Below, piece by piece: positions 1-64,000 of a DNA stretch of 64,000 bases. The translations under genes and the position numbers were made by a program. The notes below the pieces were generated by a model, which was not told the origin of the DNA, did not search any database, and was given only the letters and a program-made list of their open reading frames with translations. The DNA comes from Brachyhypopomus gauderio. Its lineage: Eukaryota > Chordata > Actinopteri > Gymnotiformes > Hypopomidae. The stretch is taken from NCBI RefSeq assembly GCF_052324685.1, contig NC_135213.1:41908200-41972199 (forward strand), read 5' to 3'. The first letter of the stretch is position 1. Each line of letters begins with the position of its first letter.

Positions 1-36
1 TGTTAGTTCTTCCTCAGCCTCGCTTCTTCTTTCCTA
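1..36. repeat. Right end of a preceding unit
   Basis: These 36 bases match the sequence immediately left of every later tRNA-Met (for example 1977-2012), so the array extends beyond the left edge of the window. Confidence 0.95.
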
Positions 37-109
37 GCCTCGTTAGCGCAGTAGGTAGCGCGTCAGTCTCATAATCTGAAGGTCGTGAGTTCGACCCTCA
101 CACGGGGCA
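37..109 (+). tRNA. tRNA-Met-CAT: Elongator tRNA-Met (CAT), unit 1
   Basis: This 73-nt gene encodes the tRNA that inserts internal methionines. The acceptor stem pairs GCCTCGT (37-43) with ACGGGGC (102-108), and the discriminator is A109. The anticodon loop is CTCATAA with CAT at 70-72. The T stem GTGAG/CTCAC closes the loop TTCGACC. It is elongator-type: it has T54-T55 in the T loop, and the anticodon stem lacks the three G-C pairs typical of initiators. The A box is TAGCGCAGTAGG at 44-55 and the B box AGTTCGACCCT at 88-98, so transcription is by RNA polymerase III. No intron and no encoded CCA. An 8-nt trailer leads to T5 at 118-122. From memory it differs from the human gene by about one T-loop base. 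Confidence 0.98.
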
Positions 110-117
110 GCAGAAGC

Positions 118-122
118 TTTTT
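118..122 (+). terminator. Pol III terminator of tRNA-Met (representative)
   Basis: T5 starts 8 nt past the discriminator base. It recurs 82 nt after each tRNA-Met start except in units 10, 17 and 18, where the second T is A. The run sits in a short inverted repeat (CTTTT and AAAAG, 117-128), which may add little because Pol III stops on the T run itself. Confidence 0.93.
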
Positions 123-257
123 GAAAAGATTGACGAGCCCCCAAAAGATGCTCAAACGCTCTTTCCTTATTCACTCGCATGCTGAGCACACCCCCTACCT
201 GAAAATAGTATTGGCACATGACTCTTACAGGTCATCCCTAGTTGATTCAAGCTGTGC

Positions 258-262
258 TTTTT
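258..262 (+). terminator. Possible backup terminator for tRNA-Met
   Basis: T5 followed by C and T4, the first run of at least four T on + after 122. It would be the default stop for the three copies lacking the proximal T5. The role is inferred from the known T4-or-more rule for Pol III. Confidence 0.5.
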
Positions 263-460
263 CTTTTGTAAATTCGCGTGTACACAGCAAGTTGTGTTGC
301 ATCCAATTCAATTCTCTCCACTGACCGTTCAGTCAATACCTTGATGGCGTCTGTATTGACACCTCTACTGAGACATCAAGCTGCCTCTTTGGAGCATGTT
401 CGCTCCCAGATCAAACTGCAGTGTCGTGGTGCCAACACAGAATAATGGACCACGTCGGAC

Positions 461-512
461 ACTTTTCACTTTTGATTCTTTTTGATTCACTTTTGATGAC
501 ACGCTTTTGAAT
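461..512. repeat. Degenerate TTTTGAT microrepeat
   Basis: ACTTTTGATTC-like words recur about four times in 52 bp (cacttttgattc, tttttgattc, acttttgatgac, gcttttgaata). Stable in all units. The T runs could also stop Pol III read-through from tRNA-Met. Confidence 0.6.
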
Positions 513-588
513 ACCTGATCACCTGGAATTGGTACCAGCATGAAGTTAATAGTGAGTAGACTTATGGAGATTCATTTATTTGAATTTT

Positions 589-666
589 CTTCTCAAGCCA
601 TTTGCAACTCAGAAGCAATGACACTTGTGCACTCATCATTGAGCTTGAGGAAGTCCAAGGAATTGA
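589..666 (+). repeat. Degenerate direct repeat, left arm
   Basis: Begins cttctcaagccatttgc and ends tccaaggaattga. The same two blocks at almost the same spacing (78 versus 77 nt) occur at 842-918 on the other side of tRNA-Ser. The middle is diverged. Suggests an old duplication of about 253 bp around tRNA-Ser. Confidence 0.6.
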
Positions 667-692
667 TCTCTATGTTACTCTCGCTCCGCCGA

Positions 693-774
693 GCTGCGAT
701 GGCCGAGAGGTTAAGGCGTTGGACTTGAAATCCAATGGGGTTTCCCCGCGCAGGTTCGACTCCTGCTTGCAGCG
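693..774 (+). tRNA. tRNA-Ser-TGA: tRNA-Ser (TGA), unit 1
   Basis: This 82-nt class II tRNA reads UCA (and possibly UCG) serine codons. The acceptor stem is GCTGCGA (693-699) with TTGCAGC (767-773), including a G6-T67 wobble, and the discriminator is G774, the base expected for seryl-tRNA synthetase. The anticodon stem TTGGA/TCCAA holds the loop CTTGAAA, with TGA at 726-728. The long variable arm GGGG-TTT-CCCC is the serine identity element. The T arm is GCAGG/CCTGC. A box TGGCCGAGAGG is at 700-710 and a consensus B box GGTTCGACTCC at 753-763. Base 15 (707) is G here, expected to form the Levitt pair with C48. The first T4 is 57 nt downstream at 831-834, unusually far. Confidence 0.98.
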
Positions 775-830
775 TGAGTGTCTTGTTGGGCGTGTGGAAA
801 GAGAGAGTGTGCTCTCTTCCTGCTAGCCAG
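775..830 (+). ncRNA. Long tRNA-Ser 3' trailer with hairpin
   Basis: There is no T4 between the end of tRNA-Ser and 831, so the pre-tRNA should carry about 56 nt of trailer plus U residues. Within it, GGAA (796-799) plus GAGAG (801-805) can pair with CTCTC (812-816) plus TTCC (817-820), giving 9 bp, a bulged A800 and a 6-nt loop AGTGTG. It is present after every complete tRNA-Ser copy; a private change in unit 26 lies outside the hairpin. The trailer would be released by RNase Z; whether it persists as a small RNA cannot be seen here. Confidence 0.5.
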
Positions 831-834
831 TTTT
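831..834 (+). terminator. Pol III terminator of tRNA-Ser (representative)
   Basis: Minimal T4 followed by AAA, 57 nt past the mature 3' end. T4 is the weakest common vertebrate terminator, so some read-through is expected. Confidence 0.75.
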
Positions 835-841
835 AAATATG

Positions 842-918
842 CTTCTCATGCCATTTGCAACTTTGTGCTGACAAACTTTAGCAGTCCTAACTGATCCTGA
901 AATAGTCCCAGGAATTGA
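842..918 (+). repeat. Degenerate direct repeat, right arm
   Basis: Begins cttctcatgccatttgc (one mismatch to the left arm over the first 22 bases) and ends tcccaggaattga (one mismatch over the last 15). Confidence 0.6.
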
Positions 919-1168
919 GTTACAAATGGCTGCTTCGTCGTTACAATGTGTTGGCATGGAAATGCAGTGGGGTCTCTTGCAGCGTAGAGGATTAACTTGC
1001 CTCTCTAATGTGATTTGTGATGAGACCTTATGCCACCAGTGGGGAGAGCTCGCACTCACAGGTGCTTCATCCAAAGATCTTCATGCAACATAGCGATGTC
1101 TTGTTTCAGGTAAAAGAAAAAGTGCCACATTCTTTCATGGCCAGTCACTGGTTGCTCCGCCTTGCGCT

Positions 1169-1172
1169 AAAA
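1169..1172 (-). terminator. Pol III terminator of tRNA-Asp (representative)
   Basis: AAAA on +, that is T4 on the transcribed sense, 6 nt past the tRNA-Asp 3' end. T5 and T4 at 1121-1112 could act as backup. Confidence 0.85.
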
Positions 1173-1178
1173 GAGGGT

Positions 1179-1250
1179 CTCCCCGTCGGGGAATCGAACC
1201 CCGGTCTTCCGCGTGACAGGCGGAGATACTATCCACTATACTAACGAGGA
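1179..1250 (-). tRNA. tRNA-Asp-GTC: tRNA-Asp (GTC), unit 1
   Basis: This 72-nt gene reads GAU/GAC aspartate codons. On the minus strand the acceptor stem TCCTCGT (1250-1244) pairs with ACGGGGA (1186-1180), and the discriminator G is at 1179. The anticodon loop CTGTCAC places GTC at 1217-1215. The stem is TCCGC/GCGGA; as I recall the human gene has CCCGC/GCGGG, so the outer pair is a compensated C-G to T-A change. A box TAGTATAGTGG is at 1243-1233 and a perfect B box GGTTCGATTCC at 1200-1190. T4 lies 6 nt past the 3' end (1172-1169), with backup T5 and T4 runs at 1121-1112. It is convergent with tRNA-Ser. CACGTG abuts its 5' end. Confidence 0.98.
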
Positions 1251-1256
1251 CACGTG
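1251..1256. promoter_or_regulatory. CACGTG E-box touching the tRNA-Asp 5' end
   Basis: A canonical 6-bp E-box directly abuts base 1 of tRNA-Asp. Kept in units 1-13, 15-18, 21-24 and 29-31; CACATG in 14, 19, 20 and 25-28; CACCTG in 32. Function is not shown; it lies where Pol III would initiate, so it may be coincidental. Confidence 0.35.
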
Positions 1257-1272
1257 CTGTGTCTCGCAGTGA

Positions 1273-1291
1273 TGCTGAGTCAGGTGACGTG
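1273..1291. promoter_or_regulatory. NF-E2/AP-1-like and CRE-like motifs
   Basis: TGCTGAGTCA (1273-1282) matches the NF-E2/MARE half-plus-core motif and contains AP-1-type TGAGTCA. TGACGTG (1285-1291) resembles a CRE half site. Both sit 23-41 bp upstream of tRNA-Asp and are kept in all units. This is a motif match only. Confidence 0.3.
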
Positions 1292-1456
1292 CACTTGTCC
1301 CCTTGATTTTAAAGTACTCTGAATCATTGTGCCTGCAAGGAGGTGGTAAAAAGAACACATTGTGGTGATATTGACTCACTGTTGCCACTCCTCTTTTACC
1401 ATCGTCAGTTTGTGGACTTATGATAGGAAAAACTCAAAGAATCTTGGTGACCTACA

Positions 1457-1467
1457 GGTTTGATTCA
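1457..1467 (+). promoter_or_regulatory. B-box-like word outside the tRNA genes
   Basis: GGTTTGATTCA resembles the TFIIIC B box GGTTCGANTCC, with the core C changed to T and the last C to A. In type A units the first G is A. No A box or tRNA fold lies at a suitable distance upstream. Could be a weak extra TFIIIC site, a worn tRNA relic, or chance. Confidence 0.25.
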
Positions 1468-1747
1468 TCTGCCTTCCTAGTTAAGTCATGCAAACCATTT
1501 GCTGCAAAATTGGCTTTAGCTACATTGGCAATTCATTTTGTCTTTGTATTCCAGTGCATTGTACCGAACTGCAATATCCATCTTAGATCAACTGAGATTT
1601 TGCATTTCTCTCTTTCCCACATGCAAGTTCTAAATTTCTTGGCACACATTACTGCTTTGCATCTACTAAAAGCACTCCAGAGAAAGCTTCACTTCATACC
1701 TTCATGAGGTAGGTGTCGTTTGTACTTGTATTTTGGTGGTATTTTTG

Positions 1748-1757
1748 TTTTTTTTTT
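1748..1757. repeat. T10/T11 homopolymer
   Basis: Ten T in this unit and eleven in about half of the others (for example units 3-8). It explains nearly all 1976/1977 period differences. It is embedded in a T/G-rich stretch (about 1725-1775). Confidence 0.9.
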
Positions 1758-2012
1758 GTTTGTGTGCGTTGTTTGTCTACTCTTGGAACATCCTGTGATT
1801 GGTTAGGGTAGGATTAGAGTTTAATTACGTTGGCCTCAGATTCTGGTTAATTCCAGGCTTCTTGTGCTAACCTTGTTGTTTGTTAGCTGTTGTTGGCAGT
1901 AATTAGTTGCTGCAGGTGCACTTGCCGCCATGCTCCAAGGAGTGAATTGGGGGCGGATACATTTTTTCTCCAGCTTTGTTAGTTCTTCCTCAGCCTCGCT
2001 TCTTCTTTCCTA

Positions 2013-2085
2013 GCCTCGTTAGCGCAGTAGGTAGCGCGTCAGTCTCATAATCTGAAGGTCGTGAGTTCGACCCTCACACGGGGCA
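2013..2085 (+). tRNA. tRNA-Met-CAT: tRNA-Met (CAT), unit 2
   Basis: Same sequence as the 37-109 copy. Anticodon 2046-2048; T5 terminator 2094-2098. Confidence 0.98.
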
Positions 2086-2668
2086 GCAGAAGCTTTTTGA
2101 AAAGATTGACGAGCCCCCAAAAGATGCTCAAACGCTCTTTCCTTATTCACTCGCATGCTGAGCACACCCCCTACCTGAAAATAGTATTGGCACATGACTC
2201 TTACAGGTCATCCCTAGTTGATTCAAGCTGTGCTTTTTCTTTTGTAAATTCGCGTGTACACAGCAAGTTGTGTTGCATCCAATTCAATTCTCTCCACTGA
2301 CCGTTCAGTCAATACCTTGTTGGCGTCTGTATTGACACCTTTACTGAGACATCAAGCTGCCTCTTTGGAGCATGTTCGCTCCCAGATCAAACTGCAGTGT
2401 CGTGGTGCCAACACAGAATAATGGACCACGTCGGACACTTTTCACTTTTGATTCTTTTTGATTCACTTTTGATGACACGCTTTTGAATACCTGATCACTT
2501 GGAATTGGTACCAGCTTGAAGTTAATAGTGAGTAGACTTATGGAGATTCATTTATTTGAATTTTCTTCTCAAGCCATTTGCAACTCAGAAGCAATGACAC
2601 TTGTGCACTCATCATTGAGCTTGAGGAAGTCCAAGGAATTGATCTCTATGTTACTCTCGCTCCGCCGA

Positions 2669-2750
2669 GCTGCGATGGCCGAGAGGTTAAGGCGTTGGAC
2701 TTGAAATCCAATGGGGTTTCCCCGCGCAGGTTCGACTCCTGCTTGCAGCG
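2669..2750 (+). tRNA. tRNA-Ser-TGA: tRNA-Ser (TGA), unit 2
   Basis: Same sequence as the 693-774 copy (G15). Anticodon 2702-2704; first T4 2807-2810. Confidence 0.98.
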
Positions 2751-3154
2751 TGAGTGTCTTGTTGGGCGTGTGGAAAGAGAGAGTGTGCTCTCTTCCTGCT
2801 AGCCAGTTTTAAATATGCTTCTCATGCCATTTGCAACTTTGTGCTGCCAAACTTTAGCAGTCCTAACTGATCCTGAAATAGTCCCAGGAATTGAGTTACA
2901 AATGGCTGCTTCGTCGTTACAATGTGTTGGCATGGAAATGCAGTGGGGTCTCTTGCAGCGTAGAGGATTAACTTGCCTCTCTAATGTGATTTGTGATGAG
3001 ACCTTATGCCACCAGTGGGGAGAGCTTGCACTCACAGGTGCTTCATCCAAAGATCTTCATGCAACATAGCGATGTCTTGTTTCAGGTAAAAGAAAAAGTG
3101 CCACATTCTTTCATGGCCGGTCACTGGTTGCTCCGCCTTGCGCTAAAAGAGGGT

Positions 3155-3226
3155 CTCCCTGTCGGGGAATCGAACCCCGGTCTTCCGCGTGACAGGCGGA
3201 GATACTATCCACTATACTAACGAGGA
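3155..3226 (-). tRNA. tRNA-Asp-GTC: tRNA-Asp (GTC), unit 2, acceptor-stem variant
   Basis: The only copy with T at 3160 on the + strand, which makes tRNA base 68 an A and gives a C5-A68 mismatch in the middle of the acceptor stem. The rest matches the unit-1 gene. Anticodon 3193-3191; T4 3148-3145. Aminoacylation or 3' processing may be weakened. Confidence 0.95.
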
Positions 3227-3988
3227 CACGTGCTGTGTCTCGCAGTGATGCTGAGTCAGGTGACGTGCACTTGTCCCCTTGATTTTAAAGTACTCTGAAT
3301 CATTGTGCCTGCAAGGAGGTGGTAAAAAGAACACATTGTGGTGATATTGACTCACTGTTGCCACTCCTCTTTTACCATCATCAGTTTGTGGACTTATGAT
3401 AGGAAAAACTCAAAGAATCTTGGTGACCTACAGGTTTGATTCATCTGCCTTCCTAGTTAAGTCATGCGAACCATTTGCTGCAAAATTGGCTTTAGCTACA
3501 TTGGCAATTCATTTTGTCTTCGTATTCCAGTGCATTGTACCGAACTGCAATATCCATCTGAGATCAACTGAGATTTTGCATTTCTCTCTTTCCCACATGC
3601 AAGTTCTGAATTTCTTGGCACACATTACTGCTTTGCATCTACTAAAAGCACTCCAGAGAAAGCTTCACTTCATACCTTCATGAGGTAGCTGTCGTTTGTA
3701 CTTGTATTTTGGTGGTATTTTTGTTTTTTTTTTGTTTGTGTGCGTTGTTTGTCTACTCTTGGAACATCCTGTGATTGGTTAGGGTAGGATTAGAGTTTAA
3801 TTACGTTGGCCTCAGATTCTGGTTAATTCCAGGCTTCTTGTGCTAACCTTGTTGTTTGTTAGCTGTTGTTGGCAGTAATTAGTTGCTGCAGGTGCACTTG
3901 CCGCCATGCTCCAAGGAGTGAATTGGGGGCGGATACATTTTTTCTCCAGCTTTGTTAGTTCTTCCTCAGCCTCGCTTTTTCTTTCCTA

Positions 3989-4061
3989 GCCTCGTTAGCG
4001 CAGTAGGTAGCGCGTCAGTCTCATAATCTGAAGGTCGTGAGTTCGACCCTCACACGGGGCA
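3989..4061 (+). tRNA. tRNA-Met-CAT: tRNA-Met (CAT), unit 3
   Basis: Same sequence as the 37-109 copy. Anticodon 4022-4024; T5 4070-4074. Confidence 0.98.
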
Positions 4062-4644
4062 GCAGAAGCTTTTTGAAAAGATTGACGAGCCCCCAAAAGA
4101 TGCTCAAACGCTCTTTCCTTATTCACTCGCATGCTGAGCACACCCCCTACCTGAAAATAGTATTGGCACATGACTCTTACAGGTCATCCCTAGTTGATTC
4201 AAGCTGTGCTTTTTCTTTTGTAAATTCGCGTGTACACAGCAAGTTGTGTTGCATCCAATTCAATTCTCTCCACTGACCGTTCAGTCAATACCTTGATGGC
4301 GTCTGTATTGACACCTCTACTGAGACATCAAGCTGCCTCTTTGGAGCATGTTCGCTCCCAGATCAAACTGCAGTGTCGTGGTGCCAACACAGAATAATGG
4401 ACCACGTCGGACACTTTTCACTTTTGATTCTTTTTGATTCACTTTTGATGACACGCTTTTGAATACCTGATCACCTGGAATTGGTACCAGCTTGAAGTTA
4501 ATAGTGAGTAGACTTATGGAGATTCATTTATTTGAATTTTCTTCTCAAGCCATTTGCAACTCAGAAGCAATGACACTTGTGCACTCATCATTGAGCTTGA
4601 GGAAGTCCAAGGAATTGATCTCTATGTTACTCTCGCTCCGCCGA

Positions 4645-4726
4645 GCTGCGATGGCCGAGAGGTTAAGGCGTTGGACTTGAAATCCAATGGGGTTTCCCCG
4701 CGCAGGTTCGACTCCTGCTTGCAGCG
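4645..4726 (+). tRNA. tRNA-Ser-TGA: tRNA-Ser (TGA), unit 3
   Basis: G15 form. Anticodon 4678-4680; first T4 4783-4786. Confidence 0.98.
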
Positions 4727-5130
4727 TGAGTGTCTTGTTGGGCGTGTGGAAAGAGAGAGTGTGCTCTCTTCCTGCTAGCCAGTTTTAAATATGCTTCTCA
4801 TGCCATTTGCAACTTTGTGCTGCCAAACTTTAGCAGTCCTAACTGATCCTGAAATAGTCCCAGGAATTGAGTTACAAATGGCTGCTTCGTCGTTACAATG
4901 TGTTGGCATGGAAATGCAGTGGGGTCTCTTGCAGCTTAGAGGATTAACTTGCCTCTCTAATGTGATTTGTGATGAGACCTTATGCCACCAGTGGGGAGAG
5001 CTTGCACTCACAGGTGCTTCATCCAAAGATCTTCATGCAACATAGTGATGTCTTGTTTCAGGTAAAAGAAAAAGTGCCACATTCTTTCATGGCCGGTCAC
5101 TGGTTGCTCCGCCTTGCGCTAAAAGAGGGT

Positions 5131-5202
5131 CTCCCCGTCGGGGAATCGAACCCCGGTCTTCCGCGTGACAGGCGGAGATACTATCCACTATACTAACGAG
5201 GA
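5131..5202 (-). tRNA. tRNA-Asp-GTC: tRNA-Asp (GTC), unit 3
   Basis: Same as the 1179-1250 copy. Anticodon 5169-5167; T4 5124-5121. Confidence 0.98.
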
Positions 5203-5965
5203 CACGTGCTGTGTCTCGCAGTGATGCTGAGTCAGGTGACGTGCACTTGTCCCCTTGATTTTAAAGTACTCTGAATCATTGTGCCTGCAAGGAGGTGGTA
5301 AAAAGAACACATTGTGGTGATATTGACTCACTGTTGCCACTCCTCTTTTACCATCGTCAGTTTGTGGACTTATGATAGGAAAAACTCAAAGAATCTTGGT
5401 GACCTACAAGTTTGATTCATCTGCCTTCCTAGTTAAGTCATGCAAACCATTTGCTGCAAAATTGGCTTTAGCTACATTGGCAATTCATTTTGTCTTCGTA
5501 TTCCAGTGCATTGTACCGAACTGCAATATCCATCTTAGATCAACTGAGATTTTGCATTTCTCTCTTTCCCACATGCAAGTTCTGAATTTCTTGGCACACA
5601 TTACTGCTTTGCATCTACTAAAAGCACTCCAGAGAAAGCTTCACTTCATACCTTCATGAGGTAGGTGTCGTTTGTACTTGTATTTTGGTGGTATTTTTGT
5701 TTTTTTTTTTGTTTGTGTGCGTTGTTTGTCTACTCTTGGAACATCCTGTGATTGGTTAGGGTAGGATTAGAGTTTAATTACGTTGGCCTCAGATTCTGGT
5801 TAATTCCAGGCTTCTTGTGCTAACCTTGTTGTTTGTTAGCTGTTGTTGGCAGTAATTAGTTGCTGCAGGTGCACTTGCCGCCATGCTCCAAGGAGTGAAT
5901 TGGGGGCGGATACATTTTTTCTCCAGCTTTGTTAGTTCTTCCTCAGCCTCGCTTCTTCTTTCCTA

Positions 5966-6038
5966 GCCTCGTTAGCGCAGTAGGTAGCGCGTCAGTCTCA
6001 TAATCTGAAGGTCGTGAGTTCGACCCTCACACGGGGCA
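5966..6038 (+). tRNA. tRNA-Met-CAT: tRNA-Met (CAT), unit 4
   Basis: Consensus copy. Anticodon 5999-6001; T5 6047-6051. Confidence 0.98.
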
Positions 6039-6621
6039 GCAGAAGCTTTTTGAAAAGATTGACGAGCCCCCAAAAGATGCTCAAACGCTCTTTCCTTATT
6101 CACTCGCATGCTGAGCACACCCCCTACCTGAAAATAGTATTGGCACATGACTCTTACAGGTCATCCCTAGTTGATTCAAGCTGTGCTTTTTCTTTTGTAA
6201 ATTCGCGTGTACACAGCAAGTTGTGTTGCATCCAATTCAATTCTCTCCACTGACCGTTCAGTCAATACCTTGTTGGCGTCTGTATTGACACCTCTACTGA
6301 GACATCAAGCTGCCTCTTTGGAGCATGTTCGCTCCCAGATCAAACTGCAGTGTCGTGGTGCCAACACAGAATAATGGACCACGTCGGACACTTTTCACTT
6401 TTGATTCTTTTTGATTCACTTTTGATGACACGCTTTTGAATACCTGATCACTTGGAATTGGTACCAGCTTGAAGTTAATAGTGAGTAGACTTATGGAGAT
6501 TCATTTATTTGAATTTTCTTCTCAAGCCATTTGCAACTCAGAAGCAATGACACTTGTGCACTCATCATTGAGCTTGAGGAAGTCCAAGGAATTGATCTCT
6601 ATGTTACTCTCGCTCCGCCGA

Positions 6622-6703
6622 GCTGCGATGGCCGAGAGGTTAAGGCGTTGGACTTGAAATCCAATGGGGTTTCCCCGCGCAGGTTCGACTCCTGCTTGCA
6701 GCG
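6622..6703 (+). tRNA. tRNA-Ser-TGA: tRNA-Ser (TGA), unit 4
   Basis: G15 form. Anticodon 6655-6657; first T4 6760-6763. Confidence 0.98.
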
Positions 6704-7107
6704 TGAGTGTCTTGTTGGGCGTGTGGAAAGAGAGAGTGTGCTCTCTTCCTGCTAGCCAGTTTTAAATATGCTTCTCATGCCATTTGCAACTTTGTGCTGC
6801 CAAACTTTAGCAGTCCTAACTGATCCTGAAATAGTCCCAGGAATTGAGTTACAAATGGCTGCTTCGTCGTTACAATGTGTTGGCATGGAAATGCAGTGGG
6901 GTCTCTTGCAGAGTAGAGGATTAACTTGCCTCTCTAATGTGATTTGTGATGAGACCTTATGCCACCAGTGGGGAGAGCTTGCACTCACAGGTGCTTCATC
7001 CAAAGATCTTCATGCAACATAGCGATGTCTTGTTTCAGGTAAAAGAAAAAGTGCCACATTCTTTCATGGCCGGTCACTGGTTGCTCCGCCTTGAGCTAAA
7101 AGAGGGT

Positions 7108-7179
7108 CTCCCCGTCGGGGAATCGAACCCCGGTCTTCCGCGTGACAGGCGGAGATACTATCCACTATACTAACGAGGA
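7108..7179 (-). tRNA. tRNA-Asp-GTC: tRNA-Asp (GTC), unit 4
   Basis: Consensus copy. Anticodon 7146-7144; T4 7101-7098, followed downstream by a private base change (gAgctaaaa). Confidence 0.98.
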
Positions 7180-7942
7180 CACGTGCTGTGTCTCGCAGTG
7201 ATGCTGAGTCAGGTGACGTGCACTTGTCCCCTTGATTTTAAAGTACTCTGAATCATTGTGCCTGCAAGGAGGTGGTAAAAAGAACACATTGTGGTGATAT
7301 TGACTCACTGTTGCCACTCCTCTTTTACCATCATCAGTTTGTGGACTTATGATAGGAAAAACTCAAAGAATCTTGGTGACCTACAGGTTTGATTCATCTG
7401 CCTTCCTAGTTAAGTCATGCGAACCATTTGCTGCAAAATTGGCTTTAGCTACATTGGGAATTCATTTTGTCTTCGTATTCCAGTGCATTGTACCGAACTG
7501 CAATATCCATCTTAGATCAACTGAGATTTTGCATTTCTCTCTTTCCCACATGCAAGTTCTGAATTTCTTGGCACACATTACTGCTTTGCATCTACTAAAA
7601 GCACTCCAGAGAAAGCTTCACTTCATACCTTCATGAGGTAGGTGTCGTTTGTACTTGTATTTTGGTGGTATTTTTGTTTTTTTTTTTGTTTGTGTGCGTT
7701 GTTTGTCTACTCTTGGAACATCCTGTGATTGGTTAGGGTAGGATTAGAGTTTAATTACGTTGGCCTCAGATTCTGGTTAATTCCAGGCTTCTTGTGCTAA
7801 CCTTGTTGTTTGTTAGCTGTTGTTGGCAGTAATTAGTTGCTGCAGGTGCACTTGCCGCCATGCTCCAAGGAGTGAATTGGGGGCGGATACATTTTTTCTC
7901 CAGCTTTGTTAGTTCTTCCTCAGCCTCGCTTCTTCTTTCCTA

Positions 7943-8015
7943 GCCTCGTTAGCGCAGTAGGTAGCGCGTCAGTCTCATAATCTGAAGGTCGTGAGTTCGA
8001 CCCTCACACGGGGCA
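7943..8015 (+). tRNA. tRNA-Met-CAT: tRNA-Met (CAT), unit 5
   Basis: Consensus copy. Anticodon 7976-7978; T5 8024-8028. Confidence 0.98.
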
Positions 8016-8598
8016 GCAGAAGCTTTTTGAAAAGATTGACGAGCCCCCAAAAGATGCTCAAACGCTCTTTCCTTATTCACTCGCATGCTGAGCACACCCC
8101 CTACCTGAAAATAGTATTGGCACATGACTCTTACAGGTCATCCCTAGTTGATTCAAGCTGTGCTTTTTCTTTTGTAAATTCGCGTGTACACAGCAAGTTG
8201 TGTTGCATCCAATTCAATTCTCTCCACTGACCGTTCAGTCAATATCTTGATGGCGTCTGTATTGACACCTCTACTGAGACATCAAGCTGCCTCTTTGGAG
8301 CATGTTCGCTCCCAGATCAAACTGCAGTGTCGTGGTGCCAACACAGAATAATGGACCACGTCGGACACTTTTCACTTTTGATTCTTTTTGATTCACTTTT
8401 GATGACACGCTTTTGAATACCTGATCACCTGGAATTGGTACCAGCTTGAAGTTAATAGTGAGTAGACTTATGGAGATTCATTTATTTGAATTTTCTTCTC
8501 AAGCCATTTGCAACTCAGAAGCAATGACACTTGTGCACTCATCATTGAGCTTGAGGAAGTCCAAGGAATTGATCTCTATGTTACTCTCGCTCCGCCGA

Positions 8599-8680
8599 GC
8601 TGCGATGGCCGAGAGGTTAAGGCGTTGGACTTGAAATCCAATGGGGTTTCCCCGCGCAGGTTCGACTCCTGCTTGCAGCG
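8599..8680 (+). tRNA. tRNA-Ser-TGA: tRNA-Ser (TGA), unit 5
   Basis: G15 form. Anticodon 8632-8634; first T4 8737-8740. Confidence 0.98.
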
Positions 8681-9084
8681 TGAGTGTCTTGTTGGGCGTG
8701 TGGAAAGAGAGAGTGTGCTCTCTTCCTGCTAGCCAGTTTTAAATATGCTTCTCATGCCATTTGCAACTTTGTGCTGCCAAACTTTAGCAGTCCTAACTGA
8801 TCCTGAAATAGTCCCAGGAATTGAGTTACAAATGGCTGCTTCGTCGTTACAATGTGTTGGCATGGAAATGCAGTGGGGTCTCTTGCAGCGTAGAGGATTA
8901 ACTTGCCTCTCTAATGTGATTTGTGATGAGACCTTATGCCACCAGTGGGGAGAGCTCGCACTCACAGGTGCTTCATCCAAAGATCTTCATGCAACATAGC
9001 GATGTCTTGTTTCAGGTAAAAGAAAAAGTGCCACATTCTTTCATGGCCGGTCACTGGTTGCTCCGCCTTGCGCTAAAAGAGGGT

Positions 9085-9156
9085 CTCCCCGTCGGGGAAT
9101 CGAACCCCGGTCTTCCGCGTGACAGGCGGAGATACTATCCACTATACTAACGAGGA
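9085..9156 (-). tRNA. tRNA-Asp-GTC: tRNA-Asp (GTC), unit 5
   Basis: Consensus copy. Anticodon 9123-9121; T4 9078-9075. Confidence 0.98.
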
Positions 9157-9919
9157 CACGTGCTGTGTCTCGCAGTGATGCTGAGTCAGGTGACGTGCAC
9201 TTGTCCCCTTGATTTTAAAGTACTCTGAATCATTGTGCCTGCAAGGAGGTGGTAAAAAGAACACATTGTGGTGATATTGACTCACTGTTGCCACTCCTCT
9301 TTTACCATCGTCAGTTTGTGGACTTATGATAGGAAAAACTCAAAGAATCTTGGTGACCTACAAGTTTGATTCATCTGCCTTCCTAGTTAAGTCATGCAAA
9401 CCATTTGCTGCAAAATTGGCTTTAGCTACATTGGCAATTCATTTTGTCTTCGTATTCCAGTGCATTGTACCGAACTGCAATATCCATCTTAGATCAACTG
9501 AGATTTTGCATTTCTCTCTTTCCCACATGCAAGTTCTGAATTTCTTGGCACACATTACTGCTTTGCATCTACTAAAAGCACTCCAGAGAAAGCTTCACTT
9601 CATACCTTCATGAGGTAGGTGTCGTTTGTACTTGTATTTTGGTGGTATTTTTGTTTTTTTTTTTGTTTGTGTGCGTTGTTTGTCTACTCTTGGAACATCC
9701 TGTGATTGGTTAGGGTAGGATTAGAGTTTAATTACGTTGGCCTCAGATTCTGGTTAATTCCAGGCTTCTTGTGCTAACCTTGTTGTTTGTTAGCTGTTGT
9801 TGGCAGTAATTAGTTGCTGCAGGTGCACTTGCCGCCATGCTCCAAGGAGTGAATTGGGGGCGGATACATTTTTTCTCCAGCTTTGTTAGTTCTTCCTCAG
9901 CCTCGCTTCTTCTTTCCTA

Positions 9920-9992
9920 GCCTCGTTAGCGCAGTAGGTAGCGCGTCAGTCTCATAATCTGAAGGTCGTGAGTTCGACCCTCACACGGGGCA
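9920..9992 (+). tRNA. tRNA-Met-CAT: tRNA-Met (CAT), unit 6
   Basis: Consensus copy. Anticodon 9953-9955; T5 10001-10005. Confidence 0.98.
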
Positions 9993-10575
9993 GCAGAAGC
10001 TTTTTGAAAAGATTGACGAGCCCCCAAAAGATGCTCAAACGCTCTTTCCTTATTCACTCGCATGCTGAGCACACCCCCTACCTGAAAATAGTATTGGCAC
10101 ATGACTCTTACAGGTCATCCCTAGTTGATTCAAGCTGTGCTTTTTCTTTTGTAAATTCGCGTGTACACAGCAAGTTGTGTTGCATCCAATTCAATTCTCT
10201 CCACTGACCGTTCAGTCAATATCTTGATGGCGTCTGTATTGACACCTCTACTGAGACATCAAGCTGCCTCTTTGGAGCATGTTCGCTCCCAGATCAAACT
10301 GCAGTGTCGTGGTGCCAACACAGAATAATGGACCACGTCGGACACTTTTCACTTTTGATTCTTTTTGATTCACTTTTGATGACACGCTTTTGAATACCTG
10401 ATCACCTGGAATTGGTACCAGCTTGAAGTTAATAGTGAGTAGACTTATGGAGATTCATTTATTTGAATTTTCTTCTCAAGCCATTTGCAACTCAGAAGCA
10501 ATGACACTTGTGCACTCATCATTGAGCTTGAGGAAGTCCAAGGAATTGATCTCTATGTTACTCTCGCTCCGCCGA

Positions 10576-10657
10576 GCTGCGATGGCCGAGAGGTTAAGGC
10601 GTTGGACTTGAAATCCAATGGGGTTTCCCCGCGCAGGTTCGACTCCTGCTTGCAGCG
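10576..10657 (+). tRNA. tRNA-Ser-TGA: tRNA-Ser (TGA), unit 6
   Basis: G15 form. Anticodon 10609-10611; first T4 10714-10717. Confidence 0.98.
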
Positions 10658-11061
10658 TGAGTGTCTTGTTGGGCGTGTGGAAAGAGAGAGTGTGCTCTCT
10701 TCCTGCTAGCCAGTTTTAAATATGCTTCTCATGCCATTTGCAACTTTGTGCTGCCAAACTTTAGCAGTCCTAACTGATCCTGAAATAGTCCCAGGAATTG
10801 AGTTACAAATGGCTGCTTCGTCGTTACAATGTGTTGGCATGGAAATGCAGTGGGGTCTCTTGCAGCGTAGAGGATTAACTTGCCTCTCTAATGTGATTTG
10901 TGATGAGACCTTATGCCACCAGTGGGGAGAGCTCGCACTCACAGGTGCTTCATCCAAAGATCTTCATGCAACATAGCGATGTCTTGTTTCAGGTAAAAGA
11001 AAAAGTGCCACATTCTTTCATGGCCGGTCACTGGTTGCTCCGCCTTGCGCTAAAAGAGGGT

Positions 11062-11133
11062 CTCCCCGTCGGGGAATCGAACCCCGGTCTTCCGCGTGAC
11101 AGGCGGAGATACTATCCACTATACTAACGAGGA
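11062..11133 (-). tRNA. tRNA-Asp-GTC: tRNA-Asp (GTC), unit 6
   Basis: Consensus copy. Anticodon 11100-11098; T4 11055-11052. Confidence 0.98.
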
Positions 11134-11896
11134 CACGTGCTGTGTCTCGCAGTGATGCTGAGTCAGGTGACGTGCACTTGTCCCCTTGATTTTAAAGTAC
11201 TCTGAATCATTGTGCCTGCAAGGAGGTGGTAAAAAGAACACATTGTGGTGATATTGACTCACTGTTGCCACTCCTCTTTTACCATCGTCAGTTTGTGGAC
11301 TTATGATAGGAAAAACTCAAAGAATCTTGGTGACCTACAGGTTTGATTCATCTGCCTTCCTAGTTAAGTCATGCAAACCATTTGCTGCAAAATTGGCTTT
11401 AGCTACATTGGCAATTCATTTTGTCTTTGTATTCCAGTGCATTGTACCGAACTGCAATATCCATCTTAGATCAACTGAGATTTTGCATTTCTCTCTTTCC
11501 CACATGCAAGTTCTGAATTTCTTGGCACACATTACTGCTTTGCATCTACTAAAAGCACTCCAGAGAAAGCTTCACTTCATACCTTCATGAGGTAGGTGTC
11601 GTTTGTCCTTGTATTTTGGTGGTATTTTTGTTTTTTTTTTTGTTTGTGTGCGTTGTTTGTCTACTCTTGGAACATCCTGTGATTGGTTAGGGTAGGATTA
11701 GAGTTTAATTACGTTGGCCTCAGATTCTGGTTAATTCCAGGCTTCTTGTGCTAACCTTGTTGTTTGTTAGCTGTTGTTGGCAGTAATTAGTTGCTGCAGG
11801 TGCACTTGCCGCCATGCTCCAAGGAGTGAATTGGGGGCGGATACATTTTTTCTCCAGCTTTGTTAGTTCTTCCTCAGCCTCGCTTCTTCTTTCCTA

Positions 11897-11969
11897 GCCT
11901 CGTTAGCGCAGTAGGTAGCGCGTCAGTCTCATAATCTGAAGGTCGTGAGTTCGACCCTCACACGGGGCA
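11897..11969 (+). tRNA. tRNA-Met-CAT: tRNA-Met (CAT), unit 7
   Basis: Consensus copy. Anticodon 11930-11932; T5 11978-11982. Confidence 0.98.
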
Positions 11970-12552
11970 GCAGAAGCTTTTTGAAAAGATTGACGAGCCC
12001 CCAAAAGATGCTCAAACGCTCTTTCCTTATTCACTCGCATGCTGAGCACACCCCCTACCTGAAAATAGTATTGGCACATGACTCTTACAGGTCATCCCTA
12101 GTTGATTCAAGCTGTGCTTTTTCTTTTGTAAATTCGCGTGTACACAGCAAGTTGTGTTGCATCCAATTCAATTCTCTCCACTGACCGTTCAGTCAATATC
12201 TTGATGGCGTCTGTATTGACACCTCTACTGAGACATCAAGCTGCCTCTTTGGAGCATGTTCGCTCCCAGATCAAACTGCAGTGTCGTGGTGCCAACACAG
12301 AATAATGGACCACGTCGGACACTTTTCACTTTTGATTCTTTTTGATTCACTTTTGATGACACGCTTTTGAATACCTGATCACCTGGAATTGGTACCAGCT
12401 TGAAGTTAATAGTGAGTAGACTTATGGAGATTCATTTATTTGAATTTTCTTCTCAAGCCATTTGCAACTCAGAAGCAATGACACTTGTGCACTCATCATT
12501 GAGCTTGAGGAAGTCCAAGGAATTGATCTCTATGTTACTCTCGCTCCGCCGA

Positions 12553-12634
12553 GCTGCGATGGCCGAGAGGTTAAGGCGTTGGACTTGAAATCCAATGGGG
12601 TTTCCCCGCGCAGGTTCGACTCCTGCTTGCAGCG
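12553..12634 (+). tRNA. tRNA-Ser-TGA: tRNA-Ser (TGA), unit 7
   Basis: G15 form. Anticodon 12586-12588; first T4 12691-12694. Confidence 0.98.
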
Positions 12635-13038
12635 TGAGTGTCTTGTTGGGCGTGTGGAAAGAGAGAGTGTGCTCTCTTCCTGCTAGCCAGTTTTAAATAT
12701 GCTTCTCATGCCATTTGCAACTTTGTGCTGCCAAACTTTAGCAGTCCTAACTGATCCTGAAATAGTCCCAGGAATTGAGTTACAAATGGCTGCTTCGTCG
12801 TTACAATGTGTTGGCATGGAAATGCAGTGGGGTCTCTTGCAGCGTAGAGGATTAACTTGCCTCTCTAATGTGATTTGTGATGAGACCTTATGCCACCAGT
12901 GGGGAGAGCTCGCACTCACAGGTGCTTCATCCAAAGATCTTCATGCAACATAGCGATGTCTTGTTTCAGGTAAAAGAAAAAGTGCCACATTCTTTCATGG
13001 CCGGTCACTGGTTGCTCCGCCTTGCGCTAAAAGAGGGT

Positions 13039-13110
13039 CTCCCCGTCGGGGAATCGAACCCCGGTCTTCCGCGTGACAGGCGGAGATACTATCCACTATA
13101 CTAACGAGGA
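13039..13110 (-). tRNA. tRNA-Asp-GTC: tRNA-Asp (GTC), unit 7
   Basis: Consensus copy. Anticodon 13077-13075; T4 13032-13029. Confidence 0.98.
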
Positions 13111-13873
13111 CACGTGCTGTGTCTCGCAGTGATGCTGAGTCAGGTGACGTGCACTTGTCCCCTTGATTTTAAAGTACTCTGAATCATTGTGCCTGCAAGG
13201 AGGTGGTAAAAAGAACACATTGTGGTGATATTGACTCACTGTTGCCACTCCTCTTTTACCATCGTCAGTTTGTGGACTTATGATAGGAAAAACTCAAAGA
13301 ATCTTGGTGACCTACAAGTTTGATTCATCTGCCTTCCTAGTTAAGTCATGCAAACCATTTGCTGCAAAATTGGCTTTAGCTACATTGGCAATTCATTTTG
13401 TCTTCGTATTCCAGTGCATTGTACCGAACTGCAATATCCATCTTAGATCAACTGAGATTTTGCATTTCTCTCTTTCCCACATGCAAGTTCTGAATTTCTT
13501 GGCACACATTACTGCTTTGCATCTACTAAAAGCACTCCAGAGAAAGCTTCACTTCATACCTTCATGAGGTAGGTGTCGTTTGTACTTGCATTTTGGTGGT
13601 ATTTTTGTTTTTTTTTTTGTTTGTGTGCGTTGTTTGTCTACTCTTGGAACATCCTGTGATTGGTTAGGGTAGGATTAGAGTTTAATTACGTTGGCCTCAG
13701 ATTCTGGTTAATTCCAGGCTTCTTGTGCTAACCTTGTTGTTTGTTAGCTGTTGTTGGCAGTAATTAGTTGCTGCAGGTGCACTTGCCGCCATGCTCCAAG
13801 GAGTGAATTGGGGGCGGATACATTTTTTCTCCAGCTTTGTTAGTTCTTCCTCAGCCTCGCTTCTTCTTTCCTA

Positions 13874-13946
13874 GCCTCGTTAGCGCAGTAGGTAGCGCGT
13901 CAGTCTCATAATCTGAAGGTCGTGAGTTCGACCCTCACACGGGGCA
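13874..13946 (+). tRNA. tRNA-Met-CAT: tRNA-Met (CAT), unit 8
   Basis: Consensus copy. Anticodon 13907-13909; T5 13955-13959. Confidence 0.98.
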
Positions 13947-14529
13947 GCAGAAGCTTTTTGAAAAGATTGACGAGCCCCCAAAAGATGCTCAAACGCTCTT
14001 TCCTTATTCACTCGCATGCTGAGCACACCCCCTACCTGAAAATAGTATTGGCACATGACTCTTACAGGTCATCCCTAGTTGATTCAAGCTGTGCTTTTTC
14101 TTTTGTAAATTCGCGTGTACACAGCAAGTTGTGTTGCATCCAATTCAATTCTCTCCACTGACCGTTCAGTCAATATCTTGATGGCGTCTGTATTGACACC
14201 TCTACTGAGACATCAAGCTGCCTCTTTGGAGCATGTTCGCTCCCAGATCAAACTGCAGTGTCGTGGTGCCAACACAGAATAATGGACCACGTCGGACACT
14301 TTTCACTTTTGATTCTTTTTGATTCACTTTTGATGACACGCTTTTGAATACCTGATCACCTGGAATTGGTACCAGCTTGAAGTTAATAGTGAGTAGACTT
14401 ATGGAGATTCATTTATTTGAATTTTCTTCTCAAGCCATTTGCAACTCAGAAGCAATGACACTTGTGCACTCATCATTGAGCTTGAGGAAGTCCAAGGAAT
14501 TGATCTCTATGTTACTCTCGCTCCGCCGA

Positions 14530-14611
14530 GCTGCGATGGCCGAGAGGTTAAGGCGTTGGACTTGAAATCCAATGGGGTTTCCCCGCGCAGGTTCGACTCC
14601 TGCTTGCAGCG
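14530..14611 (+). tRNA. tRNA-Ser-TGA: tRNA-Ser (TGA), unit 8
   Basis: G15 form. Anticodon 14563-14565; first T4 14668-14671. Confidence 0.98.
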
Positions 14612-15015
14612 TGAGTGTCTTGTTGGGCGTGTGGAAAGAGAGAGTGTGCTCTCTTCCTGCTAGCCAGTTTTAAATATGCTTCTCATGCCATTTGCAACTT
14701 TGTGCTGCCAAACTTTAGCAGTCCTAACTGATCCTGAAATAGTCCCAGGAATTGAGTTACAAATGGCTGCTTCGTCGTTACAATGTGTTGGCATGGAAAT
14801 GCAGTGGGGTCTCTTGCAGCGTAGAGGATTAACTTGCCTCTCTAATGTGATTTGTGATGAGACCTTATGCCACCAGTGGGGAGAGCTCGCACTCACAGGT
14901 GCTTCATCCAAAGATCTTCATGCAACATAGCGATGTCTTGTTTCAGGTAAAAGAAAAAGTGCCACATTCTTTCATGGCCGGTCACTGGTTGCTCCGCCTT
15001 GCGCTAAAAGAGGGT

Positions 15016-15087
15016 CTCCCCGTCGGGGAATCGAACCCCGGTCTTCCGCGTGACAGGCGGAGATACTATCCACTATACTAACGAGGA
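15016..15087 (-). tRNA. tRNA-Asp-GTC: tRNA-Asp (GTC), unit 8
   Basis: Consensus copy. Anticodon 15054-15052; T4 15009-15006. Confidence 0.98.
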
Positions 15088-15850
15088 CACGTGCTGTGTC
15101 TCGCAGTGATGCTGAGTCAGGTGACGTGCACTTGTCCCCTTGATTTTAAAGTACTCTGAATCATTGTGCCTGCAAGGAGGTGGTAAAAAGAACACATTGT
15201 GGTGATATTGACTCACTGTTGCCACTCCTCTTTTACCATCGTCAGTTTGTGGACTTATGATAGGAAAAACTCAAAGAATCTTGGTGACCTACAAGTTTGA
15301 TTCATCTGCCTTCCTAGTTAAGTCATGCAAACCATTTGCTGCAAAATTGGCTTTAGCTACATTGGCAATTCATTTTGTCTTCGTATTCCAGTGCATTGTA
15401 CCGAACTGCAATATCCATCTTAGATCAACTGAGATTTTGCATTTCTCTCTTTCCCACATGCAAGTTCTGAATTTCTTGGCACACATTACTGCTTTGCATC
15501 TACTAAAAGCACTCCAGAGAAAGCTTCACTTCATACCTTCATGAGGTAGGTGTCGTTTGTACTTGTATTTTGGTGGTATTTTTGTTTTTTTTTTTGTTTG
15601 TGTGCGTTGTTTGTCTACTCTTGGAACATCCTGTGATTGGTTAGGGTAGGATTAGAGTTTAATTACGTTGGCCTCAGATTCTGGTTAATTCCAGGCTTCT
15701 TGTGCTAACCTTGTTGTTTGTTAGCTGTTGTTGGCAGTAATTAGTTGCTGCAGGTGCACTTGCCGCCATGCTCCAAGGAGTGAATTGGGGGCGGATACAT
15801 TTTTTCTCCAGCTTTGTTAGTTCTTCCTCAGCCTCGCTTCTTCTTTCCTA

Positions 15851-15923
15851 GCCTCGTTAGCGCAGTAGGTAGCGCGTCAGTCTCATAATCTGAAGGTCGT
15901 GAGTTCGACCCTCACACGGGGCA
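15851..15923 (+). tRNA. tRNA-Met-CAT: tRNA-Met (CAT), unit 9
   Basis: Consensus copy. Anticodon 15884-15886; T5 15932-15936. Confidence 0.98.
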
Positions 15924-16506
15924 GCAGAAGCTTTTTGAAAAGATTGACGAGCCCCCAAAAGATGCTCAAACGCTCTTTCCTTATTCACTCGCATGCTGAG
16001 CACACCCCCTACCTGAAAATAGTATTGGCACATGACTCTTACAGGTCATCCCTAGTTGATTCAAGCTGTGCTTTTTCTTTTGTAAATTCGCGTGTACACA
16101 GCAAGTTGTGTTGCATCCAATTCAATTCTCTCCACTGACCGTTCAGTCAATATCTTGATGGCGTCTGTATTGACACCTCTACTGAGACATCAAGCTGCCT
16201 CTTTGGAGCATGTTCGCTCCCAGATCAAACTGCAGTGTCGTGGTGCCAACACAGAATAATGGACCACGTCGGACACTTTTCACTTTTGATTCTTTTTGAT
16301 TCACTTTTGATGACACGCTTTTGAATACCTGATCACCTGGAATTGGTACCAGCTTGAAGTTAATAGTGAGTAGACTTATGGAGATTCATTTATTTGAATT
16401 TTCTTCTCAAGCCATTTGCAACTCAGAAGCAATGACACTTGTGCACTCATCATTGAGCTTGAGGAAGTCCAAGGAATTGATCTCTATGTTACTCTCGCTC
16501 CGCCGA

Positions 16507-16588
16507 GCTGCGATGGCCGAAAGGTTAAGGCGTTGGACTTGAAATCCAATGGGGTTTCCCCGCGCAGGTTCGACTCCTGCTTGCAGCG
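16507..16588 (+). tRNA. tRNA-Ser-TGA: tRNA-Ser (TGA), unit 9, A15 variant
   Basis: A at 16521 replaces G15, turning the expected G15-C48 Levitt pair into A15-C48; the A box becomes TGGCCGAAAGG. Otherwise consensus. Anticodon 16540-16542; first T4 16645-16648. Confidence 0.97.
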
Positions 16589-16992
16589 TGAGTGTCTTGT
16601 TGGGCGTGTGGAAAGAGAGAGTGTGCTCTCTTCCTGCTAGCCAGTTTTAAATATGCTTCTCATGCCATTTGCAACTTTGTGCTGCCAAACTTTAGCAGTC
16701 CTAACTGATCCTGAAATAGTCCCAGGAATTGAGTTACAAATGGCTGCTTCGTCGTTACAATGTGTTGGCATGGAAATGCAGTGGGGTCTCTTGCAGCGTA
16801 GAGGATTAACTTGCCTCTCTAATGTGATTTGTGATGAGACCTTATGCCACCAGTGGGGAGAGCTCGCACTCACAGGTGCTTCATCCAAAGATCTTCATGC
16901 AACATAGCGATGTCTTGTTTCAGGTAAAAGAAAAAGTGCCACATTCTTTCATGGCCGGTCACTGGTTGCTCCGCCTTGCGCTAAAAGAGGGT

Positions 16993-17064
16993 CTCCCCGT
17001 CGGGGAATCGAACCCCGGTCTTCCGCGTGACAGGCGGAGATACTATCCACTATACTAACGAGGA
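16993..17064 (-). tRNA. tRNA-Asp-GTC: tRNA-Asp (GTC), unit 9
   Basis: Consensus copy. Anticodon 17031-17029; T4 16986-16983. Confidence 0.98.
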
Positions 17065-17826
17065 CACGTGCTGTGTCTCGCAGTGATGCTGAGTCAGGTG
17101 ACGTGCACTTGTCCCCTTGATTTTAAAGTACTCTGAATCATTGTGCCTGCAAGGAGGTGGTAAAAAGAACACATTGTGGTGATATTGACTCACTGTTGCC
17201 ACTCCTCTTTTACCATCGTCAGTTTGTGGACTTATGATAGGAAAAACTCAAAGAATCTTGGTGACCTACAAGTTTGATTCATCTGCCTTCCTAGTTAAGT
17301 CATGCAAACCATTTGCTGCAAAATTGGCTTTAGCTACATTGGCAATTCATTTTGTCTTCGTATTCCAGTGCATTGTACCGAACTGCAATATCCATCTTAG
17401 ATCAACTGAGATTTTGCATTTCTCTCTTTCCCACATGCAAGTTCTGAATTTCTTGGCACACATTACTGCTTTGCATCTACTAAAAGCACTCCAGAGAAAG
17501 CTTCACTTCATACCTTCATGAGGTAGGTGTCGTTTGTACTTGTATTTTGGTGGTATTTTTGTTTTTTTTTTGTTTGTGTGCGTTGTTTGTCTACTCTTGG
17601 AACATCCTGTGATTGGTTAGGGTAGGATTAGAGTTTAATTATGTTGGCCTCAGATTCTGGTTAATTCCAGGCTTCTTGTGCTAACCTTGTTGTTTGTTAG
17701 CTGTTGTTGGCAGTAATTAGTTGCTGCAGGTGCACTTGCCGCCATGCTCCAAGGAGTGAATTGGGGGCGGATACATTTTTTCTCCAGCTTTGTTAGTTCT
17801 TCCTCAGCCTCGCTTCTTCTTTCCTA

Positions 17827-17899
17827 GCCTCGTTAGCGCAGTAGGTAGCGCGTCAGTCTCATAATCTGAAGGTCGTGAGTTCGACCCTCACACGGGGCA
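17827..17899 (+). tRNA. tRNA-Met-CAT: tRNA-Met (CAT), unit 10, terminator lost
   Basis: The mature sequence is consensus (anticodon 17860-17862), but the downstream T5 reads TATTT at 17908-17912. The next T run of four or more on + is T5 at 18048-18052, so the primary transcript would carry a trailer of about 148 nt instead of 8. Confidence 0.97.
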
Positions 17900-18482
17900 G
17901 CAGAAGCTATTTGAAAAGATTGACGAGCCCCCAAAAGATGCTCAAACGCTCTTTCCTTATTCACTCGCATGCTGAGCACACCCCCTACCTGAAAATAGTA
18001 TTGGCACATGACTCTTACAGGTCATCCCTAGTTGATTCAAGCTGTGCTTTTTCTTTTGTAAATTCGCGTGTACACAGCAAGTTGTGTTGCATCCAATTCA
18101 ATTCTCTCCACTGACCGTTCAGTCAATATCTTGATGGCGTCTGTATTGACACCTCTACTGAGACATCAAGCTGCCTCTTTGGAGCATGTTCGCTCCCAGA
18201 TCAAACTGCAGTGTCGTGGTGCCAACACAGAATAATGGACCACGTCGGACACTTTTCACTTTTGATTCTTTTTGATTCACTTTTGATGACACGCTTTTGA
18301 ATACCTGATCACCTGGAATTGGTACCAGCTTGAAGTTAATAGTGAGTAGACTTATGGAGATTCATTTATTTGAATTTTCTTCTCAAGCCATTTGCAACTC
18401 AGAAGCAATGACACTTGTGCACTCATCATTGAGCTTGAGGAAGTCCAAGGAATTGATCTCTATGTTACTCTCGCTCCGCCGA

Positions 18483-18564
18483 GCTGCGATGGCCGAAAGG
18501 TTAAGGCGTTGGACTTGAAATCCAATGGGGTTTCCCCGCGCAGGTTCGACTCCTGCTTGCAGCG
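18483..18564 (+). tRNA. tRNA-Ser-TGA: tRNA-Ser (TGA), unit 10, A15 variant
   Basis: A15 at 18497. Anticodon 18516-18518; first T4 18621-18624. Confidence 0.97.
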
Positions 18565-18968
18565 TGAGTGTCTTGTTGGGCGTGTGGAAAGAGAGAGTGT
18601 GCTCTCTTCCTGCTAGCCAGTTTTAAATATGCTTCTCATGCCATTTGCAACTTTGTGCTGCCAAACTTTAGCAGTCCTAACTGATCCTGAAATAGTCCCA
18701 GGAATTGAGTTACAAATGGCTGCTTCGTCGTTACAATGTGTTGGCATGGAAATGCAGTGGGGTCTCTTGCAGCGTAGAGGATTAACTTGCCTCTCTAATG
18801 TGATTTGTGATGAGACCTTATGCCACCAGTGGGGAGAGCTCGCACTCACAGGTGCTTCATCCAAAGATCTTCATGCAACATAGCGATGTCTTGTTTCAGG
18901 TAAAAGAAAAAGTGCCACATTCTTTCATGGCCGGTCACTGGTTGCTCCGCCTTGCGCTAAAAGAGGGT

Positions 18969-19040
18969 CTCCCCGTCGGGGAATCGAACCCCGGTCTTCC
19001 GCGTGACAGGCGGAGATACTATCCACTATACTAACGAGGA
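18969..19040 (-). tRNA. tRNA-Asp-GTC: tRNA-Asp (GTC), unit 10
   Basis: Consensus copy. Anticodon 19007-19005; T4 18962-18959. Confidence 0.98.
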
Positions 19041-19802
19041 CACGTGCTGTGTCTCGCAGTGATGCTGAGTCAGGTGACGTGCACTTGTCCCCTTGATTTT
19101 AAAGTACTCTGAATCATTGTGCCTGCAAGGAGGTGGTAAAAAGAACACATTGTGGTGATATTGACTCACTGTTGCCACTCCTCTTTTACCATCGTCAGTT
19201 TGTGGACTTATGATAGGAAAAACTCAAAGAATCTTGGTGACCTACAGGTTTGATTCATCTGCCTTCCTAGTTAAGTCATGCAAACCATTTGCTGCAAAAT
19301 TGGCTTTAGCTACATTGGCAATTCATTTTGTCTTTGTATTCCAGTGCATTGTACCGAACTGCAATATCCATCTTAGATCAACTGAGATTTTGCATTTCTC
19401 TCTTTCCCACATGCAAGTTCTGAATTTCTTGGCACACATTACTGCTTTGCATCTACTAAAAGCACTCCAGAGAAAGCTTCACTTCATACCTTCATGAGGT
19501 AGGTGTCGTTTGTCCTTGTATTTTGGTGGTATTTTTGTTTTTTTTTTGTTTGTGTGCGTTGTTTGTCTACTCTTGGAACATCCTGTGATTGGTTAGGGTA
19601 GGATTAGAGTTTAATTACGTTGGCCTCAGATTCTGGTTAATTCCAGGCTTCTTGTGCTAACCTTGTTGTTTGTTAGCTGTTGTTGGCAGTAATTAGTTGC
19701 TGCAGGTGCACTTGCCGCCATGCTCCAAGGAGTGAATTGGGGGCGGATACATTTTTTCTCCAGCTTTGTTAGTTCTTCCTCAGCCTCGCTTCTTCTTTCC
19801 TA

Positions 19803-19875
19803 GCCTCGTTAGCGCAGTAGGTAGCGCGTCAGTCTCATAATCTGAAGGTCGTGAGTTCGACCCTCACACGGGGCA
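19803..19875 (+). tRNA. tRNA-Met-CAT: tRNA-Met (CAT), unit 11
   Basis: Consensus copy. Anticodon 19836-19838; T5 19884-19888. Confidence 0.98.
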
Positions 19876-20458
19876 GCAGAAGCTTTTTGAAAAGATTGAC
19901 GAGCCCCCAAAAGATGCTCAAACGCTCTTTCCTTATTCACTCGCATGCTGAGCACACCCCCTACCTGAAAATAGTATTGGCACATGACTCTTACAGGTCA
20001 TCCCTAGTTGATTCAAGCTGTGCTTTTTCTTTTGTAAATTCGCGTGTACACAGCAAGTTGTGTTGCATCCAATTCAATTCTCTCCACTGACCGTTCAGTC
20101 AATATCTTGATGGCGTCTGTATTGACACCTCTACTGAGACATCAAGCTGCCTCTTTGGAGCATGTTCGCTCCCAGATCAAACTGCAGTGTCGTGGTGCCA
20201 ACACAGAATAATGGACCACGTCGGACACTTTTCACTTTTGATTCTTTTTGATTCACTTTTGATGACACGCTTTTGAATACCTGATCACCTGGAATTGGTA
20301 CCAGCTTGAAGTTAATAGTGAGTAGACTTATGGAGATTCATTTATTTGAATTTTCTTCTCAAGCCATTTGCAACTCAGAAGCAATGACACTTGTGCACTC
20401 ATCATTGAGCTTGAGGAAGTCCAAGGAATTGATCTCTATGTTACTCTCGCTCCGCCGA

Positions 20459-20540
20459 GCTGCGATGGCCGAGAGGTTAAGGCGTTGGACTTGAAATCCA
20501 ATGGGGTTTCCCCGCGCAGGTTCGACTCCTGCTTGCAGCG
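20459..20540 (+). tRNA. tRNA-Ser-TGA: tRNA-Ser (TGA), unit 11
   Basis: G15 form. Anticodon 20492-20494; first T4 20597-20600. Confidence 0.98.
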
Positions 20541-20944
20541 TGAGTGTCTTGTTGGGCGTGTGGAAAGAGAGAGTGTGCTCTCTTCCTGCTAGCCAGTTTT
20601 AAATATGCTTCTCATGCCATTTGCAACTTTGTGCTGCCAAACTTTAGCAGTCCTAACTGATCCTGAAATAGTCCCAGGAATTGAGTTACAAATGGCTGCT
20701 TCGTCGTTACAATGTGTTGGCATGGAAATGCAGTGGGGTCTCTTGCAGCGTAGAGGATTAACTTGCCTCTCTAATGTGATTTGTGATGAGACCTTATGCC
20801 ACCAGTGGGGAGAGCTCGCACTCACAGGTGCTTCATCCAAAGATCTTCATGCAACATAGCGATGTCTTGTTTCAGGTAAAAGAAAAAGTGCCACATTCTT
20901 TCATGGCCGGTCACTGGTTGCTCCGCCTTGCGCTAAAAGAGGGT

Positions 20945-21016
20945 CTCCCCGTCGGGGAATCGAACCCCGGTCTTCCGCGTGACAGGCGGAGATACTATCC
21001 ACTATACTAACGAGGA
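20945..21016 (-). tRNA. tRNA-Asp-GTC: tRNA-Asp (GTC), unit 11
   Basis: Consensus copy. Anticodon 20983-20981; T4 20938-20935. Confidence 0.98.
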
Positions 21017-21779
21017 CACGTGCTGTGTCTCGCAGTGATGCTGAGTCAGGTGACGTGCACTTGTCCCCTTGATTTTAAAGTACTCTGAATCATTGTGCCT
21101 GCAAGGAGGTGGTAAAAAGAACACATTGTGGTGATATTGACTCACTGTTGCCACTCCTCTTTTACCATCGTCAGTTTGTGGACTTATGATAGGAAAAACT
21201 CAAAGAATCTTGGTGACCTACAAGTTTGATTCATCTGCCTTCCTAGTTAAGTCATGCAAACCATTTGCTGCAAAATTGGCTTTAGCTACATTGGCAATTC
21301 ATTTTGTCTTCGTATTCCAGTGCATTGTACCGAACTGCAATATCCATCTTAGATCAACTGAGATTTTGCATTTCTCTCTTTCCCACATGCAAGTTCTGAA
21401 TTTCTTGGCACACATTACTGCTTTGCATCTACTAAAAGCACTCCAGAGAAAGCTTCACTTCATACCTTCATGAGGTAGGTGTCGTTTGTACTTGTATTTT
21501 GGTGGTATTTTTGTTTTTTTTTTTGTTTGTGTGCGTTGTTTGTCTACTCTTGGAACATCCTGTGATTGGTTAGGGTAGGATTAGAGTTTAATTACGTTGG
21601 CCTCAGATTCTGGTTAATTCCAGGCTTCTTGTGCTAACCTTGTTGTTTGTTAGCTGTTGTTGGCAGTAATTAGTTGCTGCAGGTGCACTTGCCGCCATGC
21701 TCCAAGGAGTGAATTGGGGGCGGATACATTTTTTCTCCAGCTTTGTTAGTTCTTCCTCAGCCTCGCTTCTTCTTTCCTA

Positions 21780-21852
21780 GCCTCGTTAGCGCAGTAGGTA
21801 GCGCGTCAGTCTCATAATCTGAAGGTCGTGAGTTCGACCCTCACACGGGGCA
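21780..21852 (+). tRNA. tRNA-Met-CAT: tRNA-Met (CAT), unit 12
   Basis: Consensus copy. Anticodon 21813-21815; T5 21861-21865. Confidence 0.98.
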
Positions 21853-22435
21853 GCAGAAGCTTTTTGAAAAGATTGACGAGCCCCCAAAAGATGCTCAAAC
21901 GCTCTTTCCTTATTCACTCGCATGCTGAGCACACCCCCTACCTGAAAATAGTATTGGCACATGACTCTTACAGGTCATCCCTAGTTGATTCAAGCTGTGC
22001 TTTTTCTTTTGTAAATTCGCGTGTACACAGCAAGTTGTGTTGCATCCAATTCAATTCTCTCCACTGACCGTTCAGTCAATATCTTGATGGCGTCTGTATT
22101 GACACCTCTACTGAGACATCAAGCTGCCTCTTTGGAGCATGTTCGCTCCCAGATCAAACTGCAGTGTCGTGGTGCCAACACAGAATAATGGACCACGTCG
22201 GACACTTTTCACTTTTGATTCTTTTTGATTCACTTTTGATGACACGCTTTTGAATACCTGATCACCTGGAATTGGTACCAGCTTGAAGTTAATAGTGAGT
22301 AGACTTATGGAGATTCATTTATTTGAATTTTCTTCTCAAGCCATTTGCAACTCAGAAGCAATGACACTTGTGCACTCATCATTGAGCTTGAGGAAGTCCA
22401 AGGAATTGATCTCTATGTTACTCTCGCTCCGCCGA

Positions 22436-22517
22436 GCTGCGATGGCCGAGAGGTTAAGGCGTTGGACTTGAAATCCAATGGGGTTTCCCCGCGCAGGTTC
22501 GACTCCTGCTTGCAGCG
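22436..22517 (+). tRNA. tRNA-Ser-TGA: tRNA-Ser (TGA), unit 12
   Basis: G15 form. Anticodon 22469-22471; first T4 22574-22577. Confidence 0.98.
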
Positions 22518-22921
22518 TGAGTGTCTTGTTGGGCGTGTGGAAAGAGAGAGTGTGCTCTCTTCCTGCTAGCCAGTTTTAAATATGCTTCTCATGCCATTTG
22601 CAACTTTGTGCTGCCAAACTTTAGCAGTCCTAACTGATCCTGAAATAGTCCCAGGAATTGAGTTACAAATGGCTGCTTCGTCGTTACAATGTGTTGGCAT
22701 GGAAATGCAGTGGGGTCTCTTGCAGCGTAGAGGATTAACTTGCCTCTCTAATGTGATTTGTGATGAGACCTTATGCCACCAGTGGGGAGAGCTCGCACTC
22801 ACAGGTGCTTCATCCAAAGATCTTCATGCAACATAGCGATGTCTTGTTTCAGGTAAAAGAAAAAGTGCCACATTCTTTCATGGCCGGTCACTGGTTGCTC
22901 CGCCTTGCGCTAAAAGAGGGT

Positions 22922-22993
22922 CTCCCCGTCGGGGAATCGAACCCCGGTCTTCCGCGTGACAGGCGGAGATACTATCCACTATACTAACGAGGA
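22922..22993 (-). tRNA. tRNA-Asp-GTC: tRNA-Asp (GTC), unit 12
   Basis: Consensus copy. Anticodon 22960-22958; T4 22915-22912. Confidence 0.98.
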
Positions 22994-23756
22994 CACGTGC
23001 TGTGTCTCGCAGTGATGCTGAGTCAGGTGACGTGCACTTGTCCCCTTGATTTTAAAGTACTCTGAATCATTGTGCCTGCAAGGAGGTGGTAAAAAGAACA
23101 CATTGTGGTGATATTGACTCACTGTTGCCACTCCTCTTTTACCATCGTCAGTTTGTGGACTTATGATAGGAAAAACTCAAAGAATCTTGGTGACCTACAA
23201 GTTTGATTCATCTGCCTTCCTAGTTAAGTCATGCAAACCATTTGCTGCAAAATTGGCTTTAGCTACATTGGCAATTCATTTTGTCTTCGTATTCCAGTGC
23301 ATTGTACCGAACTGCAATATCCATCTTAGATCAACTCAGATTTTGCATTTCTCTCTTTCCCACATGCAAGTTCTGAATTTCTTGGCACACATTACTGCTT
23401 TGCATCTACTAAAAGCACTCCAGAGAAAGCTTCACTTCATACCTTCATGAGGTAGGTGTCGTTTGTACTTGTATTTTGGTGGTATTTTTGTTTTTTTTTT
23501 TGTTTGTGTGCGTTGTTTGTCTACTCTTGGAACATCCTGTGATTGGTTAGGGTAGGATTAGAGTTTAATTACGTTGGCCTCAGATTCTGGTTAATTCCAG
23601 GCTTCTTGTGCTAACCTTGTTGTTTGTTAGCTGTTGTTGGCAGTAATTAGTTGCTGCAGGTGCACTTGCCGCCATGCTCCAAGGAGTGAATTGGGGGCGG
23701 ATACATTTTTTCTCCAGCTTTGTTAGTTCTTCCTCAGCCTCGCTTCTTCTTTCCTA

Positions 23757-23829
23757 GCCTCGTTAGCGCAGTAGGTAGCGCGTCAGTCTCATAATCTGAA
23801 GGTCGTGAGTTCGACCCTCACACGGGGCA
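23757..23829 (+). tRNA. tRNA-Met-CAT: tRNA-Met (CAT), unit 13
   Basis: Consensus copy. Anticodon 23790-23792; T5 23838-23842. Confidence 0.98.
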
Positions 23830-24412
23830 GCAGAAGCTTTTTGAAAAGATTGACGAGCCCCCAAAAGATGCTCAAACGCTCTTTCCTTATTCACTCGCAT
23901 GCTGAGCACACCCCCTACCTGAAAATAGTATTGGCACATGACTCTTACAGGTCATCCCTAGTTGATTCAAGCTGTGCTTTTTCTTTTGTAAATTCGCGTG
24001 TACACAGCAAGTTGTGTTGCATCCAATTCAATTCTCTCCACTGACCGTTCAGTCAATATCTTGATGGCGTCTGTATTGACACCTCTACTGAGACATCAAG
24101 CTGCCTCTTTGGAGCATGTTCGCTCCCAGATCAAACTGCAGTGTCGTGGTGCCAACACAGAATAATGGACCACGTCGGACACTTTTCACTTTTGATTCTT
24201 TTTGATTCACTTTTGATGACACGCTTTTGAATACCTGATCACCTGGAATTGGTACCAGCTTGAAGTTAATAGTGAGTAGACTTATGGAGATTCATTTATT
24301 TGAATTTTCTTCTCAAGCCATTTGCAACTCAGAAGCAATGACACTTGTGCACTCATCATTGAGCTTGAGGAAGTCCAAGGAATTGATCTCTATGTTACTC
24401 TCGCTCCGCCGA

Positions 24413-24494
24413 GCTGCGATGGCCGAAAGGTTAAGGCGTTGGACTTGAAATCCAATGGGGTTTCCCCGCGCAGGTTCGACTCCTGCTTGCAGCG
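24413..24494 (+). tRNA. tRNA-Ser-TGA: tRNA-Ser (TGA), unit 13, A15 variant
   Basis: A15 at 24427. Anticodon 24446-24448; first T4 24551-24554. Confidence 0.97.
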
Positions 24495-24898
24495 TGAGTG
24501 TCTTGTTGGGCGTGTGGAAAGAGAGAGTGTGCTCTCTTCCTGCTAGCCAGTTTTAAATATGCTTCTCATGCCATTTGCAACTTTGTGCTGCCAAACTTTA
24601 GCAGTCCTAACTGATCCTGAAATAGTCCCAGGAATTGAGTTACAAATGGCTGCTTCGTCGTTACAATGTGTTGGCATGGAAATGCAGTGGGGTCTCTTGC
24701 AGCGTAGAGGATTAACTTGCCTCTCTAATGTGATTTGTGATGAGACCTTATGCCACCAGTGGGGAGAGCTCGCACTCACAGGTGCTTCATCCAAAGATCT
24801 TCATGCAACATAGCGATGTCTTGTTTCAGGTAAAAGAAAAAGTGCCACATTCTTTCATGGCCGGTCACTGGTTGCTCCGCCTTGCGCTAAAAGAGGGT

Positions 24899-24970
24899 CT
24901 CCCCGTCGGGGAATCGAACCCCGGTCTTCCGCGTGACAGGCGGAGATACTATCCACTATACTAACGAGGA
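24899..24970 (-). tRNA. tRNA-Asp-GTC: tRNA-Asp (GTC), unit 13
   Basis: Consensus copy. Anticodon 24937-24935; T4 24892-24889. Confidence 0.98.
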
Positions 24971-25733
24971 CACGTGCTGTGTCTCGCAGTGATGCTGAGT
25001 CAGGTGACGTGCACTTGTCCCCTTGATTTTAAAGTACTCTGAATCATTGTGCCTGCAAGGAGGTGGTAAAAAGAACACATTGTGGTGATATTGACTCACT
25101 GTTGCCACTCCTCTTTTACCATCGTCAGTTTGTGGACTTATGATAGGAAAAACTCAAAGAATCTTGGTGACCTACAAGTTTGATTCATCTGCCTTCCTAG
25201 TTAAGTCATGCAAACCATTTGCTGCAAAATTGGCTTTAGCTACATTGGCAATTCATTTTGTCTTCGTATTCCAGTGCATTGTACCGAACTGCAATATCCA
25301 TCTTAGATCAACTCAGATTTTGCATTTCTCTCTTTCCCACATGCAAGTTCTGAATTTCTTGGCACACATTACTGCTTTGCATCTACTAAAAGCACTCCAG
25401 AGAAAGCTTCACTTCATACCTTCATGAGGTAGGTGTCGTTTGTACTTGTATTTTGGTGGTATTTTTGTTTTTTTTTTTGTTTGTGTGCGTTGTTTGTCTA
25501 CTCTTGGAACATCCTGTGATTGGTTAGGGTAGGATTAGAGTTTAATTACGTTGGCCTCAGATTCTGGTTAATTCCAGGCTTCTTGTGCTAACCTTGTTGT
25601 TTGTTAGCTGTTGTTGGCAGTAATTAGTTGCTGCAGGTGCACTTGCCGCCATGCTCCAAGGAGTGAATTGGGGGCGGATACATTTTTTCTCCAGCTTTGT
25701 TAGTTCTTCCTCAGCCTCGCTTCTTCTTTCCTA

Positions 25734-25806
25734 GCCTCGTTAGCGCAGTAGGTAGCGCGTCAGTCTCATAATCTGAAGGTCGTGAGTTCGACCCTCACAC
25801 GGGGCA
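25734..25806 (+). tRNA. tRNA-Met-CAT: tRNA-Met (CAT), unit 14
   Basis: Consensus copy. Anticodon 25767-25769; T5 25815-25819. Confidence 0.98.
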
Positions 25807-26389
25807 GCAGAAGCTTTTTGAAAAGATTGACGAGCCCCCAAAAGATGCTCAAACGCTCTTTCCTTATTCACTCGCATGCTGAGCACACCCCCTACCTGAA
25901 AATAGTATTGGCACATGACTCTTACAGGTCATCCCTAGTTGATTCAAGCTGTGCTTTTTCTTTTGTAAATTCGCGTGTACACAGCAAGTTGTGTTGCATC
26001 CAATTCAATTCTCTCCACTGACCGTTCAGTCAATATCTTGATGGCGTCTGTATTGACACCTCTACTGAGACATCAAGCTGCCTCTTTGGAGCATGTTCGC
26101 TCCCAGATCAAACTGCAGTGTCGTGGTGCCAACACAGAATAATGGACCACGTCGGACACTTTTCACTTTTGATTCTTTTTGATTCACTTTTGATGACACG
26201 CTTTTGAATACCTGATCACCTGGAATTGGTACCAGCTTGAAGTTAATAGTGAGTAGACTTATGGAGATTCATTTATTTGAATTTTCTTCTCAAGCCATTT
26301 GCAACTCAGAAGCAATGACACTTGTGCACTCATCATTGAGCTTGAGGAAGTCCAAGGAATTGATCTCTATGTTACTCTCGCTCCGCCGA

Positions 26390-26471
26390 GCTGCGATGGC
26401 CGAGAGGTTAAGGCGTTGGACTTGAAATCCAATGGGGTTTCCCCGCGCAGGTTCGACTCCTGCTTGCAGCG
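26390..26471 (+). tRNA. tRNA-Ser-TGA: tRNA-Ser (TGA), unit 14
   Basis: G15 form. Anticodon 26423-26425; first T4 26528-26531. Confidence 0.98.
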
Positions 26472-26875
26472 TGAGTGTCTTGTTGGGCGTGTGGAAAGAG
26501 AGAGTGTGCTCTCTTCCTGCTAGCCAGTTTTAAATATGCTTCTCATGCCATTTGCAACTTTGTGCTGCCAAACTTTAGCAGTCCTAACTGATCCTGAAAT
26601 AGTCCCAGGAATTGAGTTACAAATGGCTGCTTCGTCGTTACAATGTGTTGGCATGGAAATGCAGTGGGGTCTCTTGCAGCTTAGAGGATTAACTTGCCTC
26701 TCTAATGTGATTTGTGATGAGACCTTATGCCACCAGTGGGGAGAGCTTGCACTCACAGGTGCTTCATCCAAAGATCTTCATGCAACATAGCGATGTCTTG
26801 TTTCAGGTAAAAGAAAAAGTGCCACATTCTTTCATGGCCGGTCACTGGTTGCTCCGCCTTGCGCTAAAAGAGGGT

Positions 26876-26947
26876 CTCCCCGTCGGGGAATCGAACCCCG
26901 GTCTTCCGCGTGACAGGCGGAGATACTATCCACTATACTAACGAGGA
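26876..26947 (-). tRNA. tRNA-Asp-GTC: tRNA-Asp (GTC), unit 14
   Basis: Consensus tRNA; the 5'-flanking E-box is changed to CACATG (26948-26953). Anticodon 26914-26912; T4 26869-26866. Confidence 0.98.
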
Positions 26948-27709
26948 CACATGCTGTGGCTCGCAGTGATGCTGAGTCAGGTGACGTGCACTTGTCCCCT
27001 TGATTTTAAAGTACTCTGAATCATTGTGCCTGCAAGGAGGTGGTAAAAAGAACACATTGTGGTGATATTGACTCACTGTTGCCACTCCTCTTTTACCATC
27101 GTCAGTTTGTGGACTTATGATAGGAAAAACTCAAAGAATCTTGGTGACCTACAGGTTTGATTCATCTGCCTTCCTAGTTAAGTCATGCGAACCATTTCCT
27201 GCAAAATTGGCTTTAGCTACATTGGCAATTCATTTTGTCTTCGTATTCCAGTGCATTGTACCGAACTGCAATATCCATCTTAGATCAACTGAGATTTTGC
27301 ATTTCTCTCTTTCCCACATGCAAGTTCTGAATTTCTTGGCACACATTACTGCTTTGCATCTACTAAAAGCACTCCAGAGAAAGCTTCACTTCATACCTTC
27401 ATGAGGTAGGTGTCGTTTGTACTTGTATTTTGGTGGTATTTTTGTTTTTTTTTTGTTTGTGTGCGTTGTTTGTCTACTCTTGGAACATCCTGTGATTGGT
27501 TAGGGTAGGATTAGAGTTTAATTACGTTGGCCTCAGATTCTGGTTAATTCCAGGCTTCTTGTGCTAACCTTGTTGTTTGTTAGCTGTTGTTGGCAGTAAT
27601 TAGTTGCTGCAGGTGCACTTGCCGCCATGCTCCAAGGAGTGAATTGGGGGCGGATACATTTTTTCTCCAGCTTTGTTAGTTCTTCCTCAGCCTCGCTTCT
27701 TCTTTCCTA

Positions 27710-27782
27710 GCCTCGTTAGCGCAGTAGGTAGCGCGTCAGTCTCATAATCTGAAGGTCGTGAGTTCGACCCTCACACGGGGCA
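27710..27782 (+). tRNA. tRNA-Met-CAT: tRNA-Met (CAT), unit 15
   Basis: Consensus copy. Anticodon 27743-27745; T5 27791-27795. Confidence 0.98.
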
Positions 27783-28365
27783 GCAGAAGCTTTTTGAAAA
27801 GATTGACGAGCCCCCAAAAGATGCTCAAACGCTCTTTCCTTATTCACTCGCATGCTGAGCACACCCCCTACCTGAAAATAGTATTGGCACATGACTCTTA
27901 CAGGTCATCCCTAGTTGATTCAAGCTGTGCTTTTTCTTTTGTAAATTCGCGTGTGCACAGCAAGTTGTGTTGCATCCAATTCAATTCTCTCCACTGACCG
28001 TTCAGTCAATACCTTGATGGCGTCTGTATTGACACCTCTACTGAGACATCAAGCTGCCTCTTTGGAGCATGTTTGCTCCCAGATCAAACTGCAGTGTCGT
28101 GGAGCCAACACAGAATAATGGACCACGTCGGACACTTTTCACTTTTGATTCTTTTTGATTCACTTTTGATGACACGCTTTTGAATACCTGATCACCTGGA
28201 ATTGGTACCAGCTTGAAGTTAATAGTGAGTAGACTTATGGAGATTCATTTATTTGAATTTTCTTCTCAAGCCATTTGCAACTCAGAAGCAATGACACTTG
28301 TGCACTCATCATTGAGCTTGAGGAAGTCCAAGGAATTGATCTCTATGTTACTCTCGCTCCGCCGA

Positions 28366-28447
28366 GCTGCGATGGCCGAGAGGTTAAGGCGTTGGACTTG
28401 AAATCCAATGGGGTTTCCCCGCGCAGGTTCGACTCCTGCTTGCAGCG
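28366..28447 (+). tRNA. tRNA-Ser-TGA: tRNA-Ser (TGA), unit 15
   Basis: G15 form. Anticodon 28399-28401; first T4 28504-28507. Confidence 0.98.
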
Positions 28448-28851
28448 TGAGTGTCTTGTTGGGCGTGTGGAAAGAGAGAGTGTGCTCTCTTCCTGCTAGC
28501 CAGTTTTAAATATGCTTCTCATGCCATTTGCAACTTTGTGCTGCCAAACTTTAGCAGTCCTAACTGATCCTGAAATAGTCCCAGGAATTGAGTTACAAAT
28601 GGCTGCTTCGTCGTTACAATGTGTTGGCATGGAAATGCAGTGGGGTCTCTTGCAGCTTAGAGGATTAACTTGCCTCTCTAATGTGATTTGTGATGAGACC
28701 TTATGCCACCAGTGGGGAGAGCTTGCACTCACAGGTGCTTCATCCAAAGATCTTCATGCAACATAGCGATGTCTTGTTTCAGGTAAAAGAAAAAGTGCCA
28801 CATTCTTTCATGGCCGGTCACTGGTTGCTCCGCCTTGCGCTAAAAGAGGGT

Positions 28852-28923
28852 CTCCCCGTCGGGGAATCGAACCCCGGTCTTCCGCGTGACAGGCGGAGAT
28901 ACTATCCACTATACTAACGAGGA
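28852..28923 (-). tRNA. tRNA-Asp-GTC: tRNA-Asp (GTC), unit 15
   Basis: Consensus copy. Anticodon 28890-28888; T4 28845-28842. Confidence 0.98.
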
Positions 28924-29686
28924 CACGTGCTGTGTCTCGCAGTGATGCTGAGTCAGGTGACGTGCACTTGTCCCCTTGATTTTAAAGTACTCTGAATCAT
29001 TGTGCCTGCAAGGAGGTGGTAAAAAGAACACATTGTGGTGATATTGACTCACTGTTGCCACTCCTCTTTTACCATCGTCAGTTTGTGGACTTATGATAGG
29101 AAAAACTCAAAGAATCTTGGTGACCTACAGGTTTGATTCATCTGCCTTCCTAGTTAAGTCATGCGAACCATTTGCTGCAAAATTGGCTTTAGCTACATTG
29201 GCAATTCATTTTGTCTTCGTATTCCAGTGCATTGTACCGAACTGCAATATCCATCTTAGATCAACTGAGATTTTGCATTTCTCTCTTTCCCACATGCAAG
29301 TTCTGAATTTCTTGGCACACATTACTGCTTTGCATCTACTAAAAGCACTCCAGAGAAAGCTTCACTTCATACCTTCATGAGGTAGGTGTCGTTTGTACTT
29401 GTATTTTGGTGGTATTTTTGTTTTTTTTTTTGTTTGTGTGCGTTTTTTGTCTACTCTTGGAACATCCTGTGATTGGTTAGGGTAGGATTAGAGTTTAATT
29501 ACGTTGGCCTCAGATTCTGGTTAATTCCAGGCTTCTTGTGCTAACCTTGTTGTTTGTTAGCTGTTGTTGGCAGTAATTAGTTGCTGCAAGTGCACTTGCC
29601 GCCATGCTCCAAGGAGTGAATTGGGGGCGGATACATTTTTTCTCCAGCTTTGTTAGTTCTTCCTCAGCCTCGCTTCTTCTTTCCTA

Positions 29687-29759
29687 GCCTCGTTAGCGCA
29701 GTAGGTAGCGCGTCAGTCTCATAATCTGAAGGTCGTGAGTTCGACCCTCACACGGGGCA
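29687..29759 (+). tRNA. tRNA-Met-CAT: tRNA-Met (CAT), unit 16
   Basis: Consensus copy. Anticodon 29720-29722; T5 29768-29772. Confidence 0.98.
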
Positions 29760-30342
29760 GCAGAAGCTTTTTGAAAAGATTGACGAGCCCCCAAAAGATG
29801 CTCAAACGCTCTTTCCTTATTCACTCGCATGCTGAGCACACCCCCTACCTGAAAATAGTATTGGCACATGACTCTTACAGGTCATCCCTAGTTGATTCAA
29901 GCTGTGCTTTTTCTTTTGTAAATTCGCGTGTACACAGCAAGTTGTGTTGCATCCAATTCAATTCTCTCCACTGACCGTTCAGTCAATATCTTGATGGCGT
30001 CTGTATTGACACCTCTACTGAGACATCAAGCTGCCTCTTTGGAGCATGTTCGCTCCCAGATCAAACTGCAGTGTCGTGGTGCCAACACAGAATAATGGAC
30101 CACGTCGGACACTTTTCACTTTTGATTCTTTTTGATTCACTTTTGATGACACGCTTTTGAATACCTGATCACCTGGAATTGGTACCAGCTTGAAGTTAAT
30201 AGTGAGTAGACTTATGGAGATTCATTTATTTGAATTTTCTTCTCAAGCCATTTGCAACTCAGAAGCAATGACACTTGTGCACTCATCATTGAGCTTGAGG
30301 AAGTCCAAGGAATTGATCTCTATGTTACTCTCGCTCCGCCGA

Positions 30343-30424
30343 GCTGCGATGGCCGAAAGGTTAAGGCGTTGGACTTGAAATCCAATGGGGTTTCCCCGCG
30401 CAGGTTCGACTCCTGCTTGCAGCG
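30343..30424 (+). tRNA. tRNA-Ser-TGA: tRNA-Ser (TGA), unit 16, A15 variant
   Basis: A15 at 30357. Anticodon 30376-30378; first T4 30481-30484. Confidence 0.97.
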
Positions 30425-30828
30425 TGAGTGTCTTGTTGGGCGTGTGGAAAGAGAGAGTGTGCTCTCTTCCTGCTAGCCAGTTTTAAATATGCTTCTCATG
30501 CCATTTGCAACTTTGTGCTGCCAAACTTTAGCAGTCCTAACTGATCCTGAAATAGTCCCAGGAATTGAGTTACAAATGGCTGCTTCGTCGTTACAATGTG
30601 TTGGCATGGAAATGCAGTGGGGTCTCTTGCAGCGTAGAGGATTAACTTGCCTCTCTAATGTGATTTGTGATGAGACCTTATGCCACCAGTGGGGAGAGCT
30701 CGCACTCACAGGTGCTTCATCCAAAGATCTTCATGCAACATAGCGATGTCTTGTTTCAGGTAAAAGAAAAAGTGCCACATTCTTTCATGGCCGGTCACTG
30801 GTTGCTCCGCCTTGCGCTAAAAGAGGGT

Positions 30829-30900
30829 CTCCCCGTCGGGGAATCGAACCCCGGTCTTCCGCGTGACAGGCGGAGATACTATCCACTATACTAACGAGGA
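30829..30900 (-). tRNA. tRNA-Asp-GTC: tRNA-Asp (GTC), unit 16
   Basis: Consensus copy. Anticodon 30867-30865; T4 30822-30819. Confidence 0.98.
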
Positions 30901-31663
30901 CACGTGCTGTGTCTCGCAGTGATGCTGAGTCAGGTGACGTGCACTTGTCCCCTTGATTTTAAAGTACTCTGAATCATTGTGCCTGCAAGGAGGTGGTAAA
31001 AAGAACACATTGTGGTGATATTGACTCACTGTTGCCACTCCTCTTTTACCATCGTCAGTTTGTGGACTTATGATAGGAAAAACTCAAAGAATCTTGGTGA
31101 CCTACAAGTTTGATTCATCTGCCTTCCTAGTTAAGTCATGCAAACCATTTGCTGCAAAATTGGCTTTAGCTACATTGGCAATTCATTTTGTCTTCGTATT
31201 CCAGTGCATTGTACCGAACTGCAATATCCATCTTAGATCAACTGAGATTTTGCATTTCTCTCTTTCCCACATGCAAGTTCTGAATTTCTTGGCACACATT
31301 ACTGCTTTGCATCTACTAAAAGCACTCCAGAGAAAGCTTCACTTCATACCTTCATGAGGTAGGTGTCGTTTGTACTTGTATTTTGGTGGTATTTTTGTTT
31401 TTTTTTTTGTTTGTGTGCGTTGTTTGTCTACTCTTGGAACATCCTGTGATTGGTTAGGGTAGGATTAGAGTTTAATTACGTTGGCCTCAGATTCTGGTTA
31501 ATTCCAGGCTTCTTGTGCTAACCTTGTTGTTTGTTAGCTGTTGTTGGCAGTAATTAGTTGCTGCAGGTGCACTTGCCGCCATGCTCCAAGGAGTGAATTG
31601 GGGGCGGATACATTTTTTCTCCAGCTTTGTTAGTTCTTCCTCAGCCTCGCTTCTTCTTTCCTA

Positions 31664-31736
31664 GCCTCGTTAGCGCAGTAGGTAGCGCGTCAGTCTCATA
31701 ATCTGAAGGTCGTGAGTTCGACCCTCACACGGGGCA
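31664..31736 (+). tRNA. tRNA-Met-CAT: tRNA-Met (CAT), unit 17, terminator lost
   Basis: Consensus mature sequence (anticodon 31697-31699), but the T5 is TATTT at 31745-31749 because of A at 31746. The next usable T run is about 135 nt further on. Confidence 0.97.
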
Positions 31737-32319
31737 GCAGAAGCTATTTGAAAAGATTGACGAGCCCCCAAAAGATGCTCAAACGCTCTTTCCTTATTCA
31801 CTCGCATGCTGAGCACACCCCCTACCTGAAAATAGTATTGGCACATGACTCTTACAGGTCATCCCTAGTTGATTCAAGCTGTGCTTTTTCTTTTGTAAAT
31901 TCGCGTGTACACAGCAAGTTGTGTTGCATCCAATTCAATTCTCTCCACTGACCGTTCAGTCAATATCTTGATGGCGTCTGTATTGACACCTCTACTGAGA
32001 CATCAAGCTGCCTCTTTGGAGCATGTTCGCTCCCAGATCAAACTGCAGTGTCGTGGTGCCAACACAGAATAATGGACCACGTCGGACACTTTTCACTTTT
32101 GATTCTTTTTGATTCACTTTTGATGACACGCTTTTGAATACCTGATCACCTGGAATTGGTACCAGCTTGAAGTTAATAGTGAGTAGACTTATGGAGATTC
32201 ATTTATTTGAATTTTCTTCTCAAGCCATTTGCAACTCAGAAGCAATGACACTTGTGCACTCATCATTGAGCTTGAGGAAGTCCAAGGAATTGATCTCTAT
32301 GTTACTCTCGCTCCGCCGA

Positions 32320-32401
32320 GCTGCGATGGCCGAAAGGTTAAGGCGTTGGACTTGAAATCCAATGGGGTTTCCCCGCGCAGGTTCGACTCCTGCTTGCAGC
32401 G
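32320..32401 (+). tRNA. tRNA-Ser-TGA: tRNA-Ser (TGA), unit 17, A15 variant
   Basis: A15 at 32334. Anticodon 32353-32355; first T4 32458-32461. Confidence 0.97.
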
Positions 32402-32805
32402 TGAGTGTCTTGTTGGGCGTGTGGAAAGAGAGAGTGTGCTCTCTTCCTGCTAGCCAGTTTTAAATATGCTTCTCATGCCATTTGCAACTTTGTGCTGCCA
32501 AACTTTAGCAGTCCTAACTGATCCTGAAATAGTCCCAGGAATTGAGTTACAAATGGCTGCTTCGTCGTTACAATGTGTTGGCATGGAAATGCAGTGGGGT
32601 CTCTTGCAGCGTAGAGGATTAACTTGCCTCTCTAATGTGATTTGTGATGAGACCTTATGCCACCAGTGGGGAGAGCTCGCACTCACAGGTGCTTCATCCA
32701 AAGATCTTCATGCAACATAGCGATGTCTTGTTTCAGGTAAAAGAAAAAGTGCCACATTCTTTCATGGCCGGTCACTGGTTGCTCCGCCTTGCGCTAAAAG
32801 AGGGT

Positions 32806-32877
32806 CTCCCCGTCGGGGAATCGAACCCCGGTCTTCCGCGTGACAGGCGGAGATACTATCCACTATACTAACGAGGA
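32806..32877 (-). tRNA. tRNA-Asp-GTC: tRNA-Asp (GTC), unit 17
   Basis: Consensus copy. Anticodon 32844-32842; T4 32799-32796. Confidence 0.98.
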
Positions 32878-33640
32878 CACGTGCTGTGTCTCGCAGTGAT
32901 GCTGAGTCAGGTGACGTGCACTTGTCCCCTTGATTTTAAAGTACTCTGAATCATTGTGCCTGCAAGGAGGTGGTAAAAAGAACACATTGTGGTGATATTG
33001 ACTCACTGTTGCCACTCCTCTTTTACCATCGTCAGTTTGTGGACTTATGATAGGAAAAACTCAAAGAATCTTGGTGACCTACAAGTTTGATTCATCTGCC
33101 TTCCTAGTTAAGTCATGCAAACCATTTGCTGCAAAATTGGCTTTAGCTACATTGGCAATTCATTTTGTCTTCGTATTCCAGTGCATTGTACCGAACTGCA
33201 ATATCCATCTTAGATCAACTGAGATTTTGCATTTCTCTCTTTCCCACATGCAAGTTCTGAATTTCTTGGCACACATTACTGCTTTGCATCTACTAAAAGC
33301 ACTCCAGAGAAAGCTTCACTTCATACCTTCATGAGGTAGGTGTCGTTTGTACTTGTATTTTGGTGGTATTTTTGTTTTTTTTTTTGTTTGTGTGCGTTGT
33401 TTGTCTACTCTTGGAACATCCTGTGATTGGTTAGGGTAGGATTAGAGTTTAATTACGTTGGCCTCAGATTCTGGTTAATTCCAGGCTTCTTGTGCTAACC
33501 TTGTTGTTTGTTAGCTGTTGTTGGCAGTAATTAGTTGCTGCAGGTGCACTTGCCGCCATGCTCCAAGGAGTGAATTGGGGGCGGATACATTTTTTCTCCA
33601 GCTTTGTTAGTTCTTCCTCAGCCTCGCTTCTTCTTTCCTA

Positions 33641-33713
33641 GCCTCGTTAGCGCAGTAGGTAGCGCGTCAGTCTCATAATCTGAAGGTCGTGAGTTCGACC
33701 CTCACACGGGGCA
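33641..33713 (+). tRNA. tRNA-Met-CAT: tRNA-Met (CAT), unit 18, terminator lost
   Basis: Consensus mature sequence (anticodon 33674-33676) with the T run interrupted by A at 33723, so 33722-33726 reads TATTT. Confidence 0.97.
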
Positions 33714-34296
33714 GCAGAAGCTATTTGAAAAGATTGACGAGCCCCCAAAAGATGCTCAAACGCTCTTTCCTTATTCACTCGCATGCTGAGCACACCCCCT
33801 ACCTGAAAATAGTATTGGCACATGACTCTTACAGGTCATCCCTAGTTGATTCAAGCTGTGCTTTTTCTTTTGTAAATTCGCGTGTACACAGCAAGTTGTG
33901 TTGCATCCAATTCAATTCTCTCCACTGACCGTTCAGTCAATATCTTGATGGCGTCTGTATTGACACCTCTACTGAGACATCAAGCTGCCTCTTTGGAGCA
34001 TGTTCGCTCCCAGATCAAACTGCAGTGTCGTGGTGCCAACACAGAATAATGGACCACGTCGGACACTTTTCACTTTTGATTCTTTTTGATTCACTTTTGA
34101 TGACACGCTTTTGAATACCTGATCACCTGGAATTGGTACCAGCTTGAAGTTAATAGTGAGTAGACTTATGGAGATTCATTTATTTGAATTTTCTTCTCAA
34201 GCCATTTGCAACTCAGAAGCAATGACACTTGTGCACTCATCATTGAGCTTGAGGAAGTCCAAGGAATTGATCTCTATGTTACTCTCGCTCCGCCGA

Positions 34297-34378
34297 GCTG
34301 CGATGGCCGAAAGGTTAAGGCGTTGGACTTGAAATCCAATGGGGTTTCCCCGCGCAGGTTCGACTCCTGCTTGCAGCG
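34297..34378 (+). tRNA. tRNA-Ser-TGA: tRNA-Ser (TGA), unit 18, A15 variant
   Basis: A15 at 34311. Anticodon 34330-34332; first T4 34435-34438. Confidence 0.97.
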
Positions 34379-34782
34379 TGAGTGTCTTGTTGGGCGTGTG
34401 GAAAGAGAGAGTGTGCTCTCTTCCTGCTAGCCAGTTTTAAATATGCTTCTCATGCCATTTGCAACTTTGTGCTGCCAAACTTTAGCAGTCCTAACTGATC
34501 CTGAAATAGTCCCAGGAATTGAGTTACAAATGGCTGCTTCGTCGTTACAATGTGTTGGCATGGAAATGCAGTGGGGTCTCTTGCAGCTTAGAGGATTAAC
34601 TTGCCTCTCTAATGTGATTTGTGATGAGACCTTATGCCACCAGTGGGGAGAGCTTGCACTCACAGGTGCTTCATCCAAAGATCTTCATGCAACATAGCGA
34701 TGTCTTGTTTCAGGTAAAAGAAAAAGTGCCACATTCTTTCATGGCCGGTCACTGGTTGCTCCGCCTTGCGCTAAAAGAGGGT

Positions 34783-34854
34783 CTCCCCGTCGGGGAATCG
34801 AACCCCGGTCTTCCGCGTGACAGGCGGAGATACTATCCACTATACTAACGAGGA
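34783..34854 (-). tRNA. tRNA-Asp-GTC: tRNA-Asp (GTC), unit 18
   Basis: Consensus copy. Anticodon 34821-34819; T4 34776-34773. Confidence 0.98.
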
Positions 34855-35617
34855 CACGTGCTGTGTCTCGCAGTGATGCTGAGTCAGGTGACGTGCACTT
34901 GTCCCCTTGATTTTAAAGTACTCTGAATCATTGTGCCTGCAAGGAGGTGGTAAAAAGAACACATTGTGGTGATATTGACTCACTGTTGCCACTCCTCTTT
35001 TACCATCGTCAGTTTGTGGACTTATGATAGGAAAAACTCAAAGAATCTTGGTGACCTACAGGTTTGATTCATCTGCCTTCCTAGTTAAGTCATGCGAACC
35101 ATTTGCTGCAAAATTGGCTTTAGCTACATTGGCAATTCATTTTGTCTTCGTATTCCAGTGCATTGTACCGAACTGCAATATCCATCTTAGATCAACTGAG
35201 ATTTTGCATTTCTCTCTTTCCCACATGCAAGTTCTGAATTTCTTGGCACACATTACTGCTTTGCATCTACTAAAAGCACTCCAGAGAAAGCTTCACTTCA
35301 TACCTTCATGAGGTAGGTGTCGTTTGTACTTGTATTTTGGTGGTATTTTTGTTTTTTTTTTTGTTTGTGTGCGTTTTTTGTCTACTCTTGGAACATCCTG
35401 TGATTGGTTAGGGTAGGATTAGAGTTTAATTACGTTGGCCTCAGATTCTGGTTAATTCCAGGCTTCTTGTGCTAACCTTGTTGTTTGTTAGCTGTTGTTG
35501 GCAGTAATTAGTTGCTGCAAGTGCACTTGCCGCCATGCTCCAAGGAGTGAATTGGGGGCGGATACATTTTTTCTCCAGCTTTGTTAGTTCTTCCTCAGCC
35601 TCGCTTCTTCTTTCCTA

Positions 35618-35690
35618 GCCTCGTTAGCGCAGTAGGTAGCGCGTCAGTCTCATAATCTGAATGTCGTGAGTTCGACCCTCACACGGGGCA
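35618..35690 (+). tRNA. tRNA-Met-CAT: tRNA-Met (CAT), unit 19, position-45 variant
   Basis: T at 35662 replaces G45 in the variable loop (AGGTC becomes ATGTC); G46 is kept. Anticodon 35651-35653; T5 35699-35703. Stems and A/B boxes are intact, so the gene is probably still transcribed. Confidence 0.97.
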
Positions 35691-36273
35691 GCAGAAGCTT
35701 TTTGAAAAGATTGACGAGCCCCCAAAAGATGCTCAAACGCTCTTTCCTTATTCACTCGCATGCTGAGCACACCCCCTACCTGAAAATAGTATTGGCACAT
35801 GACTCTTACAGGTCATCCCTAGTTGATTCAAGCTGTGCTTTTTCTTTTGTAAATTCGCGTGTACACAGCAAGTTGTGTTGCATCCAATTCAATTCTCTCC
35901 ACTGACCGTTCAGTCAATACCTTGATGGCGTCTGTATTGACACCTCTACTGAGACATCAAGCTGCCTCTTTGGAGCATGTTCGCTCCCAGATCAAACTGC
36001 AGTGTCGTGGAGCCAACACAGAATAATGGACCACGTCGGACACTTTTCACTTTTGATTCTTTTTGATTCACTTTTGATGACACGCTTTTGAATACCTGAT
36101 CACCTGGAATTGGTACCAGCTTGAAGTTAATAGTGAGTAGACTTATGGAGATTCATTTATTTGAATTTTCTTCTCAAGCCATTTGCAACTCAGAAGCAAT
36201 GACACTTGTGCACTCATCATTGAGCTTGAGGAAGTCCAAGGAATTGATCTCTATGTTACTCTCGCTCCGCCGA

Positions 36274-36355
36274 GCTGCGATGGCCGAGAGGTTAAGGCGT
36301 TGGACTTGAAATCCAATGGGGTTTCCCCGCGCAGGTTCGACTCCTGCTTGCAGCG
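36274..36355 (+). tRNA. tRNA-Ser-TGA: tRNA-Ser (TGA), unit 19
   Basis: G15 form. Anticodon 36307-36309; first T4 36412-36415. Confidence 0.98.
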
Positions 36356-36759
36356 TGAGTGTCTTGTTGGGCGTGTGGAAAGAGAGAGTGTGCTCTCTTC
36401 CTGCTAGCCAGTTTTAAATATGCTTCTCATGCCATTTGCAACTTTGTGCTGCCAAACTTTAGCAGTCCTAACTGATCCTGAAATAGTCCCAGGAATTGAG
36501 TTACAAATGGCTGCTTCGTCGTTACAATGTGTTGGCATGGAAATGCAGTGGGGTCTCTTGCAGCTTAGAGGATTAACTTGCCTCTCTAATGTGATTTGTG
36601 ATGAGACCTTATGCCACCAGTGGGGAGAGCTTGCACTCACAGGTGCTTCATCCAAAGATCTTCATGCAACATAGCGATGTCTTGTTTCAGGTAAAAGAAA
36701 AAGTGCCACATTCTTTCATGGCCGGTCACTGGTTGCTCCGCCTTGCGCTAAAAGAGGGT

Positions 36760-36831
36760 CTCCCCGTCGGGGAATCGAACCCCGGTCTTCCGCGTGACAG
36801 GCGGAGATACTATCCACTATACTAACGAGGA
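36760..36831 (-). tRNA. tRNA-Asp-GTC: tRNA-Asp (GTC), unit 19
   Basis: Consensus tRNA with CACATG at the E-box position. Anticodon 36798-36796; T4 36753-36750. Confidence 0.98.
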
Positions 36832-37594
36832 CACATGCTGTGGCTCGCAGTGATGCTGAGTCAGGTGACGTGCACTTGTCCCCTTGATTTTAAAGTACTC
36901 TGAATCATTGTGCCTGCAAGGAGGTGGTAAAAAGAACACATTGTGGTGATATTGACTCACTGTTGCCACTCCTCTTTTACCATCGTCAGTTTGTGGACTT
37001 ATGATAGGAAAAACTCAAAGAATCTTGGTGACCTACAGGTTTGATTCATCTGCCTTCCTAGTTAAGTCATGCGAACCATTTCCTGCAAAATTGGCTTTAG
37101 CTACATTGGCAATTCATTTTGTCTTCGTATTCCAGTGCATTGTACCGAACTGCAATATCCATCTTAGATCAACTGAGATTTTGCATTTCTCTCTTTCCCA
37201 CATGCAAGTTCTGAATTTCTTGGCACACATTACTGCTTTGCATCTACTAAAAGCACTCCAGAGAAAGCTTCACTTCATACCTTCATGAGGTAGGTGTCGT
37301 TTGTACTTGTATTTTGGTGGTATTTTTGTTTTTTTTTTTGTTTGTGTGCGTTTTTTGTCTACTCTTGGAACATCCTGTGATTGGTTAGGGTAGGATTAGA
37401 GTTTAATTACGTTGGCCTCAGATTCTGGTTAATTCCAGGCTTCTTGTGCTAACCTTGTTGTTTGTTAGCTGTTGTTGGCAGTAATTAGTTGCTGCAAGTG
37501 CACTTGCCGCCATGCTCCAAGGAGTGAATTGGGGGCGGATACATTTTTTCTCCAGCTTTGTTAGTTCTTCCTCAGCCTCGCTTCTTCTTTCCTA

Positions 37595-37667
37595 GCCTCG
37601 TTAGCGCAGTAGGTAGCGCGTCAGTCTCATAATCTGAAGGTCGTGAGTTCGACCCTCACACGGGGCA
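37595..37667 (+). tRNA. tRNA-Met-CAT: tRNA-Met (CAT), unit 20
   Basis: Consensus copy. Anticodon 37628-37630; T5 37676-37680. Confidence 0.98.
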
Positions 37668-38250
37668 GCAGAAGCTTTTTGAAAAGATTGACGAGCCCCC
37701 AAAAGATGCTCAAACGCTCTTTCCTTATTCACTCGCATGCTGAGCACACCCCCTACCTGAAAATAGTATTGGCACATGACTCTTACAGGTCATCCCTAGT
37801 TGATTCAAGCTGTGCTTTTTCTTTTGTAAATTCGCGTGTACACAGCAAGTTGTGTTGCATCCAATTCAATTCTCTCCACTGACCGTTCAGTCAATACCTT
37901 GATGGCGTCTGTATTGACACCTCTACTGAGACATCAAGCTGCCTCTTTGGAGCATGTTCGCTCCCAGATCAAACTGCAGTGTCGTGGAGCCAACACAGAA
38001 TAATGGACCACGTCGGACACTTTTCACTTTTGATTCTTTTTGATTCACTTTTGATGACACGCTTTTGAATACCTGATCACCTGGAATTGGTACCAGCTTG
38101 AAGTTAATAGTGAGTAGACTTATGGAGATTCATTTATTTGAATTTTCTTCACAAGCCATTTGCAACTCAGAAGCAATGACACTTGTGCACTCATCATTGA
38201 GCTTGAGGAAGTCCAAGGAATTGATCTCTATGTTACTCTCGCTCCGCCGA

Positions 38251-38332
38251 GCTGCGATGGCCGAGAGGTTAAGGCGTTGGACTTGAAATCCAATGGGGTT
38301 TCCCCGCGCAGGTTCGACTCCTGCTTGCAGCG
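38251..38332 (+). tRNA. tRNA-Ser-TGA: tRNA-Ser (TGA), unit 20
   Basis: G15 form. Anticodon 38284-38286; first T4 38389-38392. Confidence 0.98.
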
Positions 38333-38736
38333 TGAGTGTCTTGTTGGGCGTGTGGAAAGAGAGAGTGTGCTCTCTTCCTGCTAGCCAGTTTTAAATATGC
38401 TTCTCATGCCATTTGCAACTTTGTGCTGCCAAACTTTAGCAGTCCTAACTGATCCTGAAATAGTCCCAGGAATTGAGTTACAAATGGCTGCTTCGTCGTT
38501 ACAATGTGTTGGCATGGAAATGCAGTGGGGTCTCTTGCAGCTTAGAGGATTAACTTGCCTCTCTAATGTGATTTGTGATGAGACCTTATGCCACCAGTGG
38601 GGAGAGCTTGCACTCACAGGTGCTTCATCCAAAGATCTTCATGCAACATAGCGATGTCTTGTTTCAGGTAAAAGAAAAAGTGCCACATTCTTTCATGGCC
38701 GGTCACTGGTTGCTCCGCCTTGCGCTAAAAGAGGGT

Positions 38737-38808
38737 CTCCCCGTCGGGGAATCGAACCCCGGTCTTCCGCGTGACAGGCGGAGATACTATCCACTATACT
38801 AACGAGGA
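38737..38808 (-). tRNA. tRNA-Asp-GTC: tRNA-Asp (GTC), unit 20
   Basis: Consensus tRNA with CACATG at the E-box position. Anticodon 38775-38773; T4 38730-38727. Confidence 0.98.
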
Positions 38809-39570
38809 CACATGCTGTGGCTCGCAGTGATGCTGAGTCAGGTGACGTGCACTTGTCCCCTTGATTTTAAAGTACTCTGAATCATTGTGCCTGCAAGGAG
38901 GTGGTAAAAAGAACACATTGTGGTGATATTGACTCACTGTTGCCACTCCTCTTTTACCATCGTCAGTTTGTGGACTTATGATAGGAAAAACTCAAAGAAT
39001 CTTGGTGACCTACAGGTTTGATTCATCTGCCTTCCTAGTTAAGTCATGCGAACCATTTCCTGCAAAATTGGCTTTAGCTACATTGGCAATTCATTTTGTC
39101 TTCGTATTCCAGTGCATTGTACCGAACTGCAATATCCATCTTAGATCAACTGAGATTTTGCATTTCTCTCTTTCCCACATGCAAGTTCTGAATTTCTTGG
39201 CACACATTACTGCTTTGCATCTACTAAAAGCACTCCAGAGAAAGCTTCACTTCATACCTTCATGAGGTAGGTGTCGTTTGTACTTGTATTTTGGTGGTAT
39301 TTTTGTTTTTTTTTTGTTTGTGTGCGTTGTTTGTCTACTCTTGGAACATCCTGTGATTGGTTAGGGTAGGATTAGAGTTTAATTACGTTGGCCTCAGATT
39401 CTGGTTAATTCCAGGCTTCTTGTGCTAACCTTGTTGTTTGTTAGCTGTTGTTGGCAGTAATTAGTTGCTGCAGGTGCACTTGCCGCCATGCTCCAAGGAG
39501 TGAATTGGGGGCGGATACATTTTTTCTCCAGCTTTGTTAGTTCTTCCTCAGCCTCGCTTCTTCTTTCCTA

Positions 39571-39643
39571 GCCTCGTTAGCGCAGTAGGTAGCGCGTCAG
39601 TCTCATAATCTGAAGGTCGTGAGTTCGACCCTCACACGGGGCA
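39571..39643 (+). tRNA. tRNA-Met-CAT: tRNA-Met (CAT), unit 21
   Basis: Consensus copy. Anticodon 39604-39606; T5 39652-39656. Confidence 0.98.
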
Positions 39644-40226
39644 GCAGAAGCTTTTTGAAAAGATTGACGAGCCCCCAAAAGATGCTCAAACGCTCTTTCC
39701 TTATTCACTCGCATGCTGAGCACACCCCCTACCTGAAAATAGTATTGGCACATGACTCTTACAGGTCATCCCTAGTTGATTCAAGCTGTGCTTTTTCTTT
39801 TGTAAATTCGCGTGTGCACAGCAAGTTGTGTTGCATCCAATTCAATTCTCTCCACTGACCGTTCAGTCAATACCTTGATGGCGTCTGTATTGACACCTCT
39901 ACTGAGACATCAAGCTGCCTCTTTGGAGCATGTTTGCTCCCAGATCAAACTGCAGTGTCGTGGAGCCAACACAGAATAATGGACCACGTCGGACACTTTT
40001 CACTTTTGATTCTTTTTGATTCACTTTTGATGACACGCTTTTGAATACCTGATCACCTGGAATTGGTACCAGCTTGAAGTTAATAGTGAGTAGACTTATG
40101 GAGATTCATTTATTTGAATTTTCTTCTCAAGCCATTTGCAACTCAGAAGCAATGACACTTGTGCACTCATCATTGAGCTTGAGGAAGTCCAAGGAATTGA
40201 TCTCTATGTTACTCTCGCTCCGCCGA

Positions 40227-40308
40227 GCTGCGATGGCCGAGAGGTTAAGGCGTTGGACTTGAAATCCAATGGGGTTTCCCCGCGCAGGTTCGACTCCTGC
40301 TTGCAGCG
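40227..40308 (+). tRNA. tRNA-Ser-TGA: tRNA-Ser (TGA), unit 21
   Basis: G15 form. Anticodon 40260-40262; first T4 40365-40368. Confidence 0.98.
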
Positions 40309-40712
40309 TGAGTGTCTTGTTGGGCGTGTGGAAAGAGAGAGTGTGCTCTCTTCCTGCTAGCCAGTTTTAAATATGCTTCTCATGCCATTTGCAACTTTGT
40401 GCTGCCAAACTTTAGCAGTCCTAACTGATCCTGAAATAGTCCCAGGAATTGAGTTACAAATGGCTGCTTCGTCGTTACAATGTGTTGGCATGGAAATGCA
40501 GTGGGGTCTCTTGCAGCGTAGAGGATTAACTTGCCTCTCTAATGTGATTTGTGATGAGACCTTATGCCACCAGTGGGGAGAGCTCGCACTCACAGGTGCT
40601 TCATCCAAAGATCTTCATGCAACATAGCGATGTCTTGTTTCAGGTAAAAGAAAAAGTGCCACATTCTTTCATGGCCGGTCACTGGTTGCTCCGCCTTGCG
40701 CTAAAAGAGGGT

Positions 40713-40784
40713 CTCCCCGTCGGGGAATCGAACCCCGGTCTTCCGCGTGACAGGCGGAGATACTATCCACTATACTAACGAGGA
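40713..40784 (-). tRNA. tRNA-Asp-GTC: tRNA-Asp (GTC), unit 21
   Basis: Consensus copy. Anticodon 40751-40749; T4 40706-40703. Confidence 0.98.
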
Positions 40785-41547
40785 CACGTGCTGTGTCTCG
40801 CAGTGATGCTGAGTCAGGTGACGTGCACTTGTCCCCTTGATTTTAAAGTACTCTGAATCATTGTGCCTGCAAGGAGGTGGTAAAAAGAACACATTGTGGT
40901 GATATTGACTCACTGTTGCCACTCCTCTTTTACCATCGTCAGTTTGTGGACTTATGATAGGAAAAACTCAAAGAATCTTGGTGACCTACAAGTTTGATTC
41001 ATCTGCCTTCCTAGTTAAGTCATGCAAACCATTTGCTGCAAAATTGGCTTTAGCTACATTGGCAATTCATTTTGTCTTCGTATTCCAGTGCATTGTACCG
41101 AACTGCAATATCCATCTTAGATCAACTGAGATTTTGCATTTCTCTCTTTCCCACATGCAAGTTCTGAATTTCTTGGCACACATTACTGCTTTGCATCTAC
41201 TAAAAGCACTCCAGAGAAAGCTTCACTTCATACCTTCATGAGGTAGGTGTCGTTTGTACTTGTATTTTGGTGGTATTTTTGTTTTTTTTTTTGTTTGTGT
41301 GCGTTGTTTGTCTACTCTTGGAACATCCTGTGATTGGTTAGGGTAGGATTAGAGTTTAATTACGTTGGCCTCAGATTCTGGTTAATTCCAGGCTTCTTGT
41401 GCTAACCTTGTTGTTTGTTAGCTGTTGTTGGCAGTAATTAGTTGCTGCAGGTGCACTTGCCGCCATGCTCCAAGGAGTGAATTGGGGGCGGATACATTTT
41501 TTCTCCAGCTTTGTTAGTTCTTCCTCAGCCTCGCTTCTTCTTTCCTA

Positions 41548-41620
41548 GCCTCGTTAGCGCAGTAGGTAGCGCGTCAGTCTCATAATCTGAAGGTCGTGAG
41601 TTTGACCCTCACACGGGGCA
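41548..41620 (+). tRNA. tRNA-Met-CAT: tRNA-Met (CAT), unit 22, T56 variant
   Basis: T at 41603 replaces the invariant C56, so the T loop is TTTGACC and the B box core TTCGA becomes TTTGA. C56 normally pairs with G19 and is a key TFIIIC contact, so both folding and transcription are likely reduced. Anticodon 41581-41583; T5 41629-41633 intact. Confidence 0.96.
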
Positions 41621-42203
41621 GCAGAAGCTTTTTGAAAAGATTGACGAGCCCCCAAAAGATGCTCAAACGCTCTTTCCTTATTCACTCGCATGCTGAGCAC
41701 ACCCCCTACCTGAAAATAGTATTGGCACATGACTCTTACAGGTCATCCCTAGTTGATTCAAGCTGTGCTTTTTCTTTTGTAAATTCGCGTGTACACAGCA
41801 AGTTGTGTTGCATCCAATTCAATTCTCTCCACTGACCGTTCAGTCAATATCTTGATGGCGTCTGTATTGACACCTCTACTGAGACATCAAGCTGCCTCTT
41901 TGGAGCATGTTCGCTCCCAGATCAAACTGCAGTGTCGTGGTGCCAACACAGAATAATGGACCACGTCGGACACTTTTCACTTTTGATTCTTTTTGATTCA
42001 CTTTTGATGACACGCTTTTGAATACCTGATCACCTGGAATTGGTACCAGCTTGAAGTTAATAGTGAGTAGACTTATGGAGATTCATTTATTTGAATTTTC
42101 TTCTCAAGCCATTTGCAACTCAGAAGCAATGACACTTGTGCACTCATCATTGAGCTTGAGGAAGTCCAAGGAATTGATCTCTATGTTACTCTCGCTCCGC
42201 CGA

Positions 42204-42285
42204 GCTGCGATGGCCGAAAGGTTAAGGCGTTGGACTTGAAATCCAATGGGGTTTCCCCGCGCAGGTTCGACTCCTGCTTGCAGCG
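42204..42285 (+). tRNA. tRNA-Ser-TGA: tRNA-Ser (TGA), unit 22, A15 variant
   Basis: A15 at 42218. Anticodon 42237-42239; first T4 42342-42345. Confidence 0.97.
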
Positions 42286-42689
42286 TGAGTGTCTTGTTGG
42301 GCGTGTGGAAAGAGAGAGTGTGCTCTCTTCCTGCTAGCCAGTTTTAAATATGCTTCTCATGCCATTTGCAACTTTGTGCTGCCAAACTTTAGCAGTCCTA
42401 ACTGATCCTGAAATAGTCCCAGGAATTGAGTTACAAATGGCTGCTTCGTCGTTACAATGTGTTGGCATGGAAATGCAGTGGGGTCTCTTGCAGCGTAGAG
42501 GATTAACTTGCCTCTCTAATGTGATTTGTGATGAGACCTTATGCCACCAGTGGGGAGAGCTCGCACTCACAGGTGCTTCATCCAAAGATCTTCATGCAAC
42601 ATAGCGATGTCTTGTTTCAGGTAAAAGAAAAAGTGCCACATTCTTTCATGGCCGGTCACTGGTTGCTCCGCCTTGCGCTAAAAGAGGGT

Positions 42690-42761
42690 CTCCCCGTCGG
42701 GGAATCGAACCCCGGTCTTCCGCGTGACAGGCGGAGATACTATCCACTATACTAACGAGGA
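42690..42761 (-). tRNA. tRNA-Asp-GTC: tRNA-Asp (GTC), unit 22
   Basis: Consensus copy. Anticodon 42728-42726; T4 42683-42680. Confidence 0.98.
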
Positions 42762-43523
42762 CACGTGCTGTGTCTCGCAGTGATGCTGAGTCAGGTGACG
42801 TGCACTTGTCCCCTTGATTTTAAAGTACTCTGAATCATTGTGCCTGCAAGGAGGTGGTAAAAAGAACACATTGTGGTGATATTGACTCACTGTTGCCACT
42901 CCTCTTTTACCATCGTCAGTTTGTGGACTTATGATAGGAAAAACTCAAAGAATCTTGGTGACCTACAAGTTTGATTCATCTGCCTTCCTAGTTAAGTCAT
43001 GCAAACCATTTGCTGCAAAATTGGCTTTAGCTACATTGGCAATTCATTTTGTCTTCGTATTCCAGTGCATTGTACCGAACTGCAATATCCATCTTAGATC
43101 AACTGAGATTTTGCATTTCTCTCTTTCCCACATGCAAGTTCTGAATTTCTTGGCACACATTACTGCTTTGCATCTACTAAAAGCACTCCAGAGAAAGCTT
43201 CACTTCATACCTTCATGAGGTAGGTGTCGTTTGTACTTGTATTTTGGTGGTATTTTTGTTTTTTTTTTGTTTGTGTGCGTTGTTTGTCTACTCTTGGAAC
43301 ATCCTGTGATTGGTTAGGGTAGGATTAGAGTTTAATTACGTTGGCCTCAGATTCTGGTTAATTCCAGGCTTCTTGTGCTAACCTTGTTGTTTGTTAGCTG
43401 TTGTTGGCAGTAATTAGTTGCTGCAGGTGCACTTGCCGCCATGCTCCAAGGAGTGAATTGGGGGCGGATACATTTTTTCTCCAGCTTTGTTAGTTCTTCC
43501 TCAGCCTCGCTTCTTCTTTCCTA

Positions 43524-43596
43524 GCCTCGTTAGCGCAGTAGGTAGCGCGTCAGTCTCATAATCTGAAGGTCGTGAGTTTGACCCTCACACGGGGCA
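43524..43596 (+). tRNA. tRNA-Met-CAT: tRNA-Met (CAT), unit 23, T56 variant
   Basis: Same C56-to-T change as unit 22, at 43579. Anticodon 43557-43559; T5 43605-43609. Confidence 0.96.
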
Positions 43597-44179
43597 GCAG
43601 AAGCTTTTTGAAAAGATTGACGAGCCCCCAAAAGATGCTCAAACGCTCTTTCCTTATTCACTCGCATGCTGAGCACACCCCCTACCTGAAAATAGTATTG
43701 GCACATGACTCTTACAGGTCATCCCTAGTTGATTCAAGCTGTGCTTTTTCTTTTGTAAATTCGCGTGTACACAGCAAGTTGTGTTGCATCCAATTCAATT
43801 CTCTCCACTGACCGTTCAGTCAATATCTTGATGGCGTCTGTATTGACACCTCTACTGAGACATCAAGCTGCCTCTTTGGAGCATGTTCGCTCCCAGATCA
43901 AACTGCAGTGTCGTGGTGCCAACACAGAATAATGGACCACGTCGGACACTTTTCACTTTTGATTCTTTTTGATTCACTTTTGATGACACGCTTTTGAATA
44001 CCTGATCACCTGGAATTGGTACCAGCTTGAAGTTAATAGTGAGTAGACTTATGGAGATTCATTTATTTGAATTTTCTTCTCAAGCCATTTGCAACTCAGA
44101 AGCAATGACACTTGTGCACTCATCATTGAGCTTGAGGAAGTCCAAGGAATTGATCTCTATGTTACTCTCGCTCCGCCGA

Positions 44180-44261
44180 GCTGCGATGGCCGAAAGGTTA
44201 AGGCGTTGGACTTGAAATCCAATGGGGTTTCCCCGCGCAGGTTCGACTCCTGCTTGCAGCG
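44180..44261 (+). tRNA. tRNA-Ser-TGA: tRNA-Ser (TGA), unit 23, A15 variant
   Basis: A15 at 44194. Anticodon 44213-44215; first T4 44318-44321. Confidence 0.97.
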
Positions 44262-44665
44262 TGAGTGTCTTGTTGGGCGTGTGGAAAGAGAGAGTGTGCT
44301 CTCTTCCTGCTAGCCAGTTTTAAATATGCTTCTCATGCCATTTGCAACTTTGTGCTGCCAAACTTTAGCAGTCCTAACTGATCCTGAAATAGTCCCAGGA
44401 ATTGAGTTACAAATGGCTGCTTCGTCGTTACAATGTGTTGGCATGGAAATGCAGTGGGGTCTCTTGCAGCGTAGAGGATTAACTTGCCTCTCTAATGTGA
44501 TTTGTGATGAGACCTTATGCCACCAGTGGGGAGAGCTCGCACTCACAGGTGCTTCATCCAAAGATCTTCATGCAACATAGCGATGTCTTGTTTCAGGTAA
44601 AAGAAAAAGTGCCACATTCTTTCATGGCCGGTCACTGGTTGCTCCGCCTTGCGCTAAAAGAGGGT

Positions 44666-44737
44666 CTCCCCGTCGGGGAATCGAACCCCGGTCTTCCGCG
44701 TGACAGGCGGAGATACTATCCACTATACTAACGAGGA
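44666..44737 (-). tRNA. tRNA-Asp-GTC: tRNA-Asp (GTC), unit 23
   Basis: Consensus copy. Anticodon 44704-44702; T4 44659-44656. Confidence 0.98.
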
Positions 44738-45500
44738 CACGTGCTGTGTCTCGCAGTGATGCTGAGTCAGGTGACGTGCACTTGTCCCCTTGATTTTAAA
44801 GTACTCTGAATCATTGTGCCTGCAAGGAGGTGGTAAAAAGAACACATTGTGGTGATATTGACTCACTGTTGCCACTCCTCTTTTACCATCGTCAGTTTGT
44901 GGACTTATGATAGGAAAAACTCAAAGAATCTTGGTGACCTACAAGTTTGATTCATCTGCCTTCCTAGTTAAGTCATGCAAACCATTTGCTGCAAAATTGG
45001 CTTTAGCTACATTGGCAATTCATTTTGTCTTCGTATTCCAGTGCATTGTACCGAACTGCAATATCCATCTTAGATCAACTGAGATTTTGCATTTCTCTCT
45101 TTCCCACATGCAAGTTCTGAATTTCTTGGCACACATTACTGCTTTGCATCTACTAAAAGCACTCCAGAGAAAGCTTCACTTCATACCTTCATGAGGTAGG
45201 TGTCGTTTGTACTTGTATTTTGGTGGTATTTTTGTTTTTTTTTTTGTTTGTGTGCGTTGTTTGTCTACTCTTGGAACATCCTGTGATTGGTTAGGGTAGG
45301 ATTAGAGTTTAATTACGTTGGCCTCAGATTCTGGTTAATTCCAGGCTTCTTGTGCTAACCTTGTTGTTTGTTAGCTGTTGTTGGCAGTAATTAGTTGCTG
45401 CAGGTGCACTTGCCGCCATGCTCCAAGGAGTGAATTGGGGGCGGATACATTTTTTCTCCAGCTTTGTTAGTTCTTCCTCAGCCTCGCTTCTTCTTTCCTA

Positions 45501-45573
45501 GCCTCGTTAGCGCAGTAGGTAGCGCGTCAGTCTCATAATCTGAAGGTCGTGAGTTCGACCCTCACACGGGGCA
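45501..45573 (+). tRNA. tRNA-Met-CAT: tRNA-Met (CAT), unit 24
   Basis: Consensus copy. Anticodon 45534-45536; T5 45582-45586. Confidence 0.98.
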
Positions 45574-46156
45574 GCAGAAGCTTTTTGAAAAGATTGACGA
45601 GCCCCCAAAAGATGCTCAAACGCTCTTTCCTTATTCACTCGCATGCTGAGCACACCCCCTACCTGAAAATAGTATTGGCACATGACTCTTACAGGTCATC
45701 CCTAGTTGATTCAAGCTGTGCTTTTTCTTTTGTAAATTCACGTGTACACAGCAAGTTGTGTTGCATCCAATTCAATTCTCTCCACTGACCGTTCAGTCAA
45801 TATCTTGATGGCGTCTGTATTGACACCTCTACTGAGACATCAAGCTGCCTCTTTGGAGCATGTTCGCTCCCAGATCAAACTGCAGTGTCGTGGTGCCAAC
45901 ACAGAATAATGGACCACGTCGGACACTTTTCACTTTTGATTCTTTTTGATTCACTTTTGATGACACGCTTTTGAATACCTGATCACCTGGAATTGGTACC
46001 AGCTTGAAGTTAATAGTGAGTAGACTTATGGAGATTCATTTATTTGAATTTTCTTCTCAAGCCATTTGCAACTCAGAAGCAATGACACTTGTGCACTCAT
46101 CATTGAGCTTGAGGAAGTCCAAGGAATTGATCTCTATGTTACTCTCGCTCCGCCGA

Positions 46157-46238
46157 GCTGCGATGGCCGAAAGGTTAAGGCGTTGGACTTGAAATCCAAT
46201 GGGGTTTCCCCGCGCAGGTTCGACTCCTGCTTGCAGCG
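46157..46238 (+). tRNA. tRNA-Ser-TGA: tRNA-Ser (TGA), unit 24, A15 variant
   Basis: A15 at 46171. Anticodon 46190-46192; first T4 46295-46298. Confidence 0.97.
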
Positions 46239-46642
46239 TGAGTGTCTTGTTGGGCGTGTGGAAAGAGAGAGTGTGCTCTCTTCCTGCTAGCCAGTTTTAA
46301 ATATGCTTCTCATGCCATTTGCAACTTTGTGCTGCCAAACTTTAGCAGTCCTAACTGATCCTGAAATAGTCCCAGGAATTGAGTTACAAATGGCTGCTTC
46401 GTCGTTACAATGTGTTGGCATGGAAATGCAGTGGGGTCTCTTGCAGCGTAGAGGATTAACTTGCCTCTCTAATGTGATTTGTGATGAGACCTTATGCCAC
46501 CAGTGGGGAGAGCTCGCACTCACAGGTGCTTCATCCAAAGATCTTCATGCAACATAGCGATGTCTTGTTTCAGGTAAAAGAAAAAGTGCCACATTCTTTC
46601 ATGGCCGGTCACTGGTTGCTCCGCCTTGCGCTAAAAGAGGGT

Positions 46643-46714
46643 CTCCCCGTCGGGGAATCGAACCCCGGTCTTCCGCGTGACAGGCGGAGATACTATCCAC
46701 TATACTAACGAGGA
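46643..46714 (-). tRNA. tRNA-Asp-GTC: tRNA-Asp (GTC), unit 24
   Basis: Consensus copy. Anticodon 46681-46679; T4 46636-46633. Confidence 0.98.
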
Positions 46715-47474
46715 CACGTGCTGTGTCTCGCAGTGATGCTGAGTCAGGTGACGTGCACTTGTCCCCTTGATTTTAAAGTACTCTGAATCATTGTGCCTGC
46801 AAGGAGGTGGTAAAAAGAACACATTGTGGTGATATTGACTCACTGTTGCCACTCCTCTTTTACCATCGTCAGTTTGTGGACTTATGATAGGAAAAACTCA
46901 AAGAATCTTGGTGACCTACAGGTTTGATTCATCTGCCTTCCTAGTTAAGTCATGCGAACCATTTCCTGCAAAATTGGCTTTAGCTACATTGGCAATTCAT
47001 TTTGTCTTCGTATTCCAGTGCATTGTACCGAACTGCAATATCCATCTTAGATCAACTGAGATTTTGCATTTCTCTCTTTCCCACATGCAAGTTCTGAATT
47101 TCTTGGCACACATTACTGCTTTGCATCTACTAAAAGCACTCCAGAGAAAGCTTCACTTCATACCTTCATGAGGTAGGTGTCGTTTGTACTTGTATTTTGG
47201 TGGTATTTTTGTTTTTTTTTTGTTTGTGTGCGTTGTTTGTCTACTCTTGGAACATCCTGTGATTGGTTAGGGTAGGATTAGTTTAATTACGTTGGCCTCA
47301 GATTCTGGTTAATTCCAGGCTTCTTGTGCTAACCTTGTTGTTTGTTAGCTGTTGTTGGCAGTAATTAGTTGCTGCAGGTGCACTTGCCGCCATGCTCCAA
47401 GGAGTGAATTGGGGGCGGATACATTTTTTCTCCAGCTTTGTTAGTTCTTCCTCAGCCTCGCTTCTTCTTTCCTA

Positions 47475-47547
47475 GCCTCGTTAGCGCAGTAGGTAGCGCG
47501 TCAGTCTCATAATCTGAAGGTCGTGAGTTCGACCCTCACACGGGGCA
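47475..47547 (+). tRNA. tRNA-Met-CAT: tRNA-Met (CAT), unit 25
   Basis: Consensus copy. Anticodon 47508-47510; T5 47556-47560. The 1-bp deletion of this unit lies downstream of the gene. Confidence 0.98.
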
Positions 47548-48129
47548 GCAGAAGCTTTTTGAAAAGATTGACGAGCCCCCAAAAGATGCTCAAACGCTCT
47601 TTCCTTATTCACTCGCATGCTGACACACCCCCTACCTGAAAATAGTATTGGCACATGACTCTTACAGGTCATCCCTAGTTGATTCAAGCTGTGCTTTTTC
47701 TTTTGTAAATTCGCGTGTACACAGCAAGTTGTGTTGCATCCAATTCAATTCTCTCCACTGACCGTTCAGTCAATACCTTGATGGCGTCTGTATTGACACC
47801 TCTACTGAGACATCAAGCTGCCTCTTTGGAGCATGTTTGCTCCCAGATCAAACTGCAGTGTCGTGGAGCCAACACAGAATAATGGACCACGTCGGACACT
47901 TTTCACTTTTGATTCTTTTTGATTCACTTTTGATGACACGCTTTTGAATACCTGATCACCTGGAATTGGTACCAGCTTGAAGTTAATAGTGAGTAGACTT
48001 ATCGAGATTCATTTATTTGAATTTTCTTCTCAAGCCATTTGCAACTCAGAAGCAATGACACTTGTGCACTCATCATTGAGCTTGAGGAAGTCCAAGGAAT
48101 TGATCTCTATGTTACTCTCGCTCCGCCGA

Positions 48130-48211
48130 GCTGCGATGGCCGAGAGGTTAAGGCGTTGGACTTGAAATCCAATGGGGTTTCCCCGCGCAGGTTCGACTCC
48201 TGCTTGCAGCG
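48130..48211 (+). tRNA. tRNA-Ser-TGA: tRNA-Ser (TGA), unit 25
   Basis: G15 form. Anticodon 48163-48165; first T4 48268-48271. Confidence 0.98.
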
Positions 48212-48615
48212 TGAGTGTCTTGTTGGGCGTGTGGAAAGAGAGAGTGTGCTCTCTTCCTGCTAGCCAGTTTTAAATATGCTTCTCATGCCATTTGCAACTT
48301 TGTGCTGCCAAACTTTAGCAGTCCTAACTGATCCTGAAATAGTCCCAGGAATTGAGTTACAAATGGCTGCTTCGTCGTTACAATGTGTTGGCATGGAAAT
48401 GCAGTGGGGTCTCTTGCAGCTTAGAGGATTAACTTGCCTCTCTAATGTGATTTGTGATGAGACCTTATGCCACCAGTGGGGAGAGCTTGCACTCACAGGT
48501 GCTTCATCCAAAGATCTTCATGCAACATAGCGATGTCTTGTTTCAGGTAAAAGAAAAAGTGCCACATTCTTTCATGGCCGGTCACTGGTTGCTCCGCCTT
48601 GCGCTAAAAGAGGGT

Positions 48616-48687
48616 CTCCCCGTCGGGGAATCGAACCCCGGTCTTCCGCGTGACAGGCGGAGATACTATCCACTATACTAACGAGGA
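48616..48687 (-). tRNA. tRNA-Asp-GTC: tRNA-Asp (GTC), unit 25
   Basis: Consensus tRNA with CACATG at the E-box position. Anticodon 48654-48652; T4 48609-48606. Confidence 0.98.
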
Positions 48688-49449
48688 CACATGCTGTGGC
48701 TCGCAGTGATGCTGAGTCAGGTGACGTGCACTTGTCCCCTTGATTTTAAAGTACTCTGAATCATTGTGCCTGCAAGGAGGTGGTAAAAAGAACACATTGT
48801 GGTGATATTGACTCACTGTTGCCACTCCTCTTTTACCATCGTCAGTTTGTGGACTTATGATAGGAAAAACTCAAAGAATCTTGGTGACCTACAGGTTTGA
48901 TTCATCTGCCTTCCTAGTTAAGTCATGCGAACCATTTCCTGCAAAATTGGCTTTAGCTACATTGGCAATTCATTTTGTCTTCGTATTCCAGTGCATTGTA
49001 ACGAACTGCAATATCCATCTTAGATCAACTGAGATTTTGCATTTCTCTCTTTCCCACATGCAAGTTCTGAATTTCTTGGCACACATTACTGCTTTGCATC
49101 TACTAAAAGCACTCCAGAGAAAGCTTCACTTCATACCTTCATGAGGTAGGTGTCGTTTGTACTTGTATTTTGGTGGTATTTTTGTTTTTTTTTTGTTTGT
49201 GTGCGTTGTTTGTTTACTCTTGGAACATCCTGTGATTGGTTAGGGTAGGATTAGAGTTTAATTACGTTGGCCTCAGATTCTGGTTAATTCCAGGCTTCTT
49301 GTGCTAACCTTGTTGTTTGTTAGCTGTTGTTGGCAGTAATTAGTTGCTGCAGGTGCACTTGCCGCCATGCTCCAAGGAGTGAATTGGGGGCGGATACATT
49401 TTTTCTCCAGCTTTGTTAGTTCTTCCTCAGCCTCGCTTCTTCTTTCCTA

Positions 49450-49522
49450 GCCTCGTTAGCGCAGTAGGTAGCGCGTCAGTCTCATAATCTGAAGGTCGTG
49501 AGTTCGACCCTCACACGGGGCA
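49450..49522 (+). tRNA. tRNA-Met-CAT: tRNA-Met (CAT), unit 26
   Basis: Consensus copy. Anticodon 49483-49485; T5 49531-49535. Confidence 0.98.
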
Positions 49523-50105
49523 GCAGAAGCTTTTTGAAAAGATTGACGAGCCCCCAAAAGATGCTCAAACGCTCTTTCCTTATTCACTCGCATGCTGAGC
49601 ACACCCCCTACCTGAAAATAGTATTGGCACATGACTCTTACAGGTCATCCCTAGTTGATTCAAGCTGTGCTTTTTCTTTTGTAAATTCGCGTGTGCACAG
49701 CAAGTTGTGTTGCATCCAATTCAATTCTCTCCACTGACCGTTCAGTCAATACCTTGATGGCGTCTGTATTGACACCTCTACTGAGACATCAAGCTGCCTC
49801 TTTGGAGCATGTTTGCTCCCAGATCAAACTGCAGTGTCGTGGAGCCAACACAGAATAATGGACCACGTCGGACACTTTTCACTTTTGATTCTTTTTGATT
49901 CACTTTTGATGACACGCTTTTGAATACCTGATCACCTGGAATTGGTACCAGCTTGAAGTTAATAGTGAGTAGACTTATGGAGATTCATTTATTTGAATTT
50001 TCTTCTCAAGCCATTTGCAACTCAGAAGCAATGACACTTGTGCACTCATCATTGAGCTTGAGGAAGTCCAAGGAATTGATCTCTATGTTACTCTCGCTCC
50101 GCCGA

Positions 50106-50187
50106 GCTGCGATGGCCGAGAGGTTAAGGCGTTGGACTTGAAATCCAATGGGGTTTCCCCGCGCAGGTTCGACTCCTGCTTGCAGCG
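50106..50187 (+). tRNA. tRNA-Ser-TGA: tRNA-Ser (TGA), unit 26
   Basis: G15 form. Anticodon 50139-50141; first T4 50244-50247. The trailer has a private G-to-A change near 50202. Confidence 0.98.
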
Positions 50188-50591
50188 TGAGTGTCTTGTT
50201 GAGCGTGTGGAAAGAGAGAGTGTGCTCTCTTCCTGCTAGCCAGTTTTAAATATGCTTCTCATGCCATTTGCAACTTTGTGCTGCCAAACTTTAGCAGTCC
50301 TAACTGATCCTGAAATAGTCCCAGGAATTGAGTTACAAATGGCTGCTTCGTCGTTACAATGTGTTGGCATGGAAATGCAGTGGGGTCTCTTGCAGCTTAG
50401 AGGATTAACTTGCCTCTCTAATGTGATTTGTGATGAGACCTTATGCCACCAGTGGGGAGAGCTTGCACTCACAGGTGCTTCATCCAAAGATCTTCATGCA
50501 ACATAGCGATGTCTTGTTTCAGGTAAAAGAAAAAGTGCCACATTCTTTCATGGCCGGTCACTGGTTGCTCCGCCTTGCGCTAAAAGAGGGT

Positions 50592-50663
50592 CTCCCCGTC
50601 GGGGAATCGAACCCCGGTCTTCCGCGTGACAGGCGGAGATACTATCCACTATACTAACGAGGA
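50592..50663 (-). tRNA. tRNA-Asp-GTC: tRNA-Asp (GTC), unit 26
   Basis: Consensus tRNA with CACATG at the E-box position. Anticodon 50630-50628; T4 50585-50582. Confidence 0.98.
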
Positions 50664-51425
50664 CACATGCTGTGGCTCGCAGTGATGCTGAGTCAGGTGA
50701 CGTGCACTTGTCCCCTTGATTTTAAAGTACTCTGAATCATTGTGCCTGCAAGGAGGTGGTAAAAAGAACACATTGTGGTGATATTGACTCACTGTTGCCA
50801 CTCCTCTTTTACCATCGTCAGTTTGTGGACTTATGATAGGAAAAACTCAAAGAATCTTGGTGACCTACAGGTTTGATTCATCTGCCTTCCTAGTTAAGTC
50901 ATGCGAACCATTTCCTGCAAAATTGGCTTTAGCTACATTGGCAATTCATTTTGTCTTCGTATTCCAGTGCATTGTACCGAACTGCAATATCCATCTTAGA
51001 TCAACTGAGATTTTGCATTTCTCTCTTTCCCACATGCAAGTTCTGAATTTCTTGGCACACATTACTGCTTTGCATCTACTAAAAGCACTCCAGAGAAAGC
51101 TTCACTTCATACCTTCATGAGGTAGGTGTCGTTTGTACTTGTATTTTGGTGGTATTTTTGTTTTTTTTTTGTTTGTGTGCGTTGTTTGTCTACTCTTGGA
51201 ACATCCTGTGATTGGTTAGGGTAGGATTAGAGTTTAATTACGTTGGCCTCAGATTCTGGTTAATTCCAGGCTTCTTGTGCTAACCTTGTTGTTTGTTAGC
51301 TGTTGTTGGCAGTAATTAGTTGCTGCAGGTGCACTTGCCGCCATGCTCCAAGGAGTGAATTGGGGGCGGATACATTTTTTCTCCAGCTTTGTTAGTTCTT
51401 CCTCAGCCTCGCTTCTTCTTTCCTA

Positions 51426-51498
51426 GCCTCGTTAGCGCAGTAGGTAGCGCGTCAGTCTCATAATCTGAAGGTCGTGAGTTCGACCCTCACACGGGGCA
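51426..51498 (+). tRNA. tRNA-Met-CAT: tRNA-Met (CAT), unit 27
   Basis: Consensus copy. Anticodon 51459-51461; T5 51507-51511. Confidence 0.98.
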
Positions 51499-52081
51499 GC
51501 AGAAGCTTTTTGAAAAGATTGACGAGCCCCCAAAAGATGCTCAAACGCTCTTTCCTTATTCACTCGCATGCTGAGCACACCCCCTACCTGAAAATAGTAT
51601 TGGCACATGACTCTTACAGGTCATCCCTAGTTGATTCAAGCTGTGCTTTTTCTTTTGTAAATTCGCGTGTGCACAGCAAGTTGTGTTGCATCCAATTCAA
51701 TTCTCTCCACTGACCGTTCAGTCAATACCTTGATGGCGTCTGTATTGACACCTCTACTGAGACATCAAGCTGCCTCTTTGGAGCATGTTTGCTCCCAGAT
51801 CAAACTGCAGTGTCGTGGAGCCAACACAGAATAATGGACCACGTCGGACACTTTTCACTTTTGATTCTTTTTGATTCACTTTTGATGACACGCTTTTGAA
51901 TACCTGATCACCTGGAATTGGTACCAGCTTGAAGTTAATAGTGAGTAGACTTATCGAGATTCATTTATTTGAATTTTCTTCTCAAGCCATTTGCAACTCA
52001 GAAGCAATGACACTTGTGCACTCATCATTGAGCTTGAGGAAGTCCAAGGAATTGATCTCTATGTTACTCTCGCTCCGCCGA

Positions 52082-52163
52082 GCTGCGATGGCCGAGAGGT
52101 TAAGGCGTTGGACTTGAAATCCAATGGGGTTTCCCCGCGCAGGTTCGACTCCTGCTTGCAGCG
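52082..52163 (+). tRNA. tRNA-Ser-TGA: tRNA-Ser (TGA), unit 27
   Basis: G15 form. Anticodon 52115-52117; first T4 52220-52223. Confidence 0.98.
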
Positions 52164-52567
52164 TGAGTGTCTTGTTGGGCGTGTGGAAAGAGAGAGTGTG
52201 CTCTCTTCCTGCTAGCCAGTTTTAAATATGCTTCTCATGCCATTTGCAACTTTGTGCTGCCAAACTTTAGCAGTCCTAACTGATCCTGAAATAGTCCCAG
52301 GAATTGAGTTACAAATGGCTGCTTCGTCGTTACAATGTGTTGGCATGGAAATGCAGTGGGGTCTCTTGCAGCTTAGAGGATTAACTTGCCTCTCTAATGT
52401 GATTTGTGATGAGACCTTATGCCACCAGTGGGGAGAGCTTGCACTCACAGGTGCTTCATCCAAAGATCTTCATGCAACATAGCGATGTCTTGTTTCAGGT
52501 AAAAGAAAAAGTGCCACATTCTTTCATGGCCGGTCACTGGTTGCTCCGCCTTGCGCTAAAAGAGGGT

Positions 52568-52639
52568 CTCCCCGTCGGGGAATCGAACCCCGGTCTTCCG
52601 CGTGACAGGCGGAGATACTATCCACTATACTAACGAGGA
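52568..52639 (-). tRNA. tRNA-Asp-GTC: tRNA-Asp (GTC), unit 27
   Basis: Consensus tRNA with CACATG at the E-box position. Anticodon 52606-52604; T4 52561-52558. Confidence 0.98.
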
Positions 52640-53401
52640 CACATGCTGTGGCTCGCAGTGATGCTGAGTCAGGTGACGTGCACTTGTCCCCTTGATTTTA
52701 AAGTACTCTGAATCATTGTGCCTGCAAGGAGGTGGTAAAAAGAACACATTGTGGTGATATTGACTCACTGTTGCCACTCCTCTTTTACCATCGTCAGTTT
52801 GTGGACTTATGATAGGAAAAACTCAAAGAATCTTGGTGACCTACAGGTTTGATTCATCTGCCTTCCTAGTTAAGTCATGCGAACCATTTCCTGCAAAATT
52901 GGCTTTAGCTACATTGGCAATTCATTTTGTCTTCGTATTCCAGTGCATTGTAACGAACTGCAATATCCATCTTAGATCAACTGAGATTTTGCATTTCTCT
53001 CTTTCCCACATGCAAGTTCTGAATTTCTTGGCACACATTACTGCTTTGCATCTACTAAAAGCACTCCAGAGAAAGCTTCACTTCATACCTTCATGAGGTA
53101 GGTGTCGTTTGTACTTGTATTTTGGTGGTATTTTTGTTTTTTTTTTGTTTGTGTGCGTTGTTTGTTTACTCTTGGAACATCCTGTGATTGGTTAGGGTAG
53201 GATTAGAGTTTAATTACGTTGGCCTCAGATTCTGGTTAATTCCAGGCTTCTTGTGCTAACCTTGTTGTTTGTTAGCTGTTGTTGGCAGTAATTAGTTGCT
53301 GCAGGTGCACTTGCCGCCATGCTCCAAGGAGTGAATTGGGGGCGGATACATTTTTTCTCCAGCTTTGTTAGTTCTTCCTCAGCCTCGCTTCTTCTTTCCT
53401 A

Positions 53402-53474
53402 GCCTCGTTAGCGCAGTAGGTAGCGCGTCAGTCTCATAATCTGAAGGTCGTGAGTTCGACCCTCACACGGGGCA
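53402..53474 (+). tRNA. tRNA-Met-CAT: tRNA-Met (CAT), unit 28
   Basis: Consensus copy. Anticodon 53435-53437; T5 53483-53487. Confidence 0.98.
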
Positions 53475-54057
53475 GCAGAAGCTTTTTGAAAAGATTGACG
53501 AGCCCCCAAAAGATGCTCAAACGCTCTTTCCTTATTCACTCGCATGCTGAGCACACCCCCTACCTGAAAATAGTATTGGCACATGACTCTTACAGGTCAT
53601 CCCTAGTTGATTCAAGCTGTGCTTTTTCTTTTGTAAATTCGCGTGTGCACAGCAAGTTGTGTTGCATCCAATTCAATTCTCTCCACTGACCGTTCAGTCA
53701 ATACCTTGATGGCGTCTGTATTGACACCTCTACTGAGACATCAAGCTGCCTCTTTGGAGCATGTTTGCTCCCAGATCAAACTGCAGTGTCGTGGAGCCAA
53801 CACAGAATAATGGACCACGTCGGACACTTTTCACTTTTGATTCTTTTTGATTCACTTTTGATGACACGCTTTTGAATACCTGATCACCTGGAATTGGTAC
53901 CAGCTTGAAGTTAATAGTGAGTAGACTTATGGAGATTCATTTATTTGAATTTTCTTCTCAAGCCATTTGCAACTCAGAAGCAATGACACTTGTGCACTCA
54001 TCATTGAGCTTGAGGAAGTCCAAGGAATTGATCTCTATGTTACTCTCGCTCCGCCGA

Positions 54058-54139
54058 GCTGCGATGGCCGAGAGGTTAAGGCGTTGGACTTGAAATCCAA
54101 TGGGGTTTCCCCGCGCAGGTTCGACTCCTGCTTGCAGCG
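54058..54139 (+). tRNA. tRNA-Ser-TGA: tRNA-Ser (TGA), unit 28
   Basis: G15 form. Anticodon 54091-54093; first T4 54196-54199. Confidence 0.98.
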
Positions 54140-54543
54140 TGAGTGTCTTGTTGGGCGTGTGGAAAGAGAGAGTGTGCTCTCTTCCTGCTAGCCAGTTTTA
54201 AATATGCTTCTCATGCCATTTGCAACTTTGTGCTGCCAAACTTTAGCAGTCCTAACTGATCCTGAAATAGTCCCAGGAATTGAGTTACAAATGGCTGCTT
54301 CGTCGTTACAATGTGTTGGCATGGAAATGCAGTGGGGTCTCTTGCAGCTTAGAGGATTAACTTGCCTCTCTAATGTGATTTGTGATGAGACCTTATGCCA
54401 CCAGTGGGGAGAGCTTGCACTCACAGGTGCTTCATCCAAAGATCTTCATGCAACATAGCGATGTCTTGTTTCAGGTAAAAGAAAAAGTGCCACATTCTTT
54501 CATGGCCGGTCACTGGTTGCTCCGCCTTGCGCTAAAAGAGGGT

Positions 54544-54615
54544 CTCCCCGTCGGGGAATCGAACCCCGGTGTTCCGCGTGACAGGCGGAGATACTATCCA
54601 CTATACTAACGAGGA
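54544..54615 (-). tRNA. tRNA-Asp-GTC: tRNA-Asp (GTC), unit 28, position-45 variant
   Basis: G at 54571 on + makes tRNA base 45 a C instead of G (variable loop AGAC becomes ACAC). Base 45 usually contacts the 10-25 pair, so a mild structural effect is possible. CACATG at the E-box position. Anticodon 54582-54580; T4 54537-54534. Confidence 0.96.
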
Positions 54616-55377
54616 CACATGCTGTGGCTCGCAGTGATGCTGAGTCAGGTGACGTGCACTTGTCCCCTTGATTTTAAAGTACTCTGAATCATTGTGCCTG
54701 CAAGGAGGTGGTAAAAAGAACACATTGTGGTGATATTGACTCACTGTTGCCACTCCTCTTTTACCATCGTCAGTTTGTGGACTTATGATAGGAAAAACTC
54801 AAAGAATCTTGGTGACCTACAGGTTTGATTCATCTGCCTTCCTAGTTAAGTCATGCGAACCATTTCCTGCAAAATTGGCTTTAGCTACATTGGCAATTCA
54901 TTTTGTCTTCGTATTCCAGTGCATTGTACCGAACTGCAATATCCATCTTAGATCAACTGAGATTTTGCATTTCTCTCTTTCCCACATGCAAGTTCTGAAT
55001 TTCTTGGCACACATTACTGCTTTGCATCTACTAAAAGCACTCCAGAGAAAGCTTCACTTCATACCTTCATGAGGTAGGTGTCGTTTGTACTTGTATTTTG
55101 GTGGTATTTTTGTTTTTTTTTTGTTTGTGTGCGTTGTTTGTCTACTCTTGGAACATCCTGTGATTGGTTAGGGTAGGATTAGAGTTTAATTACGTTGGCC
55201 TCAGATTCTGGTTAATTCCAGGCTTCTTGTGCTAACCTTGTTGTTTGTTAGCTGTTGTTGGCAGTAATTAGTTGCTGCAGGTGCACTTGCCGCCATGCTC
55301 CAAGGAGTGAATTGGGGGCGGATACATTTTTTCTCCAGCTTTGTTAGTTCTTCCTCAGCCTCGCTTCTTCTTTCCTA

Positions 55378-55450
55378 GCCTCGTTAGCGCAGTAGGTAGC
55401 GCGTCAGTCTCATAATCTGAAGGTCGTGAGTTCGACCCTCACACGGGGCA
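55378..55450 (+). tRNA. tRNA-Met-CAT: tRNA-Met (CAT), unit 29
   Basis: Consensus copy. Anticodon 55411-55413; T5 55459-55463. Confidence 0.98.
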
Positions 55451-56033
55451 GCAGAAGCTTTTTGAAAAGATTGACGAGCCCCCAAAAGATGCTCAAACGC
55501 TCTTTCCTTATTCACTCGCATGCTGAGCACACCCCCTACCTGAAAATAGTATTGGCACATGACTCTTACAGGTCATCCCTAGTTGATTCAAGCTGTGCTT
55601 TTTCTTTTGTAAATTCGCGTGTGCACAGCAAGTTGTGTTGCATCCAATTCAATTCTCTCCACTGACCGTTCAGTCAATACCTTGATGGCGTCTGTATTGA
55701 CACCTCTACTGAGACATCAAGCTGCCTCTTTGGAGCATGTTTGCTCCCAGATCAAACTGCAGTGTCGTGGAGCCAACACAGAATAATGGACCACGTCGGA
55801 CACTTTTCACTTTTGATTCTTTTTGATTCACTTTTGATGACACGCTTTTGAATACCTGATCACCTGGAATTGGTACCAGCTTGAAGTTAATAGTGAGTAG
55901 ACTTATGGAGATTCATTTATTTGAATTTTCTTCTCAAGCCATTTGCAACTCAGAAGCAATGACACTTGTGCACTCATCATTGAGCTTGAGGAAGTCCAAG
56001 GAATTGATCTCTATGTTACTCTCGCTCCGCCGA

Positions 56034-56115
56034 GCTGCGATGGCCGAGAGGTTAAGGCGTTGGACTTGAAATCCAATGGGGTTTCCCCGCGCAGGTTCGA
56101 CTCCTGCTTGCAGCG
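56034..56115 (+). tRNA. tRNA-Ser-TGA: tRNA-Ser (TGA), unit 29
   Basis: G15 form. Anticodon 56067-56069; first T4 56172-56175. Confidence 0.98.
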
Positions 56116-56519
56116 TGAGTGTCTTGTTGGGCGTGTGGAAAGAGAGAGTGTGCTCTCTTCCTGCTAGCCAGTTTTAAATATGCTTCTCATGCCATTTGCA
56201 ACTTTGTGCTGCCAAACTTTAGCAGTCCTAACTGATCCTGAAATAGTCCCAGGAATTGAGTTACAAATGGCTGCTTCGTCGTTACAATGTGTTGGCATGG
56301 AAATGCAGTGGGGTCTCTTGCAGCGTAGAGGATTAACTTGCCTCTCTAATGTGATTTGTGATGAGACCTTATGCCACCAGTGGGGAGAGCTCGCACTCAC
56401 AGGTGCTTCATCCAAAGATCTTCATGCAACATAGCGATGTCTTGTTTCAGGTAAAAGAAAAAGTGCCACATTCTTTCATGGCCGGTCACTGGTTGCTCCG
56501 CCTTGCGCTAAAAGAGGGT

Positions 56520-56591
56520 CTCCCCGTCGGGGAATCGAACCCCGGTCTTCCGCGTGACAGGCGGAGATACTATCCACTATACTAACGAGGA
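56520..56591 (-). tRNA. tRNA-Asp-GTC: tRNA-Asp (GTC), unit 29
   Basis: Consensus copy. Anticodon 56558-56556; T4 56513-56510. Confidence 0.98.
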
Positions 56592-57354
56592 CACGTGCTG
56601 TGTCTCGCAGTGATGCTGAGTCAGGTGACGTGCACTTGTCCCCTTGATTTTAAAGTACTCTGAATCATTGTGCCTGCAAGGAGGTGGTAAAAAGAACACA
56701 TTGTGGTGATATTGACTCACTGTTGCCACTCCTCTTTTACCATCGTCAGTTTGTGGACTTATGATAGGAAAAACTCAAAGAATCTTGGTGACCTACAAGT
56801 TTGATTCATCTGCCTTCCTAGTTAAGTCATGCAAACCATTTGCTGCAAAATTGGCTTTAGCTACATTGGCAATTCATTTTGTCTTCGTATTCCAGTGCAT
56901 TGTACCGAACTGCAATATCCATCTTAGATCAACTGAGATTTTGCATTTCTCTCTTTCCCACATGCAAGTTCTGAATTTCTTGGCACACATTACTGCTTTG
57001 CATCTACTAAAAGCACTCCAGAGAAAGCTTCACTTCATACCTTCATGAGGTAGGTGTCGTTTGTACTTGTATTTTGGTGGTATTTTTGTTTTTTTTTTTG
57101 TTTGTGTGCGTTGTTTGTCTACTCTTGGAACATCCTGTGATTGGTTAGGGTAGGATTAGAGTTTAATTACGTTGGCCTCAGATTCTGGTTAATTCCAGGC
57201 TTCTTGTGCTAACCTTGTTGTTTGTTAGCTGTTGTTGGCAGTAATTAGTTGCTGCAGGTGCACTTGCCGCCATGCTCCAAGGAGTGAATTGGGGGCGGAT
57301 ACATTTTTTCTCCAGCTTTGTTAGTTCTTCCTCAGCCTCGCTTCTTCTTTCCTA

Positions 57355-57427
57355 GCCTCGTTAGCGCAGTAGGTAGCGCGTCAGTCTCATAATCTGAAGG
57401 TCGTGAGTTCGACCCTCACACGGGGCA
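57355..57427 (+). tRNA. tRNA-Met-CAT: tRNA-Met (CAT), unit 30
   Basis: Consensus copy. Anticodon 57388-57390; T5 57436-57440. Confidence 0.98.
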
Positions 57428-58010
57428 GCAGAAGCTTTTTGAAAAGATTGACGAGCCCCCAAAAGATGCTCAAACGCTCTTTCCTTATTCACTCGCATGC
57501 TGAGCACACCCCCTACCTGAAAATAGTATTGGCACATGACTCTTACAGGTCATCCCTAGTTGATTCAAGCTGTGCTTTTTCTTTTGTAAATTCGCGTGTA
57601 CACAGCAAGTTGTGTTGCATCCAATTCAATTCTCTCCACTGACCGTTCAGTCAATATCTTGATGGCGTCTGTATTGACACCTCTACTGAGACATCAAGCT
57701 GCCTCTTTGGAGCATGTTCGCTCCCAGATCAAACTGCAGTGTCGTGGTGCCAACACAGAATAATGGACCACGTCGGACACTTTTCACTTTTGATTCTTTT
57801 TGATTCACTTTTGATGACACGCTTTTGAATACCTGATCACCTGGAATTGGTACCAGCTTGAAGTTAATAGTGAGTAGACTTATGGAGATTCATTTATTTG
57901 AATTTTCTTCTCAAGCCATTTGCAACTCAGAAGCAATGACACTTGTGCACTCATCATTGAGCTTGAGGAAGTCCAAGGAATTGATCTCTATGTTACTCTC
58001 GCTCCGCCGA

Positions 58011-58092
58011 GCTGCGATGGCCGAAAGGTTAAGGCGTTGGACTTGAAATCCAATGGGGTTTCCCCGCGCAGGTTCGACTCCTGCTTGCAGCG
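58011..58092 (+). tRNA. tRNA-Ser-TGA: tRNA-Ser (TGA), unit 30, A15 variant
   Basis: A15 at 58025. Anticodon 58044-58046; first T4 58149-58152. Confidence 0.97.
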
Positions 58093-58496
58093 TGAGTGTC
58101 TTGTTGGGCGTGTGGAAAGAGAGAGTGTGCTCTCTTCCTGCTAGCCAGTTTTAAATATGCTTCTCATGCCATTTGCAACTTTGTGCTGCCAAACTTTAGC
58201 AGTCCTAACTGATCCTGAAATAGTCCCAGGAATTGAGTTACAAATGGCTGCTTCGTCGTTACAATGTGTTGGCATGGAAATGCAGTGGGGTCTCTTGCAG
58301 CGTAGAGGATTAACTTGCCTCTCTAATGTGATTTGTGATGAGACCTTATGCCACCAGTGGGGAGAGCTCGCACTCACAGGTGCTTCATCCAAAGATCTTC
58401 ATGCAACATAGCGATGTCTTGTTTCAGGTAAAAGAAAAAGTGCCACATTCTTTCATGGCCGGTCACTGGTTGCTCCGCCTTGCGCTAAAAGAGGGT

Positions 58497-58568
58497 CTCC
58501 CCGTCGGGGAATCGAACCCCGGTCTTCCGCGTGACAGGCGGAGATACTATCCACTATACTAACGAGGA
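58497..58568 (-). tRNA. tRNA-Asp-GTC: tRNA-Asp (GTC), unit 30
   Basis: Consensus copy. Anticodon 58535-58533; T4 58490-58487. Confidence 0.98.
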
Positions 58569-59328
58569 CACGTGCTGTGTCTCGCAGTGATGCTGAGTCA
58601 GGTGACGTGCACTTGTCCCCTTGATTTTAAAGTACTCTGAATCATTGTGCCTGCAAGGAGGTGGTAAAAAGAACACATTGTGGTGATATTGACTCACTGT
58701 TGCCACTCCTCTTTTACCATCGTCAGTTTGTGGACTTATGATAGGAAAAACTCAAAGAATCTTGGTGACCTACAGGTTTGATTCATCTGCCTTCCTAGTT
58801 AAGTCATGCGAACCATTTCCTGCAAAATTGGCTTTAGCTACATTGGCAATTCATTTTGTCTTCGTATTCCAGTGCATTGTACCGAACTGCAATATCCATC
58901 TTAGATCAACTGAGATTTTGCATTTCTCTCTTTCCCACATGCAAGTTCTGAATTTCTTGGCACACATTACTGCTTTGCATCTACTAAAAGCACTCCAGAG
59001 AAAGCTTCACTTCATACCTTCATGAGGTAGGTGTCGTTTGTACTTGTATTTTGGTGGTATTTTTGTTTTTTTTTTGTTTGTGTGCGTTGTTTGTCTACTC
59101 TTGGAACATCCTGTGATTGGTTAGGGTAGGATTAGTTTAATTACGTTGGCCTCAGATTCTGGTTAATTCCAGGCTTCTTGTGCTAAGCTTGTTGTTTGTT
59201 AGCTGTTGTTGGCAGTAATTAGTTGCTGCAGGTGCACTTGCCGCCATGCTCCAAGGAGTGAATTGGGGGCGGATACATTTTTTCTCCAGCTTTGTTAGTT
59301 CTTCCTCAGCCTCGCTTCTTCTTTCCTA

Positions 59329-59401
59329 GCCTCGTTAGCGCAGTAGGTAGCGCGTCAGTCTCATAATCTGAAGGTCGTGAGTTCGACCCTCACACGGGGC
59401 A
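59329..59401 (+). tRNA. tRNA-Met-CAT: tRNA-Met (CAT), unit 31
   Basis: Consensus copy. Anticodon 59362-59364; T5 59410-59414. Confidence 0.98.
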
Positions 59402-59984
59402 GCAGAAGCTTTTTGAAAAGATTGACGAGCCCCCAAAAGATGCTCAAACGCTCTTTCCTTATTCACTCGCATGCTGAGCACACCCCCTACCTGAAAATAG
59501 TATTGGCACATGACTCTTACAGGTCATCCCTAGTTGATTCAAGCTGTGCTTTTTCTTTTGTAAATTCGCGTGTACACAGCAAGTTGTGTTGCATCCAATT
59601 CAATTCTCTCCACTGACCGTTCAGTCAATACCTTGATGGCGTCTGTATTGACACCTCTACTGAGACATCAAGCTGCCTCTTTGGAGCATGTTTGCTCCCA
59701 GATCAAACTGCAGTGTCGTGGAGCCAACACAGAATAATGGACCACGTCGGACACTTTTCACTTTTGATTCTTTTTGATTCACTTTTGATGACACGCTTTT
59801 GAATACCTGATCACCTGGAATTGGTACCAGCTTGAAGTTAATAGTGAGTAGACTTATGGAGATTCATTTATTTGAATTTTCTTCTCAAGCCATTTGCAAC
59901 TCAGAAGCAATGACACTTGTGCACTCATCATTGAGCTTGAGGAAGTCCAAGGAATTGATCTCTATGTTACTCTCGCTCCGCCGA

Positions 59985-60066
59985 GCTGCGATGGCCGAGA
60001 GGTTAAGGCGTTGGACTTGAAATCCAATGGGGTTTCCCCGCGCAGGTTCGACTCCTGCTTGCAGCG
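59985..60066 (+). tRNA. tRNA-Ser-TGA: tRNA-Ser (TGA), unit 31
   Basis: G15 form. Anticodon 60018-60020; first T4 60123-60126. Confidence 0.98.
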
Positions 60067-60470
60067 TGAGTGTCTTGTTGGGCGTGTGGAAAGAGAGAGT
60101 GTGCTCTCTTCCTGCTAGCCAGTTTTAAATATGCTTCTCATGCCATTTGCAACTTTGTGCTGCCAAACTTTAGCAGTCCTAACTGATCCTGAAATAGTCC
60201 CAGGAATTGAGTTACAAATGGCTGCTTCGTCGTTACAATGTGTTGGCATGGAAATGCAGTGGGGTCTCTTGCAGCTTAGAGGATTAACTTGCCTCTCTAA
60301 TGTGATTTGTGATGAGACCTTATGCCACCAGTGGGGAGAGCTTGCACTCACAGGTGCTTCATCCAAAGATCTTCATGCAACATAGCGATGTCTTGTTTCA
60401 GGTAAAAGAAAAAGTGCCACATTCTTTCATGGCCGGTCACTGGTTGCTCCGCCTTGCGCTAAAAGAGGGT

Positions 60471-60542
60471 CTCCCCGTCGGGGAATCGAACCCCGGTCTT
60501 CCGCGTGACAGGCGGAGATACTATCCACTATACTAACGAGGA
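60471..60542 (-). tRNA. tRNA-Asp-GTC: tRNA-Asp (GTC), unit 31
   Basis: Consensus copy with CACGTG kept. Anticodon 60509-60507; T4 60464-60461. Confidence 0.98.
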
Positions 60543-61304
60543 CACGTGCTGTGTCTCGCAGTGATGCTGAGTCAGGTGACGTGCACTTGTCCCCTTGATT
60601 TTAAAGTACTCTGAATCATTGTGCCTGCAAGGAGGTGGTAAAAAGAACACATTGTGGTGATATTGACTCACTGTTGCCACTCCTCTTTTACCATCGTCAG
60701 TTTGTGGACTTATGATAGGAAAAACTCAAAGAATCTTGGTGACCTACAGGTTTGATTCATCTGCCTTCCTAGTTAAGTCATGCGAACCATTTCCTGCAAA
60801 ATTGGCTTTAGCTACATTGGCAATTCATTTTGTCTTCGTATTCCAGTGCATTGTACCGAACTGCAATATCCATCTTAGATCAACTGAGATTTTGCATTTC
60901 TCTCTTTCCCACATGCAAGTTCTGAATTTCTTGGCACACATTACTGCTTTGCATCTACTAAAAGCACTCCAGAGAAAGCTTCACTTCATACCTTCATGAG
61001 GTAGGTGTCGTTTGTACTTGTATTTTGGTGGTATTTTTGTTTTTTTTTTGTTTGTGTGCGTTGTTTGTTTACTCTTGGAACATCCTGTGATTGGTTAGGG
61101 TAGGATTAGAGTTTAATTACGTTGGCCTCAGATTCTGGTTAATTCCAGGCTTCTTGTGCTAACCTTGTTGTTTGTTAGCTGTTGTTGGCAGTAATTAGTT
61201 GCTGCAGGTGCACTTGCCGCCATGCTCCAAGGAGTGAATTGGGGGCGGATACATTTTTTCTCCAGCTTTGTTAGTTCTTCCTCAGCCTCGCTTCTTCTTT
61301 CCTA

Positions 61305-61377
61305 GCCTCGTTAGCGCAGTAGGTAGCGCGTCAGTCTCATAATCTGAAGGTCGTGAGTTCGACCCTCACACGGGGCA
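61305..61377 (+). tRNA. tRNA-Met-CAT: tRNA-Met (CAT), unit 32
   Basis: Consensus copy. Anticodon 61338-61340; T5 61386-61390. Confidence 0.98.
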
Positions 61378-61960
61378 GCAGAAGCTTTTTGAAAAGATTG
61401 ACGAGCCCCCAAAAGATGCTCAAACGCTCTTTCCTTATTCACTCGCATGCTGAGCACACCCCCTACCTGAAAATAGTATTGGCACATGACTCTTACAGGT
61501 CATCCCTAGTTGATTCAAGCTGTGCTTTTTCTTTTGTAAATTCGCGTGTGCACAGCAAGTTGTGTTGCATCCAATTCAATTCTCTCCACTGACCGTTCAG
61601 TCAATACCTTGATGGCGTCTGTATTGACACCTCTACTGAGACATCAAGCTGCCTCTTTGGAGCATGTTTGCTCCCAGATCAAACTGCAGTGTCGTGGAGC
61701 CAACACAGAATAATGGACCACGTCGGACACTTTTCACTTTTGATTCTTTTTGATTCACTTTTGATGACACGCTTTTGAATACCTGATCACCTGGAATTGG
61801 TACCAGCTTGAAGTTAATAGTGAGTAGACTTATGGAGATTCATTTATTTGAATTTTCTTCTCAAGCCATTTGCAACTCAGAAGCAATGACACTTGTGCAC
61901 TCATCATTGAGCTTGAGGAAGTCCAAGGAATTGATCTCTATGTTACTCTCGCTCCGCCGA

Positions 61961-62042
61961 GCTGCGATGGCCGAGAGGTTAAGGCGTTGGACTTGAAATC
62001 CAATGGGGTTTCCCCGCGCAGGTTCGACTCCTGCTTGCAGCG
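61961..62042 (+). tRNA. tRNA-Ser-TGA: tRNA-Ser (TGA), unit 32
   Basis: G15 form. Anticodon 61994-61996; first T4 62099-62102. Confidence 0.98.
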
Positions 62043-62446
62043 TGAGTGTCTTGTTGGGCGTGTGGAAAGAGAGAGTGTGCTCTCTTCCTGCTAGCCAGTT
62101 TTAAATATGCTTCTCATGCCATTTGCAACTTTGTGCTGCCAAACTTTAGCAGTCCTAACTGATCCTGAAATAGTCCCAGGAATTGAGTTACAAATGGCTG
62201 CTTCGTCGTTACAATGTGTTGGCATGGAAATGCAGTGGGGTCTCTTGCAGCTTAGAGGATTAACTTGCCTCTCTAATGTGATTTGTGATGAGACCTTATG
62301 CCACCAGTGGGGAGAGCTTGCACTCACAGGTGCTTCATCCAAAGATCTTCATGCAACATAGCGATGTCTTGTTTCAGGTAAAAGAAAAAGTGCCACATTC
62401 TTTCATGGCCGGTCACTGGTTGCTCCGCCTTGCGCTAAAAGAGGGT

Positions 62447-62518
62447 CTCCCCGTCGGGGAATCGAACCCCGGTCTTCCGCGTGACAGGCGGAGATACTAT
62501 CCACTATACTAACGAGGA
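62447..62518 (-). tRNA. tRNA-Asp-GTC: tRNA-Asp (GTC), unit 32
   Basis: Consensus tRNA; the E-box position reads CACCTG (62519-62524), unique in the window. Anticodon 62485-62483; T4 62440-62437. Confidence 0.98.
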
Positions 62519-63280
62519 CACCTGCTGTGGCTCGCAGTGATGCTGAGTCAGGTGACGTGCACTTGTCCCCTTGATTTTAAAGTACTCTGAATCATTGTGC
62601 CTGCAAGGAGGTGGTAAAAAGAACACATTGTGGTGATATTGACTCACTGTTGCCACTCCTCTTTTACCATCGTCAGTTTGTGGACTTATGATAGGAAAAA
62701 CTCAAAGAATCTTGGTGACCTACAGGTTTGATTCATCTGCCTTCCTAGTTAAGTCATGCGAACCATTTGCTGCAAAATTGGCTTTAGCTACATTGGCAAT
62801 TCATTTTGTCTTTGTATTCCAGTGCATTGTACCGAACTGCAATATCCATCTTAGATCAACTGAGATTTTGCATTTCTCTCTTTCCCACATGCAAGTTCTG
62901 AATTTCTTGGCACACATTACTGCTTTGCATCTACTAAAAGCACTCCAGAGAAAGCTTCACTTCATACCTTCATGAGGTAGGTGTCGTTTGTACTTGTATT
63001 TTGGTGGTATTTTTGTTTTTTTTTTGTTTGTGTGCGTTGTTTGTTTACTCTTGGAACATCCTGTGATTGGTTAGGGTAGGATTAGAGTTTAATTACGTTG
63101 GCCTCAGATTCTGGTTAATTCCAGGCTTCTTGTGCTAACCTTGTTGTTTGTTAGCTGTTGTTGGCAGTAATTAGTTGCTGCAGGTGCACTTGCCGCCATG
63201 CTCCAAGGAGTGAATTGGGGGCGGATACATTTTTTCTCCAGCTTTGTTAGTTCTTCCTCAGCCTCGCTTCTTCTTTCCTA

Positions 63281-63353
63281 GCCTCGTTAGCGCAGTAGGT
63301 AGCGCGTCAGTCTCATAATCTGAAGGTCGTGAGTTCGACCCTCACACGGGGCA
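63281..63353 (+). tRNA. tRNA-Met-CAT: tRNA-Met (CAT), unit 33
   Basis: Consensus copy. Anticodon 63314-63316; T5 63362-63366. Confidence 0.98.
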
Positions 63354-63936
63354 GCAGAAGCTTTTTGAAAAGATTGACGAGCCCCCAAAAGATGCTCAAA
63401 CGCTCTTTCCTTATTCACTCGCATGCTGAGCACACCCCCTACCTGAAAATAGTATTGGCACATGACTCTTACAGGTCATCCCTAGTTGATTCAAGCTGTG
63501 CTTTTTCTTTTGTAAATTCGCGTGTGCACAGCAAGTTGTGTTGCATCCAATTCAATTCTCTCCACTGACCGTTCAGTCAATACCTTGATGGCGTCTGTAT
63601 TGACACCTCTACTGAGACATCAAGCTGCCTCTTTGGAGCATGTTTGCTCCCAGATCAAACTGCAGTGTCGTGGAGCCAACACAGAATAATGGACCACGTC
63701 GGACACTTTTCACTTTTGATTCTTTTTGATTCACTTTTGATGACACGCTTTTGAATACCTGATCACCTGGAATTGGTACCAGCTTGAAGTTAATAGTGAG
63801 TAGACTTATGGAGATTCATTTATTTGAATTTTCTTCTCAAGCCATTTGCAACTCAGAAGCAATGACACTTGTGCACTCATCATTGAGCTTGAGGAAGTCC
63901 AAGGAATTGATCTCTATGTTACTCTCGCTCCGCCGA

Positions 63937-64000
63937 GCTGCGATGGCCGAGAGGTTAAGGCGTTGGACTTGAAATCCAATGGGGTTTCCCCGCGCAGGTT
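63937..64000 (+). tRNA. tRNA-Ser-TGA: tRNA-Ser (TGA), unit 33, cut by window end
   Basis: The first 64 of 82 nt, G15 form, anticodon 63970-63972. The window stops inside the T arm; this is an edge effect, not a truncated gene. Confidence 0.96.

Follow-up and report, generated by a model that had tools for sequence, protein, structure and literature searches.

A homogenised tandem array of Met-Ser-Asp tRNA gene units in Brachyhypopomus gauderio and its possible role in oogenesis or early embryogenesis

Tandem arrays of tRNA genes are a known type of gene organization and have been described in Xenopus, Hydractinia, Entamoeba, Phytophthora, Arabidopsis and at human 1q23.3. According to the passages of the papers cited here, the arrayed tRNA genes of Xenopus are oocyte-specific and are activated at zygotic genome activation (commentary, PMC11500080), and the human tRNA VNTR at 1q23.3 comprises 9 to 43 units per allele with 98% unit identity (PMC4041453). 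In zebrafish, a maternal role of the concentrated tRNA genes has been put forward by the authors as a hypothesis still to be studied (PMC11075544). Arrayed tRNA genes may be silent ballast, an element of chromatin structure or a tRNA reserve for particular stages, and the array described here might help to test the reasons for which tRNA genes are retained in such numbers in some genomes.

The window, that is, the whole stretch of 64,000 nucleotides analyzed, is a single unbroken tandem array, and both Met-to-Met spacing and unit alignment showed no foreign sequence between units (Table 1). Each of the 32 complete units measures 1974–1977 bp from Met to Met and carries tRNA-Met(CAT) and tRNA-Ser(TGA) on the forward strand and tRNA-Asp(GTC) on the reverse strand. 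ARAGORN called 97 complete tRNA genes in positions 1–64000 (33 Met on +, 32 Ser on + and 32 Asp on −), and Rfam cmscan of the whole window at the gathering level gave 98 matches, all to RF00005, the 98th being a Ser gene at 63937–64000 that is truncated by the window end. An earlier note on this DNA had claimed 98 genes in a head-to-tail three-gene cassette, with 32 complete and two partial units and no border in 64 kb. The gene count agrees once the truncated copy is included, the cassette is confirmed by the Met-to-Met spacing, and the array indeed fills the window end to end. Covariance-model scores of all 97 complete genes were 53.2–66.8 bits, compared to a gathering score of 29. Mean pairwise identity of the complete units is 99.52% and the most divergent pair is only 18 alignment columns apart, which excludes a chance origin. 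The unit has a GC content of 45% and a CpG observed/expected ratio of 0.58, and its only tandem-repeat row is a 33-bp run with 3.1 copies of an 11-mer. In structural class, the locus is a tandem multi-isotype tRNA gene array with a head-to-tail unit, spacers that are nearly identical like the genes, and genes that are tRNA-like by covariance model.

Table 1. Positions of the array, of the elements of its units and of the variant gene copies in the window
Feature	Position	Strand	Evidence or remark
Tandem array	1..64000	.	36 bp left partial unit, 32 complete units (37-63280), 720 bp right partial unit (63281-64000)
Representative unit 1, 1976 bp	37..2012	+	Met-to-Met spacing, sequence inspection
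First four units, rich in private variants	37..7942	+	13/23 unit-private variants
tRNA-Met(CAT), elongator-type (presumed)	37..109	+	ARAGORN, Rfam; consensus in 30/33 copies
Pol III terminator-like T5 behind Met gene	118..122	+	Broken in 3/33 copies
Degenerate direct duplication, left copy	579..678	+	Just upstream of Ser gene; score 80
tRNA-Ser(TGA)	693..774	+	ARAGORN
First T4 3' of Ser gene	831..834 (unit 795-798)	+	56 nt spacer past Ser end
Degenerate direct duplication, right copy	832..923	+	~253 bp downstream of left copy; score 80
Probable second tRNA-Ser relic	926..1000	+	In register with duplication; score 37
Pol III terminator-like T4 behind Asp gene	1169..1172 (unit 1133-1136)	-	T run close behind the gene
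tRNA-Asp(GTC)	1179..1250	-	ARAGORN; consensus in 30/32 copies
Asp variant of unit 2, gene position 67 (3' acceptor strand)	3155..3226	-	Rfam 53.2 vs consensus 57.5
Met variant G45T, unit 19	35618..35690	+	Unit alignment
Met variant C56T, B box, unit 22	41548..41620	+	Unit alignment
Met variant C56T, B box, unit 23	43524..43596	+	Unit alignment
Asp variant, gene position 45, unit 28	54544..54615	-	Rfam 54.1 vs consensus 57.5

As for genes other than tRNA genes, positions 1–4100 gave tRNA matches only, even with Rfam E-values of up to 1 admitted. Of the 13 ORFs of at least 50 amino acids that overlap positions 1–2100, five were compared with Pfam and none matched at E up to 1; two of the other eight are first-unit ORFs that recur in the next unit. 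Exact patterns representing part of the Ser gene, a spacer 25-mer and most of the Met gene had no match in viral contigs, and patterns from parts of the Ser and Asp genes had none in genome contigs; the collections scanned comprise prokaryotes and viruses, and absence from them says little about eukaryotes. The array consists of nuclear Pol III type-2 tRNA genes, presumably of eukaryotic origin.

The units have evolved in concert. Among the 32 units there are 29 distinct sequences, all four combinations of variants occur at 118 of 351 pairs of informative sites, and at least 6 recombination intervals are present. Linkage disequilibrium declines with distance inside the unit (Spearman −0.22; a value this extreme arose in 7 of 2000 permutations of site positions), and adjoining units are closer than average (6.94 versus 9.52 differences; 0 of 10,000 permutations as low). 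Block duplications are visible as well: units 25 and 27, and likewise 26 and 28, differ at 2 positions each, unit 21 is identical to unit 29, and unit 24 has 2 differences from unit 30. Since variants are reshuffled between units, the units have been homogenised by unequal exchange or gene conversion, and we regard the array and its concerted evolution as close to certain. The order of variants along the units is a record of unequal exchange in a tRNA array. As the variant pattern shows, a 2-kb Met-Ser-Asp cassette has been amplified, and its copies stay alike through unequal exchange and gene conversion between units.

Arrays with units this alike are difficult to assemble, and the earlier note had named an assembly artefact as the alternative; the assembler would then have inflated a short array. 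Adjacent units differ in all 31 pairs, no exact repeat is longer than 3,662 bp, and 22 of the 23 unit-private variants are substitutions. Usual long reads exceed 3,662 bp. Judged from the assembled sequence itself, this alternative is weakened, and we consider an artefact very improbable.

The concentration of private variants in the first four units suggests that the array may have an edge not far from the window's left end, outside it. A four-unit block this rich at either end arose in 0.08% of unit-order permutations and any such four-unit block in 0.9%, the block having been picked post hoc, after inspection of the data.

Each unit also contains a degenerate direct duplication, whose score was reached by none of 1000 shuffles. 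The segment in register with this duplication is probably a decayed second tRNA-Ser: when that segment was shuffled 1000 times with dinucleotides kept and 1000 times without this constraint, one shuffle in each set reached its score. Across the whole unit the resemblance was not significant (37, where 200 shuffles gave scores of up to 44), and the relic is graded only probable because its significance is confined to the register of the duplication. Neither ARAGORN nor Rfam called a tRNA at this position, and a search of both strands of the unit for Met or Asp relics gave none above shuffled scores.

The Met gene, judging from its G1:C72 ends and TTCGA T-loop, is presumably of the elongator type. 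T runs lie close behind both the Met and the Asp genes; in 3 of the 33 copies, those of units 10, 17 and 18, the run behind Met is interrupted by a T to A substitution (window positions 17909, 31746 and 33723). The more distant T4 beyond the Ser gene is a possible late terminator, which would leave a long 3′ trailer. Position 15 of the Ser gene has two alleles: 22 of the 32 complete copies carry G and the other 10 carry A. This split would enter the mature tRNA, and unit-specific spacer variants are also present; because of the position-15 allele, the tRNA-Ser of the array might be distinguishable in tRNA-seq, provided that copies elsewhere in the genome lack it.

Variable columns are as dense in genes as in spacers (5/227 versus 45/1750; p = 1.0), and selection on single copies is therefore not detectable. 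This equal density would suit a neutral, selfish tandem expansion in which most copies are silent and are kept by recombination alone, as would the changes to the B box, acceptor strand or terminator in some copies; for Entamoeba, it has been argued that homogenisation spreads variants without selective advantage (PMC2652664). A purely neutral history is nevertheless unlikely in our view, as every one of the complete genes scores as tRNA, which is expected if some copies are selected or if the expansion is recent. Most copies carry the consensus tRNA sequence, so transcription of most of them is probably possible.

CpG is depleted in the three spacers of the unit (observed/expected 0.36–0.57), with TpG and CpA above 1.3. 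Transition-type variable sites fall at CpG in 11 of 23 cases, compared to about 6% of positions (p = 3e-8). Transversion-type variable sites are also over-represented at CpG (5/23, p = 0.011), and part of the CpG excess is therefore not due to deamination. These indirect signs suggest that the array may have been cytosine-methylated in the germ line. The CpG-poor spacers, the CpG-transition excess and the two Met copies with a changed B box likewise hint, indirectly, that copies may be silenced. Methylation does not necessarily imply silencing: the Arabidopsis study considers methylation an unlikely cause of silencing of its array, and it cites the recruitment of Pol III to tRNA repeats that are methylated (PMC12308677).

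The array could instead add constitutively to the Met, Ser and Asp tRNA of every tissue, having been enlarged by copy-number drift. In keeping with this, the genes of most copies have the consensus sequence, with a T run shortly after Met and Asp, and large clustered tRNA complements are found in many lineages without a systematic phylogenetic pattern (PMC2888827). The CpG-transition excess, which suggests methylation, argues against such a supply, as do the Arabidopsis cluster, which is silenced in most tissues (PMC12308677), and the Xenopus arrays, which are described as oocyte-specific (PMC11500080); we consider it rather unlikely.

Our overall explanation, to which we assign a probability of about 0.5, is that this homogenised tRNA array is a reservoir for oogenesis or the early embryo. 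It would act as a high-dose supply of three tRNAs at that stage and be mostly silent in most somatic cells. The developmental part of this explanation, an oocyte or early-embryo reservoir that is largely silent elsewhere, is drawn by analogy with the arrayed tRNA genes of Xenopus and the proposal for zebrafish and is tentative, with somewhat less than an even chance. The CpG transversions, the Arabidopsis findings on methylation and the lack of detectable selection on single copies, all given above, count against the overall explanation, as do two further points. The Asp gene is inverted, whereas clustered tRNA genes in Xenopus and Danio almost always form parallel pairs (PMC2888827). The array also has only three isotypes, which by themselves could not sustain balanced translation. 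A more specific version, in which the locus is dedicated to the maternal or early-embryonic stage, would have elongator Met, Ser-TGA and Asp-GTC belong to a distinct oocyte translation machinery, with the other isotypes in sister arrays, and would have the locus kept silent in somatic cells until oogenesis or zygotic genome activation makes it accessible; this version appears doubtful.

In passages of papers among the matches listed from the open PMC literature, the Met-Ser-Asp unit was not found in print. The X. laevis tDNA unit is 3.18 kb long and thus longer than the unit here; it has about eight genes, several of them different from one another as in the present unit, and its gene set is another one. 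The tandem reiteration of tRNA genes itself is common to the Xenopus oocyte-type repeats (PMC11500080, PMC3565088) and to this locus. In Danio, the commonest neighbor pairs are K-N, K-S and R-T (PMC2888827), in contrast to Met-Ser-Asp here. Zebrafish chromosome 4 also concentrates very many tRNA genes in a repeat-rich region, but that region contains 5S, snRNA and protein genes as well (PMC11075544, PMC3392230), whereas Rfam found only tRNA genes in the array here.

Compared to the human 1q23.3 tRNA VNTR and its mouse counterpart, the locus has the same general design: several isotypes are repeated head to tail, both strands carry genes, and Asp is among those in antisense (PMC4041453). The human unit is 7.3 kb long with five genes (Leu, Gly, Glu, Gly, Asp), is GC-rich and CpG-island-like, and carries LTR/LINE pieces and CTCF sites (PMC4041453); the unit here is 2 kb long, has only Met-Ser-Asp rather than the Leu-Gly-Glu-Gly-Asp set, and is CpG-poor. 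This comparison bears on whether the locus is a macrosatellite with a mainly chromatin-structural effect (barrier, insulator or boundary) and a tRNA output of little importance. For a tRNA tandem repeat of human and mouse, a function as a boundary element has been suggested (PMC4041453), but given the 45% GC and CpG-depleted spacers found here, such an effect seems quite unlikely to be the main one.

Similar arrays have been reported outside vertebrates too, on which the earlier note was silent. In passages on the ncRNA tandem arrays of Hydractinia (and Nematostella), no Met-Ser-Asp unit appears (PMC11067881). Entamoeba has multi-gene tandem units, kept uniform most likely by concerted evolution according to the authors, as in the array here, and E. 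histolytica shares the Ser(TGA)-Asp neighbor pair (PMC2652664). In Entamoeba, arrays account for almost every tRNA gene in the genome, and the intergenic regions of E. histolytica and E. dispar are extremely A+T-rich with short tandem repeats (PMC2652664), unlike the 45% GC and sole 33-bp run of the present unit. The Arabidopsis SYY cluster is a tandem Ser and Tyr cassette that is methylated and has some degenerate copies; its set is the plant Ser-Tyr-Tyr, and it is silenced in most tissues, with expression in the root tip (PMC12308677). Phytophthora infestans has monomeric, dimeric and trimeric tRNA repeat units with other gene sets, such as Thr-Trp-Ser (PMC9584435). Its dimeric and trimeric arrays are much more diverse, whereas the three-gene array here is uniform; its single-chromosome monomeric arrays have few variants, often near one edge (PMC9584435), and the same pattern is seen here.

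The whole window is a single tandem array of approximately 2-kb units, each carrying genes for tRNA-Met(CAT), tRNA-Ser(TGA) and, on the opposite strand, tRNA-Asp(GTC). ARAGORN identified 97 complete tRNA genes in the window (33 Met, +; 32 Ser, +; 32 Asp, -). All 98 Rfam matches in the window belonged to RF00005, and no RNA family other than tRNA was found there by Rfam. The 98 genes claimed in an earlier note are thus borne out, the last match being cut, and the Met-to-Met spacing of 1974-1977 bp confirms its 32 complete units (within 37-63280, numbered here from the left) with a partial unit on either side. Pfam returned no match for the 5 of 13 listed ORFs that were searched.

Positions of the tRNA genes in unit 1, taken as representative, and of the last gene in the window
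Feature	Position	Strand	Basis	Remark
tRNA-Met, unit 1	37-109	+	ARAGORN	
tRNA-Ser, unit 1	693-774	+	ARAGORN	
tRNA-Asp, unit 1	1179-1250	-	ARAGORN	
tRNA-Ser (98th match)	63937-64000	+	Rfam	truncated by window end

Inflation of the array by the assembler is unlikely: no unit is the same as its neighbor (31/31 pairs differ), and exact repeats within the window extend to 3,662 bp at most, so that the unit order could be resolved by long reads. The real number of units may exceed 32.

Alignment of the 32 units gave 1977 columns, 50 of them variable, with a mean identity of 99.52% and a largest difference of 18. Among 27 informative sites, all four combinations occurred in 118 of 351 pairs, requiring at least 6 recombination intervals, and linkage disequilibrium fell with distance within the unit (7/2000 permutations as extreme). 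Neighboring units differed less than random ones (6.94 vs 9.52 differences; 0/10,000 permutations). Furthermore, units 5, 8 and 11 share one sequence and units 21 and 29 another, and units 25-26 and 27-28 (window 47475-55377) resemble a duplicated two-unit block, with 2 differences each between 25 and 27 and between 26 and 28. Unequal exchange and gene conversion would be expected to leave such a pattern.

Units near an array edge are expected to be less homogenized. Variants confined to one unit numbered 23, and 13 of these fall in units 1-4 (window 37-7942), a block selected post hoc from the data; permuting unit order gave an equally rich four-unit block at either end in 0.08% of cases and anywhere in 0.9%. 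This clustering suggests that the array may have a border a short distance to the left of the window. Poorer assembly quality in units 1-4 is an alternative explanation, but all 13 variants are substitutions. In the available text on Phytophthora, monomeric tRNA arrays have few variants, often near one edge; the present array is unlike the dimeric and trimeric ones, whose diversity is much higher (PMC9584435).

Eukaryotic nuclear tRNA genes usually lack an encoded CCA, and a CCA 3' end is absent from all three consensus genes. A spacer of 8 nt separates the end of the Met gene, which we take from sequence rules to be an elongator, from a downstream T5 run, and one of 6 nt separates that of Asp from a T4 run; the Ser gene has a 56-nt spacer before its first downstream T4. 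The Met T5 is interrupted by an A in 3 of 33 copies (units 10, 17 and 18; window 17909, 31746 and 33723), so read-through to later T runs is predicted. The consensus sequence is kept in 30/33 Met and 30/32 Asp copies, and position 15 of Ser has two alleles (22/32 vs 10/32). Met position 45 is changed in one copy, while two carry C56T in the T-loop/B box and are probably weakened, since C56 is critical for TFIIIC binding. An E-box-like CACGTG adjoins the start of the Asp gene immediately upstream (1251-1256) in 24 of 32 units, with CATGTG in 7 and CAGGTG in 1; its placement may be due to chance.

Two diverged direct copies of a sequence of roughly 100 bp, spaced by about 253 bp, lie on either side of the Ser gene; the score of this duplication was reached by 0/1000 shuffles. 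In register with the right copy, and likewise in the unit consensus, lies a Ser-like segment (window 926-1000); its score was reached by 1/1000 shuffles, but the likeness loses significance in a search of the whole unit. This segment is probably a decayed second tRNA-Ser copy. It is likely that a Ser-containing segment was duplicated long ago, one copy decayed and the 2-kb unit was then amplified.

CpG observed/expected ratios were 0.36-0.57 in spacers and 0.98-1.32 in genes, and spacer TpG and CpA ratios exceeded 1.3. Transition-type variable sites lay at CpG in 11/23 cases vs approximately 6% of positions (p = 3e-8). Transversion-type sites were also enriched (5/23; p = 0.011), and part of the CpG excess thus has another cause. 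This indirect trace would fit germ-line methylation as in vertebrates and is not specific to them, as DNA is methylated in other lineages too; gene CpGs may be kept by tRNA structure itself. Such methylation would not necessarily entail silencing (PMC12308677).

By analogy with arrays in other organisms, the most likely role appears to be a stage-specific reservoir, a high-dose Pol III source of tRNA for oogenesis or early embryos, to which we give a probability of about 0.4. Its rivals are constitutive tRNA supply, a chromatin role and neutral expansion. Variable columns are equally dense in genes (5/227) and spacers (45/1750), which lends no support to selection on individual copies. As far as the available portions of the sources go, arrayed oocyte-specific tRNA genes of Xenopus are switched on at zygotic genome activation (PMC11500080, a commentary), and an Arabidopsis array is expressed in root tips and silenced in most tissues (PMC12308677). 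A boundary element was proposed for a human and mouse array (PMC4041453), and function was given as unclear in Entamoeba (PMC2652664) and Hydractinia (PMC11067881).

Tandem multi-isotype tRNA arrays are already known as a type. Among the matches listed, the literature on tRNA arrays, in the parts available, contained no 2-kb Met(+)-Ser(+)-Asp(-) unit. Compared to the tRNA neighbor pairs of Xenopus and Danio, nearly all parallel in the accessible text (PMC2888827), the present unit differs in its inverted Asp gene. From similarly partial sources, it shares Ser(TGA) and Asp with a neighbor pair of E. histolytica (PMC2652664) and an antisense Asp gene with the human unit (PMC4041453).
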